A DNA stretch of 64,000 bases from assembly GCA_947173495.1 (NCBI GenBank), contig CAMWFQ010000018.1:1-64000 (forward strand), given 5' to 3'. Both the position numbers and the translations under genes were made by a program. The DNA is from an uncultured Lachnospiraceae bacterium (GTDB taxonomy: Bacteria > Bacillota > Clostridia > Lachnospirales > Lachnospiraceae). Shown here piece by piece: positions 1 to 64,000 of the stretch; positions within the stretch are counted from its first letter, which is position 1, and each line of letters starts with the position of its first letter. The notes under the pieces were generated by a model, which did not search any database, had not been told where the DNA came from, and worked only from the letters and a program-made list of their open reading frames with translations.

Positions 1-370
1 TCAGTATAGAGGGGTGGTGGTTATTTTTCTATCCACTATCTTATTTGACGCTTACCTTACAAGAGCGTTAATAATCGCCCTGTCCGCCCATTCAAGGTTT
101 TTCTGTGTAAGTAAGTCATTTTCCTTTTGTAATATATCGTTTTTCTACTCCGCTAATAATCTTCTCTTATATTCATCTGCCGCCAATCTCAAAGAGGACA
201 GAAAGTCTTTAGGAATTTCCTGCGCCCCCTGATCTTAAAATAGGTTTCTTCTAAGTTATCAAACTGCTCCCAAGCCTTATCCGTATCAAGGATTTTACAG
301 TGGCGGTTTGCACCTCGCTTTGTCCATAGGTAAAGTCTTGGGGCGAAGTCTTAATGCCTTTCCTTCTTGC
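1..370 (-). pseudogene. Decayed phage antirepressor (ORF6N/Bro-type) remnant
   Basis: Reading the minus strand across frames gives LYLWTKRGANRHCKILDTD followed by KAWEQFDNLEETYFKIRG, then, in a second frame, EIPKDFLSSLRLAADEYKRR, a stop, and KENDLLTQKNLEWADRAII. The W-T-x-R/K-G-A-x-R-H plus D-T-D-x-A-W plus L-E-E-T-Y-F pattern is what I know from phage antirepressors of the ORF6N/Bro type, with a coiled C-terminal tail. At least one frameshift and in-frame stops break it, so it cannot make a full protein. It may continue beyond the left edge. It lies downstream of a tRNA-Gly gene, a common prophage insertion site. The family assignment rests on motif recall. Confidence 0.45.
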
Positions 371-679
371 GACTTGCCATATTATTCTAGGCAATTTGGG
401 TAAAAAAATATCACAAGATAAATTCCTGTGATCTACATACATCTCTACATAATGTCCTTCTGGCCTGCGTAAATGCCTCAAATTCAGGCTTAAAACCTTT
501 CTTCGATATTTTCAACTATACTAAAAACAAGAAATTTAAGCCTTCTATAATTTAAAATCATACATACAAGAAAGCTCCTTTCCTTCCTGATTTTTAATCG
601 AACATCTGTCTGATTACCTTTTTGATTACCTTTGTATTCTCGCACCCTCAAAAACCCTGTAAATATAGGCATAAAAAAG
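371..679. other. Non-coding stretch with a short direct repeat next to tRNA-Gly(CCC)
   Basis: No convincing gene is seen. TGATTACCTTT occurs at 611-621 and again at 623-633, a 12-bp period close to the tRNA 3' end. The arrangement resembles the arm-type direct repeats beside the intact integrated element further right, so this may be the scar of an older integrated element. The tRNA 3' end is followed on the minus strand by a T-rich run that may serve as its terminator. Confidence 0.35.
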
Positions 680-750
<71 letters not shown>

Positions 751-759
751 ACTTCTTAT

Positions 760-788
760 ACTATATCACAATACCATTTGATATTCAA
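760..788 (-). promoter_or_regulatory. Sigma-A type promoter of tRNA-Gly(CCC)
   Basis: On the minus strand TTGAAT (-35, 783-788) and TATAGT (-10, 760-765) are separated by 17 nt and end about 10 nt before the tRNA 5' end. Confidence 0.65.
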
Positions 789-789
789 G

Positions 790-2487
790 TTAAAAATGAA
801 GTTTCCGGTAACGATTTATGCACGCCAGAATCTCCTGCCTTCTGGGCCTTGCCAGGGATGAGGACACGTCTTCTCTCTCGAACAGACTCTCAAGTCCCTC
901 TCTGTCCAGCTGCTTTTCCAGCAGATCTCCTATCTGGCGCAGGCTTTTTCTGCCATCCATGAGCTTCAATTCCGCATATTTTAAAATCCATGCCAGGGCC
1001 GCTGTCTGTTCCTGATCCTTGAGCTGCTCCAGATACCGCAGTTCCACACTCTCCCGCGAGAGCATCAGCTCGCTGGTACCCATAGTCTTGATCTTGATCC
1101 GGTCATCCTTTTTCAGTCCCATATCAGGGCGCGGGCATCTCTTATCAATCCACTCCGGAAAATTCTCTTTATCTCCTGTCATGGCAGGATAGTTTTCCGC
1201 CGCCTTTTTTGCTCTGGCCGTAATATCAAAAGGCACATATTCCTTCATCTGGATCACCGTATCCGCCACATGGAAATAAGAACCGGAGCTTCCTGCCACA
1301 ATGACAGAAGAAATTCCCAGATCCTGATAGAGACTGTTTACCCGACAGATAAAAGGGGTAATAGGCTCCTCCCCGGGGGAGATCACCTCCTGCATCAGCT
1401 GATCCCGTATCATAAAATTGGTAGCGGAAGTATCCTCGTCGATAAGGAACAGACTACTCCCCGCCTCCGCTCCCTCCATGAGGTTGGCTGCCTGAGAAGT
1501 ACTGCCGCTGGCATCTTCCGTGGAAAAATGGGCGGTATCTCTCTTATTGGGAAGATTTCCGATAAAAGGAGAAATATCCACACTGGCAATGCTCCGTCCG
1601 TCCTCTGCGCGTAGCTTCACTGCTGTGGCATCGGTGATCACCAGTTCTCTCCCATCTCCGCTGATGTGATTATACACGCCGTTCTGCAGAGCCTGCAGAA
1701 TCGTAGATTTTCCGTGATAGCCGCCTCCCACAAACAATGTGATCCCCCTGGGGATCCCCATTCCTGTCACCTTTCCTCTGTTAGGAAGTTCCATAGTAAC
1801 CTTCAATGTATCAGGTGACCGGAAGGGCACCGCGCCCTTCATGGGCTTTTCTGATACGCCGCTTTCTCTGGGAAGGATGGCGCCGTCCGCCACAAATGCG
1901 CACAGGGATAATTCCGGAAGTCTTTCCCTGATATACTCCTGATCCTCGCACAGACAGATGGCCTGTATTAACTGATTCTGGTTGATTCTGGCATAATACA
2001 GGCTCTTCCGGACACATTCAGGCAAAATAGCAAACAGCATCTTTTCCAGCTCTCTGGCGTTGATGGTCCTGCCGTTAGCCGGGAACCCCGCCTCAAACCG
2101 CAGCGTAAGATCTCCGTCTTTTACCCTGAGCGCTGTCCTCTCCAGCACCTGCTGACCGCAGCGTGATACCCCCAGCAGACCGCTCTTTCCGGAGCCCTTT
2201 GCCTGAAAGCTGCCGGCGCTCACTTCTCTGCCAAAGAGCCTGGTGAGATGATCCTGCATCGTCACTCTTTTGGCATGGGTATCGTAAAATTCCGGCGGGA
2301 ATCCCGCCTTCGCCGCCTTCACCCATACGGAAAGTCTGGACGGTGCCGCGAAAGGATCTCCCTGAACATGATCGATGGACAGCACATAATCTTTAAAATC
2401 ATACTGCCCTCTCAGCTCCTTGTAAGCCGGATATCCTCTGTGATCAATACTGTTTAATTTATTTCGTAATTCTATTGATGATTGCAT
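790..2487 (-). CDS. Predicted ATPase of the ABC class (PF09818-like)
   Basis: A 565-residue cytoplasmic protein. Around residue 255 GGGYHGKSTILQALQNGVY is a Walker A loop. LFLIDEDTSATNFMIRD near residue 345 is the Walker B with its acidic follow-on, preceded by DASGSTSQAANLMEGAEAG, a signature-like segment. A C-terminal helical region follows. This layout and length fit the family annotated as predicted ATPase of the ABC class, which stands alone without permeases and has no settled function. An AGAGGAAG ribosome site sits 9 nt before the ATG. It lies downstream of argS on the same strand with a hairpin between them. Confidence 0.85.
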   Translation of the reverse strand: MQSSIELRNKLNSIDHRGYPAYKELRGQYDFKDYVLSIDHVQGDPFAAPSRLSVWVKAAKAGFPPEFYDTHAKRVTMQDHLTRLFGREVSAGSFQAKGSGKSGLLGVSRCGQQVLERTALRVKDGDLTLRFEAGFPANGRTINARELEKMLFAILPECVRKSLYYARINQNQLIQAICLCEDQEYIRERLPELSLCAFVADGAILPRESGVSEKPMKGAVPFRSPDTLKVTMELPNRGKVTGMGIPRGITLFVGGGYHGKSTILQALQNGVYNHISGDGRELVITDATAVKLRAEDGRSIASVDISPFIGNLPNKRDTAHFSTEDASGSTSQAANLMEGAEAGSSLFLIDEDTSATNFMIRDQLMQEVISPGEEPITPFICRVNSLYQDLGISSVIVAGSSGSYFHVADTVIQMKEYVPFDITARAKKAAENYPAMTGDKENFPEWIDKRCPRPDMGLKKDDRIKIKTMGTSELMLSRESVELRYLEQLKDQEQTAALAWILKYAELKLMDGRKSLRQIGDLLEKQLDREGLESLFEREDVSSSLARPRRQEILACINRYRKLHF

Positions 2488-2532
2488 CTGTAAGTCTTCC
2501 TCTTTTCACAATAATCTCCCTGCTGCCAACAC

Positions 2533-2556
2533 CTGTGAAAAATTTATTTTTCACAG
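2533..2556 (-). other. Perfect hairpin between argS and the ABC-class ATPase gene
   Basis: CTGTGAAAAAT and ATTTTTCACAG form an inverted repeat starting 4 nt after the argS stop. No T run follows, so it is not a standard intrinsic terminator. The outer stem resembles the first hairpin of the structured leaders at 4430-4458 and 53591-53619. Confidence 0.55.
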
Positions 2557-2559
2557 TAC

Positions 2560-4326
2560 TTACATTCTTTCCGGTGCTGAAAAGCCCAGAACCTGAATGC
2601 AGGTTTCCAGAATATCTCTGGTCAGCATAAGCAGGGCCGTCCAGCCCGCCTTTCTTTCCGTATCCTCCTCCGCAATAATCTTTGTTTCATGATAAAAACG
2701 ATTGAACGCATTGGCAAGATCATAGATATAAGCACATACTTTATGCGGCGCGCTCTCCTCACAGGCTGTCTCCATCATGGCATTGAATCCCGCTATTTCC
2801 AGCATCAGCACCTTTTCTGATGAGCTCTGCGCCGCTTTGATACAGGCATGTTCAAATGTCTCCCCCTGCTCCCTGAGCTTATTCAAAATGGACTTAATCC
2901 TCACGATGGTATACAAAATGTACGGGCCGGTATCCCCCTCAAAGGATGTAAACTTGTCTATGTCAAAAATATAATCCTTAAAAGCCTGATTAGACAGATC
3001 GCCATACTTGATTGCCGACAATGCCACGATCTCCGCCGTCCGGCGCGCCTCTTCCTCTTCCACCTGACGGTTATCCGTGATCTTCCTGTACATCTCATCA
3101 CGGATCTCCTGTATCAGCATTTCCAGGCGCATCACCCCTCCATCCCTGGTCTTAAAGGGTTTGCCGTCCTTTCCGTTCATGGTTCCGAATCCGATATGCA
3201 GAAGTTCCGTATCCCCGCTCACCAGTCCGGTCTTCCTTGCACAGCGGAATACCTGTTCAAAATAAAGATTCTGCCGCTTATCCGCCACATAAATGATCTT
3301 ATCCGGATGATACTCCCTCATCCGTTCCATGATGGTTGCAAGATCTGTGGTATTATAAAGGGATGCCCCGTCGGATTTTAAAATCATACAGGGAGGGATT
3401 TCTTTGGTATCCGTCTCCTCCTTCACATCCACCACCAGCGCTCCCTCGCTGATATGGGCATAGCCTTCTTTCTTCATGTAATCCACCATGCCCGGTATCA
3501 CATCCTGAACATCCGCCTCGCCCTTCCAGAGATCAAATTCCACATCCAGGTTCTGATAGTTTTTCTTCAAATCTGCCACTGACACATCCATAATATGACG
3601 CCACAGTGCCCGGTAGCCTCTCTCACCGCTCTGCAGCTTATAGGTAGCCTCCATGGCGCGCCCTTTATACGCTGCATCTTCCTTGGATCTGGCGCTGGCG
3701 GTGGGATAGAGCTCTTCCAGCTGGGAAATGGTAAAAGGAGGTTCCTTCGGGTATTCTCCCGTGTAGTCTTCGTCAAAATATACCAGCTCCGGCTCCCGCT
3801 CCTTCAGCTCTGTGATAATCAGGCCGATCTGCAGTCCCCAGTCGCCCATATGAATATCTCCGATCACATCATGACCGGCATACTTTGCGATCCGCTTAAT
3901 ACTTTCTCCGATGATTGCCGGGCGCAGATGTCCCACATGAAGAGGCTTGGCCACATTGGGTCCGCCGTAATCCACAATGATCTTCATCGGTTTTACAGGC
4001 TCCTCCAGCCCGAATTTCGGCTCCTTCTGCATTCCGGAAAGATACTCCGCCACAAAACTTTCTTTCACTTTCAGATTCAGAAAGCCGGGCTTTACCACCT
4101 CTATTTCAGAAAATACGCTGCTCTCCTTACATCTTGCCGCCACATCCTCCGCAATCATAAAAGGCGCCTTTTTGTAGAGCTTCGCTCCCGCCATTGCGCC
4201 GTTACACTGATATTCACAAAGGTCCGGCCGGTTGGAGAGGGTCACTTTTCCCAGCTCCCGCTCATATCCGGCCGCCTCAAACGCATCCCTGATCTCTTCC
4301 GATATCATATCCAGAAACTTTTTCAT
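2560..4326 (-). CDS. argS: Arginyl-tRNA synthetase
   Basis: Class I synthetase that charges tRNA-Arg with arginine in the cytoplasm. The protein (588 residues from MKKFLDMISEEI) has an N-terminal Arg-tRNA-synthetase additional domain, then the catalytic core with GGPNVAKPLHVGHLRPAIIG holding the HIGH-type motif HVGH. GFGTMNGKDGKPFKTRDGG stands where other class I enzymes have KMSKS, as is usual for ArgRS. A DALR anticodon-binding domain ends the chain (NAFNRFYHETKII). A longer in-frame start exists at 4398, but GGAG 6 nt before the ATG at 4326 and the known N-terminus favour this one. The region upstream is a member of the structured leader family described here. Confidence 0.97.
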   Translation of the reverse strand: MKKFLDMISEEIRDAFEAAGYERELGKVTLSNRPDLCEYQCNGAMAGAKLYKKAPFMIAEDVAARCKESSVFSEIEVVKPGFLNLKVKESFVAEYLSGMQKEPKFGLEEPVKPMKIIVDYGGPNVAKPLHVGHLRPAIIGESIKRIAKYAGHDVIGDIHMGDWGLQIGLIITELKEREPELVYFDEDYTGEYPKEPPFTISQLEELYPTASARSKEDAAYKGRAMEATYKLQSGERGYRALWRHIMDVSVADLKKNYQNLDVEFDLWKGEADVQDVIPGMVDYMKKEGYAHISEGALVVDVKEETDTKEIPPCMILKSDGASLYNTTDLATIMERMREYHPDKIIYVADKRQNLYFEQVFRCARKTGLVSGDTELLHIGFGTMNGKDGKPFKTRDGGVMRLEMLIQEIRDEMYRKITDNRQVEEEEARRTAEIVALSAIKYGDLSNQAFKDYIFDIDKFTSFEGDTGPYILYTIVRIKSILNKLREQGETFEHACIKAAQSSSEKVLMLEIAGFNAMMETACEESAPHKVCAYIYDLANAFNRFYHETKIIAEEDTERKAGWTALLMLTRDILETCIQVLGFSAPERM

Positions 4327-4464
4327 TCCAATCTCCATTCCGGAGCGTTTGCGCGGCGGGATGACACAAATCTCAAATCTGCGTCCGCCACCAGACAAAT
4401 CTGTGACGCTCCTGTACCAATTTGGGTGTGAAAAATCAGCACCTCAGCGTGATTTTTCAATCTG
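4327..4464 (-). promoter_or_regulatory. Structured 5' leader, copy A (argS)
   Basis: Minus strand. Hairpin 1 has arms GAAAAATC (4458-4451) and GATTTTTC (4437-4430). Hairpin 2 has arms CAAATTGGT (from 4424) and ACAGATTTG (to 4396), with GGAGCGT (4412-4406) in its loop. GGAGCGT is the exact complement of ACGCTCC (4348-4342), which lies immediately before the ribosome site GGAATGGAGA. CTCC in that segment could instead pair with the GGAG of the ribosome site. Nearly the same string is found before the gene at 53702. Confidence 0.6.
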
Positions 4465-4543
4465 CATCTCTTTCCTGTAAAGCACTCCAGTTTCTATAAC
4501 AATTTCTATAACAGTCCCTTTATATGCTGTTTTTATCCTATCA

Positions 4544-5200
4544 TTAGAATTTCTTTTTTTCAAGTCCGTTTTCCCGCTCTGTCTTTGAAAACACGCACCC
4601 GCAATAGTCCTGCCGGTACAGTTCATATTCTCTGGAGAGCTCCACAGATCGCTTATACCCATCCTTTTTCTTAAAGTCCGAAGGCAGAAAATCCACTTTG
4701 TATTCCTTTGAAAGCGTTTCCCCAATCTCGTTGATCTTTGCCGCGTTTTTAAGCGGACTGATACTCAATGTGGTAGTAAAATAATCCGCACCGGCCTCTT
4801 TTGCCCATTCCGCCGTCTTGCGCAGCCGCATTTCGTAACACACAAAGCACCTTTCCCGGCCCTCCCGGCAATGCTCAAGTCCCCTGATATAATCAAAGAA
4901 CTGTTGCTTTTCATACGGCCCCTCCGCCACTTTTATCGGATAGGCTTCTATCTCTTTTTCTTTTATCTGACGATTGAATTCCCGGATCAGACGTTTCTGC
5001 TCTTCTGCCCTTTTCCTGTATTCTTCTTCCTCTGTAATATTGGGATTATAATAAAAAACGGTAATACGAAAAAAGGGTCTGAGATATTCCAGCACATAGC
5101 TGCTGCAGGGGGCGCAGCAGCTGTGCAAAAATAATTCTTTCCCTTTTTCTTCCTTATCTCCTAAAATTTTTTCCAGTTCCCGTGAATAATTCCGATTCAT
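4544..5200 (-). CDS. queH: Epoxyqueuosine reductase QueH
   Basis: Catalyses the last step of queuosine synthesis, reducing epoxyqueuosine in tRNA, in organisms that lack QueG. The 218-residue protein shows the family's cysteine sets: LHSCCAPCSSYVLEYL near residue 25, RCFVCYEMRLRKTAEWAKEAGADYFTTTL around residue 110, and DYCGCVFSK near the C-terminus, which bind metal and an Fe-S cluster. SPLKNAAKINEIG matches the conserved core of the former DUF208. It starts 15 nt after purA on the same strand, so the two are probably cotranscribed. There is a weak GGATGAGAG ribosome site. Confidence 0.93.
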   Translation of the reverse strand: MNRNYSRELEKILGDKEEKGKELFLHSCCAPCSSYVLEYLRPFFRITVFYYNPNITEEEEYRKRAEEQKRLIREFNRQIKEKEIEAYPIKVAEGPYEKQQFFDYIRGLEHCREGRERCFVCYEMRLRKTAEWAKEAGADYFTTTLSISPLKNAAKINEIGETLSKEYKVDFLPSDFKKKDGYKRSVELSREYELYRQDYCGCVFSKTERENGLEKKKF

Positions 5201-5215
5201 CGTCTCTCATCCATC

Positions 5216-6508
5216 TTATTTTTTCAGCAGGCTCTCTCTGTAAATTATATCTCTCCGGCCCGGTCCGTTCGAAACCATGGTGATCGGATAACCGATCTGC
5301 TCCTCGATAAACTCCACATATTTCCGGCAATTTTCCGGCAGATCCTCATATTTTCTGATCCCCCGGATATTGCACTTCCAACCGGGAAGTTTTTTGAGTA
5401 CCGGCTTTGCCCTGTTCAGCTTCCAGGTCACAGGAAACTCCTTTGTCACTTCCCCGTCGATCTCATATCCTACGCATACCGGAATCTCATCCAGATACCC
5501 CAGAACATCCAGCACCGTAAACGCCACGTCTGTCGTTCCCTGCAATCTGCATCCATATCGGGATGCCACACAGTCAAACCAGCCCATACGTCTGGGACGT
5601 CCGGTGGTCGCGCCGAACTCTCCTCCGTCACCGCCCCTGCGCCGCAGTTCATCCGCCTCATCACCGAAGAGCTCGGACACAAAGGCGCCCGCTCCCACTG
5701 CCGATGAATATGCCTTACATACTGTAATAATCTCTTTAATCTCGTATGGCGGAATTCCCGCGCCAATCGCCCCATAGGCGGCCAGTGTTGAAGAGGATGT
5801 CACCATGGGGTAAATCCCGTGATCAGGATCCTTTAAGGTTCCCAGCTGTCCCTCCAGTAAAATGGTCTTCCCCTCCCTGAGCGCCTGCTCCAGAAAAGCG
5901 GACACATCGCACACATAAGGTTCTATCATCTTTTTATATTCCCGAAGTGTCTCCATAAGCTGCGCCGGATCAATCAGAGGTTTATGATACATATGCTCCA
6001 GCATCACATTCTTCTGTTCACAGACTCTTTCCACCTTTTCCTTAAGTGTCTCCTCATCAAAGAGCTCACTGACCTGAAACCCGATTTTGGCATACTTATC
6101 AGAATAAAAAGGCGCTATCCCGGATTTTGTAGAGCCGAAAGACCTGCCTGCCAGGCGCTCTTCCTCATATTGATCCAGCAAAATATGATAGGGCATTACC
6201 ATCTGAGCCCTGTCAGAAACCAGTATCTTTGGTCTGGGGACCTTTCTGTCCACAAGAGACTGTATTTCCTCAAAAAGCACCGGAATATTCAGCGCCACAC
6301 CATTCCCAATCACGCTGGTAGTATGCCCGTAAAATACCCCTGACGGCAGGGTATGAAGTGCAAATTTCCCATAGTCATTGACAATCGTATGTCCCGCATT
6401 GGCTCCGCCCTGAAAGCGGACAATCACATCCGCCTGCTGCGCCAGCATATCTGTAATCTTCCCTTTTCCTTCGTCGCCCCAGTTTGCTCCCACTACTGCC
6501 TTTACCAT
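5216..6508 (-). CDS. purA: Adenylosuccinate synthetase
   Basis: Converts IMP and aspartate with GTP to adenylosuccinate, the first committed step to AMP. Visible signatures are the N-terminal GANWGDEGKGKITDML, the NAGHT segment GANAGHTIVNDYGKFALH, LGTLKDPDHGIYPMVTSSST and TGRPRRMGWFD. The 430-residue length is normal. The start ATG has AGGAGGAAGAAA in front of it. It leads the purA-queH pair. Upstream lies a 400-bp array of palindromic repeats, so its promoter must sit in or beyond that array, or very close to the gene. Confidence 0.98.
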   Translation of the reverse strand: MVKAVVGANWGDEGKGKITDMLAQQADVIVRFQGGANAGHTIVNDYGKFALHTLPSGVFYGHTTSVIGNGVALNIPVLFEEIQSLVDRKVPRPKILVSDRAQMVMPYHILLDQYEEERLAGRSFGSTKSGIAPFYSDKYAKIGFQVSELFDEETLKEKVERVCEQKNVMLEHMYHKPLIDPAQLMETLREYKKMIEPYVCDVSAFLEQALREGKTILLEGQLGTLKDPDHGIYPMVTSSSTLAAYGAIGAGIPPYEIKEIITVCKAYSSAVGAGAFVSELFGDEADELRRRGGDGGEFGATTGRPRRMGWFDCVASRYGCRLQGTTDVAFTVLDVLGYLDEIPVCVGYEIDGEVTKEFPVTWKLNRAKPVLKKLPGWKCNIRGIRKYEDLPENCRKYVEFIEEQIGYPITMVSNGPGRRDIIYRESLLKK

Positions 6509-6529
6509 TTTCTTCCTCCTGCTATTTCA

Positions 6530-6950
6530 ATTCTGCTGTGCGCATGCCCGCGCACCCCATGTGCCGCTTTAGCGGCATATTCTCTGTGTGCACCTGCGCA
6601 ATTCGAGTAGGGAGGCTTATCTTCCCCTACTCGCCGCGCGCCCATGAGCCGCTTTAGCGGCATACTTCCTCTGCATGGAACTGCGCAATCGAGTAGGGGA
6701 GATTTATCTTCCCCTACTCGCCGCGCGGCCCATGAGCCGCTTTAGCGGCATACTTCCTCTGCATGGAACTGCGCAATCGAGTAGGGGAGATTTATCTTCC
6801 CCTACTCGCCGCGCGGCCCATGAGCCGCTTTAGCGGCATACTTCCTCTGCATGGAACTGCGCAATCGAGTAGGGAGGCTTTTTCTCCCTACTCGCCGCGC
6901 GGCCCGCATGCTGCGTCAGCAGCAAATTTCCTTATGCGGGCCTGCGCATA
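6530..6950 (+). repeat. Tandem array of a bipartite palindromic repeat (88-bp unit)
   Basis: Units begin with TCGAG at 6603, 6689, 6777 and 6865, a period of 86-88 bp; the second and third units look identical. A partial unit precedes them. Each unit has hairpin H1 (GAGTAGGGGA then TCCCCTACTC) followed by CCGCGC and hairpin H2, whose apical stem is GCCGC TTTA GCGGC and whose outer arms are CCATG and CATGG. The last unit has a different H2: arms GGCCCGCAT and ATGCGGGCC around GCTGC GTCA GCAGC. Related copies are at 8822, 46457, 56275 and 63960. Confidence 0.9.
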
Positions 6951-6951
6951 A

Positions 6952-6979
6952 AAAGCAGGTTTATAAAAACCTGCTTTTG
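6952..6979 (-). terminator. Intrinsic terminator downstream of ilvE
   Basis: AAAAGCAGGTTT and AACCTGCTTTT form a strong stem followed on the minus strand by a T run. It lies about 95 nt after the ilvE stop and separates ilvE from the repeat array. Confidence 0.75.
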
Positions 6980-7072
6980 TGTCAGCTTTTTACTTTCTGA
7001 TTATACTCCGGGCATCATCATAAGTAAAATTAATATTTATTATATCTGATATAAGTAATTTTTATATCTATT

Positions 7073-8095
7073 CTATACCTCTACTACCCATCCTTCAGGA
7101 GCCTTGATGGTGCCCATCTGAATGCCAGTCAGGGTATCGTAGAGCTTTTTGGTCACCGGTCCAATCTCGGTCATTCCGCTTGGGAAGCAGATTTCCTTAC
7201 CGTGATCAACCACCTTTCCTACCGGTGAAATTACTGCCGCCGTACCGCACAGGCCGCACTCGGCAAAATCCTTCAGTTCATCCACATAGACTTCTCTTTC
7301 CTCAGCCTCCATTCCCAGATATTCTCTGGCCACCTGGATCAGGGAGCGTCTTGTAATGGAAGGAAGAATACTGTCTGATTTCGGCGTGACCACTTTTCCA
7401 TCCTTTGTGACAAACAGGAAGTTTGCTCCCCCCGTTTCCTCCACTCTGGTTCTCGTAGCGGCGTCCAGATACATATTCTCATCATATCCCTGGTTGTGTG
7501 CATCTACAATCGCATGAAGGCTCATGGCATAGTTAAGACCCGCTTTGATATGTCCGGTTCCTCTTGGCGCTGCCCGGTCAAAATCACTGATCCGAATGGT
7601 CAAAGGCTTAAACCCGCCTTTAAAATAAGGTCCTACCGGGGTGGTAAATATTCTGAACTGATATTCATCGGCCGGCTTCACACCGATCACCGGACTACTG
7701 CCAAACATATAAGGACGTACATACAGGGTAGCGCCGCTGCCATAGGGGGGCACATAGGCCGCATTGGCTTTCACCGTCCTGCGCACTGCCTCTACAAATT
7801 TATCTTTGGGGAATGCCGGCATTTCCAGGCGCTCTGCGCTCTGCTCCATTCTCTCTCCGTTCAGATCCGGCCGGAATGTAACGATACGCCCATCGGCCGT
7901 GGTGTAGGCCTTCATACCCTCAAATATAGTCTGAGCATACTGAAGAACGCCGGCACATTCGCTGATAACCACATTAGCGTCCTCCGTCAGGCTCCCTTCG
8001 TCCCATGCACCATTCTTATAGTTGGATACAAATCTGTAATCTGTCTTAATATAGCCAAACCCCAGATTTTCCCAGTCGATACTTTTTTTCTCCAT
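7073..8095 (-). CDS. ilvE: Branched-chain amino acid aminotransferase
   Basis: PLP-dependent fold-type IV transaminase interconverting leucine, isoleucine and valine with their 2-oxo acids. The 340-residue protein matches the long (eukaryote-like) bacterial form: FEGMKAYTTADGRIVTFRPD, LYVRPYMFGSSPVIGV, then GTGHIKAGLNYAMSL, in which K is the Schiff-base lysine, and VEETGGANFLFVTKDGKVVTP. GLCGTAAVISPVG near residue 280 is the cofactor-phosphate loop region. GGGAGTGAGATT precedes the ATG. folA lies 60 nt upstream on the same strand, so the two may share a transcript. Confidence 0.96.
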   Translation of the reverse strand: MEKKSIDWENLGFGYIKTDYRFVSNYKNGAWDEGSLTEDANVVISECAGVLQYAQTIFEGMKAYTTADGRIVTFRPDLNGERMEQSAERLEMPAFPKDKFVEAVRRTVKANAAYVPPYGSGATLYVRPYMFGSSPVIGVKPADEYQFRIFTTPVGPYFKGGFKPLTIRISDFDRAAPRGTGHIKAGLNYAMSLHAIVDAHNQGYDENMYLDAATRTRVEETGGANFLFVTKDGKVVTPKSDSILPSITRRSLIQVAREYLGMEAEEREVYVDELKDFAECGLCGTAAVISPVGKVVDHGKEICFPSGMTEIGPVTKKLYDTLTGIQMGTIKAPEGWVVEV

Positions 8096-8154
8096 AATCT
8101 CACTCCCTCTTATGTTTTTTTTATTATTATACCTTTTTTCGTAAAAGTCAATAG

Positions 8155-8646
8155 TTATACCACTCTCTGATACTTTAAAAAATGGTAGGTTATATCAAAA
8201 TAGGTCTGCTCGTCGCTGTCCGCCTCGATCCGCCACTCCGGCATCCGGTCGAGATCCGGGAAATAAGCATCCGCCGCATAATTATGATGAATTTTGGTCA
8301 CATGAACCACACTGCAGCAGGGCAGGAGCTGTCTGTATACGCTTTCTCCGCCTACAATATAAACCTCCTCTTCGGAATAGTTCTTCAGTTCTTCGAACAG
8401 CTCCTTCAGGCTGTGAACCACACAGGCGCCCTTCACTTTATAAGAAGGATCCCCGGACAGGATGATATTCGTCCGTCCTGAAAGCGGCAGTCCCTGGGGA
8501 AAGGTATGCAGCGTTTTCCTTCCATATACCACCACTTTTCCTGTCGTCTCCTGCCGGAAAAATTTATGGTCAGCGGGAATTGTCACAAGCAGTTCTCCCT
8601 TATTCCCGATCGCCCACTGTTCATCCGCCGCCACGATCATATTCAT
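8155..8646 (-). CDS. folA: Dihydrofolate reductase
   Basis: NADPH-dependent reduction of dihydrofolate to tetrahydrofolate. The start MNMIVAADEQWAIGNKGEL carries the conserved substrate-loop W and N; TGKVVVYGRKTLHTFP is the NADPH-binding segment and EEVYIVGGESVYRQLLP the conserved GGxxxY region. The 163-residue length is typical. CAGGAGG lies 8 nt before the ATG at 8646; an alternative in-frame ATG is three codons upstream. It precedes ilvE on the same strand. Confidence 0.95.
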   Translation of the reverse strand: MNMIVAADEQWAIGNKGELLVTIPADHKFFRQETTGKVVVYGRKTLHTFPQGLPLSGRTNIILSGDPSYKVKGACVVHSLKELFEELKNYSEEEVYIVGGESVYRQLLPCCSVVHVTKIHHNYAADAYFPDLDRMPEWRIEADSDEQTYFDITYHFLKYQRVV

Positions 8647-8821
8647 TTCACGCACCTCCTGTTTTCGTTTGATCTATTATATAACACACCTTTTTTCAAT
8701 TCAAGTACCATGGCTTTCGTAAACCGGCAGGATTTTTCCCGCGTCAACACTCTTTTCAGAATTGTGTTCCGCTTAAAAATGGATTATAATTACAGCTGTC
8801 AGGATTAAAAAACAAGAAATT

Positions 8822-8918
8822 TAATCGAGTAGGGAAGATTTATCTTCCCCTACTCGCCGCGCGGGGCGCACGTCAGCTTTTGCTGACATTTTTCCTCTGT
8901 GCGCCCCTGCGCATTATA
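8822..8918 (+). repeat. Bipartite palindromic repeat, single copy
   Basis: H1 is GAGTAGGGAAGAT paired with ATCTTCCCCTACTC. H2 has outer arms GGGGCGCAC and GTGCGCCCC and an apical stem GTCAGC TTTT GCTGAC. All H2 stem bases differ from the array at 6530-6950 while pairing is kept. It ends 31 nt before the MoxR-type ATPase gene. The preceding 8690-8820 stretch holds nothing I recognise. Confidence 0.85.
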
Positions 8919-8948
8919 AAAGATTTCCGAATTGAAAAGGAGAACCCC

Positions 8949-9893
8949 ATGGACCTGTCCATACTGAAAAGTCTGAAAGAAAACATATCCCGGGTGGTTA
9001 TCGGCAATGAATCAACCATCTCTCTTATTCTGACTGCCATTCTTGCCAGAGGGCACGTACTGCTTGAGGATGTTCCCGGCACCGGAAAAACAATTATGAC
9101 CAGAGCTCTCGCATCATCCATCCAGGCACAGTTCGGCCGTATTCAGTTCACCCCCGATCTGCTGCCCTCCGATATCACCGGACTGAATTATTTCGATGCC
9201 AAAAGAGGGGAATTTGTATTTGCCAAAGGTCCCGCCTTCTGCAACATTCTGCTGGCGGACGAGATCAACCGGGCAACCCCCAAGACCCAGAGCAGTCTTC
9301 TGGAATGTATGGCGGAGGGACAGATCACCGTTGACGGCGTTACCCGTCCCCTGGAAGAACCCTTTCTTGTAATAGCCACTCAGAATCCTCTGGAAACGCT
9401 GGGAACATTTCCCCTTCCGGAAGCGCAGCTGGACCGCTTTCTTATGAAAATATCCATGGCTTCCTTAGATGAAGAACAGGAGCTTGCCCTGATCGGACGT
9501 TTTATCATGGACGAACCGCTCTCCGGGCTGACGCCGGTCTGCGAAAAACAGACCATTCTTGCCCTGCAGCAGGCATGCCGGGAAATTTTTGTTCATCCGG
9601 AGCTGCAAAGATACATGGTTGCTCTTATTCATGCCACCAGAAAGCATCCCGGAGCTGCAAATGGGGTGAGCCCCAGAGGAACTCTGGCTCTCCTTCGCGC
9701 ATCTCAGGCGCATGCCATGGTCTGCGGACGCTCCTATGTCGTGCCGGAAGATATCAAGACGATTGCTGATCCTGTGCTTTCTCACCGGATCACGCTGGCT
9801 GCCGGCACCGATCATTTCCGGGCCGCTTCCCGGATCATCGGAGAGATTCTTTCCTCCACCACAGTTCCCACTGAAAATTGGGCGGAAAGGTAA
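8949..9893 (+). CDS. MoxR-family AAA+ ATPase
   Basis: A 314-residue AAA+ chaperone-like ATPase. GHVLLEDVPGTGKTIMTRAL is Walker A, NILLADEINRATPKTQSSLLE is Walker B with the MoxR NRA signature, IATQNPLETLGTFPLPEAQLDRF carries sensor 1 and the arginine-finger region, and SPRGTLALLRASQAHA is sensor 2. MoxR ATPases act with VWA, DUF58 and membrane partners in assembly or maturation of surface or metal-containing complexes. It leads a three-gene run, with the DUF58 gene starting 6 nt later. AAAGGAGA lies before the ATG at 8949; the longer reading frame from 8880 runs into the repeat and lacks a ribosome site. Confidence 0.93.
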   Translation: MDLSILKSLKENISRVVIGNESTISLILTAILARGHVLLEDVPGTGKTIMTRALASSIQAQFGRIQFTPDLLPSDITGLNYFDAKRGEFVFAKGPAFCNILLADEINRATPKTQSSLLECMAEGQITVDGVTRPLEEPFLVIATQNPLETLGTFPLPEAQLDRFLMKISMASLDEEQELALIGRFIMDEPLSGLTPVCEKQTILALQQACREIFVHPELQRYMVALIHATRKHPGAANGVSPRGTLALLRASQAHAMVCGRSYVVPEDIKTIADPVLSHRITLAAGTDHFRAASRIIGEILSSTTVPTENWAER

Positions 9894-9898
9894 CGATC

Positions 9899-11020
9899 AT
9901 GTTTCTCTTACTGTTATCAGGCGTGCTTCTCGCCTGGCTTTTCAGCCGCTGGCTCTATCGGACATTCTGGCACAGAAACCTCTCTGTTCAGATTGAATTT
10001 CTGGATCGCTTTCTCTATGAGGGCGAAACCTCTGTCCTGAAGGAAGTCGTCATCAATGATAAATTTCTTCCTCTCCCCGCGCTGGAGGTGCGTTTTTCCT
10101 CCAACCGGAGTCTGGAATTTTTAAATGACGCCAGTGTCAACACAAGCTCCACGGATCTGAGCTATAAACGGGATGTCTTTTCCTTTCTTTTTCATCAGAA
10201 AATCCGGCGAAGCCTCCCCTTTACCGCGCACAAAAGAGGAATATATCAGATCTATGATGTCAGCCTGACTGCCTATGATTTCTTTTTTCACCCCGGTTAT
10301 TATGCCGACGTCCCTCAGAAGACGGTACTGTATGTCTATCCAAAGCAGGTGGATACATACCGGATCGTCTTGCTGTGCCAGGCAATCTCCGGCATGGTCC
10401 TTTCCCGCCGCCGTCTGTATCCGGATCCCTTTGAATTCTCAGGCATCCGGACCTACCGAAGGCAGGATCCCATGAATCATATCAACTGGAAGGCCTCTGC
10501 ACGCTCCGGAGAGCTCATGGTGAATCAATTCGATTCCACTACCAGCATTTTGCTGACTCTGATCTTTGATCTGGAAGATCCTCTGATTTTAAAATATGAA
10601 GATCTGGTAGAAGAGACCATTCGGATCACCTCTTCCCTGGCAGCCCGGCTGGTAAAAATGAATATGCCTTTTTACGTCAAAAGCAATGTGACAGATGCGT
10701 CTGCTTCTTCCGCCTTTTCCATGTATATCGCCGCCGGCGCCGGCAATATGAGAGAACTCAATCAAAAGCTGGCATGTATTGACAGCCGCGTCTGCTCCCT
10801 CCCTACCAGGGAATTACTTTTGGCGGAACGCTCCCTGAAAAGATCCGATCACATTTATCTGTTCATCTCCAAGAACCGGGACGCTGAGCTGACACAGCTC
10901 CTGCTCTCCCTGATCGGAACCGGTAACCAGATTCTCTGGGTTCTTCCTGTCAGAGCCCAGGACCATTCCCCGGAGCTGATCCATGATCCACGGATCACAG
11001 TGATCCCCTGGGAGCTCTGA
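9899..11020 (+). CDS. DUF58 domain protein, membrane-anchored
   Basis: A 373-residue protein with an N-terminal hydrophobic segment (MFLLLLSGVLLAWLFSRWLY) and the DUF58 core at about residues 170-230: PDPFEFSGIRTYRRQDPMNHINWKASARSGELMVNQFD, where the R-x-Y-x-x-x-D-x-x-x-x-I-x-W pattern defines the family. A VWA-like fold follows. DUF58 proteins are partners of MoxR ATPases. The start at 9899 follows GGAAAGG; the upstream in-frame start at 9878 would overlap the MoxR gene. It is the middle gene of the cluster. Confidence 0.9.
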   Translation: MFLLLLSGVLLAWLFSRWLYRTFWHRNLSVQIEFLDRFLYEGETSVLKEVVINDKFLPLPALEVRFSSNRSLEFLNDASVNTSSTDLSYKRDVFSFLFHQKIRRSLPFTAHKRGIYQIYDVSLTAYDFFFHPGYYADVPQKTVLYVYPKQVDTYRIVLLCQAISGMVLSRRRLYPDPFEFSGIRTYRRQDPMNHINWKASARSGELMVNQFDSTTSILLTLIFDLEDPLILKYEDLVEETIRITSSLAARLVKMNMPFYVKSNVTDASASSAFSMYIAAGAGNMRELNQKLACIDSRVCSLPTRELLLAERSLKRSDHIYLFISKNRDAELTQLLLSLIGTGNQILWVLPVRAQDHSPELIHDPRITVIPWEL

Positions 11021-11038
11021 CTGCAGAAAGGATTTCTC

Positions 11039-12352
11039 ATGAAATTAAATCATCCCGCTTTTATGCATATGATTGGCTGGCTCCATGCTCTGGCGCTTTT
11101 CTCAGGATTTTACCCTCCTGCTGCGCTGCTGTTCGGGCTTGGCCAAGGCTCCGACCTTCTCTTTGTAATCACAGGAAGCCTGCTGTTGCTGCCCATCGCG
11201 CTCAGCTGGACTGCCATTAAAAAAATAAGGCGGCTTTCCCTTTATCTTCTGACAGGTCTTGCCCTCTCTTTGGGATATGGGTGGCTTATGAGGCATGTCT
11301 GGAGCCTGTCGGGTACAAATCCTTATCAGTCGTTTTTCCTCTCCTTTGGATTATCCAGCCTCCTTTTTATGATTCGGGGATACGGCCGTATCAAAAAAGG
11401 ACGTATTCAGAAAATGCTGCGGGAGATGTCTTCCTCCTGTCCGGAACAGACAGACTGTCAGGATATGGAGATTCCGGACTTTCTGGATACGCCGCATCCT
11501 CTTCAGTGGATTCTCTTTGCTCTTTCCTATATAGCAGGCGCGCTCTTAAAGTCATCTTTTTACTGGCGCACGATCTTCTGTTTATTTCTGGCGGATGTAT
11601 TTTTATGTTTTGCCTTTCAGTTTATGGACGGCTTTTATTCTTTCTTAAAAGCGCACAGCCGTACCGCCAATCTTCCTGTAAAAACCATGACCAGGATCGT
11701 CCGGATCATCTTTGGGATGGCATGTGCCGTTCTCCTTTTATTTATTCTGCCCTCGCTTTTGTACGGAAAAGAACCTCTGAGCAACATCACCTTTAAGCCC
11801 CTGGAGCCGCTTCCCATAGAGCAGGAATTCCCGGAAGCTATGACTCCTGACTCCCGGTATATGGCTCCGGAGGACTTTCCGGACCAGGAGGAAATGCGTG
11901 AGCCTCCCAAATGGCTGGTCTTTCTCTCCAATCTGTTCATGTATCTGGTCAGCGCTGCCGTGATTGTTGCTGTCCTTGCAGCCATCTACCGCGCCTGTCA
12001 AAATGCCGGGAAATTTTTTGCCTCCGAAACAGAGGATGAAATCCAGTTCCTGTCAAAAGGATTCACTGACCAGAATCTGCTCCATCAAAAAAGCAGCCTT
12101 TCTTCCTCCAAAGATATGAGCGCCAGTAAAAAGATTCGTAAATATTATAAAAAAAGCATTCAACGGGGAATAAAAGGCGCTGTACCCGATTCTCACACGC
12201 CCGCTCAACTGGAAAAATGCGCCGGCTTTCCTGATTCCGGAGAATACCATTATCTCCACGAATGCTATGAAAAAGCCCGTTACAGCCAGAAGGGCTGCAC
12301 CCCGGAGGATGCCGCCCTTCTGCTTCACGGTAAAAAGCCTTCCCCGCCGTAG
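11039..12352 (+). CDS. Multi-pass membrane protein of the MoxR/DUF58 cluster (DUF4129-like C-terminus)
   Basis: 437 residues. Hydrophobic segments lie near residues 10-65, 80-125, 160-205, 225-245 and 300-325, with an acidic extracellular-type stretch at 245-295 (PLEPLPIEQEFPEAMTPD). The C-terminal soluble part (KKIRKYYKKSIQRGIKG then TPAQLEKCAG and YEKARYSQKGCTPEDAALL) has the feel of DUF4129, usually fused to a transglutaminase domain in such clusters. No transglutaminase catalytic Cys-His-Asp set is visible, so it may be the partner with that domain lost. It starts 18 nt after the DUF58 gene. Confidence 0.7.
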   Translation: MKLNHPAFMHMIGWLHALALFSGFYPPAALLFGLGQGSDLLFVITGSLLLLPIALSWTAIKKIRRLSLYLLTGLALSLGYGWLMRHVWSLSGTNPYQSFFLSFGLSSLLFMIRGYGRIKKGRIQKMLREMSSSCPEQTDCQDMEIPDFLDTPHPLQWILFALSYIAGALLKSSFYWRTIFCLFLADVFLCFAFQFMDGFYSFLKAHSRTANLPVKTMTRIVRIIFGMACAVLLLFILPSLLYGKEPLSNITFKPLEPLPIEQEFPEAMTPDSRYMAPEDFPDQEEMREPPKWLVFLSNLFMYLVSAAVIVAVLAAIYRACQNAGKFFASETEDEIQFLSKGFTDQNLLHQKSSLSSSKDMSASKKIRKYYKKSIQRGIKGAVPDSHTPAQLEKCAGFPDSGEYHYLHECYEKARYSQKGCTPEDAALLLHGKKPSPP

Positions 12353-12374
12353 GGATTTCTGCGAAAGAATCGCC

Positions 12375-13973
12375 TCAGATTTCCCATTTATCGCAGAGAG
12401 AAATGACCTGATCTGCAAACTTTGCCAGATCTTTATTGGCCCTGCCTTCATTTTTATGGATAACTGCAAGCAGTCTCTGCCCTGCTGCCAGAAGACGCGC
12501 AAATACATCGGATACAATCCGTGCCTTTTTCTTGATGGGAACAGGCTCCGCTTCGTATTCCAGTTTATTGGTAAGAAGATTAAATTCCGTACCGCTGTAG
12601 GGGGCGTAAGCCTTAATACCATACTCCACCTGCAGACACTCTGTAAAGCTCTTACACACGGCATCCTCGCCATGTACCACAAATACCCGTCTGGGCTTTT
12701 CTTTAAATCCCTGAACCCACTCGATCAGGCCGTTTTTATCTGCATGTCCTGACATTCCTACAAGCCCCATTACGCGGGCCCGCACATCAATGGATTCGCC
12801 AAAGAGCTTCACATCTTTAACCCCCTCCATAAGCGCCCTTCCCAAAGTTCCCACTGCCTGATATCCCACAAACAAAATGGTACACTCCGGCCGCCAGAGA
12901 TTATGTTTCAGGTGATGGCGGATTCTTCCCGCCTCGCACATCCCTGATGCGGATATGATCACTTTGGGTGTATTTTCAAAATTGATCTCTTTTGATTCCT
13001 CACTGGTAATAGTCAGGTGAAGTCCCGGAAATGATATTGGATTAATCCCTTCCCGGACCAGCTCCATGGCCTCCTCGTCAAAGCAGCTCATCTTGTTTTT
13101 GTGAAAAATATTGGTGGCCTCCACTGCCAGAGGGCTGTCTACATAGACCGGAAAATTATCGTGCCCTTCTACCATTCCATCCGCCTTGATCTTGCGCAGA
13201 AAATATAAAACCTCCTGAGTCCTGCCCACTGCAAAGGAAGGTATAACCACATTTCCTCCCTTGTCAAAAGTCTCCTGCAGAATTTTTGCCAGTTCCGCCG
13301 CATAATCCAGATTCCTGCTGGGATGAAGCCGGTCGCCGTAGGTCGATTCCATAACCACGTAGTCCGCCTCTTCCGTCCAGGTGGGATCCTTGATCAGAGG
13401 CTGGTTCTTATTGCCGATATCCCCTGAAAAAACGATTTTCCGGGTGGTTTCTTCTTCCGTTGCCCAGACCTCAATACTGGACGAGCCCAGAAGATGGCCC
13501 ACATCCGTAAATCGGATCTTAAGCCCCTCACAAAGCTCTGTTTCCTCTCCATAACGGCAGGGAACAAGCCTTCTGATCGCGGCATCCGCATCCTCCATCG
13601 TGTAAACTGGCTCATGGTAGGGAACTTCCGCACTTCGCTTCGCCTTACGGTTTTTCCATTCAGCCTCATGCATCTGGATATGCGCACAGTCACGCAGCAT
13701 GATGCTGCAGAGATCTGCCGTGGCTTCTGTCGTGAAAATCTGTCCCTTAAATCCCCTGGCCGTCAAAAGCGGGATCATGCCGGAATGGTCAATATGCGCA
13801 TGTGTAAGCAGCACATAGTCGATACAGGATTCCGGCACCGGCAGCGCAGCGTTTTCAAACACATTGATTCCCTGCTCCATACCATAATCCACAAGAATAT
13901 GCTTCCCGCAGGCATTCAGGTAATGGCAGCTTCCCGTCACTTCATGGGCTGCCCCGATAAACATCAGTTTCAT
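12375..13973 (-). CDS. Metallo-beta-lactamase/beta-CASP RNA-processing family hydrolase
   Basis: 532 residues. Zn ligands are seen in LLTHAHIDHSGMIPLLTARG, ending the first MBL motifs; FTDVGHLLGSSSIEV and VFSGDIGNKNQP follow. The beta-CASP region holds VVMESTYGDRLHPSR, VVIPSFAVGRTQEVLYFL and VIISASGMCEAGRIRHHLKHNLW; the RMMBL-type C-terminus has GMSGHADKNGLIEWV and VFVVHGE. Known members are CPSF73/Ysh1-like exonucleases and endonucleases of RNA. About 90 extra C-terminal residues (KKARIVSDVFARLLAAGQ) extend beyond the core. Its ribosome site GGAGGGATGAGGA overlaps the end of the preceding small gene, suggesting coupling. Confidence 0.9.
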   Translation of the reverse strand: MKLMFIGAAHEVTGSCHYLNACGKHILVDYGMEQGINVFENAALPVPESCIDYVLLTHAHIDHSGMIPLLTARGFKGQIFTTEATADLCSIMLRDCAHIQMHEAEWKNRKAKRSAEVPYHEPVYTMEDADAAIRRLVPCRYGEETELCEGLKIRFTDVGHLLGSSSIEVWATEEETTRKIVFSGDIGNKNQPLIKDPTWTEEADYVVMESTYGDRLHPSRNLDYAAELAKILQETFDKGGNVVIPSFAVGRTQEVLYFLRKIKADGMVEGHDNFPVYVDSPLAVEATNIFHKNKMSCFDEEAMELVREGINPISFPGLHLTITSEESKEINFENTPKVIISASGMCEAGRIRHHLKHNLWRPECTILFVGYQAVGTLGRALMEGVKDVKLFGESIDVRARVMGLVGMSGHADKNGLIEWVQGFKEKPRRVFVVHGEDAVCKSFTECLQVEYGIKAYAPYSGTEFNLLTNKLEYEAEPVPIKKKARIVSDVFARLLAAGQRLLAVIHKNEGRANKDLAKFADQVISLCDKWEI

Positions 13974-13976
13974 TCC

Positions 13977-14270
13977 TCATCCCTCCGTTCCTTCTGTCAA
14001 TCCGATCACATAGTCCATCCTTCCAAACATTTCTCTGACTGCTGTAAAAAAAATATCACTGTCCTCTTCCCGTTCAATATCCCCGTGAAAAAAGAACACC
14101 TTCACCTGATAGACTGCCTCCAGCTGCTCCTTAATCATCCTGCCAAGCTCCTTGTTGGTATCCATGAATGCAATTCTGCATCCCCGACAGGCATATTTCT
14201 CCAGCATGGAATATTCCTTTGCTCCTATTCCTCCGGTGAGTACGCATACCTTTTTACTGCTCATGAACAT
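13977..14270 (-). CDS. Small Rossmann-like protein, SDR N-terminal half only
   Basis: 97 residues. KKVCVLTGGIGAKEYSMLEKYACRGCRIAFMDTNKELG resembles the nucleotide-binding beta-alpha-beta start of short-chain dehydrogenases, but the glycine pattern is altered. VKVFFFHGDI with MFGRMDYVIGLTE parallels the D-x-x-D and N-N-A-G regions. The catalytic Tyr-x-x-x-Lys half is absent, so it cannot be a normal reductase. It ends 3 nt before the beta-CASP gene start and is probably translated with it. The start at 14270 follows GAGAGGTGCAGA. Confidence 0.6.
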   Translation of the reverse strand: MFMSSKKVCVLTGGIGAKEYSMLEKYACRGCRIAFMDTNKELGRMIKEQLEAVYQVKVFFFHGDIEREEDSDIFFTAVREMFGRMDYVIGLTEGTEG

Positions 14271-14417
14271 TCTGCACCTCTCTTCTGTTCGTACCACAAA
14301 ATTCTGCTACATTTACAGCGCCATTGTTTTGCAAAAAGTAACAAAATTTTTCAAGATGTCGTAAGCAAATTATAACATACCCTCATATGATATAGCAAAT
14401 AGTAAAGGCAGTACGAT

Positions 14418-15002
14418 ATGACATTATCAATTTATTTTTTTATATTACTGGTGCTGGTTTTATCTATGGATGCCTTTGCCGCAGGATTTTCCTACGGTCT
14501 GGAAAAGGTGCGCGTCCCCTTCCTCTCCCTCTCCATCATCGCCCTGCTCTCTGGCAGCATGCTGACTGCATCCATGCTTTTGGGAAATCTTGTGCTTGAC
14601 ATGATTCCCGAAAGATTTACCCGCGGACTCTCCTTTTTCATCCTTTTTCTGCTCTCTCTTTACAAGTTTTATGATGCGCTTCCCTGGCTCCATCGGAAAA
14701 GCGCTCATCTTACCACCGAGAAAATATCGCAGAAAGTCAACCGGCAGGATAAAGACCTTCTCTCCTGCCGCGAGGCTGCCCTTCTGGCCTTTGCCCTCTC
14801 CGTAGATAATATCTCGGCAGGCCTGTGTACAGGGACAGTTTCCTTCCCCCCTGCTTTATTATGGCTGCTCACAACTGCCATTCACTTTTTAACCTTAAAG
14901 GCCGGCCTTACGGCCGGAAAAATTCTGTCCGACCGTTCAGGCGGCCTGGCCTGGCTGGGGGCTGCCATTCTCCTGGTTCTGGCTTTTCTGCGCCTGATAT
15001 AG
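14418..15002 (+). CDS. ytaF: YtaF/MntP-type sporulation membrane protein
   Basis: 194 residues, six hydrophobic segments in two repeats. LVLVLSMDAFAAGFSYGLE in the first and ALLAFALSVDNISAGLCTG in the second carry the paired acidic (M-D-A-F / V-D-N-I) motifs of the MntP superfamily; the variant with G-x-S-Y-G-L is what I know as YtaF, linked to sporulation in Firmicutes. No riboswitch is apparent in the 14298-14417 leader. Its 3' end overlaps the 3' end of the convergent P-type ATPase gene by 66 bp. No clear ribosome site is seen (GGCAGTACGAT), so the start is moderately sure. Confidence 0.8.
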   Translation: MTLSIYFFILLVLVLSMDAFAAGFSYGLEKVRVPFLSLSIIALLSGSMLTASMLLGNLVLDMIPERFTRGLSFFILFLLSLYKFYDALPWLHRKSAHLTTEKISQKVNRQDKDLLSCREAALLAFALSVDNISAGLCTGTVSFPPALLWLLTTAIHFLTLKAGLTAGKILSDRSGGLAWLGAAILLVLAFLRLI

Positions 15003-17666
15003 CGCATTTTTCTCTGATCTCACCAAAAGTGTTTCCGACAAAACCAGCAATTCATGAACCAGAAGCGGCATGCAGGAAAGCGCTCCCAGCATCCCCCACT
15101 CGTGAAGGCTTAATCGGCTTGTTCCAAAAAGCTCGATAAAATAAGGGATTTCTGTCACCAGTACCTGGAGACAGATTCCCGCTGCCCAGGCAATCATCAT
15201 ATAAACATTTTCCAGATGCTTCATCCTGAACACAGATTTATTCACATCCCTCATTCCAAGGGCATGGACCAGCTGGCTCATGCCCAGTACAGTAAATGCA
15301 TGCGTCTGAGCGGTATTCAGCACCGGCTGAATACGGAGGATTTTTTCCAGATGCTGTATGGTAACCGGAAGCCCCTCCCGCACCAGCTCTCTGTAGGGAA
15401 CAGCCAGAAATGCCAGCAGGCTGATTATTCCAATTACAGCACCATAGCAGAGCGTACAGTTCAGTCCGCCATGCGCAAAAAGACTCTCTGTTTTTTTTCT
15501 TGGCGCCTCCTTCATCAGCGCATTCCCATCATTTTTATCCATTCCCAGGGCAAGCGCCGGGAGAGAATCCGTAATCAGATTGATCCACAAAATATGGCTT
15601 GCCTTAAGAGGCGCCGGAAAACCGGCCAACACTGCTGCCAGCATTGTAATAATCTCCCCGAAATTAGAAGAGAGCAAAAACAGGATAGTTTTCCTGATGT
15701 TTTCATAAATTCCTCTTCCCTCTTTCATGGCTTTCTCTATTGTGGCAAAATTGTCATCCGTAAGCACCAGATCCGCAGCCCCTCTGGCCACATCTGTTCC
15801 TTCCTTGCCCATGGCAATTCCCACGTCTGCAGCCTTTAAAGAAGGAGCATCATTTACGCCATCTCCTGTCATGGCGACTACTTTGCCTCTCGCTTTCAGG
15901 GCATTCACGATTCTTACTTTGTGTTCCGGTGAGACTCTGGCAAACACGCGCACATTTTCCACCCTGTTCTGGAACTCTTCCTGTCCCAGGGACTCTATCT
16001 GCTCCCCGGTCATACACTCTTTTTTATCCTGTGTAATCCCCAGCTCTCTGGCGATTGCAAACGCAGTGTCCACATGATCCCCGGTGATCATCACTGTATC
16101 CACATGCGCTCCTTTAAAGCTTCTCACCGCATCCGCCGCTTCCTCTCTGGGAGGATCGATCATCCCCACCAGTCCTACAAAGATTAAATCCTTTTCATCC
16201 TTTAAATCTCCCTTTCGCTTTATCGCCAGTGCCAGGACCCGGTACGCCCTCTCCGCCATCTCCTCTATAGCCGCTTTTGCCTGCGCCCTGGCTCCTTTTG
16301 AAAAAGCGACTTCCTTTCCATGAATCCAGGCACTCTGACAGCGTTCAAGCATTTCATCCGCAGCGCCTTTTACATATGCGATCTTTCCCGGGCCCTTTTT
16401 ATGTACCGTGGTCATCCGCTTCCGCTCCGAATCAAATGCTCTCTCGTCAACGCGCGGCAGTCTGTTCTCCATTTTTCTTTTTTCAATCCCATGCCGTCTG
16501 GCCAGATCAAGCAATGCCAGTTCTGTGGGATCGCCCAGCCTGCCCTCTCCGATCACCGCATCATTACAGAGTGTACATGCCTCCAGAAAAAGACTGTTTT
16601 TATCCGGATCAAGCTCCTCCTCCTTTACCAGATGCCCATCCACATAGCATTCCTTCACTGTCATCCGGTTTTTGGTCAGAGTTCCCGTCTTGTCCGAGCA
16701 TACAGTATTCACTGCGCCAAGGGTTTCCACTGACGGAAGCCGGCGCACAATTGTTCCGACCTTCACCATTCTGGATACGCTTAAGGCAAGCACAATCGTA
16801 ACGATCGCAGCCAGTCCCTCCGGTACTGCCGCTACGGCAAGAGAAATGGCTGTCAGAAGCATGTCCCCCACATCTCTTTTCTGCAGCACCGCTACCAAAA
16901 ACAAAAATGCGCAAATTCCAACTGCAAGAATGCTGAGCAGTCTTCCAATATCCGCCAGCCGCTTCTGGAGCGGGGTCATCTCCTCCCTGCTGCTCCCGAT
17001 CAGCCCTGCAATCTTTCCGATTTCCGTATCCATCCCTGTGGCCGTTACGATCCCTGTTCCTCTGCCGTAGGTAACTGTTGTGGACATAAATCCCATGTTG
17101 GTCCGGTCTCCGATACTCTTTTCTCCCGGAGGCAGAATTTCAGCAGTCTTGTCCACAGGAACGGATTCTCCTGTAAGCGCTGATTCCTCGATCTTCAGAC
17201 TGACCGTCTCCAGGAAGCGCAGATCAGCAGGTACCTGTCTGCCTGCTTCGAGGAAAACGATGTCTCCCGGAACCAGATCCGCACTTGGAATCTCATACTC
17301 CTTCCCTTCCCGCAAAACCAGGGCCTTCGGACTTGCCAGCTGCTTTAATGCTTCTATGGCTTTCCTGGCCTTGTCCTCCTGTACCACTCCTACCACCGAG
17401 TTCAGGAAGATCACCGCGGCAATAATCATTGCATCCCCTGCCTCGCCAAGAAAAAGTGAAATTGCAATGGCCGCCATCAAAACATAAATCAGAGGATCAT
17501 TCAGCTGCTCCATAAACAGCACAAATACCCCCTTTCTCTTCTGTTCCTTCAGCTGATTAGGCCCGTATTTTCCAAGTTTCGTGCTTACCGCTGCACTGGA
17601 AAGCCCTTTTTCCCTGCTGCTTTCAAGTTCTCTTATCACCTCTGCTGTGCTCTGATCTGCATACAT
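14937..17666 (-). CDS. Cation-transporting P-type ATPase, Ca2+ (P2A) type
   Basis: 909 residues from MYADQSTAEVIREL. An N-terminal cation ATPase domain is followed by TM1-2 (PLIYVLMAAIAISLFLG), an actuator with ALTGESVPVDKT, TM3-4 with AVAAVPEGLAAIVTIVLALS (PEGL ion-site motif), the phosphorylation loop CSDKTGTLTKNRMTV, the nucleotide-domain KGAADEMLERC, MITGDHVDTA, and the hinge MTGDGVNDAPSLKAADVGIAMG. TM5-6 has NLITDSLPALALGMD, fitting SERCA/PMR1-like calcium pumps. GGAGGGATTTATT precedes the ATG at 17666, and that site is complementary to an upstream leader segment. Confidence 0.95.
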   Translation of the reverse strand: MYADQSTAEVIRELESSREKGLSSAAVSTKLGKYGPNQLKEQKRKGVFVLFMEQLNDPLIYVLMAAIAISLFLGEAGDAMIIAAVIFLNSVVGVVQEDKARKAIEALKQLASPKALVLREGKEYEIPSADLVPGDIVFLEAGRQVPADLRFLETVSLKIEESALTGESVPVDKTAEILPPGEKSIGDRTNMGFMSTTVTYGRGTGIVTATGMDTEIGKIAGLIGSSREEMTPLQKRLADIGRLLSILAVGICAFLFLVAVLQKRDVGDMLLTAISLAVAAVPEGLAAIVTIVLALSVSRMVKVGTIVRRLPSVETLGAVNTVCSDKTGTLTKNRMTVKECYVDGHLVKEEELDPDKNSLFLEACTLCNDAVIGEGRLGDPTELALLDLARRHGIEKRKMENRLPRVDERAFDSERKRMTTVHKKGPGKIAYVKGAADEMLERCQSAWIHGKEVAFSKGARAQAKAAIEEMAERAYRVLALAIKRKGDLKDEKDLIFVGLVGMIDPPREEAADAVRSFKGAHVDTVMITGDHVDTAFAIARELGITQDKKECMTGEQIESLGQEEFQNRVENVRVFARVSPEHKVRIVNALKARGKVVAMTGDGVNDAPSLKAADVGIAMGKEGTDVARGAADLVLTDDNFATIEKAMKEGRGIYENIRKTILFLLSSNFGEIITMLAAVLAGFPAPLKASHILWINLITDSLPALALGMDKNDGNALMKEAPRKKTESLFAHGGLNCTLCYGAVIGIISLLAFLAVPYRELVREGLPVTIQHLEKILRIQPVLNTAQTHAFTVLGMSQLVHALGMRDVNKSVFRMKHLENVYMMIAWAAGICLQVLVTEIPYFIELFGTSRLSLHEWGMLGALSCMPLLVHELLVLSETLLVRSEKNALYQAQKSQNQENGSPQPGQAA

Positions 17667-17670
17667 AATA

Positions 17671-17719
17671 AATCCCTCCTGCTCTTTCATAACATGAATA
17701 TGACAAGCCCGGAGGGATT
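17671..17719 (-). promoter_or_regulatory. Anti-Shine-Dalgarno arm in the leader of the P-type ATPase gene
   Basis: On the minus strand AATCCCTCC (17719-17711) is a perfect 9-bp complement of GGAGGGATT (17679-17671), the ribosome binding site 7 nt before the ATG. The 31-nt loop would hold the site closed until something opens it. Confidence 0.6.
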
Positions 17720-17808
17720 ATGACGTCTGTATTTGATTTATAATATATTCTTTCTGCCACACAGAGCAGCCGGCCGACACACCTGATGAGACGCCGTATC
17801 AGGCTGCT

Positions 17809-18963
17809 TTAGCTGCCATTGCTAAGCGCCGGGGTGTAATTGTCAAAATAGCTGTAATTACACCGCACACAGGTATATACCGTATATCCCTGCGTCGTAC
17901 TTGTGGCCGGTATCACCACTGCCTGATAAGTATGATTATTCAGATCCCGCTCAATTTCCTCTGCATAACTGCTGCCGCAGGTGCATACGAAGGAACGCAC
18001 CCCGATCTGCGAGCAGTTCGCCTGTTTCAGCACATAAGACTGATAATCATGCGTATGAGGTGTCGGGCTGGGTGTTGCTGTGGGCGCGGGCGTCGGAGTC
18101 GACTGGCTGTTCCCCCCTGATGCCCCCGGCGATGCTCCTCCCTGATTCGGGGCGGCAGTTGCACTGGGGGATTCCGTCGCCGAAGGAGAGGGTGTCAGTT
18201 TATTAAGCGGCCTTGAATCCAGAACCACGCCACATACATTGCAGGTTCTCTGCTCTGTTCCCATCCTGGTAACGCTGGGCTCCGCCGCCACTTCCCAGTC
18301 GGTAGCCACATGCCCCACTGCCGGAATGCTTTCCGTATAAAAATTGCCGCAACTGCAGGTATGCTTCCGAAGCCCTGCCAGAATACAGCTGGCCTCTCGC
18401 TCTGTAGACGCCGTATACTGATGAATATGCTGCGCTTCCTTCTCCTCTTCTGAAGAGGAACTTCCATCCTCAAAGAGAATGTTTTCCTGGGCTACAATCT
18501 CATCGCAATAGATACACTTCCGCACACGAAGGCCTTCTCTGTCCGCAGAAGGCTTCCTGACAACCTCCCACTCGTCTGCCAGATGTCCCGTAGACATAAC
18601 ATCCACATAATACGTATCCTGACACTCCCGACAGGTATATTTAATTCTTCCCGCACTGTAACAGGTTGCCTTTTTATCCACTGTCTCCTCATAATCGTGC
18701 ACATGCGTATCGGAGACCGATGGCTGACTCAAAGGGGCAGGCGTTGCACTGCCTGCATCCGGAGCAACACTCGCCTCGGGAGCTGTTGTTGGTACCTCTG
18801 CAGCCTGTGTCGATGCCTCCAACATCTGAGTCTCATTTCCTTTTTCTTCTACCTTTTCCTGAGGACGGATCATCGAATAGCCGATAATGCCTGCTGTCGC
18901 CAGAGATGCCGTGACAGCCAGCACAGCCAGGATTCCCGTCAATACTTTCATGATTCCATTCAT
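17809..18963 (-). CDS. Secreted or membrane-anchored protein with repeated Cys-x-x-Cys/His modules
   Basis: 384 residues. A signal anchor (VLTGILAVLAVTASLATAGIIGYSMI) is followed by a Ser/Thr/Pro/Ala-rich linker. Three related modules follow, each with H-x-H/Y, a cysteine about 12 residues later, C-x-C or C-x-x-C, then G-H and a second C-x-x-C. Examples are KYTCRECQDTYYVDV with KCIYCDEIVA, and KHTCSCGNFYTESIPAVGH with RTCNVCGVVLD; the third ends CVRCNYSYFD. A second low-complexity linker (TPSPSATESPSAT) lies between modules two and three. The modules look like small metal-binding knuckles on the cell surface. I recognise the pattern from gut Clostridia but know no function. Confidence 0.75.
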   Translation of the reverse strand: MNGIMKVLTGILAVLAVTASLATAGIIGYSMIRPQEKVEEKGNETQMLEASTQAAEVPTTAPEASVAPDAGSATPAPLSQPSVSDTHVHDYEETVDKKATCYSAGRIKYTCRECQDTYYVDVMSTGHLADEWEVVRKPSADREGLRVRKCIYCDEIVAQENILFEDGSSSSEEEKEAQHIHQYTASTEREASCILAGLRKHTCSCGNFYTESIPAVGHVATDWEVAAEPSVTRMGTEQRTCNVCGVVLDSRPLNKLTPSPSATESPSATAAPNQGGASPGASGGNSQSTPTPAPTATPSPTPHTHDYQSYVLKQANCSQIGVRSFVCTCGSSYAEEIERDLNNHTYQAVVIPATSTTQGYTVYTCVRCNYSYFDNYTPALSNGS

Positions 18964-19160
18964 TTTTCTTTTCTCCGCAAATTTACTTCAAATTTTCTCT
19001 GTCCAGACTCGCCTGTCAAAAGATTTTTCCATTACTTCTAGTATATATTTTTTGCAGATATTTGTAAACACTCTGTCACTTAGAAAATTACTGGAAATGT
19101 AACTAGCTGAAGCGAAAAGAAAAAATAAGAAATATCGTATCAAAAAAACAAAAAATATGG

Positions 19161-19189
19161 TTGACAAATTAAAAATCCTGCTGTATAGT
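19161..19189 (+). promoter_or_regulatory. Promoter of tRNA-Gly(GCC)
   Basis: TTGACA at 19161-19166 and TATAGT at 19184-19189 with exact 17-nt spacing, about 40 nt before the tRNA. The 18964-19160 stretch upstream is AT-rich and shows nothing else. Confidence 0.8.
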
Positions 19190-19228
19190 ATTATTTGTCC
19201 GTTGGATATGGATTTCATACTTACAAAT

Positions 19229-19301
19229 GCGCGAGTGGCTCAGTTGGTGGAGCGCGACCTTGCCAAGGTCGAGGCCGCGGGTTCGAGTCCCGTCTCGCGC
19301 T
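19229..19301 (+). tRNA. tRNA-Gly (anticodon GCC), integration target
   Basis: Acceptor GCGCGAG pairs with CTCGCGC, discriminator U follows, the anticodon loop is TTGCCAA, and the T arm is GGGTTCGAGTCCC. 73 nt. Its 3' part from GTTCGAG onward is repeated at the far end of the integrated element. Confidence 0.96.
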
Positions 19302-19350
19302 CTGGTTAAAGTTGCGGAAATGCTGATAAATACAGCGTTTCCGCTATTTT
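19281..19350 (+). repeat. attL
   Basis: The 70-bp match to 44164-44233 starts at GTTCGAG in the tRNA T arm and ends after the terminator stem. The single mismatch is t/c after TTAAAG. The crossover probably lies in the tRNA part. Confidence 0.93.
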
Positions 19351-19352
19351 TT
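19314..19352 (+). terminator. Intrinsic terminator of tRNA-Gly(GCC), inside attL
   Basis: GCGGAAA and TTTCCGC close a hairpin with a nested GCTG/CAGC pair and a T-rich tail. The same hairpin is copied at 44197-44227 in attR, where it sits between the element end and the convergent NimA-like gene. Confidence 0.8.
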
Positions 19353-19363
19353 GTTTTAAAATT

Positions 19364-19392
19364 TTTGAATCATTTTGAATCACTTTGAATCA
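19364..19392 (+). repeat. Arm-type integrase site repeats next to attL
   Basis: TTTGAATCA occurs three times with an exact 10-bp period (19364, 19374, 19384), the last overlapping the integrase stop codon. Matching copies lie inside attR at 44086 and 44097 (GTTGAATCA). Ten-bp phasing puts the copies on one DNA face, as expected for arm sites bound by the integrase N-terminal domain. Confidence 0.6.
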
Positions 19393-20601
19393 CACTGGCA
19401 TTTTGTCCCCTAAAGCATTTGAAATCAGTGAATAAGTCGCATCTTCCGTTAATGGATTATATATGTATGACAAGGTTGTGGACAGTTCCGAATGGCCTAA
19501 CTGCTCTCTGATTGCATCTATAGGTACGCCAGCCGCATTAAGCCTCGAAGCATAGGTCTTCCGCATCTTGTGGGTGCTCTTTGTTCCTACTCCCTGGCGT
19601 TCTGCATACTTTTCCAGGACGTATGCTATCTGCCGGGCAGTCAGCCGTTCTCCATCCCGCTCAAACAGATAGGTAGAATGCATATCCAGTTTTTCCAATA
19701 ATTTTTTGGCCTGCGGAACTAATACAACAAACCTGTCACGGTTGGTTTTTGTATGTTCAACAACATAGGTTCGGTTGGCCTCCTGATCCCGTACCTCCTC
19801 CCTGACCACATGGAGCTGGTTGCCCATAATGTCCTCCGGCTTTAATGCAACCAATTCACCTACACGCAGTCCAAGAAAAAAATTAAGCCGGACAGCGATA
19901 TAGACACTGTCATTTGATTCCTGATACATTGTATCAAGATAATGGTTTAATACTTCCAGTTCATCCGTATTATACGTCTGAGTATTTCCTGATTTTTTTA
20001 CCACCTGCTTATACCGTACGGTTATTTTGACATCAGATAATGGATTGTCGAAGATATATTTCTTCCGTTTTGCATAGTCAAACATACCTATCAAAATAGT
20101 CTTTGCATTCACCCAGGCTTTACGGGTCAGGTTAAACTCTTTCACAATACGGTTGCACTCCATCTCCAACACAAATGTATCAATTTCTGAAAGTTTCATA
20201 CAATGCATTTTTGAAGGTTCAAAATATTTTGCATAATGCTGCCTGTGCCTTTTTATTGTATTGGTGCTGTTGGTTATTGCTTTTTTGTATTCCAGCCATT
20301 CATCAAACAGCCGGTTGAATGTTAAATTGTCAAGGTTCGCACTTTCTTCATACAGCTTCACAAGCTTGTCCAGCAGTTCTTCCTCTGTTTTTCCCCGAAT
20401 AAGCTTTCTGGCTTCACTCCCATTTTTAAAATAGGTCGTCCAATATTTGTTGTAGGCATTAGCGGGGGTAATCGAATATGCATGAAGCTTCTTTATGTTT
20501 GTTCGTTTGCTTGCCATGATGATATCACGCACGTTGCACGTATCCAGAATACCACATTGCAGCAGTTCCTGCAACTGCTGCATGCTAACGTTTGATTGCA
20601 T
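19390..20601 (-). CDS. int: Tyrosine recombinase / integrase of the element
   Basis: 403 residues. Site-specific recombinase for integration and excision at tRNA-Gly. An N-terminal arm-binding part is followed by a SAM-like core-binding domain (residues 100-190) and a catalytic domain. Catalytic residues visible: Arg in RLNFFLGLRVGELVALKPED, Lys in VEHTKTNRDRFVVL, H-x-x-R in STHKMRKTYASRL, His in REQLGHSELSTTLSYIY, whose final Tyr pair includes the nucleophile. AAAGGGGGTAATCAT precedes the start. The gene ends inside the arm-type repeats and faces attL. Confidence 0.96.
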   Translation of the reverse strand: MQSNVSMQQLQELLQCGILDTCNVRDIIMASKRTNIKKLHAYSITPANAYNKYWTTYFKNGSEARKLIRGKTEEELLDKLVKLYEESANLDNLTFNRLFDEWLEYKKAITNSTNTIKRHRQHYAKYFEPSKMHCMKLSEIDTFVLEMECNRIVKEFNLTRKAWVNAKTILIGMFDYAKRKKYIFDNPLSDVKITVRYKQVVKKSGNTQTYNTDELEVLNHYLDTMYQESNDSVYIAVRLNFFLGLRVGELVALKPEDIMGNQLHVVREEVRDQEANRTYVVEHTKTNRDRFVVLVPQAKKLLEKLDMHSTYLFERDGERLTARQIAYVLEKYAERQGVGTKSTHKMRKTYASRLNAAGVPIDAIREQLGHSELSTTLSYIYNPLTEDATYSLISNALGDKMPV

Positions 20602-20681
20602 ATGATTACCCCCTTTCTTTAGTTTTAGATAATAAATTTTTCACTATTAAATTAATGCTTTGATTTAAACTATAAAAGCGT

Positions 20682-20919
20682 TTATCTTTTAGACCACCGG
20701 GCTGCTTTTGCCCTTGGCCATATTAACATTATTCTTTCCTCATCCGTAACATAAGCACCCCGTAGCATAACTGCCTTTCCTGCATCCTTTGCCTTAAACA
20801 TCATTTCCCCAGGGGCCACCAATAGTTCCCAGAGCCATATATGATTCCTTCGCATTTTGACATTTAAAGGTAATGCGAGACATGATGCCATTAACAGCTA
20901 TCTGGGTATCCATTTTCAT
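20682..20919 (-). CDS. Small unknown gene(s), possibly frameshifted
   Basis: Two overlapping minus-strand frames. One starts at 20919 with a good GAGAGGAAAT ribosome site right after the preceding gene and runs about 41 codons (KMDTQIAVNGIMSRITFKCQ) to a stop at 20794. The other covers 20682-20891 and continues MLRGAYVTDEERIMLIWP. A one-base shift near 20800 would join them into an ~75-residue protein. No family is recognised. It could be one broken gene or only the short first frame. Confidence 0.35.
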
Positions 20920-20933
20920 ACACATATTTCCTC

Positions 20934-21635
20934 TCACTGGAGCATACTTTCTATATTTTTTTCATAAGCAATCTTAGCTTCCTCCCATTCTCCCTGAAGC
21001 CAGACAGCCAACAGCAAATCCTCAATTGGCTCAAAAAGCATATCTCCCACGAGTTCACAGTATGTATATGAAATCTTCCACCTTTCATACGCCACCATGA
21101 CTCCAGTTCCCTCTTCATATTCCTTATCATTGCAAAGACCTAGCAGATAAAACTCATCAAGCCGAGCAACTCTAATATTTTTTTCACTACCTTTATCTGT
21201 TCCCGTGTATCCCAAGACCAAAATAGCAGTATTAGTAGCAGCTTCAATAAAAATCTGGGCATCATATCTGTCCTCTGTTTTAAAATAAACATATGATTCT
21301 GCATCCTTAATGCGTATCATGGCGATAGTATTAGCCAGTTCAAATTTATCGTTCCCAGATTGTATTATTCCCTTGTCAAAACGCACCTCAGTATTTCCCC
21401 TTTTAACACGCAGAATATTCCGGTAGATACGTAAGATACTTTCCTCATCATCCTTATTAGGTATATGGCTGTTATCGAGCATTTCTTTAAAAGCATTATT
21501 GTCAAATACTGGAAACTTAAAATCTGCAATAGCCCCATTAGGATAAAACTGCATACGTGTCTCCTCAAGTCGGTTTTGCTGCCCTAATATCATCTTTATC
21601 AATTTTTTTTCTGCTTTAGATAACTTTTTTTTCAT
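20934..21635 (-). CDS. Unknown protein, paralogue of the gene at 25952-26494
   Basis: 233 residues, no recognised domain. Lys-rich start (KKKLSKAEKKLIKMILGQQ), then GNTEVRFDKGIIQSGNDKFELANTIAMI, AQIFIEAATNTAILVLGY, ARLDEFYLLGLCNDKEY and an acidic C-terminus. The gene product at 25952-26494 follows the same order of blocks (GNVEIDFDEGTIQC, KLGNTI, ARIFIGGAPKEALLLLESY, NLEEVYLLGMCSKIE, then W-E/D-E-x-K-K-N-E-type ending). It precedes the small ORF and integrase on the same strand. Not secreted; no membrane segments. Confidence 0.75.
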   Translation of the reverse strand: MKKKLSKAEKKLIKMILGQQNRLEETRMQFYPNGAIADFKFPVFDNNAFKEMLDNSHIPNKDDEESILRIYRNILRVKRGNTEVRFDKGIIQSGNDKFELANTIAMIRIKDAESYVYFKTEDRYDAQIFIEAATNTAILVLGYTGTDKGSEKNIRVARLDEFYLLGLCNDKEYEEGTGVMVAYERWKISYTYCELVGDMLFEPIEDLLLAVWLQGEWEEAKIAYEKNIESMLQ

Positions 21636-21816
21636 TTTTTCTCCTTCCTTTCGCTTCGCTCAAGACACAAAATGTAATGAAAAGTAGTTTTGTGCTGAGC
21701 ATTTTTGTGTAATAGTAAATTTAATAGTTAAGTATCCTGGTATCAATGGATAATGCACCCGTCTGTTAAGCATTGGTATGCTGTCGGTTCCTTTACAAAG
21801 GTGGGAATACCGTAAA

Positions 21817-23442
21817 TCAGCTTAAATACCTAAGCGGAATAACATAAAACCGCATACCGCTCAGGCTGCTGATCTGCTTTGTCCGAGCATCTTTGCCAGT
21901 TTCCAAGACACCTTGACTTTCCAATACTTCAGCAATTTCACCAATATTTGCAGATGGGAAAAAAGCTGCAAGCCTATCGCCTCGTAAGTATAAACGATTA
22001 TTGTGTCTTAATCCATCATGCCGATTCTTGTCAAATTGCTTGTCATCGTTGGCAATAGACATCCGGTCATTTTTGTATAACGCCCGAATGCGCTCTAAAC
22101 AATTTTGAGCCTTTGGAATTTTAGATTCTCCCTGCCATACTCGTCTGTCTTGCTCCTGTACTAACTTCATAAGCAAATTGCGAAAGGAATCGAGGACATG
22201 ATTTGCGATATCGGATGATAAAACTTCGTTATCGTGACAATACTCCATAAGTATCACACATGCAGTGCATAAAAAGAAATACATTTCCTTCAATCTGGCA
22301 TGAATACCAAATTCTTTTCCTTGGTAATGACCTAACCACTCCCTTAGGAATATAACAACTTCTTGATAGTGAGCAATAAACCACCGTATAAAATAATAGT
22401 AAAAGGTCGAAACTATAAGAGGATTGTCTTGAAAATGCTTAAGTTTTCCCCCATCTGGCGGTGTCATTTCGATTGGTAAGAGTCGCGCAGCATCTGACCC
22501 TTTTCCGATAATATATTCCCCTGTGAAAATAACACCACATTTTGGAGTGTCATTAACAATCCCCTTCCCTATGACTTTTAACGGCATGGTTCCATCACCG
22601 ACATACCGTGTGATTTCGATAAGCGTTTCCTCCTGTTCTTTGCGTATCCGATTAGATTCTGCCGGACATAAATCATCCAGAACAATAGTATCGTCAGAAA
22701 CCTCTGACAGAATCTTCGTAACTGCAGCAATGCTCGCATTCAGTCTTGGCGGACTTGCAATCCCCTTTCCCCTGTCGTATAATTGGATAAGAAAACTTGA
22801 AAATGTAGTCTTCATTGTTCCTGTTTTCCCATATAAGTAAATGCAAAAATTCGGTTTTGCTCCGGCGTCAATATATGCCTGACGCATTAAATAGACAAGC
22901 TTATACATCAAAATAATTCTTCCCGGATTGGGACTTAAACTAATGAGAGCAAACATTTCAGATAATGCCTGTCCTTCTGATAGGGTCGTATCAATATCCA
23001 ACCTTTGCATTTTTTGTTGTTGCTTGATTACTATTTGAGGCAATCCGCTGGAAGGAGGCGTGATAACCTCCTTCCCAGTGCAGAATACCGCTTCTCCTTC
23101 AACGAATGATAAACCCAAATCTGTTAATTCATACACCCTTTCTTGAGGGGCTCCATCCAATTGTGACCTAATTCCATCTGCCAGATAACGCTGAATTTTT
23201 GCGTCAGTAAACTCCGGATCAAATTGACACCGTTCGTCTAACTTCCTCCACTTTACCTGATCAATATTAGACAATTCCACTTCAATTCTTCTTACATCAT
23301 CATTATCATCAACCATAATTTGAACTTTAATAATCTTATTTACGCATACATCTTCATTGTTATGAATTTTGATAACCTTCTCTACACGGGGGTAAAAGTT
23401 ACAAAGCTTCTTCCCCTTTTTATCCTTTACGTCATAGCCCAT
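21817..23442 (-). CDS. DUF927-like ATPase of the replication module
   Basis: 541 residues. FCIYLYGKTGTMKTTFSSFLIQLYD near residue 205 is a Walker A loop (GKTGTMKT); SDDTIVLDDLCPAESNR about 55 residues on is Walker B; TPKCGVIFTGEYIIGKGSDAARLLPIEM has a sensor-like Gly and Arg. This order and the flanking sequence match DUF927 proteins of plasmids and integrative elements, thought to be AAA-like helicases or translocases. The C-terminal part (LERIRALYKN, RGDRLAAFFP) looks like a winged-helix tail. Its start overlaps the end of the 89-residue gene upstream by 16 nt, so the two are coupled. Confidence 0.78.
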   Translation of the reverse strand: MGYDVKDKKGKKLCNFYPRVEKVIKIHNNEDVCVNKIIKVQIMVDDNDDVRRIEVELSNIDQVKWRKLDERCQFDPEFTDAKIQRYLADGIRSQLDGAPQERVYELTDLGLSFVEGEAVFCTGKEVITPPSSGLPQIVIKQQQKMQRLDIDTTLSEGQALSEMFALISLSPNPGRIILMYKLVYLMRQAYIDAGAKPNFCIYLYGKTGTMKTTFSSFLIQLYDRGKGIASPPRLNASIAAVTKILSEVSDDTIVLDDLCPAESNRIRKEQEETLIEITRYVGDGTMPLKVIGKGIVNDTPKCGVIFTGEYIIGKGSDAARLLPIEMTPPDGGKLKHFQDNPLIVSTFYYYFIRWFIAHYQEVVIFLREWLGHYQGKEFGIHARLKEMYFFLCTACVILMEYCHDNEVLSSDIANHVLDSFRNLLMKLVQEQDRRVWQGESKIPKAQNCLERIRALYKNDRMSIANDDKQFDKNRHDGLRHNNRLYLRGDRLAAFFPSANIGEIAEVLESQGVLETGKDARTKQISSLSGMRFYVIPLRYLS

Positions 23443-23696
23443 GATTTATTTCTCTTTTGCCTCCTACAAGCCTGAAATCTACAAAATGCATTGACAGCCA
23501 TCGATGCCGTCCGTACAATTAATGCAAACGTGTTGATCACAGGAGTAACTGCTTCACATATTTCAGTAACCTTGAATTTTAATTTTTCCCACTTTGATTT
23601 TGGTGGTTCTGGGATGGGAATTTCACAGGTATCTGGAGTGGATTGCGAATTGTCACACCATATGTCAAGTACCTCTGGTTTAATGATTGAGAACAT
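23427..23696 (-). CDS. Small unknown protein coupled to the DUF927-like gene
   Basis: 89 residues with a strong AAAGGAGGC ribosome site before the ATG, so it is a real gene. The N-terminal half is acidic and proline-rich (TPDTCEIPIPEPPKSKW). The C-terminal half has an amphipathic hydrophobic stretch (AVTPVINTFALIVRTASMAV) followed by basic residues (CRFQACRRQKRNKS), compatible with a membrane-associated or protein-binding helix. The 3' end overlaps the next gene. The 23734-24034 stretch upstream is a divergent promoter region toward the gene at 24035; I see no clear operator in it. Confidence 0.7.
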   Translation of the reverse strand: MFSIIKPEVLDIWCDNSQSTPDTCEIPIPEPPKSKWEKLKFKVTEICEAVTPVINTFALIVRTASMAVNAFCRFQACRRQKRNKSWAMT

Positions 23697-24034
23697 TGTG
23701 ATGTTGCCTCCTTTCGATTTTACCTCCTGTTAACATTGCTTTTCATTCGCCCGAAAAGTATATTTTCATATTTAAATAATATTAAAAAACATACATATCG
23801 AAAACAAATGATTTTTTTAATATGGAGAAGGACTTCTAAGTCGTTCTCCACTGATCCTAATGACTTGAACTTAATATCTCACCACAATTGAACTGTTGGC
23901 CAACCTTTGTGATATAAAATATTATATACAGATTCTCAGAGGATACAATATAACGTGCCCATTTCGTTTGAATACCGAAACATGCCTATTTTTCTTGTTT
24001 TGCTGCTTTCAAAAAAATAGAGGAGGATGCCTTG

Positions 24035-25417
24035 ATGTACATAAACGTTAGTGATAAAGGATATGATTGCATTAAAAATAATGCAATTCTGTTTTCCACA
24101 GATGAATCTCACTACTATCTATTTGATTACATTGCAAAAGATTTGTCGTCTCTGCCTGAATTATTTAAGCAATATGTTTCCAAAAGGTTAGATACCACTA
24201 CTTTTGAGGAAAAAGAAGACCAGAATAAAATTGACGAGTTAAATAGTATTAAAGAAATATTAGTATCCGCCCACCCCTATTATGAATATGCCTATAAAGA
24301 AGTTATTCTAAATGCTATTGGGAAATATTTTAATGAACTATTGGTTTATTCGATTTTCGAAAAAAATTTGCTTTCACTTGACCGTACTTTGGAAAAAAAA
24401 TGGTACTACTCAAAACTCACCTGTCTTATGCCTCGTTCTGTAGTACCATATAGCTGTTACCCCACAGGATTTTCTCCGTTAGATTTTTATAATAAATATA
24501 AAGATTGGGTTGATTGTCAGGACTATTCACCACAATCTAATGATGAAGAGTTAGTCATTTATGCCCCCCATGAAATGCCAGTTGGATTTTCTGAGGAAAT
24601 CCAACTGCAGAATTGGGCACATGGTTTACTCTATTTTTTATTGGATAGGACAGCAGAACATTTGAAAGATTTAACGCTATCCCAACGAATATGGCTTTAT
24701 GGTAACATATTTCATTCACAGGAGCCCAAAATACAAGTAGTCAGGAATCTCCGGTTTTCCCCCCTTGCTATATATTCAATACTACCGGACAGTAAAAGAA
24801 ATACGTTTAACGAGCAAAGTACACCTGATTACCGTTATAAAATGCAAGAGCTATTCTATGAGTTTTATGTTAATCGGTTTAATGCGAAAGATGGCATTCC
24901 TACGAATTTGGTGAAACCTCTTTCTGATGCTATTAAATATGTTAAAACTCTTAAAACAGAAACCTTCCATGAGGAATATAAAATTAATAATTTTCAGGAT
25001 TTATTATCTATAGAAATAATGTTAATGATTCAGTCCGGTACAAGAATAAGAAGATGCGATAATTGCGGTAAATATTTCGTATCCCTCAAGCGCAATACTA
25101 AATATTGCAAACGTAATGGATCTGGCTTATCTTGCGCTGACGAAATTAGAAGGAAACGCAGCCAAAAAAAGTATGAAGAAAATCCAGAGTATAAATTATA
25201 TAATCGAGCATATAAGAAAAATTATGCACGAGTTTCAAGTAAAACCATAACTCAAGATGAGTTTTATTACTGGGATAACATTGCTAAAGCAAAACGTGAC
25301 CAAGTCATGTCTGGTAAAATAGGTATTTCTGATTTTAATGACTGGCTAGACCAGACTAATTCTCTGGGCAGCATCAAAAAATTAAGCAGAGAACATGCGA
25401 AATTTAAGGGGCTATAA
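24035..25417 (+). CDS. DUF6076-like protein with a C-terminal zinc-finger and basic region
   Basis: 460 residues, one of the few plus-strand genes of the element. The last third has RIRRCDNCGKYFVSLKRNTKYCKRN, a C-x2-C...C zinc ribbon completed by C in SGLSCADEIRR, then a Lys/Arg/Tyr-rich stretch (RKRSQKKYEENPEYKLYNR). This pattern I associate with DUF6076/CGNR-like proteins of Firmicutes elements. The N-terminal 300 residues have no recognised domain. AGGAGG lies 8 nt before the ATG at 24035; a TTG directly before it is less likely. DNA or RNA binding is inferred from the finger only. Confidence 0.65.
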   Translation: MYINVSDKGYDCIKNNAILFSTDESHYYLFDYIAKDLSSLPELFKQYVSKRLDTTTFEEKEDQNKIDELNSIKEILVSAHPYYEYAYKEVILNAIGKYFNELLVYSIFEKNLLSLDRTLEKKWYYSKLTCLMPRSVVPYSCYPTGFSPLDFYNKYKDWVDCQDYSPQSNDEELVIYAPHEMPVGFSEEIQLQNWAHGLLYFLLDRTAEHLKDLTLSQRIWLYGNIFHSQEPKIQVVRNLRFSPLAIYSILPDSKRNTFNEQSTPDYRYKMQELFYEFYVNRFNAKDGIPTNLVKPLSDAIKYVKTLKTETFHEEYKINNFQDLLSIEIMLMIQSGTRIRRCDNCGKYFVSLKRNTKYCKRNGSGLSCADEIRRKRSQKKYEENPEYKLYNRAYKKNYARVSSKTITQDEFYYWDNIAKAKRDQVMSGKIGISDFNDWLDQTNSLGSIKKLSREHAKFKGL

Positions 25418-25460
25418 TGGATACTCCCACTCTTTACTTTTTATTCTCCCTCATTCGAAG

Positions 25461-25490
25461 TGGTATGGATGGTATATACCACCCATACCA
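25461..25490. repeat. 30-bp near-perfect palindrome in a 340-bp gene-free stretch
   Basis: TGGTATGGATGGTAT and its near-mirror ATACCACCCATACCA meet at 25475/25476; only one symmetric base pair fails. ATACCACCC recurs in the gene-free stretch at 31441-31500. It lies between two convergent genes but lacks a T run, so a protein-binding site or replication structure is as likely as a terminator. The rest of 25418-25755 shows nothing recognisable. Confidence 0.6.
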
Positions 25491-25755
25491 TCACTATAGT
25501 CTTACAGTAAATTCTATACTAATACAGTGAATAATAAATTCCTGACATAATAAAATTGGAAAGTTTGATAATATGTCTGCATTTTTCTAAACAACTATAG
25601 AAATTCCAAATTCATGGAGGCACCTTATCTCTGGAAGTATTTCGTTTAGGCATATTGCTTTCCAACTTCTGTCTACTTTGGACACAAGTTCTGTTCTCTA
25701 CAAATTCGCCTTTTTTCTGCCTCTGCTTATCCCTCCCGATGGAAATGTTTAATTA

Positions 25756-25959
25756 CTACCAACTAAATTCATATCTATACATAGCCAAATGATACCATGG
25801 CCCTATATTCTCATTTCGCTCTAAAATAAATATTGCAAAAATTATGGGAAGTGCTCCAATAGCACCTCCCACAGTTTCTCTGAACCTTATCCCCCCGCCT
25901 TTAAAATATAACGCTTTTTCAAAATAGACACAAGCGTTCTTCCGCATCTCCCTATTCAT
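25756..25959 (-). CDS. Possible small membrane protein
   Basis: 67 residues from the ATG at 25959, which overlaps the stop of the upstream paralogue gene (ATGAATAG), a coupling arrangement. One hydrophobic segment (VGGAIGALPIIFAIFIL) is flanked by charged residues. No family recognised. No separate ribosome site beyond GGAGATG-like bases inside the ORF; it may be spurious. Confidence 0.35.
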   Translation of the reverse strand: MNREMRKNACVYFEKALYFKGGGIRFRETVGGAIGALPIIFAIFILERNENIGPWYHLAMYRYEFSW

Positions 25960-26494
25960 TTTTCTTCTTATATTCATCCCATTGTTTTTCCAAATACTCA
26001 GATAAAACCAGTTCCTTGATCCGTTGAACATCGGGTTTTCTGATAATCTTACAACTGCCACTCAATTCCTCCCATGAATATCTGACCATAATCCCTATTT
26101 CTTCTTCCACATCTGTCCTATCAGCCTTCTCAACCGCTAGGTTAGAATCTTTACCTGTATCATTTTTATCTTCTATCTTACTACACATTCCCAAAAGGTA
26201 AACTTCTTCCAAATTGATATCCACACCCTCACCATCATCACAATCATCATCGTCTCCGTCGGAAGCATTACTGTCCTTATAACTTTCAAGTAACAGTAAA
26301 GCCTCTTTGGGGGCACCCCCGATGAATATTCGGGCTTTCCATTTATCTCCTGCTTTCATAAAGAAAATATCATCACCGAAAAATTCGTTACAGCACTTAA
26401 CAATTGTATTGCCCAGCTTGTATTTACTGTCTGTACATTGTATTGTCCCTTCGTCAAAGTCTATCTCAACATTTCCATTCCTTCCATTTTGCAC
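25952..26494 (-). pseudogene. Unknown protein, 5'-truncated paralogue of 20934-21635
   Basis: About 180 codons from GTG at 26494, with no ribosome site there. Homology to the paralogue continues upstream in frame (V-Y-R-I-N-L before the GTG, matching I-Y-R-N-I-L) until a stop codon five codons further up, so roughly the first 85 residues are missing. It keeps blocks GNVEIDFDEGTIQC, KLGNTIVKCC, ARIFIGGAPKEALLLLESY, NLEEVYLLGMCSKIE and adds an Asp-rich insert (DGDDDDCDDGEG). Either a decayed copy or a shortened gene with an unusual start. Confidence 0.6.
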
Positions 26495-26591
26495 CAGATT
26501 AATTCGGTATACAGCAGCAATTTCTCACTCCCAGTTCTTTTTTATTGTTGTCAGATTTATAATATATAAATAACTTTTTATTATAATAAAA

Positions 26592-27587
26592 TTACTTACC
26601 ATCAATCATAAACTCATACAGACATTTCAGATGCTTTACACCGTGGCGTTTGCTTATGGTAACCGGTGATACATTTATCTTTGCAAAAGCACCCATCAGC
26701 TTTTCCATATTTCTGCAGTCCATTGCTTTCTGTGCAAGGTAAAGCGATTTCTTCTCCGGAATAAGAGCCACCAGATGTACCATCTTCCTTCGCAGTCTGG
26801 TGTCCTTTACATCCCTTTGTATCATCTCTACAGCTTTATCCTTTTTATAGAAATCTCCAAATGGCACTATCCACGTAAAAGTATCCATAAATATTTCCCT
26901 GCGCTTTCTTATCAGTTCTGCTATCTGGCCATATACGTCAGATGTTTTAGTATAGGCTTTTACTGCTTTGGACTTTGCAAGCCTTACTTCTGCCCGGAGG
27001 ATTCCTTCCGATTTCCCGGAAATTGATTCCAGTTTTTTCCTGCTGATATCCGTCTGCTTAAGCTGCTTCACAAGTACACCCTCCAAATCGTAAAGCAAAA
27101 ACTCAATGCCATTACTGTTCCCCTCCAGACAGAAGCTTGTATTATCATTAAAGCACTCATATTTCATGGGAGTAAAACCTTTCACTCTGCCAATACGCCG
27201 CAGTACTTTCAGATATGCGGATACTGTTTTACTGTCGCCGGCATGGATATCTGCGGTGACAGCCATACCTGATAAGATGAAATCATCCAGGTTATATTTG
27301 AAGCCAAAATATTCTCTGATACGCTTATCCAGCTTACGGATAAATTTATCAGGGTCGGTAATACTCCATTTAGGTGATGCTCCCGAATTAACAAGCAGCT
27401 TTATTTTCTTCCTGTACTGGCTGTTCCGGTAGGTGACTGTTATCCCTTTTGAATCCAGAGTGTGGTCTGTGTATTCATCTTCCGCTTTCTCCATAGATTC
27501 CCGATTGCCACATGCTTTCATAAAAACCTTATGGAATTTTTTACTGTCCAGCACCATAGATAGCTCAAAAATCTGATTTATGTACAT
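26592..27587 (-). CDS. Putative replication initiator (phage/plasmid Rep-like)
   Basis: 331 residues from MYINQIFELSMVLDSKKF; GGAGG lies 8 nt before this ATG and an ATG-less upstream extension is not needed. GILRAEVRLAKSKAVKAY and the mixed basic/aromatic core resemble the gene II/X-type replication proteins of filamentous phages and Gram-positive plasmids. I cannot assign a clear HUH pair (VTADIHAGD is the only candidate) or a catalytic tyrosine with confidence. The position, upstream of the DUF927-like gene and downstream of the primase-helicase, and an inverted repeat just before the start support a replication role. Function is inferred. Confidence 0.45.
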   Translation of the reverse strand: MYINQIFELSMVLDSKKFHKVFMKACGNRESMEKAEDEYTDHTLDSKGITVTYRNSQYRKKIKLLVNSGASPKWSITDPDKFIRKLDKRIREYFGFKYNLDDFILSGMAVTADIHAGDSKTVSAYLKVLRRIGRVKGFTPMKYECFNDNTSFCLEGNSNGIEFLLYDLEGVLVKQLKQTDISRKKLESISGKSEGILRAEVRLAKSKAVKAYTKTSDVYGQIAELIRKRREIFMDTFTWIVPFGDFYKKDKAVEMIQRDVKDTRLRRKMVHLVALIPEKKSLYLAQKAMDCRNMEKLMGAFAKINVSPVTISKRHGVKHLKCLYEFMIDGK

Positions 27588-27646
27588 ATGCTTTTCCTCC
27601 AATATGCAAATATTTTTTACATATTAGTCATGGCAGTTTCATATTC

Positions 27647-27667
27647 TATACGGTTCAAAACCGTATA
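27647..27667. promoter_or_regulatory. Perfect inverted repeat upstream of the Rep-like gene
   Basis: TATACGGTT and AACCGTATA around a 3-nt centre, 60 nt before the Rep-like start. Candidate operator or origin element. The remainder of 27588-27815 is AT-rich and without genes. Confidence 0.55.
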
Positions 27668-27815
27668 ATAACATATATTTTGATTCCCAGTACCTGACAA
27701 ACATTGCGCTTAACCTTACTGATATTAAAATCGGATTATCCATTAACATACTTTTAAAAGCCAGAAGATAATCGGCGCAGCCATTTCAGCCACGCCGTTT
27801 ACATAGATTTTCTAA

Positions 27816-30497
27816 TCAGATTTTCCCATAGTCAAAATTTTCAATCATCTTTGCCTGGCTAAGTGGGAAATTAGAGAAAAGATGTACTTCACATCTGTTC
27901 CGGAGCAGCCGTGCCCGACCCACGGCCTGCTCCAATTCGCTTTCAATCATCCATAAATGGACCTTTCTCAGACCCTCATCCTGGAATGTCGTAAACTGAA
28001 ATCGGTATCCGTTGTAGTTTATTGTCTGGAGTTCCATTTTTTCATCTTCATCAAATTCCAGCCCCATAGAGAGTGCCGCAAGTTTGTATATAAATTCTGC
28101 ATGGTATGGTGTACCTATCACAAGGATGTCCTGCCCTTCCAGCATATTGCTGCCTTCCGTATTTCCAAAGTGCAGCTCTCCTATCTTCTGATTCATAAAA
28201 GTAATCACATTTTCACTGCCCATGCCAAACCGGAGCATCAGCGATTCTACCATCCCTGGATGATTTGCCAGACTGGTCCTGCTCATGGATTTCTCATAGT
28301 ATTGTTTTAATTCACCCATATATCTGGCCTTTTTGCACTCATAAAAGTCCACATTCTCTTTCCCAAAGTACCACCCGTATATCTCTTTATCTGCCGTAGC
28401 TGAAACCATAATGTATTTTTCTCCCGGGAAATCTGCCGGCTTTAGGAATACAACCGTATCCTTTTTCAGGTTCTTTTCATCTTCTTTCCTTCTTACATAA
28501 AACTGTTCTGCGCTGCAAAAGGCCGACAGGTCAAATGGCATTGTGCCTTTATCTTCTTCACCCTCATCCCATTCAAACCCTTCTGCTTCTATGCAGGACT
28601 GCGTTTTGGCATCCTCTAATATTCCCTTTATTTTTTCCTGGAGCTGGCAGTTTGCCGTTTTTTTCTTTAACTTTTCCAGCCTTGAAATGCTTATTTCTCC
28701 CTGATTTGATATGATGCTCTTAAACAAAATATCTTCGTCTATAATAATGGAGCCAAATTCATCAAGCCTCGCTTTGTCCATGCTTAGCAGATACCGGTGG
28801 GTAGTAATGACACAGCCCTTCCATGTTTTTAATTTTTCCCGTTGCTTCATATACTTCTCCAAACAGGGAATTTCTTCTTTTTCCAATCGTTTTTTTATGT
28901 ATCGATGGACGCGGCGGTGCTGCCCCCCTTTATACAGCTTCTGGATATATTCCCATATTTCATCCGGTATCCCATCCTTAATTTCTTCAAGGGACGGCGT
29001 TTTACTGACTTTAATACCCTTGCTTTTGGCTTTCTCAAATATTTCTTTCTTAAGGAGGTTTGTCGGCACAGCAATAATAAATCTTGTATCTGGATTCTCC
29101 TGCATGAGTTTAAGGTAGCTGTGAGATTTTCCTGCCCCAGTCATTGCTTTAATGACATAAAACTTTTTACTACTGGCATAAAAGGCGCTGCTGATTGCAT
29201 CATAAACATCGTCCTGCATATCTTCCATGGAGACGAACTCCTCATGGTATCCGGCAATCTTCTCCATGCTCCCGCGTTTTGGATGTACTGTAGAAAGGAT
29301 ATTTTTACAATGGGTACATTCTTTATGGTATAGACAATATTTATCACAGGACTGTGGATAATAGCCGTTCTGTTCCATATACGAAAGATGTACTTTCCAT
29401 TTCTCATTCTTAACATCATCAGGATACAGTATCGGGTACTCTAATCTTTTTTTCATAAAATATTTTGTACCTGAATCAACATGTATCAGGTTAGTTGCAA
29501 TACCAAATAATTCATCATGGGATAATTTTCTACTGCCATTAGCAAATTCATGGAATAGCTTACATTTATTCATATCCTGCAAAACTCCGGTTCTGTATTC
29601 CTTATGATTTTTAGGTTTTTCATCCGGAGTTTTGACAGAAGAATTTCTGGTGCTACTGAAATTTATAAGATAATATTTATTTGGGAAAATTTCGCCATCT
29701 GCTTTTATATTAGAATTATCCTGATTATATATAATAACTGTTGGCGAATTTTTCCCATTTATACCATATTGAGAAGCACCATAATCTTCTGTCGGATTAT
29801 CTGTTTCAGGCAGATAATCCGTTACTGTAACATCCAATAACCCTTTCTTATTCAATGCTATTCCTGTTTCTTTAGATAATCCTTCGATATGTTCCTTATA
29901 ATGATTATCCTTGTACTTTACTCTCATGCAGCATGTATAGTTCCTGAATATCGACTCTATATTGGTCTCTGGTAACTTATCATCATAATAAATCAGTTCT
30001 TTACCACCAAAGTACAGTTTGGATACATCCTTATAGCATGAGGGGTCGGCCTCCGGGAACATCCTCCCCATTGCAAGCTGCATGGCCTCGGCAACTCTCC
30101 TGTCTGTAACAGGTGCATCATTAAGAAATACAACCCTGAATTTATCATGAACCGTACTTGACATCGTATCATAAGCAAATAAAATGGGAAGTTCATACTG
30201 ACTGGCCCTCTCTTTTACTTCATCAAATGTAAGCTTCTTCTTTGAATCTTTATTATCAAAATCCAGAGCAAATAACTGCTGTTGCTCAAAGTTTTCCTTA
30301 TTGCGCTTTCCATTTTTAAATGTAGCTGGACTGAACGTGCATCCTTCATTCCCAATTCTGGTAATTACCCTCTTTAATTCGTCCCGACTTAATTTCTTTG
30401 CCGATCTGGCTATTTTGTTATTAATCCTTCCTATTTCATTACCGGAAGGCTTAGACTGATAACGTTGGTCATCATACGAAATTTTGATTGTATCCAT
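27816..30497 (-). CDS. Primase-helicase fusion (AEP-like N-terminus, SF2 helicase)
   Basis: 893 residues. The N-terminus has QQLFALDFDNKDSKKKL (acidic D-x-D), TMSSTVHDKFRVVFLND and DPSCYKDVSKLYFGGK, an archaeo-eukaryotic primase-like set. Around residues 385-400 CDKYCLYHKECTHC is a Cys/His cluster. The helicase begins with IKAMTGAGKSHSYLKLM (Walker A), then FIIAVPTNLLKKEI, GSIIIDEDILF (Walker B), MVSATADKEIYGW and, near the end, ELEQAVGRARLLRNRC, the Arg-rich motif VI. This would prime and unwind element DNA. AAAGGAG precedes the ATG. It is the largest gene of the element and sits in the central minus-strand block. Confidence 0.82.
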   Translation of the reverse strand: MDTIKISYDDQRYQSKPSGNEIGRINNKIARSAKKLSRDELKRVITRIGNEGCTFSPATFKNGKRNKENFEQQQLFALDFDNKDSKKKLTFDEVKERASQYELPILFAYDTMSSTVHDKFRVVFLNDAPVTDRRVAEAMQLAMGRMFPEADPSCYKDVSKLYFGGKELIYYDDKLPETNIESIFRNYTCCMRVKYKDNHYKEHIEGLSKETGIALNKKGLLDVTVTDYLPETDNPTEDYGASQYGINGKNSPTVIIYNQDNSNIKADGEIFPNKYYLINFSSTRNSSVKTPDEKPKNHKEYRTGVLQDMNKCKLFHEFANGSRKLSHDELFGIATNLIHVDSGTKYFMKKRLEYPILYPDDVKNEKWKVHLSYMEQNGYYPQSCDKYCLYHKECTHCKNILSTVHPKRGSMEKIAGYHEEFVSMEDMQDDVYDAISSAFYASSKKFYVIKAMTGAGKSHSYLKLMQENPDTRFIIAVPTNLLKKEIFEKAKSKGIKVSKTPSLEEIKDGIPDEIWEYIQKLYKGGQHRRVHRYIKKRLEKEEIPCLEKYMKQREKLKTWKGCVITTHRYLLSMDKARLDEFGSIIIDEDILFKSIISNQGEISISRLEKLKKKTANCQLQEKIKGILEDAKTQSCIEAEGFEWDEGEEDKGTMPFDLSAFCSAEQFYVRRKEDEKNLKKDTVVFLKPADFPGEKYIMVSATADKEIYGWYFGKENVDFYECKKARYMGELKQYYEKSMSRTSLANHPGMVESLMLRFGMGSENVITFMNQKIGELHFGNTEGSNMLEGQDILVIGTPYHAEFIYKLAALSMGLEFDEDEKMELQTINYNGYRFQFTTFQDEGLRKVHLWMIESELEQAVGRARLLRNRCEVHLFSNFPLSQAKMIENFDYGKI

Positions 30498-30566
30498 AGT
30501 GGTTTAACTCCTTTACAAGATTTTTTAATTTCATGTAGGAGTCGATTACAAAAAAAATTTGCAAAA

Positions 30567-30597
30567 AAAGAAGAACAGAATCGCTCTGTCCTTCTTT
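30567..30597 (-). terminator. Intrinsic terminator after the PIN toxin-antitoxin pair
   Basis: AAAGAAG/CTTCTTT with an inner ACAGA/TCTGT form a stem followed on the minus strand by a run of T. It separates the toxin-antitoxin operon from the primase-helicase gene. Confidence 0.65.
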
Positions 30598-30672
30598 CCT
30601 TCCAGTCATTATCAGTTTAATTACCACCCCACTACTTTTATAGGGTTACAATCATATGCCTGTATTCTATAA

Positions 30673-30879
30673 TTAGTAATTATCCGCATTCTTTAACAGC
30701 ATATCTATCTCTTCCAGACTCATATCCGGCTGTTCCTGTTTTTCTTTCGTATAATCTCCATACCCCATATCATACTGCTGCATAAACTTTACCATTCCAA
30801 CAGGCCCAAGTGCCTCCTGTAATGCTTTTATTCCTGCATTTCTCACATCTATTGGGCTGCTTAAATTAACATCTAACAT
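30673..30879 (-). CDS. Putative antitoxin partner of the PIN protein
   Basis: 68 residues, starting directly after the stop of the PIN gene. N-terminal SPIDVRNAGIKALQEALGPVGMVKFMQQYDMG, then an acidic, helical tail (DMSLEEIDMLLKNADNY). I know small proteins of this kind paired with PIN toxins; the acidic tail would cover the toxin active site. The order toxin first, antitoxin second is the reverse of most VapBC pairs. Function rests on the neighbour. Confidence 0.6.
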   Translation of the reverse strand: MLDVNLSSPIDVRNAGIKALQEALGPVGMVKFMQQYDMGYGDYTKEKQEQPDMSLEEIDMLLKNADNY

Positions 30880-31317
30880 TCAGATTACCTCCCATGCAAA
30901 TCTAAGTGGATTGACCACCCTCGTTCCCAGCTTCAATTTCTCTGCCATTTTTTCCAGTTTATCATCAGTTGTCAAAAATACGTCTGCATTAGCCTCTTCT
31001 GCCGATGCAATGTGAAGGCTGTCAAATGTCCGTATCTTTGAGGCTGATATAATTTCTATAGACCGTTTTTTGATCTTTTCTGTATATGGCATATGCATAC
31101 CTGCCACACGATACAGGTCAAGTACCTTCTGTTTTTTATTTTCATCCTGCATACGGCTCATTTCAAGTTCCAATATTTCACTTCCGGCAATGAGCACCTG
31201 TTTCATCTGTCCCATTTTCAAGACTGTCAAAATAACTTCACTTTCCAAATGGATACGCTCCTGTGTCTGGTCATCAAATGGCCTGTTATAGCAGCAATTA
31301 TCCAGATAAATTATCAT
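30880..31317 (-). CDS. PIN-domain ribonuclease toxin (VapC-like)
   Basis: 145 residues from MIIYLDNCCYNRPFDD. PIN nucleases cut RNA with a cluster of acidic residues: Asp in YLDNCC, Glu in SEILELEM, Asp in RTFDSLHIASAEEANAD, and T-T-D-D-K-L near the end are all present. TFDSLHIA is the most diagnostic stretch. GGAGGTGC precedes the ATG at 31317; an in-frame start six codons earlier has no ribosome site. With the downstream 68-residue gene it forms an addiction pair likely to stabilise the element. Confidence 0.85.
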   Translation of the reverse strand: MIIYLDNCCYNRPFDDQTQERIHLESEVILTVLKMGQMKQVLIAGSEILELEMSRMQDENKKQKVLDLYRVAGMHMPYTEKIKKRSIEIISASKIRTFDSLHIASAEEANADVFLTTDDKLEKMAEKLKLGTRVVNPLRFAWEVI

Positions 31318-31337
31318 CTGCAAAAGCACCTCCAACT

Positions 31338-31690
31338 TCCTTCTTTTTACATTGTACTTTATTTCTGATATTTATTCAATCACTCATATTTTTTAACATA
31401 TGTCAGATTTAAATTTTTTATTATGCCTTTATTTAGCTGTGGTATCAGGTGGTATTGGTGGTATCCGTTCCACTCATACCACCCTTGCCATTTGTACAAC
31501 TTAAAAGTTGCATATCCGCTATATCTGACTGCAGATATGCAACTTTTATCCCCTTATTCCGTCCACAAATACAAAATCTGCAACACATTGCTTGCATATG
31601 CTGTCATTTTTACAACATATTCAGGTGGGGCAGCACGGATGCTAATGCTGGTATCAAACAGCATGGGAAACATTTGCATTGCCCATTTTA
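31338..31690. other. Gene-free stretch with inverted repeats; candidate origin or partition site
   Basis: 31502-31516 and 31534-31548 are perfect 15-bp inverted arms (TAAAAGTTGCATATC and its complement) with a 17-nt spacer. To the left GGTGGTAT occurs twice (about 31448 and 31457) and ATACCACCC once near 31487, the latter shared with the palindrome at 25461. Further TGCAAC and TTGCAT words follow to about 31600. No ORF with a ribosome site is seen. Confidence 0.5.
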
Positions 31691-32035
31691 TTATAAAACC
31701 ATATACTTAGCCATGCGGCTTCCATATGCCATATCCAGTACATCCGGTATGCATTCTTCCATACAGCGGTATTTATCCCGCAGCATCTCTTCCAGTAATA
31801 TCTGCCCTCCATCCACTTCCGGTATGTCTGTTGTAATTTCATACTGCTCATAATAAATATAACCTGCATACCCTTCCTCAATATCTTCCGGAAGCAGGTT
31901 GGAGCCGTCACCTTCTGCAATGCGGATGATTTGTCTCATCTCCGGAACATACACAAATATGTCATCATACCCTTCGGATTTCTTTCCTTTAATCTCCTCT
32001 GGCGGCTGTTTCCTGTCTGTATCTTTCTCGCCCAC
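31691..32035 (-). CDS. Small acidic unknown protein
   Basis: About 114 residues from a GTG at 32035, chosen because GGAGG lies 8 nt before it; the longer frame from 32050 places the ribosome site inside the ORF. Highly acidic (VYVPEMRQIIRIAEGDGSNLL, PEVDGGQILLEEMLRDKY). No recognised domain, signal peptide or membrane segment. Located just downstream of the DUF5688 gene on the same strand, as part of the element's long minus-strand operon. Confidence 0.65.
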   Translation of the reverse strand: MGEKDTDRKQPPEEIKGKKSEGYDDIFVYVPEMRQIIRIAEGDGSNLLPEDIEEGYAGYIYYEQYEITTDIPEVDGGQILLEEMLRDKYRCMEECIPDVLDMAYGSRMAKYMVL

Positions 32036-32139
32036 AATATCTACCTCCAAAATTTTTCAGTCTGTCTCCTTCTCTCTGCATTGGAAAAAGGAAAGCCGGA
32101 TTTAAACTCCCAGCTTTCCTTCCGGCATCTCCTGCTGTC

Positions 32140-33042
32140 TTATGCGGCAATCCTCAACGTCCCTGCCTTACGCTCATATAGATAAATATGGTCTGAAAGA
32201 CGTTCCTCAATAGAAACTGCATCCGCATTTATCTCTGTTACCATATCTGCCAGTTTCCGATAAGGTACTGTCTCATCTGCCGGGATTATGATACACTCAT
32301 GTACGGAACTTGGAAGCACGATAAAATCACCACCCAGTTCGTCACTAACCCGCTTTAAAGTCCCGCTGTCCAGAATCTCCGCAGCGCCGAATACCCTCGC
32401 CTTGTTAGTCAGCACATGCATCTCTACCGGTGTACTGACTGGCAGTAGGAGCTGGAATCCTGGCATCATGCTCCGGAGAACTTCGTCCATGCTCTCAAAT
32501 AACGGTTCCCCCGCGAGCCGCATATTTGAGGCAGCAGCCTGATAAAGGCTTTCTTCTGTCTGCCGCCATATCTCCATATAGTTGTCATTCACCAGGAAAG
32601 CTCCTGTGCTGCCGTCTTTAAACCCTTCAACCTGTACCTGGTAAACTACTGCAAGGTCAAGGAACTTCCTGTAGGGCTTCCCTTTTAAAAGCTCCTTATT
32701 ACTTTCAAAGTTTATCAGCTTTGCATAAATACGGGACTTCATCATATCCCACTTCCGGAAACCATCCAGTCCGGCATCCTTAAGGTCATCCATATGCTCC
32801 ATAAGTTCCTGATAAACCTCGCCTGCAATCTCTTCAATTCCTCTGCCCCTATTTTTATACTCATCATAATACCCTTCCAGATAGACGCTTGGCCTCACCT
32901 GCTTCTCCGGGCTCATCATTATAATGGCGGTCTTCTTTACCCCGTTGTTTTTAAGGTTCTCAGTAATGCTTACATTAAAAATATCTCCTGCCTTCTCCGC
33001 CACTCCCTTTAATACTTCCTCTGCAAATTCTTTCAGTTCCAT
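32140..33042 (-). CDS. DUF5688 family protein
   Basis: 300 residues. The N-terminus (VSITENLKNNGVKKTAIIMM, then PSVYLEGYYDEYKNRGRGIEEIAGEVY) and C-terminus (FIVLPSSVHECIIIPADE, AVSIEERLSDHIYLYERK) match what I know as DUF5688, common in integrative elements of gut Firmicutes. Function unknown. GTAGGAGGAAAGG precedes the ATG. It begins 11 nt after the Rad52-like gene and probably belongs to that operon. No transmembrane part. Confidence 0.8.
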   Translation of the reverse strand: MELKEFAEEVLKGVAEKAGDIFNVSITENLKNNGVKKTAIIMMSPEKQVRPSVYLEGYYDEYKNRGRGIEEIAGEVYQELMEHMDDLKDAGLDGFRKWDMMKSRIYAKLINFESNKELLKGKPYRKFLDLAVVYQVQVEGFKDGSTGAFLVNDNYMEIWRQTEESLYQAAASNMRLAGEPLFESMDEVLRSMMPGFQLLLPVSTPVEMHVLTNKARVFGAAEILDSGTLKRVSDELGGDFIVLPSSVHECIIIPADETVPYRKLADMVTEINADAVSIEERLSDHIYLYERKAGTLRIAA

Positions 33043-33053
33043 ATCCTTTCCTC

Positions 33054-33830
33054 CTACGCTGCTTTTGTCTTTGCAAGTGCTTCCATCACCCTCTTATAGG
33101 TTTTCTCATTCATGGACTCCGGTGCTGTAATCTTATATCTTTCCTGTACTGCTTCCATTGCAACTCCTGTCCTCTTAAGTTCCGACTGCAAAGAGGCCAT
33201 CTGCTCTTTAGAAAGTCCCTCTTTCTGTGATTCCTGTCTCTGCTGGCTGTTTTCCTGTTTTCCTTTTGGCTCTGCTTTTTCCTTCCGGCTCACGGTATCC
33301 GCTTTGGCTTTCAGCTCATAGACTGTCTGTCCTTTATCATTATGGATAATAAGACCTGATATCTCACGGTCATTGCTGTATGTAATGGAGAGCACTGAAA
33401 AACGGTCATTACAGTAATAACGCTTCTCCTTATTGGAACCCTCTTTCATCTGGATTGAAGTTTTTCCTGCTGGAATCCAGATAAAGGGAGCTGAATACAG
33501 CTCCCTCCCAATCCCCCAGTTGAAGCACGCCCTCTTGAAGCTGTCCGATGCCTGGGATTTCTCTTTCTCCGTATATCCCATCGTGCCTACATCCTGTTTG
33601 GCAATCCACTGCATGGTTTCTCTGTCAAATACCTCTACGGTGCAGTAGAGATTTCCGTCAATGCACTGATGGCTCCTTTTCCATCCAAAAGCTCCGAAGG
33701 TCTCGTCAAGGATGCGCTGGTCCACCCTCGCATCCTTATATAATAAGAGGCTAAGCCCCTTTTCGTTTATCACCGACACCCTGCATTCAATCTCATCCGC
33801 CTTAAGCAGCCTTATCAGGTTCTGTCCCAT
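33054..33830 (-). CDS. Rad52/22-family single-strand annealing protein
   Basis: 258 residues. DETFGAFGWKRSHQCIDGNLYCTVEVFDRETMQWI and ASDSFKRACFNWGIGRELYSAPFIWIP are the conserved Rad52-fold blocks (beta-sheet strand, then the R-A-x-x-x-W-G-I-G-R-x-L-Y signature). A Lys/Glu/Gln-rich linker (PKGKQENSQQRQESQKEG) leads to a short C-terminal helical domain. Such proteins anneal complementary strands in phage and plasmid recombination. The YqaJ exonuclease gene lies directly upstream with about 20 nt between, forming an exonuclease-annealase pair. GGAAGGAGGAAAA precedes the start. Confidence 0.9.
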   Translation of the reverse strand: MGQNLIRLLKADEIECRVSVINEKGLSLLLYKDARVDQRILDETFGAFGWKRSHQCIDGNLYCTVEVFDRETMQWIAKQDVGTMGYTEKEKSQASDSFKRACFNWGIGRELYSAPFIWIPAGKTSIQMKEGSNKEKRYYCNDRFSVLSITYSNDREISGLIIHNDKGQTVYELKAKADTVSRKEKAEPKGKQENSQQRQESQKEGLSKEQMASLQSELKRTGVAMEAVQERYKITAPESMNEKTYKRVMEALAKTKAA

Positions 33831-33850
33831 TTTTCCTCCTTCCCAGCTTC

Positions 33851-34780
33851 CTATGCCGCTTTCACCTCAAACCTTCTGGAATGGGAGAGTTTCCCGTAAT
33901 CGGCATAAAGCTCCGGACATTCCTCACGTATACGCTTCGTATCTAATTTGGTGGAATCAATGTTCTTCCATGAGACACGAAAATGCTCACTGCTTGCAAG
34001 CTCATTGTCCTGCATGAAAAGCTTCACCTCCTGCTCTATCTGCTTCTGTTCCTCCTGTAATTCTGAAATAAATCCAAGTATCTCCTCACGTCTCCTTAAT
34101 TTTTCATCAAAGCCAACAAGTTTGATGGTGCTCGCTTTCCTTGCCGTATGGAAATACTGCTGGATTACCTCGTCACAGGCTTTACTCCCATCCGGTGGCG
34201 GAATAATTCCTTTCACCACATGGTTATTCCAGAAATTATCTTCTATCGAGATAAGGCGCCCAATCAGTTCCTCATCCCACTCTATTTTCCTGTAGGTGAA
34301 CCCCTTCCCAAGGATTAACGCCGCTATATACCACACCCTTTTTCCTGTGACCGCCATATAGTGGCAGCACTGCATCACATAATGGAGAGGGATATCCCCA
34401 TCCGCCCATTTATCCGCATTCCAGGCGCTGGCGGTCTTGCACTCCAGTCCTGCGTCCTCACCGATGACCAGACGGTCAACATCGGCAATCATAAAGGGGT
34501 GCTCCTTACTGCGGTACATAAAATTGGATTTTCTCACCTTAAGTCCTGTAGCTTCCGTAAACCTCTGTGCCACGTAATCCTCAAGGTCATGCCCAATGCG
34601 CATTGCCTCATTATCCTGTTCCTCTGTTTCCCCACTGGTCTTATCCTGAAAAACCTTCATTGCACTGCTGAACGGGTTCACCCCGCAGACAGCGCCTGCG
34701 TCGGAACCTCCGATACCTGTTTTCCTTAAGCGGAGCCATTCCTCATTACTGGTTCCTGATAATGATATTTTATCAAACAT
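33851..34780 (-). CDS. YqaJ-type viral recombinase exonuclease
   Basis: 309 residues from MFDKISLSGTSNEEWLRLRK; GAGGAGGAAGATT precedes this ATG at 34780. GIGGSDAGAVCGVNPF is the family start, GHDLEDYVAQRFTEATG carries the conserved E, and MIADVDRLVIGEDAGLECKTAS holds the D...E-x-K catalytic core of the PD-(D/E)XK fold; VMQCCHYMAVTGKRVWYIA completes it. The 5'-3' exonuclease would feed single strands to the Rad52-like partner. A C-terminal coiled segment (RRREEILGFISELQEEQKQIEQEV) precedes a short tail. Confidence 0.93.
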   Translation of the reverse strand: MFDKISLSGTSNEEWLRLRKTGIGGSDAGAVCGVNPFSSAMKVFQDKTSGETEEQDNEAMRIGHDLEDYVAQRFTEATGLKVRKSNFMYRSKEHPFMIADVDRLVIGEDAGLECKTASAWNADKWADGDIPLHYVMQCCHYMAVTGKRVWYIAALILGKGFTYRKIEWDEELIGRLISIEDNFWNNHVVKGIIPPPDGSKACDEVIQQYFHTARKASTIKLVGFDEKLRRREEILGFISELQEEQKQIEQEVKLFMQDNELASSEHFRVSWKNIDSTKLDTKRIREECPELYADYGKLSHSRRFEVKAA

Positions 34781-34817
34781 AATCTTCCTCCTCTGCTGTT
34801 TCTGATAAAATAAAGCT

Positions 34818-34854
34818 AAGGGCAAACAGGAGTTATACCCCATCTGCCCTTAAT
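34818..34854 (-). terminator. Inverted repeat between the DUF932 and YqaJ genes
   Basis: TAAGGGCA and TGCCCTTA are separated by about 20 nt. A partial attenuator or terminator that would lower expression of the downstream recombination genes. No long T run. Confidence 0.45.
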
Positions 34855-34913
34855 TATTCTTTCCGTGATATATTGTTTTCCTTAAGGCCAAAAGGTTAAA
34901 TACCTCTTCCTGC

Positions 34914-35846
34914 TTATGCAGCTTTCACAAGCTGGTAAGCCTTATCAATCAGCGGATTTCCATCAATGGTTCGGGCAAACACGTTCTCCTTATAATTCGC
35001 TGTCCTTCGCAGCGGTCTGCTGTGTGTGGCAAAATCTGATACCGCATTGAGGAACCGGTATGCATTTTTCCCCACTTTCTGCAAATCAGGAGCCTCATAA
35101 TAACGCTGCTCCATATCTCTGCGGAGCTTCATAATGTTCCTGCTCTGGATAGGTGTCGGCTCTTCCTCCATGGGAAGGAGCAGTTCAATATATTCCCTCA
35201 CCTGTTCATCCGTCATCTTCTGTCTGCGTAACTGCTCAAACTCAATGCCGAGGCTGTCCATATAGCTCTCCGCCATGAAGAGCGTATCCTTTGCCTCCTG
35301 TATCTTGTCATGGATGCTGCCTGTGTGGACCATGGAAAAACTTCTTTTTGCGTTATCCAGCGCAAGGTTCAAAGTATTGTTGCATACCACCCTCACAGGA
35401 GTTACAGCCACTTTCACAGAACCGGAGCCGTCATGGGTATTTGAAAATACCAGATAGGGGCTGATACGCTCTCCTGCAATGACATACTCTTTCGGCAGCC
35501 TTGCAAGCAGCCATACCCTCCTCCCTTCCTGCAGTGACCCTGCGGTCTCATACCGTACCCCTTTTCCAAGCAGTTCATCGGTGAAGCTGAAAGCATCCGT
35601 ATTCTGTACCACCTTATAGCGGTCAGACACCACCCCCAGCACTTTCCTGTCGGAGCTCCTCACATTTGCCTTATATCCTTTTATCAGTTCCTGATTATCT
35701 GTATATACAGGTTCCTGAACCACCGTCCAGTCAAGCCCCGCAAGTTTAAGGGCTTCTGCTGATGCTGGCGCTTCCATTACAATCGTACCTAATCCATGCC
35801 ACGGTTTCTCCCTTACTGAAAACATTGATTCTACATATGCTGCCAT
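34914..35846 (-). CDS. DUF932 phage/plasmid-like protein (TIGR03299 type)
   Basis: 310 residues from MAAYVESMFSVREKPWHGLG, the typical start of the family (F-x-x-R-x-x-P-W-H-G-L-G). RKVLGVVSDRYKVVQNTDAF and TPVRVVCNNTLNLALD are the other conserved blocks. The family is common on phages, plasmids and ICEs; its role is unproven. AAAAGGAGATGTTACAG precedes this ATG, which is preferred over the longer frame at 35915. It heads the YqaJ-Rad52-DUF5688 run. An inverted repeat with arms near GGAGCCCCC/GGGAGCTCC sits about 60 nt upstream. Confidence 0.9.
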   Translation of the reverse strand: MAAYVESMFSVREKPWHGLGTIVMEAPASAEALKLAGLDWTVVQEPVYTDNQELIKGYKANVRSSDRKVLGVVSDRYKVVQNTDAFSFTDELLGKGVRYETAGSLQEGRRVWLLARLPKEYVIAGERISPYLVFSNTHDGSGSVKVAVTPVRVVCNNTLNLALDNAKRSFSMVHTGSIHDKIQEAKDTLFMAESYMDSLGIEFEQLRRQKMTDEQVREYIELLLPMEEEPTPIQSRNIMKLRRDMEQRYYEAPDLQKVGKNAYRFLNAVSDFATHSRPLRRTANYKENVFARTIDGNPLIDKAYQLVKAA

Positions 35847-36040
35847 CTGTAACATCTCCTTTTCTTTTAAATTTTTTGTCGGACAGGTATGGCAGAACGT
35901 AAAAGGAGCCCCCATTTAAGGGAGCTCCCGTTTTCCATTCCTTATCCTTTTTTCTGGTTACCTGATGCCTCCACTCCATAAACCGCATCTGTCACAGCAG
36001 ATACTTTCCTGTGCCGCTTTACAGATACTATGCGGCCAAG

Positions 36041-36160
36041 CTATGTCTCTGCGCTTTTCATTCTGCCTATGCTTCCGATAAGCCTGACAATAGACATGGC
36101 TGCGGCAATCAGCGCTGCAGCCGCTTTTAAAATACTCTCAGCTAATTTCAGTCCTCCCAT
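36041..36160 (-). CDS. Very small hydrophobic protein
   Basis: 39 residues from the ATG at 36160, which has a very strong AAAGGAGGAGG ribosome site 5 nt upstream. MGGLKLAESILKAAAALIAA leads into an Ala/Ile-rich helix (AMSIVRLIGSIGRMKS) with spaced basic residues, long enough to span or lie on a membrane. No family recognised. The start is decided by the ribosome site; the longer frame from 36277 lacks one. Confidence 0.5.
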   Translation of the reverse strand: MGGLKLAESILKAAAALIAAAMSIVRLIGSIGRMKSAET

Positions 36161-36422
36161 GCAGTCCTCCTCCTTTCCCTTTGCTGTTTCTACCGCTGTG
36201 GGCTCTGCTGGCCTACTGACAGAATATATCAGTATATGGTCTGCATATACGATAGGGGAGGCATGGGAAGTAAACATAAATATTTTATTCCATCAGGGAA
36301 ACGGTACTTAAATATCTCCCTGTCCTATACCGCAAACTCAGCCTCATTTTTATACTCCGCTCTCGGGAACTTTCTGTATAATTCAGCCTTTTATTTTTCT
36401 TCTTCATATCAATTACTCTCTA

Positions 36423-36749
36423 TCAATTAACTTTGTATCCTAATCTTATTGTTAAACCACAATAGTTACTTATAACCTTATAAATTCTATCGAGCGAGTC
36501 AGTAATAACTTCTCTGCTGTCAGAACTTGTTTCAGGATCTTTCAAATAAGGCTTATATTTATCATAGTATTCAATAAGCTTCTCGATGTTTTCAAAAACC
36601 TCCTCTAACCTTTTAATAACATCTTCATGGGTTATCTTAGAAGCATCAATGCCAATGACACTGTCTGCCAATAAACCAAGAATCTCCATAGATTTCTCAA
36701 TATCTTTTCCTAGCTCTTCCGTAATATTAAATATTTCATGATCTGGCAT
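36423..36749 (-). CDS. Small helical unknown protein
   Basis: 108 residues, ATG preceded by GTGAGGAGAGAAAGAA. Predicted mostly helical and acidic: EIFNITEELGKDIEKSMEIL, VIKRLEEVFENIEKLIEYYD, SLDRIYKVISNYCGLTIRLG. No recognised domain or signal peptide. Transcribed away from the NERD gene in the same direction, about 220 nt downstream of it; the gap 36750-36969 holds nothing recognisable. Confidence 0.65.
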   Translation of the reverse strand: MPDHEIFNITEELGKDIEKSMEILGLLADSVIGIDASKITHEDVIKRLEEVFENIEKLIEYYDKYKPYLKDPETSSDSREVITDSLDRIYKVISNYCGLTIRLGYKVN

Positions 36750-36969
36750 TTCTTTCTCTCCTCACTTTTCAATAATATTTGACAACAGGTCTGGCATTGG
36801 ACAGCCGGGTTCTGAGTATGATAATAAAAACAAGAATTCCCCGCTTTCTTGATTATGTACAACCTATTTCGAAGATGCCAATGCTCGCTCCAGCATTTCA
36901 GCCAAAGAATGCTCTGATTAATTTTGCTACTATATCAAATACAAAATGGCACATAGGTATAGTAAATTA

Positions 36970-38355
36970 TTATTTCAACTCTCTAACATCATCACCCATG
37001 ATATTAATTTTATATTTCTCAATCTCATCCACACAAAAATCGCTGGTTCCACCGACTGGTTGGGCATCCGAAAGAATATCCATTATTGTTTCTTTTAATC
37101 TGTCTACATACAATACTCGACACATGTTACAATTTTCCGCACCTTCAAGTATAAGTGTAGGATTAGAAAAAACAAGCAAACTATGTATTGGCACATGAGG
37201 GAGTATGCTTTTCATAAGTGCTTCATGGCGCTGGATCTGATAAAAAGGATTTTCTACCCCTTCTAAACACCCATTGTTGTTGGGGTCTCTTACCCATTTA
37301 CCGTCTGAATAAATCTTTACCCTGCCTTTCCAATATTTGGTTTCAATCAGGATAATACCTGCATCGCTTACAAGAATATGGTCATATTCCTGTGGGACAT
37401 CAATGAATTCAGAATTTTTGAGAAGAATACTGCCATAGCGGTATTTCGTCTCGCAATTCTTTTTTATCGTCTTAAATGAAAGTGATGACTCAACAGAAAG
37501 CCATTTAATTGCATATTCAACCTTCTCCTCTCCCGCATCACTGCTATTTTGAAGTTTTTTTACAATAGCATCAATCTCTTCTTTTTTCCTATAAATATCA
37601 AATCCGCAGTATTTTTCAGAAAAGCCCTTCCCGTCAACTATCAGGGAACCTTCTATAAGCAAATCACGATATATTTCCTTTAGTCTCGTTAACTTGCTGA
37701 CATATCTTTTAAATTGTCTTATCTCCTTCTTATTTGCTTCAAGAAAATCCATAATCATTTGATCACCTTTACACAATTCTGGAGATTTTGCCTCTTTTTG
37801 AAACAACATCTTTATAGGAGCTGTTTTTTGGGCAAGATAGGATTCCACGTTTTCAAGCAATTCCAAATAATCGTACGGATATTTTATGCATGTAGACTTC
37901 TCACCTTCCTCACCATACTCTGCTATAATAACAATATTATAGCTATCACTTACTACAATATCTTTACAGCGACTATAGCTTGCCCAATCCTCTTCAAAAG
38001 GCCCACACCATATCTTTTCAGGAACCAAGCTGCTACATACATTTGTCAAACACACCGAACCTTTAAGTCCCAGAAAGCCTACGCTCCTAGATTCACTCAG
38101 AACATAACAAAAGGACTTCCAAAAATCCACTTGAAGAAAAGGAATTTCCGTAATAAGTCTACCATTATCATGTACAATTTCCGAAATGACTGTGATGTTC
38201 CCATATATTTTCACAAATTCATCAAAATCCAATTCATCCACCATTCTTTTTACAGTATACTCACGCTTTTTATCAACAATCTTTATCAAAGCATGTGTAT
38301 TAGCCGTAATTTCCATTTTCATATCACCGCAAGAAATAATTTTAGCAAATTTCAT
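36970..38355 (-). CDS. NERD-domain protein with unknown N-terminal region
   Basis: 461 residues. Residues 310-440 form a nuclease-related (NERD) domain: YGSILLKNSEFIDVPQEYDH, VSDAGIILIETKYWKGRVKI (the E-x-K core), DPNNNGCLEGVENPFYQIQRH and SLLVFSNPTLILEG. The first 300 residues have no domain I recognise and include a helical stretch (KEIRQFKRYVSKLTRLKEIYRD). NERD domains resemble PD-(D/E)XK nucleases and are found in accessory and defence genes. GGAGGGTATAA precedes the ATG. It is divergent from the Xre regulator, sharing a promoter region with a direct repeat. A defence role is possible but not shown. Confidence 0.82.
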   Translation of the reverse strand: MKFAKIISCGDMKMEITANTHALIKIVDKKREYTVKRMVDELDFDEFVKIYGNITVISEIVHDNGRLITEIPFLQVDFWKSFCYVLSESRSVGFLGLKGSVCLTNVCSSLVPEKIWCGPFEEDWASYSRCKDIVVSDSYNIVIIAEYGEEGEKSTCIKYPYDYLELLENVESYLAQKTAPIKMLFQKEAKSPELCKGDQMIMDFLEANKKEIRQFKRYVSKLTRLKEIYRDLLIEGSLIVDGKGFSEKYCGFDIYRKKEEIDAIVKKLQNSSDAGEEKVEYAIKWLSVESSLSFKTIKKNCETKYRYGSILLKNSEFIDVPQEYDHILVSDAGIILIETKYWKGRVKIYSDGKWVRDPNNNGCLEGVENPFYQIQRHEALMKSILPHVPIHSLLVFSNPTLILEGAENCNMCRVLYVDRLKETIMDILSDAQPVGGTSDFCVDEIEKYKINIMGDDVRELK

Positions 38356-38476
38356 TTATACCCTCCGAATTTCACACTATAAACATACTAGCATTTTCTG
38401 AACCAAATCACTTATACGGAGACATAACTCAAAAGAATAAATATGCCATCTTCTCTTTTATTTTTATATGCTTATA

Positions 38477-38530
38477 ATAGCTCATTCGCCTATACAATCT
38501 ATTTTATCATAGCTCATTCGCCTATACAAT
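38477..38530. promoter_or_regulatory. Pair of 22-bp direct repeats in the NERD/Xre divergent promoter
   Basis: The same 22 bases, beginning ATAGCTCATTCG and ending CTATACAAT, occur at 38477-38498 and 38509-38530, 32 bp apart (three helical turns). CTATACAAT has the look of a -10 box. The position before the Xre gene suggests an operator for autoregulation and control of the NERD gene. Confidence 0.65.
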
Positions 38531-38565
38531 AGCAATTAGAAAACTTATTGGATGAGGTAAGCAGA

Positions 38566-38913
38566 ATGGATTATATATTATTAGGGCAAAAAATACGTGC
38601 GGCTCGCATGTCAGCCGGATTGTCACAGGAACAGTTAGCTGAAATGGTAGGACTTACCAGCCAGCATATTTCCCATACCGAAGTTGCTTCTACCAAGGTC
38701 AGCCTCCCTTCTCTCATTAAGATTGCCAATGCCCTACATACCAGCGTTGACAGACTGCTTTCCGACAGCATCCATGATTCTAAATCCTATCTGATGGATG
38801 ATGTGCAAGCAGTCTTTTCCGACTGCGATTCCGATGAAATATACGTCATGCTGGAAGCCGCAAATGCCATCAAAAAATCTATCCGGGTGCGGAAATTAAA
38901 ACGTGTAGACTGA
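38566..38913 (+). CDS. Xre-family transcriptional regulator
   Basis: 115 residues from MDYILLGQKIRAARMSAGLS; GATGAGG lies 8 nt before the ATG at 38566. Helix-turn-helix at residues 10-60: SQEQLAEMVGLTSQHISHTE then KVSLPSLIKIANALHTSVD, a typical HTH_3. The C-terminal half is acidic (DVQAVFSDCDSDEIYVMLEA) and may dimerise. Divergent from the NERD gene. Likely binds the direct repeats just upstream. Confidence 0.88.
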   Translation: MDYILLGQKIRAARMSAGLSQEQLAEMVGLTSQHISHTEVASTKVSLPSLIKIANALHTSVDRLLSDSIHDSKSYLMDDVQAVFSDCDSDEIYVMLEAANAIKKSIRVRKLKRVD

Positions 38914-39161
38914 ATAGTCATCTCAGCCATCCAAAATCGTCATCATTCAATCATCTCTAGACTTGCCGATTAATTGTTGCACATCCGTTGCGTCTGCTTG
39001 CAGACATGCAACATTTCCTCTCTGATTTCTTCTTTATCCGTCAAATATGCAGCAAATCCGCTTCATCCGGCAACAAAAATGCAACAGACACCCGCTATGG
39101 AGCGCCTGCTACATTTCAATATCATATCCCTTATCACTTCCATTCCGTTCTCCGGAACACC
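38914..39161. other. Gene-free stretch downstream of parR with TGCAAC/GTTGCA words; candidate centromere
   Basis: 38987-39012 is an interrupted inverted repeat (GTTGC g TCTGC, centre, GCAGA cat GCAAC). More GCAACA and ATGCAAC words follow to 39080. The same word is the core of the inverted repeat at 31502-31548. The stretch lies between the convergent Xre and parR ends, so it could equally hold terminators. Confidence 0.4.
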
Positions 39162-39539
39162 TTACCTGATAAAATCCAGAACACCACTGAGCTCATCGGG
39201 TAAACTCCCACATGCCTCTGGTAGTCCTGCTTCTTCCATCATAGGCTTCTCTGGAATCTTCTGTACATTTACAGTACCGATACCGGCAAGCAGCGCGCCT
39301 ACCAGCTTCATCCCCTGTGACTGTATTTCTTCACGTACCATTAAAAGCATATGCTCATGAAACTGCTGACGCTCTGCCATCTCGATTTTAACATTAAGAT
39401 ATTCCTCAAGGATTCCCTTTACACAGGCAGTCAGTGAAGCGGAACTTCCTGCTTTCTCTGACAGTTTCAGGTATAATTCCTTATCTGCCTTATCATCCAT
39501 ATTGAAACGGATAAATATGGATTTCTGGTTTGCAGCCAT
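39162..39539 (-). CDS. parR: ParR-like partition adaptor
   Basis: 125 residues from MAANQKSIFIRFNMDDKADK; GGAGAAGGTGAACTG precedes this ATG at 39539. A ribbon-helix-helix-like N-terminus (SIFIRFNMDDKADKELYLKL, SASLTACVKGILEEYL) fits DNA-binding adaptors of type II partition. The C-terminal part has a helix (FHEHMLLMVREEIQSQGMKL) and a disordered acidic tail ending in a short hydrophobic segment (ELSGVLDFIR), where ParR binds ParM. It starts 4 nt after the parM stop, the classical parMR order. Called from position and layout more than from sequence identity. Confidence 0.65.
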   Translation of the reverse strand: MAANQKSIFIRFNMDDKADKELYLKLSEKAGSSASLTACVKGILEEYLNVKIEMAERQQFHEHMLLMVREEIQSQGMKLVGALLAGIGTVNVQKIPEKPMMEEAGLPEACGSLPDELSGVLDFIR

Positions 39540-39543
39540 CAGT

Positions 39544-40464
39544 TCACCTTCTCTCCAGCATCTGACCAGCAAGGAACTCATAGCCTTTTGCGTTGGCGCA
39601 CAGGTCACAGTCATAAGCTGTATGGCTCCTGTACTTTCCTGCATGGTCACGGGCCATCAGCGCACCGCCGCCTACATAGATGATATTGATATAGTCAAGG
39701 CTGTAGCCTCGTTCGGAAAGTTCCAGTTCCAGAGAATGTATCTTTTCCTGCATCATCCCATGAATCAGCTCCGCATAAACTGCTGGCAGATTGCCCCCTT
39801 CTTTTAACATGACCTTCATAATCTCATGTTCAGGAATATCCTTTCCGGTCTGTATTTTCATATCCCGCTGTATTTCTTTGAGCCATTTGACCATCGCCTT
39901 CTCAATCGTGATGGATTTGCTCTCAATCGGAAGACCATTCCGTACATAAACGACATCGGTAGTCTTGCTTCCAATATCCACTATCAGGTAATCGTCCTTC
40001 ATATTGCCAAGCCTTGAAGCAATCGCTGAATAGCACTGCGGACATACAATCACTTTTACAATCGTCACGGAATAATCTTCTCCCTCATAGGAAAATTCCA
40101 TTGTGTTTTGCTGACCATAGTAATCAATCAGTTTCAGCTTATCCCTTCCATAATTAGAAAACGGCAGCCCCACCGCGAGTATGATATCTGCTTTATGTAA
40201 TACTGCTTTACGGAGTTCCATTGCGATACCAGCCATTGTACGGAGCCTTGCAGAATCATCCGATATCTTATCCTCTGTGATTGCTGACCTGCCTTCTCCT
40301 ACCTTAAAATATTCCCCATCATAAAACAGAGAGTTCTCCTTTAGCGTTGGTTCTACAGCTCCAAGTCTGTGTACGCCGTTGTCAAATATAAAATTTGCAG
40401 TCTTCCCAAGCTGGTAGCCGTCATCAAAACCGATGATACAGCTCCCGTTTTTCAGCTTAATCAT
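39544..40464 (-). CDS. parM: Actin-like ParM/StbA plasmid-segregation ATPase
   Basis: 306 residues. Actin-fold signatures in order: phosphate-1 IIGFDDGYQLGKTANFIFDNG, a central ADIILAVGLPFSNYG typical of ParM/StbA, phosphate-2 YLIVDIGSKTTDVVYVRNG, and the adenosine motif IIYVGGGALMARDH. It polymerises to push plasmid copies apart. Its presence in an integrated element implies a circular stage that must be partitioned. AAGGGAAGGAGAC precedes the ATG. It follows three small genes of one operon (41741 down to 40482) and is followed by parR. Confidence 0.9.
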   Translation of the reverse strand: MIKLKNGSCIIGFDDGYQLGKTANFIFDNGVHRLGAVEPTLKENSLFYDGEYFKVGEGRSAITEDKISDDSARLRTMAGIAMELRKAVLHKADIILAVGLPFSNYGRDKLKLIDYYGQQNTMEFSYEGEDYSVTIVKVIVCPQCYSAIASRLGNMKDDYLIVDIGSKTTDVVYVRNGLPIESKSITIEKAMVKWLKEIQRDMKIQTGKDIPEHEIMKVMLKEGGNLPAVYAELIHGMMQEKIHSLELELSERGYSLDYINIIYVGGGALMARDHAGKYRSHTAYDCDLCANAKGYEFLAGQMLERR

Positions 40465-40481
40465 GATAAAGTCTCCTTCCC

Positions 40482-40697
40482 TTACAGGATATCGGATAAA
40501 TCAATACCCAGTTCTTCCATCTCTTTCCTATCAGTGCCAAGGTCTCCATACAAAAACTCCAGAAATTCGCTGTCACTGTTGTACCTGTCTGCATGGGCTT
40601 CCGCATAAAGCCCCAGTGCATTTCCCAACAGAATTTTCAGACGCTCCTTAGCTGTAGCTTCCAGTATTTTCTCTCCATTTCTGTTATACAGGCTCAT
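40482..40697 (-). CDS. Small unknown protein in the parMR operon
   Basis: 71 residues; GGAGGGAAAAC precedes the ATG. Helical N-terminus (ILEATAKERLKILLGNALGL) and acidic end (DRKEMEELGIDLSDIL). Its start overlaps the end of the 188-residue gene by 14 nt and its end lies 17 nt before parM, so all are cotranscribed. No domain recognised. Confidence 0.7.
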   Translation of the reverse strand: MSLYNRNGEKILEATAKERLKILLGNALGLYAEAHADRYNSDSEFLEFLYGDLGTDRKEMEELGIDLSDIL

Positions 40698-41250
40698 GTT
40701 TTCCCTCCGTTTCTTTCAGTCTCAGCTGTGTAAATACCTTTTCCTTCCTTGATGCATTGTCCCTTATAACCGCCTGCGGGTAATTTTTCATCAGCTCGTC
40801 TTTTTTCCTTAAAGCCGCCTCCATGCTGCCGCAGATATATGTCCATGCCATCTTTTCCCCTTTCCTGTTAAAGACATAGACATTCGCCCCTTCCCATGTG
40901 AAATCGTCAAGGTTTGCATTTACATAGGCATATTCTTCAATGATGAAGTCTGCCAGGAGGGACGCCATGGCATGCATGGCCGCCCCATCCTCACGCAGCG
41001 TCTTAAATGTGCCGAGCTCTGCGCTCCCTTCCACGCCGCCTTCAAAATACTCTATCCAGAGGTTCAGATAAATGCCCTCATTAATCCCATAGGCAAGGCT
41101 GCTTTTTAAGTCAAATTCGTAAGTCCATATAGAGGAAGGCTTACCTGTCACATGGCTGTAGTCAAGGATATCCGGCATTTTTCCCTTTTCTTTCAGGATA
41201 TCCAGTATTTTATTGAATAACCCTTCCGTTGTCATCGGCCTGCTTATCAT
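40684..41250 (-). CDS. Unknown protein in the parMR operon
   Basis: 188 residues. TTEGLFNKILDILKEKGKMP, ILDYSHVTGKPSSIWTYEFD, GINEGIYLNLWIEYF and MAWTYICGSMEAALRKKDEL are the clearest blocks. I have seen similar proteins in Clostridia integrative elements but know no function. The ATG overlaps the stop of the upstream gene by 4 nt (translational coupling); the downstream gene overlaps in turn. Confidence 0.7.
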   Translation of the reverse strand: MISRPMTTEGLFNKILDILKEKGKMPDILDYSHVTGKPSSIWTYEFDLKSSLAYGINEGIYLNLWIEYFEGGVEGSAELGTFKTLREDGAAMHAMASLLADFIIEEYAYVNANLDDFTWEGANVYVFNRKGEKMAWTYICGSMEAALRKKDELMKNYPQAVIRDNASRKEKVFTQLRLKETEGKHEPV

Positions 41251-41741
41251 ATGGCGCCACCCTTCCCGGCGGCAATCCCTCGGAGGAACCCCTGCTCGAA
41301 CACAGCATATTTTGTGTCCTCCGTACAGGCGCAGAATTCATCCATGGCGGCGTTAAATTCCTCTTTGGGCACATAATGCCTTAAGATATCCACAACTGGC
41401 TCTAACCTGTCACACCTCTCCACCGCCAAAGTGGAATATTCGTTCCTGATATTTTCATCCAGCCTGCTCTCCACATTGCACGTCCTGTCCACGGTAAGCA
41501 GCTCCACGGCATACCGGAACCCGAAAAGGAAACCCTGGCGTTCATTTACCATGGCATACTCGGAAAGAATCCCCTCAAGCCCCATCCACTGCTCATGGGC
41601 TTCTTCATCATCTGCGCTGAAAATATTTCCCATAACATAGGCTTTCAGCTTTTTCCTCGCATCCTTCGTTTCGGGTAAATCGCCGTATTCCTCCGTACCC
41701 ATTAAACTGTTATAAATCCTGTCAATAGCCTTTAATCCCAT
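41247..41741 (-). CDS. DUF6809-like unknown protein, first gene of the parMR operon
   Basis: 164 residues; GAGGGAGGGAAAGAA precedes the ATG. Blocks LPETKDARKKLKAYVMGNIF and QGFLFGFRYAVELLTVDRTC followed by a second helical half (VVDILRHYVPKEEFNAAMDE) resemble small helical proteins annotated DUF6809 in Lachnospiraceae elements. No catalytic motif. It opens the operon that runs through to parR. A hairpin with CCCCAT/ATGGGG arms lies in its leader near 41848-41873. Confidence 0.6.
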   Translation of the reverse strand: MGLKAIDRIYNSLMGTEEYGDLPETKDARKKLKAYVMGNIFSADDEEAHEQWMGLEGILSEYAMVNERQGFLFGFRYAVELLTVDRTCNVESRLDENIRNEYSTLAVERCDRLEPVVDILRHYVPKEEFNAAMDEFCACTEDTKYAVFEQGFLRGIAAGKGGAI

Positions 41742-41932
41742 TTCTTTCCCTCCCTCTTTCCTTTGCAGCCTCCAACGGCCTCCTTTGCTTCTTCTTTGTG
41801 GTTTTTCCTTTCATTTCCTTTCCTGAAACCTCCTGAATAAGGAAATCCCCATGCCGCAAAATAGTATGGGGACTGTTTATAGTGTCAGTTTGAGAATATA
41901 TACTTGTATAAATACTTTATTCTACTGCCATT

Positions 41933-41961
41933 TTGACTTTTATAAAAAAGACTGGTAACAT
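41933..41961 (+). promoter_or_regulatory. Promoter of the ParB-like gene
   Basis: TTGACT (41933-41938) and TAACAT (41956-41961) with 17-nt spacing, 23 nt before the start codon. The 41742-41984 interval is the divergent control region for this gene and the parMR operon. Confidence 0.5.
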
Positions 41962-41984
41962 ACAAAATGGGAGGTATAAGGATT

Positions 41985-42836
41985 ATGGGTGGAAACATAA
42001 GAGAAATCCGGCTTGATGATATGGTCCCGTTTAGAGGCCATTCCGGACAGACATATGAAGGCGGACGGCTGCAGCAGCTGGCAGACAGCATTAAGCAGCA
42101 TGGCCTTCTATGTCCTGTCATTGTCCGCTCCACAGATAACGGAAAATATGAAATTATATGCGGGCATAACCGTACCAAAGCAATGCGGTTATTAGGACGT
42201 GATTCTATCCCTGCAGATATAAGGGACGGTCTGTCTGATGCGGAAGCATTGGAATTATTCTACGACAGCAACCTAAACCAGCAGTCCTTTTCTGACTGGA
42301 ATTATTCACAGAAAATCGAAGCGGTAAAATACTCGGAGAATTTAATGAAAGAGCATTCAAAACAAGGAAAACGGACGGATTTGGAAAGGAAAAAAGCTGC
42401 AGGGACGGATAACGGAACTTCTGTCCAGACTGGACAGAAGTTAAATGAAAAACCTGCGGGCACCACGACAAGGGATAAGATGGCGCGCCGCCTTGGCATA
42501 TCTACAGCGACTTTCAGCAAATACAGGCGTATCATCAGACTTCCCGATAACCTCCGCCAGTCTGTTGCACGGCTGCTTGATGAAAAAAGGATAACCTTTG
42601 AAGCTGCCTATATAATTTCCAGTCTGGGGCATAAGGATATCGAAAGCCTGACAGAGGGCATGAAAAGCCAGCCTGATGCAAAAATTAACATGGACAGGTT
42701 AAAGGAATTCTCCGCCAGGAAGAAGCCAGACCCATCCCATCTGATAGTCCGTGCCATATCAGACAGCAAAGCGCCAGGTATTCTGGGCATCCTGGAATTA
42801 CCGGAAAAGCCAATATTGGTAAAGGCAATTAAGTAA
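41985..42836 (+). CDS. parB: ParB-family partition/regulator protein
   Basis: 283 residues from MGGNIREIRLDDMVPF; GGGAGG lies 10 nt before the ATG at 41985, better than the ATG at 41967. The ParB N-terminal domain has QTYEGGRLQQLADSIKQHGL, CPVIVRSTDNGKYEIICGHN and RTKAMRLLG (box II), the CTPase-type fold. The HTH domain is DKMARRLGISTATFSKYRRI with a preceding loop (QTGQKLNEKPAGTTTR). No ParA lies next to it, and ParMR is a second, unrelated partition system, so this may be a regulator or a silencer rather than a centromere binder. Its own coding sequence contains a perfect palindrome. Confidence 0.88.
   Translation: MGGNIREIRLDDMVPFRGHSGQTYEGGRLQQLADSIKQHGLLCPVIVRSTDNGKYEIICGHNRTKAMRLLGRDSIPADIRDGLSDAEALELFYDSNLNQQSFSDWNYSQKIEAVKYSENLMKEHSKQGKRTDLERKKAAGTDNGTSVQTGQKLNEKPAGTTTRDKMARRLGISTATFSKYRRIIRLPDNLRQSVARLLDEKRITFEAAYIISSLGHKDIESLTEGMKSQPDAKINMDRLKEFSARKKPDPSHLIVRAISDSKAPGILGILELPEKPILVKAIK
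42416..42442. repeat. Perfect 27-bp palindrome inside parB
   Basis: AACTTCTGTCCAG and CTGGACAGAAGTT around a single central A, in the codons for the linker T-S-V-Q-T-G-Q-K-L before the HTH domain. Perfect symmetry of 13 bp per arm in a coding sequence is unexpected by chance. Confidence 0.75.
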
Positions 42837-42881
42837 CCAAAAAGTATAATATCCGCATTACTGAACTATTTTCTGGTATAA

Positions 42882-42911
42882 AAAGGCATCCTCAGATTGA
42901 GAATGCCTTTC
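42882..42911 (+). terminator. Bidirectional terminator after parB
   Basis: AAAGGCATCCTCA and TGAGAATGCCTTT pair with one mismatch around GAT; T-rich on the plus side and A-rich on the other. It separates the convergent parB and 42959 genes. Confidence 0.75.
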
Positions 42912-42958
42912 ATTTTATATATTCAATATAATGCCTGCTATGACCTGACATTACCTGC

Positions 42959-43144
42959 TTATAACCTTTTCAGCAGGACAGCTCTGTCTTTCTCCGATAT
43001 CTGCATGGCGGTCATAGCCTCTTCATCCGACCATTTCATAGATTTCATCAAATTCTTCACTGATTCATACAAAGTATCTATTCTTTTTCTTTCCGCATAA
43101 CTTTCTGCATAGCTTTCCGCATACTTTTCAACTGCTTCACACAT
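42959..43144 (-). CDS. Small helical protein resembling the C-terminal tail of Rpn/PDDEXK transposases
   Basis: 61 residues; GGAGGCCGG lies before the ATG. A short in-tandem repeat (YAESYAESYAERKR) is followed by ESVKNLMKSMKWSDEEAMTA and QISEKDRAVLLKRL. This layout matches the C-terminal 60 residues of Rpn-family recombination-promoting nucleases of gut Clostridia. It is either a decayed remnant or a small internally started product; the good ribosome site favours translation. Confidence 0.55.
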   Translation of the reverse strand: MCEAVEKYAESYAESYAERKRIDTLYESVKNLMKSMKWSDEEAMTAMQISEKDRAVLLKRL

Positions 43145-43166
43145 AATTTTCCGGCCTCCTTCTTCC

Positions 43167-43529
43167 TCATCTGTTTCCTGTTTCCAGAGGAACGACTGCC
43201 AGTGTCTTTCCTAAAGGAGCCAAAACTTTCAAAATTGTATCCAGTTGTGGGCTTGTGCTGCCTTTTTCCATTCTTGCAATAACAGGCTGTTTTACACCGC
43301 TTAATTCTTCCAGCTTTTTCTGACTTATACCCTTTTCCTGCCTTGCCTTTATCAGTTCCCCGATAATGGATACCCGTAGCTCGCTCTCCGCTATTTCATC
43401 CGTTGTAAGAATGCTTTCCATAAATTCCAGAACATTCTCGCCAACAGCTTCTTCTCCCCGCTTGCTCAAATCAGCCAGATTCTCTTTCGCCTGTGCTACA
43501 GCTCGTGAATATTCTCTATTTGTCCTCAT
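43167..43529 (-). CDS. HTH antitoxin of a HigBA/RelBE-type pair
   Basis: 120 residues. A helical N-terminal half ([20 protein letters not shown]) is followed by an HTH_3: [20 protein letters not shown] then [20 protein letters not shown]. Its start overlaps the end of the toxin gene by 14 nt, the toxin-first order of HigBA. It would neutralise the toxin and repress the operon at the palindrome near 43935. Confidence 0.87.
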
Positions 43530-43881
43530 GATGTTTCCTCCCTTGATAATCCATCAAATTTCGTTTTGCCCGCTCAATTTCCTTCCGTGGAGTTTTTTGT
43601 GTTCGCTTCATAAAAACATGTAAAAGAACAAAACCGCTGCCATCCCATGCTGCAAATAAGATTCTGTCTCTCAATGGCCGTAATTCCCATATATTTCCAT
43701 CAATATGTTTTATATACGGCTCTCCTGCTCTCGTTCCATATACACTAAGTGTTTTTACGTAATCCATGATTTTATTCAACTTGACCCGACTGTCCTTATC
43801 TTTCTTTGCAGCCAGTCCTGCAATATATTCCTTTACCGGCTCTTTGCCGTTCTTATCCCTATAAAAATAGATTTCGTACAA
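43516..43881 (-). CDS. RelE/HigB-superfamily toxin
   Basis: 121 residues. [22 protein letters not shown] and [45 protein letters not shown] are the hallmark of the phage-derived Gp49/HigB group: the E-L-R-P-x-x-x-R-I-L-F strand and the K-x-T-x-K-T-P tail with basic catalytic residues that cut mRNA on the ribosome. The last gene before attR. GGAGGAAAATAAATTTG precedes the ATG. Confidence 0.9.
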
Positions 43882-43934
43882 ATTTATTTTCCTCCTGCTA
43901 TAAATAAACTATACCTTAAAGTTATCAAAAAGTC

Positions 43935-43952
43935 AATAACTTTTAAGTTATT
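43935..43952 (-). promoter_or_regulatory. Operator-like palindrome upstream of the HigBA-type pair
   Basis: AATAACTT TT AAGTTATT, a perfect 18-bp inverted repeat; a partial second copy (TTAAAGTTAT) lies nearer the gene at 43915-43925. Expected binding site of the antitoxin. 43965-44085 contains nothing further. Confidence 0.6.
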
Positions 43953-44085
43953 GGCTTCTCTGTGAAAAATACTATCCAGATGAAGTTGCAAGGCAAATTG
44001 AGTCCCTTGTGAATATGGCAAAACAGCTTATGCAGGAAATCTCCGTATTATTTATTCCAAAGATACATAAGCCATACTTGCGAGT

Positions 44086-44105
44086 TTTGAATCAAAGTTG
44101 AATCA
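44086..44105 (+). repeat. Arm-type integrase site repeats next to attR
   Basis: TTTGAATCA (44086-44094) and GTTGAATCA (44097-44105), 11 bp apart, matching the three copies beside attL. Confidence 0.55.
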
Positions 44106-44163
44106 CAGCGTGCAACGTGCCTCTCCTTTCCTTGATTTTAGCGGGTTTCAGAACAGCGATATA

Positions 44164-44233
44164 GTTCGAGTCCCGTCTCGCGCTCTGGTTAAAGTCGCGG
44201 AAATGCTGATAAATACAGCGTTTCCGCTATTTT
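44164..44233 (+). repeat. attR
   Basis: Copy of tRNA-Gly(GCC) 3' end and terminator, 69 of 70 bases identical to 19281-19350. Its last two bases coincide with the stop codon of the chromosomal NimA-like gene. Confidence 0.93.
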
Positions 44234-44696
44234 ATTTCCTTACTTTACCTGTCACTTTCTCTACTACCAGCTTGAAAACCGTTGTATGAGGCATTACCGA
44301 CTTATTGAACGGAAAGTTTTCCTGATGATAATGTTTCATCAGGATACATAAAGCATTGTACTTTTCATCATCAGAAAGTATTTCAATATATCCTTGCCCG
44401 ATAACGCTTTTGTACGCCATTGTACAATTCCCGCTTTCCATTTCCGTTACTAATTTATGCCCACAGTCCATTTCAAAGCTGGCTCTGTTATCCTTTTTGA
44501 TTAAATCATACTTTGTACCCTCCAGGGCTCCATGAAAATACAGTTCAATCTTGTCTTCTTTTACAGACATTCCAAAATTAAGCGGTATTATATACGGATA
44601 TCCATTATTATTTAAAGCGACCCTGCACACATCACACTTCTCCATAATGGCTGCAATATCTCTAAATTCTTTCACTTCTCTATCTGAACGGCGCAT
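44232..44696 (-). CDS. Pyridoxamine 5'-phosphate oxidase-family (NimA-like) flavoprotein
   Basis: 154 residues, split-barrel FMN-binding fold. DIAAIMEKCDVCRVALNNNGYPYIIPLNFG is the canonical start, IELYFHGALEGTKYDLIKKDNRASFEMD the second block, and YKSVIGQGYIEILSDDEKYNAL the third. NimA-like members reduce nitroimidazoles or have other flavin roles. GTAAGGGAGGCAGTC precedes the ATG. Native chromosome gene, convergent with tRNA-Gly; its stop codon touches attR, so integration leaves it intact. Confidence 0.92.
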   Translation of the reverse strand: MRRSDREVKEFRDIAAIMEKCDVCRVALNNNGYPYIIPLNFGMSVKEDKIELYFHGALEGTKYDLIKKDNRASFEMDCGHKLVTEMESGNCTMAYKSVIGQGYIEILSDDEKYNALCILMKHYHQENFPFNKSVMPHTTVFKLVVEKVTGKVRK

Positions 44697-44938
44697 TTTG
44701 ACTGCCTCCCTTACAAAGCTTTCGTGTGTTTCCCTGAAGTTGGTATTACCCCACTCCCATCCTGTATCAGTTTCAGAAGAAAATATAAAAATAACATCGG
44801 TATATTTTAATTTTCAGCATACCATATTTCCCCCTGTTTTTCCACTCCATTTTATAGACCTCTCAGTGAATTTCCCGGCAAACGATTTTTGGGAAGATGG
44901 TATCCTCTTCCCAAAAGGTGTGACGCCCCATATATTTT

Positions 44939-45598
44939 TTATTTCCGTTTCAAGTTCCCTATATTCCTTTCCTGCTCCGGCCCGCAAAATAACGCTTTCA
45001 GCTCAGCTGCCGCCTGCCTGATATCCGGCTGCGCCATCACTGCGGAAACAACGGCCAGACCGTCAATTCCCACAGAGCCAAAAAAGGCTGCGTTTTCTTT
45101 GCAGATACCGCCTATCACCACAATGGGCAATCTGATGGCCTGCCGGATTCTTTTCAACTCCTCCACAGACACAAATTCAGCATCCGGCTTCGTCTTTGTG
45201 GAAAACATAGCGCCAACCCCCAGGTAGTCGGCTCCGGCTTCCCCGGCTTCTTTTGCTTCACTTACGGAATGAACGGACACTCCCAGGAGCATGTCTTTCC
45301 CGATCATCCTTCGGACAGCTTCCGCCGGAATGTCGCCCTGCCCCATATGCACACCGGCTGCCCCTGCCGCTATGGCAATATCGGCACGGTCATTTATAAT
45401 AAGGGGCGTGCGGTATCTGTCTGTAATTTTCCTGATCTCCAATGCCAACTTATAAAATTCCAAAGAGGAGATCTCCTTTTCACGGAGCTGGACCATCGTG
45501 CAGCCTCCTGCCAATGCCTGTTCTACTGCCTCTGCCAGCGTTTTTGTGCTCATACATGATCTGTCTGTCACAAGATACAGCGAATAATCAGTTTTCAT
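44939..45598 (-). CDS. thiE: Thiamine-phosphate synthase
   Basis: 220 residues from MKTDYSLYLVTDRSCM. Joins HMP-PP and thiazole phosphate to give thiamine phosphate. TIM-barrel signatures: GGCTMVQLREKEISS, TPLIINDRADIAIAAGAAGVHMGQGD (diphosphate-binding), GADYLGVGAMFSTKTKPDA and IVVIGGICKENAAFFGSVGIDGLAVVSAVM. Starts at 45598 after GGGGGGCAGTACAGG, overlapping the thiD 3' end by 11 nt; the longer frame from 45694 would overlap thiD further. The 44697-44938 gap holds no gene. Confidence 0.96.
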   Translation of the reverse strand: MKTDYSLYLVTDRSCMSTKTLAEAVEQALAGGCTMVQLREKEISSLEFYKLALEIRKITDRYRTPLIINDRADIAIAAGAAGVHMGQGDIPAEAVRRMIGKDMLLGVSVHSVSEAKEAGEAGADYLGVGAMFSTKTKPDAEFVSVEELKRIRQAIRLPIVVIGGICKENAAFFGSVGIDGLAVVSAVMAQPDIRQAAAELKALFCGPEQERNIGNLKRK

Positions 45599-46412
45599 CC
45601 TGTACTGCCCCCCTTTCCGCGGCTCTGCATTGATAAAGCTGATAAAAATGGTGGGTCGGGCCGCAGCCCTTCCCGATAGCAAGAGAATGCTCAATAGCCA
45701 TTGTCACATAGTCCTTTGCACCCTGAACCGCCGTCTGCAGATCATTTCCCCTGGCAAGCAGGGCGGCGATGGCGGAGGAAAAGGTACAGCCTGTTCCATG
45801 GGTATTCTTCGTGTTGATCCGTTTTTTTTCATAGGAACGTATCTTCCTTCCGTCGAACAGAACATCCAGCGCGTTTCCGGCTGCATGGCCTCCCTTGATG
45901 ATAACCGCCCTGCAGCCCATTGCATGGATTTTTTCTGCAGCATCTTTCATATCCGCGGCTGAATTGATCCGGATACCGGCAATTCTTTCAGCCTCCGGAA
46001 TATTCGGTGTCAGAACATCTGCAAGGGGAAGGATCGTCCCGATCAGGGTTTCAACTGCTGAAGGCTCCATAAGCGGGCATCCGTTCTTGGCATACATAAC
46101 CGGATCAATCACAATGTTTGAGGGGTGATACTGCGCCAGTTTTTCAGCCGCTTTCCTCATACACTCAGGAGTGGAAAGCATTCCTACCTTGACGGCATCC
46201 ACTTCTATATCCTCAAAAACCGCATCCATCTGTTTTCCGATCATATCCGGACTGATATTCTGAAGATCAATCACCCTGCTTGTATTCTCCGCCACCACTG
46301 AAGTAATGACGCTCATTCCGAAGACCCCCAGCGCGGAAAAGGTCTTAAGATCCGCCTGTATACCCGCTCCGCCGCTGCAGTCAGATCCTGCAATACTCAA
46401 TACTTTTTTCAT
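45588..46412 (-). CDS. thiD: Hydroxymethylpyrimidine/phosphomethylpyrimidine kinase
   Basis: 274 residues from MKKVLSIAGSDCSGGAGIQA. Phosphorylates HMP and HMP-P. Ribokinase-fold motifs: GSDCSGGAGIQADLKTF, VIDPVMYAKNGCPL, LTPNIPEAERIAG, and the anion hole NTKNTHGTGCTFSSAIAALLARG. C-terminal Cys/His-rich end (GCGPTHHFYQLYQC). AGGAGGATATG precedes the ATG at 46412. It forms an overlapping operon with thiE and stands behind the TPP riboswitch and terminator. Other thi genes are not in this window. Confidence 0.97.
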   Translation of the reverse strand: MKKVLSIAGSDCSGGAGIQADLKTFSALGVFGMSVITSVVAENTSRVIDLQNISPDMIGKQMDAVFEDIEVDAVKVGMLSTPECMRKAAEKLAQYHPSNIVIDPVMYAKNGCPLMEPSAVETLIGTILPLADVLTPNIPEAERIAGIRINSAADMKDAAEKIHAMGCRAVIIKGGHAAGNALDVLFDGRKIRSYEKKRINTKNTHGTGCTFSSAIAALLARGNDLQTAVQGAKDYVTMAIEHSLAIGKGCGPTHHFYQLYQCRAAERGAVQDEN

Positions 46413-46446
46413 GAAATCATATCCTCCTGTATATTTACTCAATTGG

Positions 46447-46618
46447 GCCCGCGCAATCGAGCAGGGAAGGCTTTCCACTACTCGCGCGCGGCCCGCATGC
46501 TGCGTTAGCAATAACTTCATCTGTGCGCCCCTGCGCAATCGAGTAGGGAAGACTTTCCACTACTCGCGCGCGGCCCGCATGCTGCGTTAGCAGCAAATTT
46601 CCTTATGCGGGCCTGCGC
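46447..46618 (+). repeat. Two bipartite palindromic repeats, one a mosaic
   Basis: H1 begins at 46457 and 46539. The second unit has a complete H2 (GGCCCGCAT with ATGCGGGCC). The first has the same left arm and GCTGC GTTAGC but a right side ending GTGCGCCCC, which belongs to the other subtype seen at 8822, so its H2 arms no longer match. They lie between the thiD leader terminator and thiD and would be transcribed when the riboswitch allows. Confidence 0.8.
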
Positions 46619-46620
46619 AT

Positions 46621-46654
46621 AAAAAAAAGAGCCTCTCATGATCAGAAGCTCTTT
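46621..46654 (-). terminator. Terminator of the thiDE leader
   Basis: AAAGAGC and GCTCTTT with a pairing inner region (TCT/AGA) followed on the minus strand by eight T. Placed about 25 nt after the TPP aptamer, as expected for a transcription attenuator. Confidence 0.75.
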
Positions 46655-46680
46655 CAAAACGCAAAACGGCGTAAGAAATT

Positions 46681-46757
46681 GCTTCCCTACGCCGGTATTA
46701 GCCGACAGGTCCAGAGGTCAGGTCTTAACCTTTTTCAACTTGTTCAGTTCCCTCGCA
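46681..46757 (-). promoter_or_regulatory. TPP riboswitch of the thiDE operon
   Basis: The minus strand ends with GGACCTGTCGGCTAATACC then GGCGTAGGGAAG, matching the thiamine-pyrophosphate aptamer 3' half (A-C-C-U-G, P5 loop TAATAC, G-C-G-x-AGGGAA). The 5' half has GAGG pairing with CCTC (P2), a P3 hairpin AACT/AGTT, then TTGAAA where CUGAGA is expected, and a small extra hairpin (AGGT/ACCT). Pyrophosphate side is intact; the pyrimidine pocket is altered. Overlaps the last codons of the upstream gene. Confidence 0.75.
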
Positions 46758-47163
46758 AACACAGATTGTTTTTATTCAGTTTAAGCTGCTCTTCCAGCAG
46801 TTTTTGCTTTTCATCTTCCGTCCCGTCAAACGCCTCCAGGAACTTTTTCCACTCCTTCTGGGTATAGGCCCGGGCGCCGGTCTGAATCTTCGGTTCCGTT
46901 TCTCCCGTCCGAACCTTTTTCAGCAGCTCCTGTTTCCTGTCCCGGAGAATCCCCACCAGTTCTTCTGTATCCGGGCGTCCGGATGCCGCCAGAAGTGCGC
47001 TGAAGGAATCAGACTTTGATGTCTGCTCCGCCTTTTTTGTTTTCTGCCATGCCGGAATCTGACCGGCACAGCCTGACTTAGAACCTGTAATAATCATATC
47101 TTTCCCTGTTCCTTTTATTCCTTTTCCCGGATATCCTTCCGGCCCTCTGATGAAGATTACCAT
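46744..47163 (-). CDS. Unknown protein coupled to the DUF6033-like gene
   Basis: 139 residues. Its ATG overlaps the stop of the upstream gene (ATGGTAA). A Gly/Lys-rich start (GYPGKGIKGTGKDMIITGSK), a middle with SDSFSALLAASGRPDTEEL, and KKFLEAFDGTEDEKQKLLEE with a Lys/Asn-rich end. Typical of small companions of DUF6033 proteins but I can give no function. The TPP aptamer starts within its last codons. Confidence 0.7.
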   Translation of the reverse strand: MVIFIRGPEGYPGKGIKGTGKDMIITGSKSGCAGQIPAWQKTKKAEQTSKSDSFSALLAASGRPDTEELVGILRDRKQELLKKVRTGETEPKIQTGARAYTQKEWKKFLEAFDGTEDEKQKLLEEQLKLNKNNLCLRGN

Positions 47164-47894
47164 TTAAAATCAATGTGCTGTCCGATGCCTCTCTCCGGCT
47201 CGCTCCAGAGCGTGTCGCTCCGTGAGCTGTACACAACGTCGTTTATTTTCTGAATCAATTCTTCTATGGAGGAAGCTGTCACCGTAACCAGATCCTCCCG
47301 GGTCTCAGTCTTTTCAGCGGATTTTTCCGCCCGCTTTTCCTCTGCGGTCTTTTCAGCTTCTTTTTTGGCGTCCGCTTTCTTCTCTTCCGCCTTTCTGGAC
47401 GCGTTTCTTTTGATCCTCTCTCTCTGTGCCGCCAGAGATTTATCCACCACTGCAAAGAAAGATGCATTTCCGCCATCATTTACCTGCATTCCAAAACCCT
47501 TCACCACCGAGGCGTTGCTGCCCAGGCTTGCTTTCATCTGCGGAAGCTTGTGAGTGGCATTGCTGATGATGGCCTCATACTGCTTGCGGAAATTCTCGTC
47601 AGTTGCCATCCGCTCGATCTTTTCCTCGTCAATCAAAACCACCATTTTATTGGGATTTGCATAGCTTGCCGCCTGTGCCCTGGCAGCCTGCTTCCTATCG
47701 CTGCTGACCAGAATAAAGTCCATGTTGGAATACTTTTTCTTTAATTCCTCGTAATACTTCTGCCCCTCTTCACTGAGCTCAGGTTTCCCTATGGTTTTGC
47801 CATAGTTCGCCGGCTTTTTCTTATTTACCGAAGTCTCGTATGCCGCCGCATTTGCCTGGGCTGCATTCTCTGTCTGTGTTATCAGTGCGCTCAT
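47157..47894 (-). CDS. DUF6033-like protein
   Basis: 245 residues from MSALITQTENAAQANAAAYE. YGKTIGKPELSEEGQKYYEE and LKKKYSNMDFILVSSDRKQA form the conserved block I associate with DUF6033. MVVLIDEEKIERMATDENFR, then KGFGMQVNDGGNASFFAVVD follow; a charged low-complexity helix (EKTAEEKRAEKSAEKTETRE) precedes a short C-terminal domain. No signal peptide, so cytoplasmic. GAAATGGGG lies before the ATG at 47894; the longer frame at 47966 would run through the structured leader. Function unknown. Confidence 0.72.
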   Translation of the reverse strand: MSALITQTENAAQANAAAYETSVNKKKPANYGKTIGKPELSEEGQKYYEELKKKYSNMDFILVSSDRKQAARAQAASYANPNKMVVLIDEEKIERMATDENFRKQYEAIISNATHKLPQMKASLGSNASVVKGFGMQVNDGGNASFFAVVDKSLAAQRERIKRNASRKAEEKKADAKKEAEKTAEEKRAEKSAEKTETREDLVTVTASSIEELIQKINDVVYSSRSDTLWSEPERGIGQHIDFKW

Positions 47895-48021
47895 ATTTTC
47901 CCCATTTCTGCGCTGCTTTGTTGCGCAAAGCCATGATATGGCTAAATCCATAAAATGGATTAACAAGTTTGTGGATGCAGCGCAGACACAAACTTGCAGA
48001 GGAAAGATTTGAAAAATCTTT
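47895..48021 (-). promoter_or_regulatory. Structured 5' leader, copy C (DUF6033-like gene)
   Basis: Minus strand. Hairpin 1: AAAGATTT and AAATCTTT (48021-48002). Hairpin 2: CAAGTTTGTG (47996-47987) and CACAAACTTG (47973-47964), ten perfect pairs. Its loop TCTGCGCTGC (47986-47977) is the exact complement of GCAGCGCAGA (47916-47907), which directly precedes AAATGGGG, the ribosome site. TGCGC at about 47926 offers a competing local hairpin with GCGCA. Two more small hairpins (AATCCAT/ATGGATT, AGCCAT/ATGGCT) lie between. Confidence 0.65.
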
Positions 48022-48121
48022 CACTCTTTTCCTCCTTGATTGTTTGCCAGAAATCCATTTCTCCTTTAATATATCGGCAGAAAAGGAGGTTTGTATTATA
48101 CCTCAAAGCACTCTCCGCGCG

Positions 48122-48451
48122 TCAGAAATTCCCGCTGCTCTCCACATTCAATACAAAATAAACGATGCCGCCCTTCAGCATCTGCACCGGAAGAGAAGAC
48201 ATGCCGGCTCCTCCGGACTGGAGAGAGGGTTCCATCCGTCCTCCTGCATGAAGCTTCAAAATCTGCAGCGCTTCCTCAAGCCTTCCCTCCTCCAGGCCGA
48301 TCAGAATGGTCACACTGCGCTTTTTAAGGAATCCGCCCGAGGAATTCAGGAGTGTTACATAAAATCCATGTTCATTCAAATCCATAACCACATCAGGATA
48401 ATCGTCTCCCTGAAGAACTGCCATAACGAGTTTGTCACATTTTACATTCAT
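48122..48451 (-). CDS. Cyclic-di-AMP receptor (DarA/PstA-like, PF06153)
   Basis: 109 residues from MNVKCDKLVMAVLQGDDYPD, the usual length. GFYVTLLNSSGGFLKKRSVTILIGLEE is the family signature (T-x-x-x-S/T-x-G-G-F-L-K-x-x-x-x-T), the loop that holds c-di-AMP in the PII-like trimer. Known members sense this second messenger in Firmicutes; the output partner is not known. ATG at 48451 is chosen because GAGGG lies 7 nt before; the longer frame reads into the MATE gene region. Preceded by a member of the leader family. Confidence 0.9.
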   Translation of the reverse strand: MNVKCDKLVMAVLQGDDYPDVVMDLNEHGFYVTLLNSSGGFLKKRSVTILIGLEEGRLEEALQILKLHAGGRMEPSLQSGGAGMSSLPVQMLKGGIVYFVLNVESSGNF

Positions 48452-48520
48452 CTTTTCCCTCATTTCTGCGCTTTTTTGCGCATGACAAGTTTGTGCGGGC
48501 AGCGCACAGGCACAAATCTT
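48452..48520 (-). promoter_or_regulatory. Structured 5' leader, copy D (c-di-AMP receptor gene)
   Basis: Minus strand. AGATTTGTGC (48519-48510) pairs with GCACAAACTT (48496-48487), seven perfect central pairs. Loop TGCGCT (48506-48501) is complementary to AGCGCA (48472-48467) just before GAAATGAGGG, the ribosome site. TGCGC (about 48482-48478) can compete for GCGCA as a local hairpin. Hairpin 1 is not seen in this copy. Confidence 0.55.
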
Positions 48521-48575
48521 TCCGCCTCCGGCTGTCATTTTCAATATGTTATTATACCTGTCCGCCAAACGAACA

Positions 48576-49991
48576 TCAACTGATTTTGCGGACACCCTGG
48601 TTTTCCGTACCTGAAGGGCACATCCCGCTCCGGGCCGCCTCCTCGTCCGCCAGGCGCCTGATCCTCTTCCACTTTTCAGTAAGGAAGTAAGCCAGCATGC
48701 ATACCATACCAAAGGTGAAGCTGATGGGGAAACAGGCCATAATATATCTCCCATCTATATAGCGTCCGATCAGATAGGCGCTGGGGATCCGTACCACCCA
48801 CAGCATCAGAATATTGATGATGGTAGGATACTTTACCTCCCCCATCCCGTTGATGAAGCTGATAATACCGTTAAACACTGCAAAAGTCCAGGTAAAAGGC
48901 AGTACCACCCGAATATAAATCGCCGCCTGATCCAGCACTGCCTGATCTCTGGTGAAGATTCCCAGAATCGGACGGCACAGCGCAGTCACCAGCAGCCCGG
49001 CTGTCAGTGTGAATAAACCGGAAAATACCGGGATCGTAATACCTCCCTTTTTCAGCCGTATGTAATTTTTACTTCCCAGATTTTGTCCGGAAAAGGTGGT
49101 AGCCGCCGAGGAAAAAGAGTTGATGGCGATGTTGGCGATCCCCGTCACCTTGGTAGCCACCGAGCAGGCCGCCATAAAGGTTGAGCCCTGGGCATTGATC
49201 AGAGACTGCATCAGCACATGGCCTATGGAATAGATGGAGTTATTCAGTCCCAGAGGAAGTCCTACCCGGATAATAGAGCCCAGCATATCCCTGTCCGCTC
49301 TCCCGGGCAGCACCTTATATTCCAGCTCCGGATATTTCTTTTTGATATAAAAGATGCTGAACGCCCAGGAACTGTACATGGCCAGAATGGTTGCCAGCGC
49401 AGCGCCTGCCACATCCATCCCCAGAGCTGCAACAAACAGAATGTCCAGAACAATATTGATCACACAGGATACCAGCAGAAAAAGCAGGGAGGCCCTGCTG
49501 TCACCCACGCCGCGCAGAATTCCGGCATTCATATTATAGCCCATATTCCCCAGGGTACCGAAGAAGATGATCCTCAGATAAGATACCGCCAGGTCCCAGG
49601 CATCTTCCGGGGCCTGCATGAATTTCAGGATCAGGGGTCCCAGAAAAAATCCGGCCAGCGTCAGCGGAATGGCACACATATACAAAAAGGAGGATGAGGT
49701 GGCAACCAGCCGCTTTAAGCTTTCCGAATCCCCGCTTCCTGTATACTGGGATACCAGGATGGACACCCCCATACCGATCCCCAGAAAAATACATAAAAAA
49801 ACCTCTACCGGCTGGGCACTGGTGCCCACCGCCGCCAGAGAAACAGAATTACAGAAATTACCAATGACCAGTGTATCTACCGTACTGTAAAGCTGCTGCA
49901 GAATATTCCCGATACAAATGGGAAGCGCAAACAGCACCACCAGCTTCATGATCGGTCCCCTCGTCATGTCAATTTTCTTTTGAGAATGCAT
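48576..49991 (-). CDS. MATE-family multidrug efflux transporter
   Basis: 471 residues with about 12 hydrophobic segments in two six-helix halves. MTRGPIMKLVVLFALPICIG and LYSTVDTLVIGNFCNSVSLAAVGTS at the start are standard MatE. GDSRASLLFLLVSCVINIVLDILFV ends the first half, and VATKVTGIANIAINSFSSAATTFSGQNLGS opens the second. Exports cationic drugs with Na+ or H+. C-terminal tail is cytoplasmic and Arg-rich. GAAGGGC lies 7 nt before the ATG. Monocistronic-looking. Confidence 0.93.
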   Translation of the reverse strand: MHSQKKIDMTRGPIMKLVVLFALPICIGNILQQLYSTVDTLVIGNFCNSVSLAAVGTSAQPVEVFLCIFLGIGMGVSILVSQYTGSGDSESLKRLVATSSSFLYMCAIPLTLAGFFLGPLILKFMQAPEDAWDLAVSYLRIIFFGTLGNMGYNMNAGILRGVGDSRASLLFLLVSCVINIVLDILFVAALGMDVAGAALATILAMYSSWAFSIFYIKKKYPELEYKVLPGRADRDMLGSIIRVGLPLGLNNSIYSIGHVLMQSLINAQGSTFMAACSVATKVTGIANIAINSFSSAATTFSGQNLGSKNYIRLKKGGITIPVFSGLFTLTAGLLVTALCRPILGIFTRDQAVLDQAAIYIRVVLPFTWTFAVFNGIISFINGMGEVKYPTIINILMLWVVRIPSAYLIGRYIDGRYIMACFPISFTFGMVCMLAYFLTEKWKRIRRLADEEAARSGMCPSGTENQGVRKIS

Positions 49992-50100
49992 GGAACTGCC
50001 CTTCTTTCTATTTACTTACTCCTCAATCCGCTTATTCCTCAATATACTCCCTTTGATCCTGAAAAGCTACCCTTTTTCACTTTACTGAAAGCATTACGTA

Positions 50101-50129
50101 ACTGTGAATCCGAAGGCTGAATCGTCACA
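50101..50129. terminator. Hairpin after the DUF3298-like lipoprotein gene
   Basis: CTGTGA and TCACAG arms with a pairing inner part (ATCCGAAGG region) overlap the lipoprotein stop. Weak T tract. The 49992-50100 gap to the MATE gene has no gene. Confidence 0.45.
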
Positions 50130-51039
50130 GCACTACTCCAAGGCTCCCCTCCGCATGTCCAAAACCAAAGGAGCCCTCCTTAAAATCGATACAAATCCGA
50201 TCTCCCTGGAAATACCAGGTCACTGTATTCTGTGAAAGTGCATCTGAAATCTCCTGCCTCACTGTCGTTTTATCAAAATCCAGTTCCGGATAGTTTTCAT
50301 AGAGCTGCTTTTCTATGGTTTCCTTCACGGCCTCATCCACTGTCATAAATTCCGAGAGATTCAAAGCTTCGCCTGTCTGCGGATTGAAATTATAAGTTTC
50401 AAAATAGTTGTCCGGATGAGGTCCTCCTGCCTCTACGCTTCTTAAGATCACTATGCTGACTGCCTGTCCGTCACATCTGGTGATATTTACCTGACTGCTC
50501 TGGCTTCGAATCGGCATATCCTCTCCCCCATTCTCTTCTGCAGTCGCCAGAAATTCACCGCTCCAGGCCTGATATTCCTCATTGACAACGTCGATCGCTG
50601 ATACCAGAGCGCCATATTCTTCTCCGCTCACGGTAAATACCGGATATTCCGCATAGGCAATTTCTTTGCCGGATGCATCCTCCTTTACAGAACGAAGGAT
50701 CTCCCATGAAATCACCGGTGCCGCCGAATCAACTGTTGTACTGTTCTGAACCGCGCCTTCCTCTGTTTCAGTTTCTTTGTCGCCTGTACCGGCCGCATCT
50801 CCCTCTTCCGTCCGGGGGCCTGCTTCCTTTGTTCCGTCTGTTCCCATTTCAGTCCCCAGCGCCTGTACCGGATCCTCTTCGGGTATTTCTTCCAGCTGAA
50901 GTCCGGAAGCAGCCGGCGCCTCCTGCTCCTGCGCCGCTGAATCTCCGCCGCAGCCTCCCATACACAATACAAAAGTAAGCATCAGTGCAATCATTCCTGT
51001 TTTATCTATTTTTATTGTTTTTCTTTCTGACATTTCCAT
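50125..51039 (-). CDS. DUF3298-like lipoprotein
   Basis: 304 residues. A lipobox (LTFVLCMGGC) follows a basic start, so it is exported and lipid-anchored. A Glu/Ala/Thr-rich linker (residues 40-105) precedes a domain with SWEILRSVKEDASGKEIAYAEYPVF, QVNITRCDGQAVSIVI, ILRSVEAGGPHPDNYFETYNFN and LNLSEFMTVDEAVKETIEKQ, the DUF4163/DUF3298 arrangement (as in RsiV, which binds lysozyme). The G-G-x-H-x-x-x-Y-x-x-x-x-N/F block is diagnostic. No sigma factor gene adjoins, so it is not an obvious anti-sigma. GGAGGATTGA precedes the ATG. Confidence 0.82.
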   Translation of the reverse strand: MEMSERKTIKIDKTGMIALMLTFVLCMGGCGGDSAAQEQEAPAASGLQLEEIPEEDPVQALGTEMGTDGTKEAGPRTEEGDAAGTGDKETETEEGAVQNSTTVDSAAPVISWEILRSVKEDASGKEIAYAEYPVFTVSGEEYGALVSAIDVVNEEYQAWSGEFLATAEENGGEDMPIRSQSSQVNITRCDGQAVSIVILRSVEAGGPHPDNYFETYNFNPQTGEALNLSEFMTVDEAVKETIEKQLYENYPELDFDKTTVRQEISDALSQNTVTWYFQGDRICIDFKEGSFGFGHAEGSLGVVL

Positions 51040-51168
51040 TCAATCCTCCTTTTTTTATCTCCGTACTGATTATAGCGTAATATATGGAAATTGAAAACAG
51101 AATTTTCGGCTATTGACAGGCTCCTGCCTGAAAGCTTAGAATGAATCCATGAAAGGAGGAATGTACGT

Positions 51169-51786
51169 ATGGACAAAGCAACTATGTATAAGCTGACCTA
51201 TGGTCTGTTTGTTCTTACTTCCGGTTCTGAAGGCAAAGACAGCGGCTGTATCATCAATACTGCCGGCCAGGTGACTTCTGATCCCAACCGGATCAGCATT
51301 GCCGTTAACAAAGCAAACTTTACCCATGATCTTGTCAGGGAAAGCGGCAGGTTCAATATTTCTGTTCTGAGTCAGGAGGCTGATTTTTCACTTTTTAAAC
51401 ACTTCGGCTTTCAGTCGGGCAGAGATGTGGATAAATTTGCCGGTTTCCCGGACTGTGCACGCAGCGCGAACGGACTTTACTATGTAACCAGAGGAACCAA
51501 CGGCTTCATCAGCGCCAGAACCGAACAGACGATTGATCTTGATACGCATACCCTGTTTATTGCCTCAGTGAAGGATATGAAGGTATTATCCGATGTTCCT
51601 TCCGCAACCTATGCTTATTATCAGTCTTCCATTAAACCCCGGCCGGAAAAACCGAAAGCTTCCGGTAAAACGGTATGGCGCTGCAGTGTATGCGGTTATA
51701 TTTATGAGGGGGAGGAACTTCCGGCGGATTTCATCTGTCCCCTGTGTAAGCATCCCGCTTCGGATTTTGAGAAAGTAACAACATAG
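51169..51786 (+). CDS. Flavin reductase-rubredoxin fusion (high-molecular-weight rubredoxin)
   Basis: 205 residues. N-terminal flavin reductase-like split barrel (residues 1-150): YKLTYGLFVLTSGSEGKDSG, CIINTAGQVTSDPNRISIAV, then GRFNISVLSQEADFSLFKHFGF. A C-terminal rubredoxin (residues 160-205) has WRCSVCGYIYEGEELPADFI then CPLCKHPASDFEK, giving the two C-x2-C iron ligands. Such fusions pass electrons from NAD(P)H oxidoreductases to oxygen-detoxifying flavodiiron proteins in anaerobes. AAAGGAGGAATGTACGT precedes the ATG. Stands alone. Confidence 0.93.
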   Translation: MDKATMYKLTYGLFVLTSGSEGKDSGCIINTAGQVTSDPNRISIAVNKANFTHDLVRESGRFNISVLSQEADFSLFKHFGFQSGRDVDKFAGFPDCARSANGLYYVTRGTNGFISARTEQTIDLDTHTLFIASVKDMKVLSDVPSATYAYYQSSIKPRPEKPKASGKTVWRCSVCGYIYEGEELPADFICPLCKHPASDFEKVTT

Positions 51787-51792
51787 ACTCTT

Positions 51793-51826
51793 CCATCGAG
51801 CAGGGGCGGATTTTTGTCCCCTGCCC
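51793..51826 (+). terminator. Terminator-like hairpin after the rubredoxin fusion gene; resembles H1 of the repeat family
   Basis: ATCGAGCAGGGGC and GTCCCCTGC arms with a GGATTTTT loop, six nt after the stop. The start ATCGAG and loop are like H1 of the interspersed repeats, but no H2 follows. Confidence 0.55.
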
Positions 51827-51832
51827 GCAGGA

Positions 51833-52912
51833 TCAGAACTTAAGGGACTGCTTTTTATCCTGTGGTAATGCATACAATAAAATGTTCACCTGAAATTCTT
51901 CCTCCGTGTGCTGAATTTCCATATTTCCATTATATTTTTCCACCACTTTCCTTACGCTGATAAGACCTATACCGTGGCTGGCAGCGTCCTCCTTTGTGGT
52001 CAGAAACCTTCCTTCCTTTTCGTTCAGATTCCCATTATATGTATTTTTAATACGGATGTTGATCATTCCTCTGTCGTACTGTATCAGTATTGCAAGTTCT
52101 TTTTCCCGGCTTTTCTTCATAGCCTCGTAAGAATTCCGCAACAGATTACTTAAAATCATATTGATATCAAAGTCATCGACTTTGATCCCCTGTACTGCCC
52201 TCGTATCAATCGTGATGGCTGCCCCGATCTTTTTGATCTCAGGGATCGCGTAATTCATGACACAGTCGATGCATTCATTCCCTGTCTCAATATATTTTCT
52301 GTCCGTTCCGGCATACTGATTCATTTTTTTCAGATATTCCAAAGCTTTTTCATATTCGCCGCGGTCAATATAATCGCTGATCATATTCATATGATGCTTC
52401 ATGTCGTGCCGCATTGTCCTGTAAGTATCATTGGTATTCTGCATAACATTCAGCTGCCTCTGATACATCTGCATCTGCCGTCTGTATATTTCCTTTTCTT
52501 CTGTTTTTTTGTGCTGAACAAGATATTGCTCAAAGAGAAGATACAGAAATAAAAAGAAGGAAATGCTCCGGATCTCCGGCCGGATCCCTTTTCCGCTGAT
52601 AAACAAAATACCTGCAAAGTTTTCGGCGGCTGCTTCCACCCCTATGTTAAGAATTGCTGCCAACATCTTTTTCTGCTTCTGCCCCCGGTAACCGGCCGCA
52701 ATAATAGAAAAGAGGCATGCTCTGTCCAGTATCAGAGCAACCCCTTTGTCATTCCACATAAAATGTATCAGTATGTTTATCAAAAAATAAGCCGTATAAA
52801 GATACGGCGTACAACTTTTCTCCCCCTTTTTTCCAAAAAACACTCCGGTAAAGCTGTAAATAACATAAAGTCTGAAGATGTTTAAAAGCAAATACAAAAA
52901 TTCCTCCCCCAT
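51833..52912 (-). CDS. GHKL-family sensor histidine kinase (AgrC/LytS-like)
   Basis: 359 residues from MGEEFLYLLLNIF; AGAAGG precedes the ATG at 52912. Four to six N-terminal hydrophobic segments (to about residue 155), a coiled linker (YRRQMQMYQRQLNVMQNTND), the phospho-acceptor H in YRTMRHDMKHHMNMISDYID, and a C-terminal ATPase domain with INMILSNLLRNSYEAM (N box) and SHGIGLISVRKVVEKYNGNM (G box). Typical of peptide-sensing AgrC-type kinases. No response regulator or AgrD/AgrB gene adjoins, so it is an orphan here. Confidence 0.88.
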   Translation of the reverse strand: MGEEFLYLLLNIFRLYVIYSFTGVFFGKKGEKSCTPYLYTAYFLINILIHFMWNDKGVALILDRACLFSIIAAGYRGQKQKKMLAAILNIGVEAAAENFAGILFISGKGIRPEIRSISFFLFLYLLFEQYLVQHKKTEEKEIYRRQMQMYQRQLNVMQNTNDTYRTMRHDMKHHMNMISDYIDRGEYEKALEYLKKMNQYAGTDRKYIETGNECIDCVMNYAIPEIKKIGAAITIDTRAVQGIKVDDFDINMILSNLLRNSYEAMKKSREKELAILIQYDRGMINIRIKNTYNGNLNEKEGRFLTTKEDAASHGIGLISVRKVVEKYNGNMEIQHTEEEFQVNILLYALPQDKKQSLKF

Positions 52913-53123
52913 TTTCAACCTTCTCTTTCCTGTTTCCTTTTCACAACATACAATGAATAGCCATTCTTCTGCTTTATCTTACAGCAATCCTCATAATCTC
53001 ACCTTTTATGCACAATATAACTATTTTACACGGTATATAATCCTGCTATTTTTTATAATATAACCATTCAAATCGGCATATTACCTCCCGGATTTATATA
53101 AACTGTTAAAAGAGGTGATTGCA

Positions 53124-53453
53124 ATGAATGAGAATGAAAAATTCGTACGTGACAGAATCACTGAGTTGAGAATGCAGGCTGAAGTATCTGAATATCAGCT
53201 CAGTATGGAACTGGGGCACAGTAAATCTTATATACAATCCATCAGCTCAGGCAGATCTCTGCCTTCTTTATCTGCGTTTTTTGAAATATGTAATTATTTC
53301 AATATCAGTCCTCTGGAATTTTTTGACGAAACCATGAAAAATCCGGATCAGCTTCACCGAATCACCGACAAATTGAAACTCCTTTCTGAAAATGATCTGG
53401 ACTTTTTTGAAGAGATACTGGATAAGTATCACAGCAATTTGCAGAACAGATAA
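53124..53453 (+). CDS. Xre-family HTH regulator
   Basis: 109 residues from MNENEKFVRDRITELRMQAE; AGAGGTGATTGC precedes the ATG. HTH_3: VSEYQLSMELGHSKSYIQSI then SSGRSLPSLSAFFEICNYFN; a short tail (LKLLSENDLDFFEEILDKYH) is helical. A monocistronic gene with its own terminator. Targets unknown; divergent neighbour is the orphan kinase, so it may regulate it. The 52913-53123 stretch is an AT-rich divergent promoter region. Confidence 0.88.
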   Translation: MNENEKFVRDRITELRMQAEVSEYQLSMELGHSKSYIQSISSGRSLPSLSAFFEICNYFNISPLEFFDETMKNPDQLHRITDKLKLLSENDLDFFEEILDKYHSNLQNR

Positions 53454-53468
53454 CTTTTTCATATCAGG

Positions 53469-53500
53469 GCCCCGGACGCTTAACCCGTCCGGGGCTTCTT
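53469..53500 (+). terminator. Intrinsic terminator of the Xre gene
   Basis: GCCCCGGACG and CGTCCGGGGC pair perfectly over a 7-nt loop and are followed by TTCTTTTTC. Confidence 0.9.
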
Positions 53501-53587
53501 TTTCTTGCTTTTCCTGCTGTTCTTCCTTATAATGGTAGTGGCAACTAAATTTCAATACTGGAAACTGTATTTAAAAGCTGAAGGATA

Positions 53588-53701
53588 TGTGAAAAATCAC
53601 ACTGATGTGCCGATTTTTCACACGCAAATTTGTGTCGGAGCGTCACAAGTTTGTTTTGATGATATGCTCTGTCGCATAAACGCTCCGGAATGGAGATTTT
53701 T
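53588..53701 (+). promoter_or_regulatory. Structured 5' leader, copy B (BMP-fold gene)
   Basis: Hairpin 1: GAAAAATC (53591-53598) and GATTTTTC (53612-53619) with an inner CACA/TGTG pair. Hairpin 2: CAAATTTGTG (53625-53634) and CACAAGTTTG (53644-53653), loop TC then GGAGCGT (53637-53643). GGAGCGT is the exact complement of ACGCTCC (53680-53686), followed at once by GGAATGGAGATT and the ATG at 53702. CTCC and the ribosome-site GGAG can also pair locally across GGAAT. Confidence 0.65.
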
Positions 53702-55618
53702 ATGGGAAAAGAAGATTATATCAGCGCATATAAAATGGGAAAAAGGGACTATCAGGCAAGAATGCTCAGAGGAGAGCGGCCCACGCTGCAAGTCCTGGAT
53801 GACATAATGCCGGCGAAGGGCGCCTATTCCGAGATTCCCCTGGGTCTTGTTCAGATTCCCATCGACCAGATCGTGGGGACGAAGACCGTTGGAAGAAGCA
53901 ATTCCTTTGCAGGAAATTTCATGCCTATTCTGCGTGACAATACCGAGTTTGCCTCCAAATGGTCCATTTTAAGCACCAGTCATGTGGAAGAGGGTATCCG
54001 GGATCCCATTAAGGCATATGAATACATGAATAAGTTTTATGTGGAAGAAGGCAATAAACGCGTCAGCGTCATGAAATATTTTGGGGTGGTTTCTATTCCC
54101 GGAAATGTGACCCGCATTGTTCCCAGACGTACAGATGAAAAAGAAAATAAAATCTATTTTGAATTTCTGGACTTCTATCAGCTGGCTCCCATTAACTATA
54201 TCTGGTTTTCTCAGCCGGGAAGCTTCAAAAAGCTGCAGGAACTTGTAGGGAAAGAGCCTGGGGAGCAGTGGACAGAGGATGAATTATTAAAGTTCAGTTA
54301 TATTTTTACCCGGTTTACGGCAGAATATAAAGCAAAGGGCGGCAGCAAACTGAAGATCACCGCCGGCGATGCTTTTCTGGCTTTCATCACGCTGTATGGA
54401 TATGACGAGATTGAAGATAAGACTACGAACGAGCTGAAAACCCTGATTGCTAAAACCTGGGAGGAATTCGAACTTCTCCAGGAAGAACACGGGCAGGAAA
54501 TCGAGCTGAAGATGAAGCCAAACCAGGAGAAAAAATCTCTCCTCAATATTCTTCTTCCTCTTGGTATATCCAGGCTGAAAGCGGCCTTCATTTATGAGAA
54601 AACTCCGGGTACTTCCGCGTGGACCTATGCTCATGAGCTGGGCAGACTTTATCTGGAGCAGACCTCCCCTGACGTGCTGAGTACCGTCAGTTACGAAAAC
54701 GGTACCACTGAAAACATTGATTCTCTCCTGGAGGATGCCATTGCCAACGGATGTAATCTGATCTTTACCACCACTCCTGCCTTCGTACCGGCAAGTGTAA
54801 AGGCGGCTATCGCCAATCCGGATGTCCGGATTCTGAGCTGTTCTTTAAATACTTCGCACCGATATATCCGTACCTACTATTCACGGATGCATGAGGCCAA
54901 ATTTCTTATGGGGGCCATCGCCGGCGCCATGGCTGAAAACAACCGGCTGGTCTATGTGGGTGATTATCCAATTTACGGCTCTATTGCTAATATCAACGCG
55001 TTTGCACTGGGAGCAAAAATGATCAATCCCCGTTCCGAGGTCTATCTGGAATGGTTCAGCAGAAAGGAAATCAATATCGAAGAAAGAATAAGAGAAATCG
55101 GTCCCTCCTGTATTTCAGGAAGGGATATGGTGATTCCGGAAGATGCCTCCCGCTTTTTCGGTATTTATCATATGGAAGACGGTTATCCCCGCAATCTCGC
55201 CATGCCTCTGTATCACTGGGGGAAATTTTATGAACAGCTGATCAGAAGTATTATGGATGGAACCTGGAAATACGATGAAAATCCTTCCTCTGTCAAAGCC
55301 ATCAATTACTGGTGGGGCATGTCGGAAGGGGTAATCGATGTGATCTTTTCCAAACGTCTGCCGATCGGAACCAAACGTCTGGTAGAGCTTTTAAGAGCCA
55401 CCATCAATTCCGGAGAATTCAATCCCTTTTCCGGTATTCTTTACTCGCAGACCGGCGTGGTTCAGGATGATGCCGGCCGCAGCATGACTCCTGAAGAAAT
55501 TATGTCCATCGACTGGCTCGCCGAAAACGTGATTGGTACCATCCCCACCACGGACGAACTGACCAAGCAGGCGGAGCCTGTGATCAAACAGCAGGGCGTT
55601 ATCAAGAAAGAAGGTTAA
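53702..55618 (+). CDS. Cytoplasmic BMP-fold protein with N-terminal ParB/sulfiredoxin-like domain
   Basis: 638 residues from MGKEDYISAYKMGKRDYQAR, no signal peptide or lipobox. Residues 45-130 have QIPIDQIVGTKTVGRSNSFA, DPIKAYEYMNKFYVEEGNKRVSVMKYFG, a ParB_N-like pattern (D-P-I ... G-N-K-R-V). Residues 300-600 form a Bmp/Med periplasmic-binding fold: SRLKAAFIYEKTPGTSAWTYAHELGR, ANGCNLIFTTTPAFVPASVKAA, AKFLMGAIAGAMAENNRLVYVGDYPIYG, YYWxM-like INYWWGMSEGVIDV. BMP domains bind nucleosides or autoinducer-like ligands, so this is likely a cytoplasmic ligand sensor. A metallophosphoesterase follows 7 nt later. GGAATGGAG precedes the start and is part of leader copy B. Confidence 0.85.
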   Translation: MGKEDYISAYKMGKRDYQARMLRGERPTLQVLDDIMPAKGAYSEIPLGLVQIPIDQIVGTKTVGRSNSFAGNFMPILRDNTEFASKWSILSTSHVEEGIRDPIKAYEYMNKFYVEEGNKRVSVMKYFGVVSIPGNVTRIVPRRTDEKENKIYFEFLDFYQLAPINYIWFSQPGSFKKLQELVGKEPGEQWTEDELLKFSYIFTRFTAEYKAKGGSKLKITAGDAFLAFITLYGYDEIEDKTTNELKTLIAKTWEEFELLQEEHGQEIELKMKPNQEKKSLLNILLPLGISRLKAAFIYEKTPGTSAWTYAHELGRLYLEQTSPDVLSTVSYENGTTENIDSLLEDAIANGCNLIFTTTPAFVPASVKAAIANPDVRILSCSLNTSHRYIRTYYSRMHEAKFLMGAIAGAMAENNRLVYVGDYPIYGSIANINAFALGAKMINPRSEVYLEWFSRKEINIEERIREIGPSCISGRDMVIPEDASRFFGIYHMEDGYPRNLAMPLYHWGKFYEQLIRSIMDGTWKYDENPSSVKAINYWWGMSEGVIDVIFSKRLPIGTKRLVELLRATINSGEFNPFSGILYSQTGVVQDDAGRSMTPEEIMSIDWLAENVIGTIPTTDELTKQAEPVIKQQGVIKKEG

Positions 55619-55625
55619 CCTACAT

Positions 55626-56249
55626 ATGAGAATACTGGTAATTGGAGATGAAGAGTCAAAATATCTCTGGGATTATTTTGAAAAAAGCAAACTGGATGGA
55701 ATTGATCTGATCATCTCCTGCGGCGATCTGGATCCCAACTATCTTTCCTTCCTGGTGACACTCTCTTCTGTTCCGGTATTGTATGTTCACGGCAATCACG
55801 ATGGAAAATATGAAAAATTTCCTCCTGAAGGATGCGTCTGTATTGAAGATCAGATCTATATCCATGAGGGAATCCGTATCCTGGGACTGGGCGGTTCCAT
55901 GCGGTATCGCCCGGGCGCCCATCAATACACAGAACGGCAGATGCGGCAGAGAGTTGCCAGGCTCTGGTTTCAGCTGATCCGCAGACATGGCTTCGATATC
56001 CTGGTGACGCACGCGCCTGCCTATCAGCTAAACGATGGCCGGGACCTCCCCCATCAGGGTTTTCAGGTATTCCGCACTCTTATGGAAAAGTACCGGCCCA
56101 AATACTTCCTTCACGGACATGTGCATATGTCCTACGGCAGACAGCACAAACGATACGATAAGTATCTGGACACCCATGTAATCAATGCTTACGAAAGGTG
56201 TGTCTTTGATTTCGAAGATGATAACCCGAAAGAACATCTTCGGCGGTAA
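55626..56249 (+). CDS. Metallophosphoesterase paired with the BMP-fold protein
   Basis: 207 residues. Calcineurin-like metal motifs in order: ILVIGDEESKYLWDYF (variant first D-x-H, here D-E-E), DLIISCGDLDPNYLSFL (G-D), PVLYVHGNHDGKYEKF (G-N-H-D), DILVTHAPAYQLNDG (H-A), YFLHGHVHMSYG (G-H-V-H). All but the first ligand site are canonical. It starts 7 nt after the BMP-fold gene, so both form one unit; the pair suggests a ligand-controlled phosphodiesterase or phosphatase. Substrate unknown. Confidence 0.9.
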   Translation: MRILVIGDEESKYLWDYFEKSKLDGIDLIISCGDLDPNYLSFLVTLSSVPVLYVHGNHDGKYEKFPPEGCVCIEDQIYIHEGIRILGLGGSMRYRPGAHQYTERQMRQRVARLWFQLIRRHGFDILVTHAPAYQLNDGRDLPHQGFQVFRTLMEKYRPKYFLHGHVHMSYGRQHKRYDKYLDTHVINAYERCVFDFEDDNPKEHLRR

Positions 56250-56271
56250 TCCTGACGATTCCGGGAGATTT

Positions 56272-56365
56272 CAGATCGAGTAGGAAGATTTATCTTCCCC
56301 TACTCGCCGCGCCCCCCATGTGCCGCTTTAGCGGCATACTTCCTCTGCATGGGGAGGCGCAAATA
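56272..56365 (+). repeat. Bipartite palindromic repeat, single copy
   Basis: H1 GAGTAGGAAGAT with ATCTTCCCCTACTC (one unpaired base). H2 outer arms GCGCCCCCCATG and CATGGGGAGGCGC, apical GCCGC TTTA GCGGC. Follows the metallophosphoesterase stop by 23 nt. Confidence 0.85.
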
Positions 56366-56401
56366 AGGGAGGCAGTGACTTCTGCAAGTCGTTGCCTCCC
56401 T
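56366..56401. terminator. Bidirectional terminator between convergent genes
   Basis: AGGGAGGCA and TGCCTCCCT with an inner GACTT/AAGTC pair, followed by TGTTTTC. It serves the phosphoesterase gene and possibly the surface protein gene. 56402-56493 holds only the approach to the latter's stop codon. Confidence 0.75.
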
Positions 56402-56493
56402 GTTTTCGGGCTGTCTGCTTCTGACAGCTCCTTATCGTTGATGTGCGCCTTACTTCATTTGCCCCCTGCGCCTTTAAGAGGCCTCAGGCAATC

Positions 56494-59303
56494 TTAACCT
56501 TCCATCAGTTCTCTGCGTTTCTTTGCATCGGCGATTGTCATAAGTACCAGACATCCGCCGGACAAAAGAATCAGCATATACCATACTGCGGAAAGGTCTC
56601 CTGTTTCAGGAACATCCGCCAGAGGTACTTCCTCATCTTCAAGCTCTACCAGACCATCCGGTGAAGCTGACATGGGAACTCCCTCATCGCTTAATTCTGT
56701 TAAGCCTCTGACCTGTCCGGCCAAAGGTACTTCTGTATCATTTAATTCTGTCGTGTTTTCGGCAAGATTAACCACAATCGTTCCATCTGCGCCTGTTGCC
56801 GGTGTCGCTGCCAGAGGAACGTCCGTATCGCCAAGGTCCGCTGTGCCTGCATTGCCGGTGCCAGTACCACCTGCTCCGCCGCCAGTCTCTGTATTGCCGT
56901 CTCCGTTTCCGCCAGTCGTCCCTCCGGTGGTTCCGCCGTTCCCTCCGGGATTCTGTGCATCCGCTTCTCTTCTGGCTTCTTCTGCTGCCGTTTGCGCATC
57001 CTCAGCGTCCTTCTGTGCCTTGTCAGCCGCATCCCTGGCATCATCATAAGCCTGTTTGGCGTCCTCCGCTTTCTGCCTGGCATCCTCTGCTGCCTTCTCT
57101 GCGGCATCCAGTTCCGCTTTGGCCGCTGCGGTGTTGATGGTGCCATCGGCAAGCTTCAGAGCGGCTAATTTCTGAGCGGCGGCCTGGACAGCAGCCTGAG
57201 CGGCGGCCTGGGCTGTTAAGTAATCCGCAAAAGCCTGATTCATGGCTTCCTGAGCTTTCAGTGCCTGAGCGGCCGCTTCTTGGGCGGCGGCGCTGGCGGC
57301 ATCGGCTCTCTTTTTAGCTTCCTGAGCAGATGCCTGATTGTACTTACTGGCTGTCAGATTCTCATTGGCTGTGGTAAGCTCACTATTTTTGGAATCATAT
57401 GCACTCTCTGCATCTGCTATAGCCTTATTCTGCGTATTGAGCGCCTTTCTTGCATCCAGCACCTTCTGTGTTGCTTCGTCAAATGCAGAATTGGCCTCTC
57501 TCACTGCTGTTTCGGCATTAGTTACTGCTATTTTAGCAGTTTCAAGCTTATCCTGAAGCTCTGAATGTTCGGTCGTCAACTCACCGAGTTTACACTCTTC
57601 ATTTTTTATTTGCTCTCTTAATCCGCCTAATTCGTTAAGTGCAGACTCATTCTTCTTTTTTGCCGTATTGAAATTATCCTCGGCAATCTTTGCCTGCTTT
57701 TGTGCAAACTCTAACAACTCCACTCCAAGCGCTTTGGCATCATTCCCAGTAGCATCCTTATACTTTTCCTCCAAAGCTTTCAAATCAGGATTTCCTGGGT
57801 TCGCCGCTTTCACTTGCTCAAGCAATTCTTTTATTTTCCCTGGAATACCTTGAACATTATTTGCGTCTGTAACTATTTTATCGGCTTTATCCTTTGCTTC
57901 TTGCGCTTCTTTGTATTCTCTCTCAGCCCCTTCATAATCTGCAATTTGATTTTGCAAACCGGCAATCTTAACCCCCAAGTCTTTGATTTCCGTATCGATT
58001 GTAGCTTTTTCACCTTCGATTTTGGTCTGACTTTCAACTGCTGCTCTATAATTCTCCGCTGCCTGCAATGTCGCCTCTGACTTCCTTGCCGCATCATCTA
58101 ATGCTCCTTGTAATGCCGTCTCCAAACCCGGAATCTTATCCTGCCCATCTTTTAATTCTGCCCCCAGCTTACTCAGCTCACCTGTCAGTCTATTTACCTC
58201 ACTCTGAGCAGCATCTACTGCAGCATCATAGCTCGTAAGATCTCCTGCATTCTCCGCAGCCTTTTCCGCCACCTTGGCTGCAAGCGCCGCTTCCGCTGCA
58301 TAAGCTTCCGCCTCTGCTTTGGTTGTCACTGCAGCATTATAAGCTGCTTCAGCATTTGTCAGCTTTTCCTGGGCTGCATTAAGCTCTCTCTGAGCTGCAT
58401 CAAGGGCTGCCTGGGCTGCAATCTTCTGCGCCCCAATCTGGCTCTCCGCCTCTGCAAGCGCCTGATCATATGCCTCCTGAGCCGCCTGAACCGCTGCAGA
58501 TGCCGCCTGATAAGCTGCGTCTGCATCTGTCATAGCCTGCTCCGCCTTCTCAGCCGCCGTATTGGCTATTTCCGCCTGATCTGCTGCCGCCTGGGCTGCC
58601 GCTTCCTTTTCTTCCACGGTAGCATCTGCTGATTCGGTGATCTTTTTAGCATCCTCCGCCGCTTTTGCCGCCTGGGCTGCCGCCTCTGACTGTTCTTCCG
58701 CTGTCTTGGCGGCTTCCTCAACTGCCTGAGTATGTTCGTCAACTATTCCTTTGACTTCCTCTACCTTTTGATCAATCGCAGTTGTGGTATCGCCTACAAT
58801 CTTCTCAATCTCGGCATTTGCCTCTGTAACAGCCTTATCTGCGTCATTTGCAGCATTTGTCACTTCCTGCCCCGGAAGATCAGCATTATTCGGCAACTGG
58901 TTTACTGCATTGGTACTGGTTTCAGAAGTATTTTTTGCAGCATCCTCAGCCACCTTCTGTCCGCCTTCTGCGATCGCTGCATCGGTAGGTTCTGTCACCA
59001 CATCATTCAGCGCATCCTTCACAGCTTCCGCCGTTTTTTCCTCTACTGGCTTATCTGAGGATTCCTTCACAGCTTCCTCAACAGCCTTCTCGACGGCTTC
59101 CTCAACAGCCTGTTTGTTGGGATCGTTCTCGCCTTCACCCGACAGATTGTTCGTTTTTAATTGTCCTATTTCACCCCCCCCGCATTTGCTGTTCCTGCTC
59201 CAAGATTCGTCTCGCCTTCAGCCGCGTACACCGCTACACTCTGACAGCAAAGCGTTACCGCAACAGAAAAAGCAGCCAATTTCTTTAGCTTCTTCAGCTT
59301 CAT
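56494..59303 (-). pseudogene. Large Ala-rich coiled-coil surface protein, sortase-anchored, interrupted at a G8 tract
   Basis: The first ORF starts at 59303 with GGAGAGTTAAA before the ATG and encodes a signal peptide (KLAAFSVAVTLCCQSVAVYA) and 20 more residues, then stops just after GGGGGGGG. Adding one G (or removing two) fuses it in frame to the rest: G-E-I-G-Q-L-K-T-N-N-L-S, VEEAVEKAVEEAVKESSDKP, then about 750 residues of Ala/Glu/Lys coiled coil (EKEAAAQAAADQAEIANTAA). Near the C-terminus four repeats of L-x-D-x-x-V-P-L/M-A/S follow a Gly/Thr/Asn-rich spacer, and the end is VPETG, a hydrophobic helix and K-K-R-R. The repaired protein has about 936 residues. Either switched off by slippage or a homopolymer sequencing error. 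Confidence 0.82.
59174..59181 (-). repeat. G8 homopolymer (phase-variation candidate)
   Basis: Eight G on the coding strand, 20 codons after the signal peptide cleavage region. With G8 the frame stops 3 codons later; G9 or G6 gives the full protein. Confidence 0.85.
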
Positions 59304-59480
59304 TTTAACTCTCCTTTCTGTAAAATAAGATTTGACAACTTCCTGCATTTGGAAATTATCTACTTTTCAGTATACGCTCTTTGTTCACATAACACAACGC
59401 TTTCTTTCTTCTTTTCAGCATTCGCTGTGACGATGCGGCCTTCGGCGATGGGATTTTGCACTCTTGTATCACTTTCTCAC

Positions 59481-59505
59481 GGTCTGTGCAGTTAATGCAC
59501 AGACC
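59481..59505. other. Perfect inverted repeat upstream of the AAA/DUF1703 gene
   Basis: GGTCTGTGCA and TGCACAGACC around GTTAA. No T run. Lies 100 nt before the gene at 59609; could be an operator or RNA hairpin. The rest of 59349-59608 shows no gene. Confidence 0.6.
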
Positions 59506-59608
59506 TGGCTGAATAGTCACCATGCCGTTTATGTATTGTGCCGATATATTGACATTTTAATTGTTTCATGCCATACTAATATCAGAAAACTTATCAGGAG
59601 GCTTTCGT

Positions 59609-61504
59609 ATGGAATATATGGACGTGCATACTGCTTCCCAAAAATGGGGGCTGAAAGAACGCCGTGTAACTGCTTTGTGCCGCAGCGGCAGGATTATGGG
59701 GGCGGTCAAACAGGGCAAAAGCTGGATCATTCCCATTGCCGCCGCTAAACCGGCAGATGGCAGAAGGGCCGTCTCCGCATTGGATGATGCCGCCGCTTCC
59801 GGTACTCTGACGCCCCTTCCTATCGGTGTCTCGGATTTCAGGGAAACTGTAACAAACTATTATTATGTGGATAAAACTCTTTTGATCAGGGATTTTCTGG
59901 ATACACTGCCCAAAGTGTCGTTGTTTACCCGCCCAAGGCGGTTCGGGAAAACATTGACCATGGATATGCTACGCACTTTTTTTGAAAAAACAGACGAGGA
60001 TACGTCTGTTTTTTTCAAAAACAAAAAAATCTGGGCATGCGGTGAAAAATACCGGAAGCATCAGGGCATCTATCCCGTGATTTTCCTTACCTTCAAAGAT
60101 CTGAAATATAACACCTGGGAGGAAACGCTGACAAATATCCGCGCTCTTATCGCAAAAGAGTATCTCCGGCATTCAGAGATATTTTCCAGCAAAAAATGCA
60201 ATGAATTCGACAGAAAATACTGTCGTGAACTAATCGATGGCTCCCTCACGCCTGCCCTGCTGCCGAATGCCCTCTCCTATCTGTCCGAGATGCTGGAAAA
60301 GCACTGGGGCAAAGCGCCTGTTATCATCATCGACGAATATGATACTCCTATCGAACATGGATTCCTGAGCGGCTTTTATACAAAAGTGGTTGATTTTATG
60401 CGCAATTTCTTTTCTGCGGCTTTCAAGGACAGCAGGCATCTTTCCTATGGATTTCTCACCGGCATCCTGCGCATTGCCAAAGAAAGTATATTCAGCGGTA
60501 TGAACAATCTGAAAGTCTATTCTATTCTGGATGAACGCTTCGACAGCTATTTCGGATTCACCAGAGATGAAATCAGGGAAATGATGCAGTATTATAACCG
60601 GGAAGACAAATATGATGAGGTCTGCAGCTGGTATGATGGATATCGTTTTGGAAACACAGATATCTTTAATCCCTGGTCTGTCCTCAATTATCTGGATGAT
60701 GCCTGCCATCCGAAAGCTTTCTGGCAGGCCACCGGAAATAATGATATTATCAGACAGATCATTGCCGGCTCTTCGTCAGAAGTCGGAGAGCATCTGCAAT
60801 TACTGATGCAGGGTCAAACCATTTCCGCCTATGTGGATACCTCTGTGATCTATCCCGAAATCCAAAATGATCCTTCTTCCATATACAGCTTTCTTCTCAC
60901 GGCCGGTTATCTGAAGATCGTCTGTCAGGAGGAACGCCATGAGGAGAATGCCTTCTGTGAGCTGGCGATCCCAAACAAAGAAATTTTCTATGTATATGAG
61001 AAAGAGATCCTTTCGGCATTCTCCGGTATCTTCCGGCAGTCAACTGCCATTGCCATTCAAAAAGCCATTCTGAAACAGGATATTCCCGGTTTGCAGAAGG
61101 AACTACAGTCATTCCTGCGTCAGACCATCAGTATCTATGACGAGTCTCAGGAAAGCTTTTATCAGGGTCTGATGCTCGGCCTTCATGCTATTATGAATAA
61201 TCGCTATCAGGTAACCTCTAACCGGGAAGCCGGAGATGGAAGATATGATATCCAACTGGCTCCCTATAACAGGTTGCTGCCCGGTATCCTGATTGAACTG
61301 AAAGTCCTTGGCAGACAGGAGGGAAAAGGGGAAGACACTGTGACCGTAAAGCTGAAATCTCTTTCTCAAAAGGCATTGATGCAGATCGATCGTATGGATT
61401 ATGCCGCATCCATGCTGGAAACCGGGATCTGTCAGATCATAAAGATCGGCATTGCATTTTATAAAAAGCAGGCTGAGATTTCATATATTGTGCAGACTCT
61501 CTAA
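59609..61504 (+). CDS. AAA-ATPase/DUF1703 protein with N-terminal HTH
   Basis: 631 residues from MEYMDVHTASQKWGLKERRV; TCAGGAGGCTTTCGT precedes the ATG. Residues 1-50 are an excisionase-like HTH (VTALCRSGRIMGAVKQGKSW). Residues 70-360 are the AAA-ATPase-like domain: LPIGVSDFRETVTNYYYVDK, SLFTRPRRFGKTLTMDMLRT (Walker A P-R-R-F-G-K-T), APVIIIDEYDTPIEHG (Walker B), YGFLTGILRIAKESIFSGMNN, WYDGYRFG. The C-terminal DUF1703 nuclease shows LGLHAIMNNRYQVTSNREAG, DGRYDIQLAP and GILIELKVL (D...E-x-K). Common in anaerobes, multi-copy, proposed defence or toxin role but unproven. Confidence 0.9.
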   Translation: MEYMDVHTASQKWGLKERRVTALCRSGRIMGAVKQGKSWIIPIAAAKPADGRRAVSALDDAAASGTLTPLPIGVSDFRETVTNYYYVDKTLLIRDFLDTLPKVSLFTRPRRFGKTLTMDMLRTFFEKTDEDTSVFFKNKKIWACGEKYRKHQGIYPVIFLTFKDLKYNTWEETLTNIRALIAKEYLRHSEIFSSKKCNEFDRKYCRELIDGSLTPALLPNALSYLSEMLEKHWGKAPVIIIDEYDTPIEHGFLSGFYTKVVDFMRNFFSAAFKDSRHLSYGFLTGILRIAKESIFSGMNNLKVYSILDERFDSYFGFTRDEIREMMQYYNREDKYDEVCSWYDGYRFGNTDIFNPWSVLNYLDDACHPKAFWQATGNNDIIRQIIAGSSSEVGEHLQLLMQGQTISAYVDTSVIYPEIQNDPSSIYSFLLTAGYLKIVCQEERHEENAFCELAIPNKEIFYVYEKEILSAFSGIFRQSTAIAIQKAILKQDIPGLQKELQSFLRQTISIYDESQESFYQGLMLGLHAIMNNRYQVTSNREAGDGRYDIQLAPYNRLLPGILIELKVLGRQEGKGEDTVTVKLKSLSQKALMQIDRMDYAASMLETGICQIIKIGIAFYKKQAEISYIVQTL

Positions 61505-61513
61505 CCATTCCCC

Positions 61514-62308
61514 TCACATCCTCGCCTCCATCAGACTGCTGGAGGAATACCTCCGCAGTCCCCTGTAAAATACCGCCGCCGCCGCGGTCGCAATCAAAAT
61601 TGTATATAGCAGCACCGCGGCCAGCATCTCTGCGTCAAATCTTACCACAATATGCACCGGATGATAAACTGCCATTCCCACCGGAATAATAAAATAGAGC
61701 AGGAATCTGGAAACTCCCCTGAAAATCCCGTCCGGATAGGTGGCAAAGCTGATGATTCCCATGGTCAGCTGTCTCCCCAGTATCTCCATACGCACAAACC
61801 AGAAAGACAGGCTCCCCAGCAGCAGAGCAAAGGCCGTAAAAATGACGGTTCCCGTTACAGTGAACAATACAAGAAGAAAAAAACGCCCGATACTGGAACA
61901 GAAAAGACTCAGAAGGAGTACTCCGTACAGAAGATCTCCCACCGCTGAAATATTGGTGGACGAGGTCATCACACCCAGCAAAACATTCTTGGGCTGCACC
62001 AGATAAGAATCCAGCTTGCCGCTGATGATAAGCTCCGGCAGGGAGAACACTCTCGCAAACAGAACATGGGACAGTCCAAAGGAAGCGGCGGTCAGCCCCC
62101 ACAGCAGCAGAATCTCCCGCATGGTATATCCGCCCACATCCTTCCTCAACCGAAACAGGACAAACCACTGCACCAGTATGGACGCGTTATTCAGCATCAT
62201 AAAACAGATATTGGTCAAAAAGGTGACCTTATTGATCATCTCCTTCATGATATTGTATTTTATGGAAAGTACACATACCCGAAGCTGGTTTTTAACCGCC
62301 GTTGACAT
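61514..62308 (-). CDS. ABC-2 transporter permease (DUF990-like), second subunit
   Basis: 264 residues from MSTAVKNQLRVCVLSIKYNI; TTAGGAAGCTCT precedes the ATG. Six hydrophobic segments; a VRMEILGRQLTMGIISFATY-type loop and YPDGIFRGVSRFLLYFIIPVGM (Y-P-x-x-I-F/Y) are typical of DUF990/ABC-2 family subunits. Its start overlaps the preceding permease gene by 17 nt. Forms an exporter with the next two genes; substrate not predictable. Confidence 0.88.
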   Translation of the reverse strand: MSTAVKNQLRVCVLSIKYNIMKEMINKVTFLTNICFMMLNNASILVQWFVLFRLRKDVGGYTMREILLLWGLTAASFGLSHVLFARVFSLPELIISGKLDSYLVQPKNVLLGVMTSSTNISAVGDLLYGVLLLSLFCSSIGRFFLLVLFTVTGTVIFTAFALLLGSLSFWFVRMEILGRQLTMGIISFATYPDGIFRGVSRFLLYFIIPVGMAVYHPVHIVVRFDAEMLAAVLLYTILIATAAAAVFYRGLRRYSSSSLMEARM

Positions 62309-63083
62309 AGAGCTTCCTAACCCCCTTTCTGTAGACCAGAAACATAAACGCGCAGCCGGCAGCCAGATACAGCGCCTGCGCCAAAACAATCTCCACCCAT
62401 TTATCCGCGCTGAAGTCCACGATCAGCTTGGCCGGTCCATAGCAGACCGTATAGATGGGTGTGAGCTTAAACACCGGCTGTAAGGCAGCCGGAAATATTT
62501 CAACGGGAAACATGGTTCCCACTACCAGGATCAGCTTGTCATACAGCCACTGGAAGGGGTTGGCGTCCTCGATCCAGAAGGAAATCAGGCTGATACATAT
62601 TTTAAACACTGCATTGATGGTGATTCCCAATATCAGGCAAAGTATCATGGCCGGCAGCGTCACGATACGAAAACGGGGGACCGGCCCCACCATCCATGCT
62701 CCTATCACTGCCGCAAGTCCGGCGTACATGGGCAGCCGGATGCTCCATTCGCCGGTATACTTCGCCAGAATATACCAGGTGTAATGATAGGGCTTATTCA
62801 TCAGATAAGCTATATTGCCGCTGCGGATATCCATCGTCACCTGTCTTGCCGCCGCTCCTGCGTTGGATCCGAACCAGATCATCTCCGTCATCATCACGTA
62901 CCAGATCATCTGCGCTTTCGTATAGCCGGCAATCACTTCTTCAGGCGTCCGGTATATATATTCCCAGAGGCGGATAAAAATAAAAATGAATACGAAATAA
63001 GCGAAAAATCCCATTGCAATATTTGCCGCATACTGAAGGTTTTCCATCAGAACTGACCGATAGATCACCGCATATTTTCTCAT
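62292..63083 (-). CDS. ABC-2 transporter permease, first subunit
   Basis: 263 residues with six hydrophobic segments: NIAMGFFAYFVFIFIFIRLW, MIWYVMMTEMIWFGSNAGAA, LPAMILCLILGITINAVFKI and the end YLAAGCAFMFLVYRKGVRKL. DIRSGNIAYLMNKPYHYTWY is the conserved cytoplasmic loop shared with its partner family (there as S-G-K-L-D-S-Y-L-V-Q-P). Start overlaps the ATPase gene by 4 nt, ends 17 nt into the second permease: a tight three-gene operon. Confidence 0.88.
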   Translation of the reverse strand: MRKYAVIYRSVLMENLQYAANIAMGFFAYFVFIFIFIRLWEYIYRTPEEVIAGYTKAQMIWYVMMTEMIWFGSNAGAAARQVTMDIRSGNIAYLMNKPYHYTWYILAKYTGEWSIRLPMYAGLAAVIGAWMVGPVPRFRIVTLPAMILCLILGITINAVFKICISLISFWIEDANPFQWLYDKLILVVGTMFPVEIFPAALQPVFKLTPIYTVCYGPAKLIVDFSADKWVEIVLAQALYLAAGCAFMFLVYRKGVRKLYVNGG

Positions 63084-63886
63084 GATATCGCCGTCCTCCC
63101 TTCCGATTTATAGATTTCCATAATGGTATTTTCCAGAGAAGAGCCGGATCGATGAAGGTGCTCCATAGAATCATCCAGCACGATTTTACCGGCATTTACA
63201 ATGATCATCCGGCTGCAGAGCTTCTCGATATCTCCCACGTCATGGCTGGTGAGAAAAACCGTCGTGTGAAGTTCTTCATTCATCTGCCGGATCAGACTCC
63301 GGACACTCTCCTTTACCACCGGATCCAGCCCAATGGTAGGCTCATCCAGAAACAATACACTGGGCCTGTGGATCAGCGAAGCTGCAAACTCACACCGGAT
63401 TCGCTGTCCAAGGGAAAGATTTCGGACCGGCGTATTGATAAAAGAACTCAGCTCAAAACGCTCCGCCAGCTCTCCGATACGCCTTTGTACCTCGCCATCC
63501 GGAATATCATAGATGGCTCCGAAAAACTGAAAATTATCATAAGGCGTCAGGTGCGTCCAGAGCTGCTCCTTCTGTCCAAATACCGTCCCAATCCGGTAGG
63601 CAAGCTGCTTTCGCTTTTTCGTTGGATCAATGCCCAGTACCTGCACTTTTCCGCCATCCGGATAAAGGATACCTGTCAGCATCTTAATGGTCGTACTCTT
63701 TCCCGCTCCGTTAGGGCCGATAAATGCCAGCATCTCTCCTTCTTCCACCTCAAAGGAAATCCTCTCCACCGCTCTGATCTCCTCTGTCTGCGGATGCAGG
63801 ATCGCCCTGATACTGCCCTTCATTCCCTTTTCCTTGCGCTTCACGCGAAAGGTCTTCGATAAGTTCTCCACTTTGATTGCCTGCAT
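63080..63886 (-). CDS. ABC transporter ATP-binding protein
   Basis: 268 residues from MQAIKVENLSKTFRVKRKEK. Walker A FIGPNGAGKSTTIKMLTGIL, Q loop VFGQKEQLWTHLTP, signature NLSLGQRIRCEFAASLIHRP, Walker B SVLFLDEPTIGLDPV, switch His TSHDVGDIEKLC. N-terminal insert (HPQTEEIRAVERISFEVEEG) is typical of ATPases paired with DUF990 permeases. Energises the exporter formed with the two following genes. Three near starts (63904, 63892, 63886); GGAGGAAAATGAAA best fits 63886. Confidence 0.95.
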   Translation of the reverse strand: MQAIKVENLSKTFRVKRKEKGMKGSIRAILHPQTEEIRAVERISFEVEEGEMLAFIGPNGAGKSTTIKMLTGILYPDGGKVQVLGIDPTKKRKQLAYRIGTVFGQKEQLWTHLTPYDNFQFFGAIYDIPDGEVQRRIGELAERFELSSFINTPVRNLSLGQRIRCEFAASLIHRPSVLFLDEPTIGLDPVVKESVRSLIRQMNEELHTTVFLTSHDVGDIEKLCSRMIIVNAGKIVLDDSMEHLHRSGSSLENTIMEIYKSEGRTAIS

Positions 63887-63959
63887 TTTCATTTTCCTCC
63901 CCACGGCGTGTTCTTTGATCTCTCATATGCTCCTCCGTTTCTCCACGGTGCGCCACTGC

Positions 63960-64000
63960 AATCGAGTAGGGAAGGTTTATCTTCCCCTACTCGCCGCGCG
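63960..64000 (+). repeat. Bipartite palindromic repeat, cut by the window end
   Basis: H1 GAGTAGGGAAGGTT with ATCTTCCCCTACTC followed by GCCGCGCG; H2 lies beyond the edge. Same orientation as all other copies in the window. Confidence 0.8.

Follow-up and report, generated by a model that had tools for sequence, protein, structure and literature searches.

The 5' leaders preceding four genes of an uncultured Lachnospiraceae bacterium were found to be copies of an abundant structured repeat that lies in sense ahead of start codons and contains a loop-target pseudoknot (PK) supported by covariation. Our preferred reading, to which we give a probability of about 0.6, is that of a proliferating cassette, dispersed over many 5' UTRs, in which the pseudoknot makes a new ribosome site available. 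The computed basis of this reading is the position of the copies, their number, the covariation of P1, P2, P3 and PK in one type (R2) and of PK in the other (R1), and their absence at most of the orthologues compared; mobility as such we infer.

In the proposed mechanism, each cassette (~70-160 nt) would sit in sense between the original Shine-Dalgarno sequence (SD) of a gene and its start codon, and would supply an SD of its own ~6 nt ahead of the ATG. Along the mRNA, an optional P1 hairpin directly following the old SD would be succeeded by P2 and by P3 hairpins, likewise optional; the loop of P2 would pair with a segment touching the new SD to form PK. P1 may close off the old SD, and P2 and PK would keep the leader in a form that leaves the new SD (GAAAUGGAG-type) exposed, with a presumed ON effect of PK. 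As the host gene would remain translated, the cassette could spread irrespective of what a gene does. For R2, the strand of PK may pair locally as P4 instead, a hairpin with a putative role in making the leader switchable.

Four leaders in the window

The window, that is the whole stretch of 64,000 nucleotides that was analysed, contains four leaders, which the initial annotation had placed in sense orientation directly before the starts of argS and of a Bmp-fold, a DUF6033-like and a c-di-AMP receptor gene. Re-reading of the sequence confirmed these positions and the loop/target pair proposed for each leader, and the Pfam domains agree with the gene identities.

Copy A, of R2 type, extends on the minus strand over 4324..4463 including the start codon of argS (2560..4326, minus strand; PF00750, PF05746, PF03485), with an R2 match of 120.7 bits at 4321-4445. 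It is preceded by a purine-rich AGGAAA (4471..4476), a candidate old SD that the strict upstream window of the 163-copy count described below did not score as an SD. The predicted hairpins, read from the sequence together with the covariation of P1, P2 and P3, are P1 (TTGAAAAATC..GATTTTTCA, 4429..4460), P2 (4396..4424, with imperfect arms and the loop GGAGCGT at 4412-4406) and P3 (4360..4389); the pseudoknot target ACGCTCC, read likewise with PK covariation, lies at 4342..4348, followed by the SD GGAG (4336-4333) and the ATG at 4326. For this loop of copy A, which contains ACAGGA, a CsrA-type site was considered and dropped, as copies C and D have no GGA there. Copy B, also R2 (plus strand, 53589..53701, 103.1 bits), has P1 at 53589-53623, P2 at 53625-53653 with loop GGAGCGT at 53637-53643, target ACGCTCC at 53680-53686 and SD GGAG at 53692-53695. 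The upstream GAAGGA (53580..53585) is a candidate old SD of the downstream Bmp-fold gene (53702..55618, plus strand; PF02608). Five orthologues of this gene were read, and each has a plain SD but lacks the element.

Copies C and D, both on the minus strand, are of R1 type. In copy C (47895..48024, 52.6 bits), P1 lies at 48022-48002, P2 at 47996-47964 with loop TCTGCGCTGC at 47986-47977, linker hairpins at ~47961-47930, target GCAGCGCAGA at 47916-47907 and SD GGGG at 47903-47900, and the upstream AGGAGG (48031..48036) reads as the old SD of the downstream DUF6033 gene (47157..47894, minus strand; PF19498), given the sequence and the SD excess at that place over 163 copies. Copy D (48452..48520, 65.4 bits) lacks P1; its P2 (48520-48486) has the loop TGCGCT at 48506-48501, its target AGCGCA lies at 48472-48467, its SD GAGGG at 48461-48457, and a GGAGG upstream (48525..48529) is a candidate old SD. 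The cyclic-di-AMP receptor (CdAMP_rec) gene follows (48122..48451, minus strand; PF06153). Single-sequence folding gave z values from -3.3 to -4.9 for copies A-C and -0.69 for copy D, in which a 6-bp local hairpin competes with P2.

The annotated design of one shared hairpin plus target thus held as a basic layout, but A, B and C open with an additional P1 that D lacks, and between P2 and the target a P3 is inserted in A and linker hairpins in C. The four leaders are related, as had been claimed, but fall into two types, R1 (C, D) and R2 (A, B), of ~50% identity.

Abundance in the genome and the family

Four copies proved to be a large underestimate, since the genome holds at least 85 strong ones, 69 of R1 (>50 bits) and 16 of R2 (>55 bits). 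At E≤0.01 the counts were at least 102 R1 matches (104 candidates scored) and 22 R2 matches, and a loose pattern search returned 19 exact matches against none in the reversed control. This abundance is far beyond chance. The median pairwise identity of 42 R1 copies of this genome was 94%. Four of its R2 copies shared 84-89%, so that they resemble one another no more closely than R2 copies across genera (78-92%), which speaks against recent spread less than it fits a regulated RNA equally. Tandem copies exist, and by eye a variant SD is common to three pairs (L016, L124, L129).

In a sample of 250 Lachnospiraceae genomes, R1 was found in at least 26 and R2 in at least 33, and a class-wide draw of 391 genomes gave at least four R2 matches, every one in the same family; these counts are lower bounds, since filtering was stricter in the searches of family and class and 9-15 candidates were scored per genome. 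Across 37 genomes of one genus, R1 matches per genome ranged from 0 to at least 102, the upper figures being lower bounds with at most 104 candidates scored in each; the named relative Parablautia intestinalis had 68.

Compensatory changes in the leader fold

Position and pairing were studied on 232 parsed copies. For the PK of R2, 91.6% of cells pair in 57 copies compared to 85.8 ± 0.6 after shuffling, with none of 500 shuffles reaching the observed figure, and for that of R1, 225 of 243 cells pair against 208.9 ± 2.5 with swapped partners (0/2000). When the R1 loop-target energies were anchored, the cognate value was reached by 0 of 5000 swaps, and the anchored R2 pair count was modestly above swaps in 24 distinct rows (48 of 2000 reached it). 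The R1 swap count was made on 42 rows, of which 27 were distinct and all had 13-nt loops, and the anchored R2 pair count on 44 rows with 24 distinct; a tail was not recognised in 16 of the 232 elements, and many hairpins were passed over as divergent. In the R1 swap, R1 energy, anchored R2 and 57-copy R2 tests the hairpin was not picked by complementarity to its target, whereas a separate pairing test (194 of 232 kept), in which it partly was, favours the result and is not relied on.

P1, P2, P3 and PK of R2, taken jointly, showed double changes at 32 of 41 pairs, which 0 of 500 shuffles equalled. The R2 alignment (A7) comprised 41 of 57 references and the counts were redone on all 57 (A8) with unchanged outcome; copy A is a row of both alignments. 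The 57 were drawn from 68 rows, 11 being omitted because they were weak, belonged to another type of leader or were tandem fragments, and one each as a duplicate and for lying at a contig end. All shuffle controls leave the relatedness among copies unpreserved. Covariation supports the pseudoknot in R1 and R2, and the earlier claim that complementarity is kept despite sequence change was borne out for the loop-target helix of both types; the hairpins, tested in R2, covary as well.

P4, the local hairpin on the PK strand, scored above shuffles in R2, yet a version slid by two columns scores equally high, and in R1 it is unsupported, cognate and swapped strands being equal (2691/5000). A hairpin CUCC/GGAG sequestering the SD was rejected for R2: 91.5-92.1% of cells pair, but 475 and 417 of 500 shuffles do so too, and the R2 alignments gave no covariation for such a hairpin, which an OFF state would need. 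By eye, the letters of P3 and of the linker are conserved in the R2 alignments; they look like selected RNA, and a regulated RNA would fit them too.

Leaders between two SDs and at orthologous loci

Behind 189 of the 232 copies, compared to 52 of 1930 random positions, there is an ATG at SD spacing that opens a frame of ≥60 aa or one running off. The prediction of numerous sense copies ahead of diverse starts was confirmed by this count and by the genome and family searches. A second SD was present just upstream of the element in 117 of 163 testable copies against 75 of 652 controls, the 69 copies left out having no recognised P1 codon (63) or lying too close to the locus end (6). From this two-SD arrangement, the element therefore appears to be inserted between the old SD and the ATG, bringing its own SD.

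The upstream SD also bears on a leader-peptide device, in which the old SD would drive translation at a TTG or GTG of P1 and so control the downstream gene. P1 opens with one of these codons at start-codon distance from the upstream SD in most copies read, and some frames terminate on the main ATG, but when 56 sequences were sorted by their distance to the main start, the three frames received 25/17/14, and stops fell anywhere from far upstream of the main start to deep within the gene. A conserved uORF frame and stop, as a leader-peptide attenuator would have, was not found in these 56 sequences, and we regard a uORF device as very improbable.

Among orthologues of 12 genes in related species, a copy was present beside the gene at 4 of 75 loci, one of them partial, a count that would miss leaders too diverged for the models (e.g. 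leuD in genome G001). At leuC, seven relatives have GGAGG 8-9 nt before the ATG (ACAGGAGG in three) and the present genome has GCAGGAGG plus the element. Such presence and absence at orthologous sites is a trait of mobile repeats; with one genome per species in the collection, no insertion event is seen directly. The initial annotation, which was right on the core pairing, had missed that these leaders are a dispersed, family-wide repeat situated between two SDs and mostly absent at the orthologues compared.

Downstream genes

No common pathway links the genes that follow the copies. Housekeeping genes are among them: argS, aspS, leuC, leuD, purF, purC, coaE, mutM, lexA and proB and, elsewhere, frames that by eye are rplM-, metK-, clpP- and secG-like. 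The functional coherence typical of genes behind a riboswitch was not found among them, and their identities give no indication of a metabolite riboswitch.

The main rival explanation is that of a very large translational regulon, in which the leaders would be aptamers for one trans factor (small molecule, RNA-binding protein or sRNA) freeing or closing the SD, recruited repeatedly as a useful control. The covariation of P1, P2, P3 and PK in R2, the competing P4 sharing the PK strand (above shuffles, with slid versions equalling it), the letters conserved by eye around P3 and the sense orientation ahead of starts fit such a regulon, but it accords poorly with the missing common pathway, housekeeping genes included, with a leader at so few of the orthologous loci and with the wide range of copy number within one genus. 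We consider a regulon of this kind rather unlikely.

If the cassette reading is true, a family of gut bacteria would harbour a dispersed element that captures ribosome-binding sites instead of interrupting genes, and many housekeeping genes would be translated through one common RNA fold. The 232 parsed copies and the element-free orthologues would constitute a natural experiment on how an SD-adjacent pseudoknot sets translation. The reading also leads one to ask which agent might target SD-start gaps, and it could yield portable translation-control parts for these bacteria as well as better annotation of leaders that carry no Rfam label.

Comparison with known RNAs and repeats

At the gathering threshold, Rfam 15 matched only two tRNAs in the window and none of the elements; a permissive search with copies C and D gave no credible match, and the sole match at E≤0.5 among ten loci with R1, R2 or variant copies was an unrelated c-di-GMP-I in L405. 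The earlier remark that no known riboswitch has this layout thus agrees with Rfam 15 for the window and ten further loci. A description of such an element was not found in the open-licence literature, which is weak evidence.

Translational pseudoknot riboswitches (preQ1, SAM-V, SAM/SAH) likewise have a loop that pairs downstream beside the SD, and an alternative pairing is possible in R2; our elements differ in having no Rfam match, unrelated genes and at least 102 model matches in one genome. SAM-II is likewise a translational pseudoknot riboswitch with a hairpin loop pairing beside the SD.

REP/BIME-type repeats are short, palindromic and dispersed, and are associated with RAYT Y1 transposases. 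They resemble our elements in having tens to >100 near-identical structured copies per genome, tandem arrays and a patchy occurrence across species, but ours lie in sense in the SD-start gap with their own SD and a covarying pseudoknot, in a genome in which Y1_Tnp was not found. MITEs and other non-autonomous insertion elements are also small, non-coding, dispersed and present or absent at orthologous sites; in contrast, neither inverted ends nor target duplications of our elements exceed the control, and their place is fixed relative to start codons. The MRSC-65-2 motif, a mobile/repeat sequence candidate, is described as covarying and structured, with dozens of copies per genome and a selfish element favoured over other motif kinds; it is said to form one long stem, carrying a UYCCGG repeat, and to occur across diverse phyla (PMC11109978). 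Our elements have P1, P2, P3 and a pseudoknot, and the class-wide R2 matches, at least four, all lie in their own family.

Search for mobilising functions

Y1 transposase (PF01797, E≤1e-5) gave no match in this genome, which is 97% complete, and mobilisation by Y1/RAYT was rejected on this result and on the lack of correlation of R1 number with Y1 count (rho 0.16, p 0.35, 37 genomes). As cargo of a group II intron or retroelement, the element was likewise rejected: RVT_1 has two matches in this genome, shows no correlation with R1 copy number (rho 0.10), and at E≤1e-10 was not found in three possibly incomplete assemblies rich in R1 (G019, 70 matches; G028, 36; G031, 28).

A repeat acting at the DNA level (MITE-like or palindromic) would use the hairpins as DNA in transposition, with the RNA fold as by-product; the place at start codons would be explained by a preferred target together with selection that removes insertions elsewhere. 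Near-identical dispersed copies, tandem copies and P1 palindromes at the left end favour it, but pseudoknot partners compensate across R2 and R1 copies, a pairing that is superfluous for a hairpin in DNA, and no Y1 transposase was found in this genome. Furthermore, in 56 R1 copies of this genome, terminal inverted repeats (left 18 nt versus reversed right 16 nt) had a longest match of 3.36 compared to 3.2 when shuffled, and target duplications of 3-6 nt stayed within the range of swapped flanks in a boundary scan, which, with exact element ends not fixed, a longer or displaced duplication could escape. We judge a DNA-level repeat improbable.

Taking up the cassette reading again, it is possible, if doubtful, that the leaders represent a new kind of mobile element: an RNA cassette that would insert in the SD-start gap and replace the SD by a pseudoknot-controlled one, maybe RNA-guided, and would thereby have reached scores of genes in a genome and, within one family, tens of genera, rewiring translation. 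Carriage by phages was rejected, the R2 pattern occurring on no IMG/VR contig and the R1 pattern on one; by eye, the gene behind the R1 pattern on that contig resembles a cation-transport P-type ATPase.

Distribution of the leader family

Re-reading of the sequence confirmed the four leader copies at their annotated positions, 4327-4464 (A, minus strand), 53588-53701 (B, plus strand), 47895-48021 (C, minus strand) and 48452-48520 (D, minus strand), and Pfam assignments agreed that they precede argS, a Bmp-fold gene, a DUF6033 gene and a cyclic-di-AMP receptor gene, respectively. The absence of a known RNA family was also borne out: Rfam returned two tRNAs only in the window, with no match for copies A-D. 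Neither C and D nor the elements at ten loci that include variant copies had a credible match.

A loose pattern found 19 exact matches in the window's own genome versus 0 in the reversed control, and blastn with copy B as query found 35 places at E<=1. Two covariance models, R1 built from 19 C/D-type copies and R2 from 12 A/B-type copies, located at least 102 places (104 candidates scored) and 22 places in this genome, respectively. The stretches fetched from it contained 69 R1 matches above 50 bits and 16 R2 matches above 55 bits. Among 37 genomes of the genus, the R1 count ranged from 0 to at least 102 per genome, with a match at E<=0.01 in 31, and R2 was present in 22. At E<=1e-6, R1 and R2 matches occurred in 26 and 33 genomes of a family draw of 250 (250 genera by tally, own genome included). 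A class draw of 391 genomes yielded R2 in 4 only, the own genome among them and all from its family, and in a pattern scan of named genomes nearly all of the matches listed came from Lachnospiraceae or genera thereof. The covariance-model search across relatives found many copies before diverse gene starts, an outcome that the initial annotation had named as support.

Architecture and covariation

The R2 element is composed of a P1 hairpin, a P2 hairpin with the pseudoknot (PK) loop, a P3 hairpin, the PK target, the Shine-Dalgarno (SD) and the start, in this order. With 57 R2 copies aligned by MAFFT, 91.6% of the helix cells pair, both sides have changed in 32 of 41 pairs, and the covariation score was 0.327 compared with 0.116 ± 0.006 in 500 shuffles preserving column make-up, not relatedness, none of which scored as high. 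Pairing fell to 30-47% when the partners were slid by 1-3 columns; a 41-copy subset gave 93.5% paired cells and double changes in 34/41 pairs. The PK alone paired in 91.6% of cells in the 57 copies versus 85.8 ± 0.6 after shuffling (0/500), with double changes in 6 of its 8 pairs.

R1 shares this layout and is about 50% identical to R2. In 27 distinct rows with 13-nt loops, 225/243 loop-target cells pair compared with 208.9 ± 2.5 when swapped (0/2000), and the loop-target energy of 85 anchored rows was -13.8 against -12.4 ± 0.15 (0/5000). The corresponding count for R2 was weaker (24 distinct rows; 167/192 versus 162.9 ± 1.8 cells; 48/2000). The proposed covariation was found, above shuffles in the hairpins and loop-target helix of R2, and above swaps in the loop-target helix of R1. 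The leaders form a real, widespread pseudoknot family with covariation and no Rfam match found.

A local hairpin, P4, uses the 5' part of the R2 PK target. In the 57 copies no shuffle of 500 reached its score and 6/500 its double-change pairs; it is kept as a lead only, because sliding it by two columns gave 0.196, higher than its own 0.153. Controls on the full R2 set weakened P4 and strengthened PK, and a P4 equivalent was unsupported in the 85 anchored R1 rows (2691/5000). A CUCC/GGAG hairpin over the R2 SD was rejected: it pairs often, without covariation (417/500 shuffles; subset, 475/500).

Position between two Shine-Dalgarno sequences

Of 237 alignment rows, 236 were distinct; 4 of these lacked a usable hairpin, leaving 232 parsed matches. 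In 212 of them, the frame that follows was 60 codons or longer or ran off the stretch, and under the stricter criterion of an ATG with SD the count was 189/232 versus 52/1930 random places in the same loci. Of 163 testable copies, 117 also had an SD-like motif a short way before the first TTG/GTG of the element (75/652 control windows), the typical layout being GGAGG-N6-[TTGAAAATT ... GAAATGGAG]-N6-ATG. Most testable copies thus lie between two SDs, a presumed old one upstream and a new one brought by the element, the latter of which the PK would hold open. A leader peptide starting at the TTG/GTG was rejected, since the frames to the main start spread 25/17/14 and stops fall at any place.

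Occurrence at orthologous genes

Presence at orthologous genes was patchy. The Bmp-fold gene had a plain SD and no element in all 5 orthologues read, from 7 relatives searched. For eleven further genes (leuC, leuD, trpB, proB, aspS, argR, argS, coaE, purF, purC, lexA), upstream DNA was read from one to eight relatives each. Both models at E<=0.01 gave matches adjoining the same gene in 4 of 75 orthologous loci: purC in G001 (62.5 bits), leuD in G002 (32.5 bits), trpB in G003 (23.1 bits) and argS in G005 (a partial R2 tail, 25.0 bits). This count leaves out two matches: one in locus L221, some 190 nt before argR begins, and one in L171, on the opposite strand roughly 1.3 kb beyond the start of lexA; in one of the 75 loci, L207, the gene start could not be anchored. 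In G001, leuD has a leader that looks structured and fits neither model. In seven relatives leuC carries GGAGG 8-9 nt before ATG (ACAGGAGG in three), and in the own genome it reads GCAGGAGGAGATAAG-element-ATG; by this comparison the own leuC retains the old SD, with the element behind it.

Genes behind the copies and spread

Twenty proteins behind own-genome copies were scanned for families, one having none. They included NUDIX, alcohol dehydrogenase, GH109-type oxidoreductase, SAICAR synthetase, M20 peptidase, aconitase-family LeuC and LeuD (adjacent genes, one copy each), ABC permease, a PALP enzyme (TrpB), rhodanese, enoyl-CoA hydratase, MarR, class II tRNA synthetase (AspS), CoaE, GNAT, DUF7402, PurF-type amidotransferase, Fpg and chorismate mutase/prephenate dehydratase; argR, proB, lexA and others were identified by eye. 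The genes were equally mixed, by eye, in other genera, and no pathway unites them. Two different TrpB-like genes of the own genome each carry a copy (L139, Pfam PALP; L019, by eye). In G194, of another genus, an R2 copy precedes an argS-like frame (L397, by eye), as copy A precedes argS, by chance, inheritance or site preference.

Pairwise identity among 42 own R1 copies had a median of 94% (86-99%). Tandem copies are present, and three of them share a variant SD when judged by eye; copies therefore also arise by local duplication. R2 identity was 78-92% between genera versus 84-89% among four own-genome copies, a sequence likeness that would fit either transfer or strong constraint. Five draft contigs (G232:C14, G232:C25, G134:C86, G007:C45, G019:C213) start inside an R2 copy or a few bases away from one, which would be expected of copies similar enough to interrupt assembly. 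R1 copy number tracked genome size (rho 0.67) and did not correlate with Y1 (rho 0.16) or RVT_1 counts (rho 0.10); in 56 R1 copies of the own genome, neither a terminal inverted repeat nor a target duplication exceeded the controls.

We infer that the element is mobile. It resembles dispersed repeats in some traits and pseudoknot leaders in others, and it did not show the defining features that were tested for REP/RAYT elements, MITEs and uORF attenuators. No Rfam family matched it, and literature searches confined to open-licence papers turned up no account of this kind of element.

Other repeats and variant leaders

A third leader type (L165:624-722, and L174 in G002, before leuD) has P1 and P2 hairpins built like those of the leaders above, ends in the tail GAGAAAGGAGCATGGTTAT and shows no obvious pseudoknot. 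Copies at L166 and L096, perhaps a further variant by their sequence, have GCCGC in the P2 loop and the target GCGGC or GCGCGGC before ATGGAGG. The window also holds an intergenic repeat at 46537-46641 (long G+C-rich arms and a T-run; matches in G001, G004 and G007), which looks like a terminator-type repeat unrelated to the leaders. A 63-nt dispersed repeat at 59438-59500, upstream of a frame at 59561, recurs at nine places in G002 and one in G001 with 84-98% identity. In another genus, a c-di-GMP-I riboswitch (L405:1126-1227, 65.9 bits) lies near an R2 copy.
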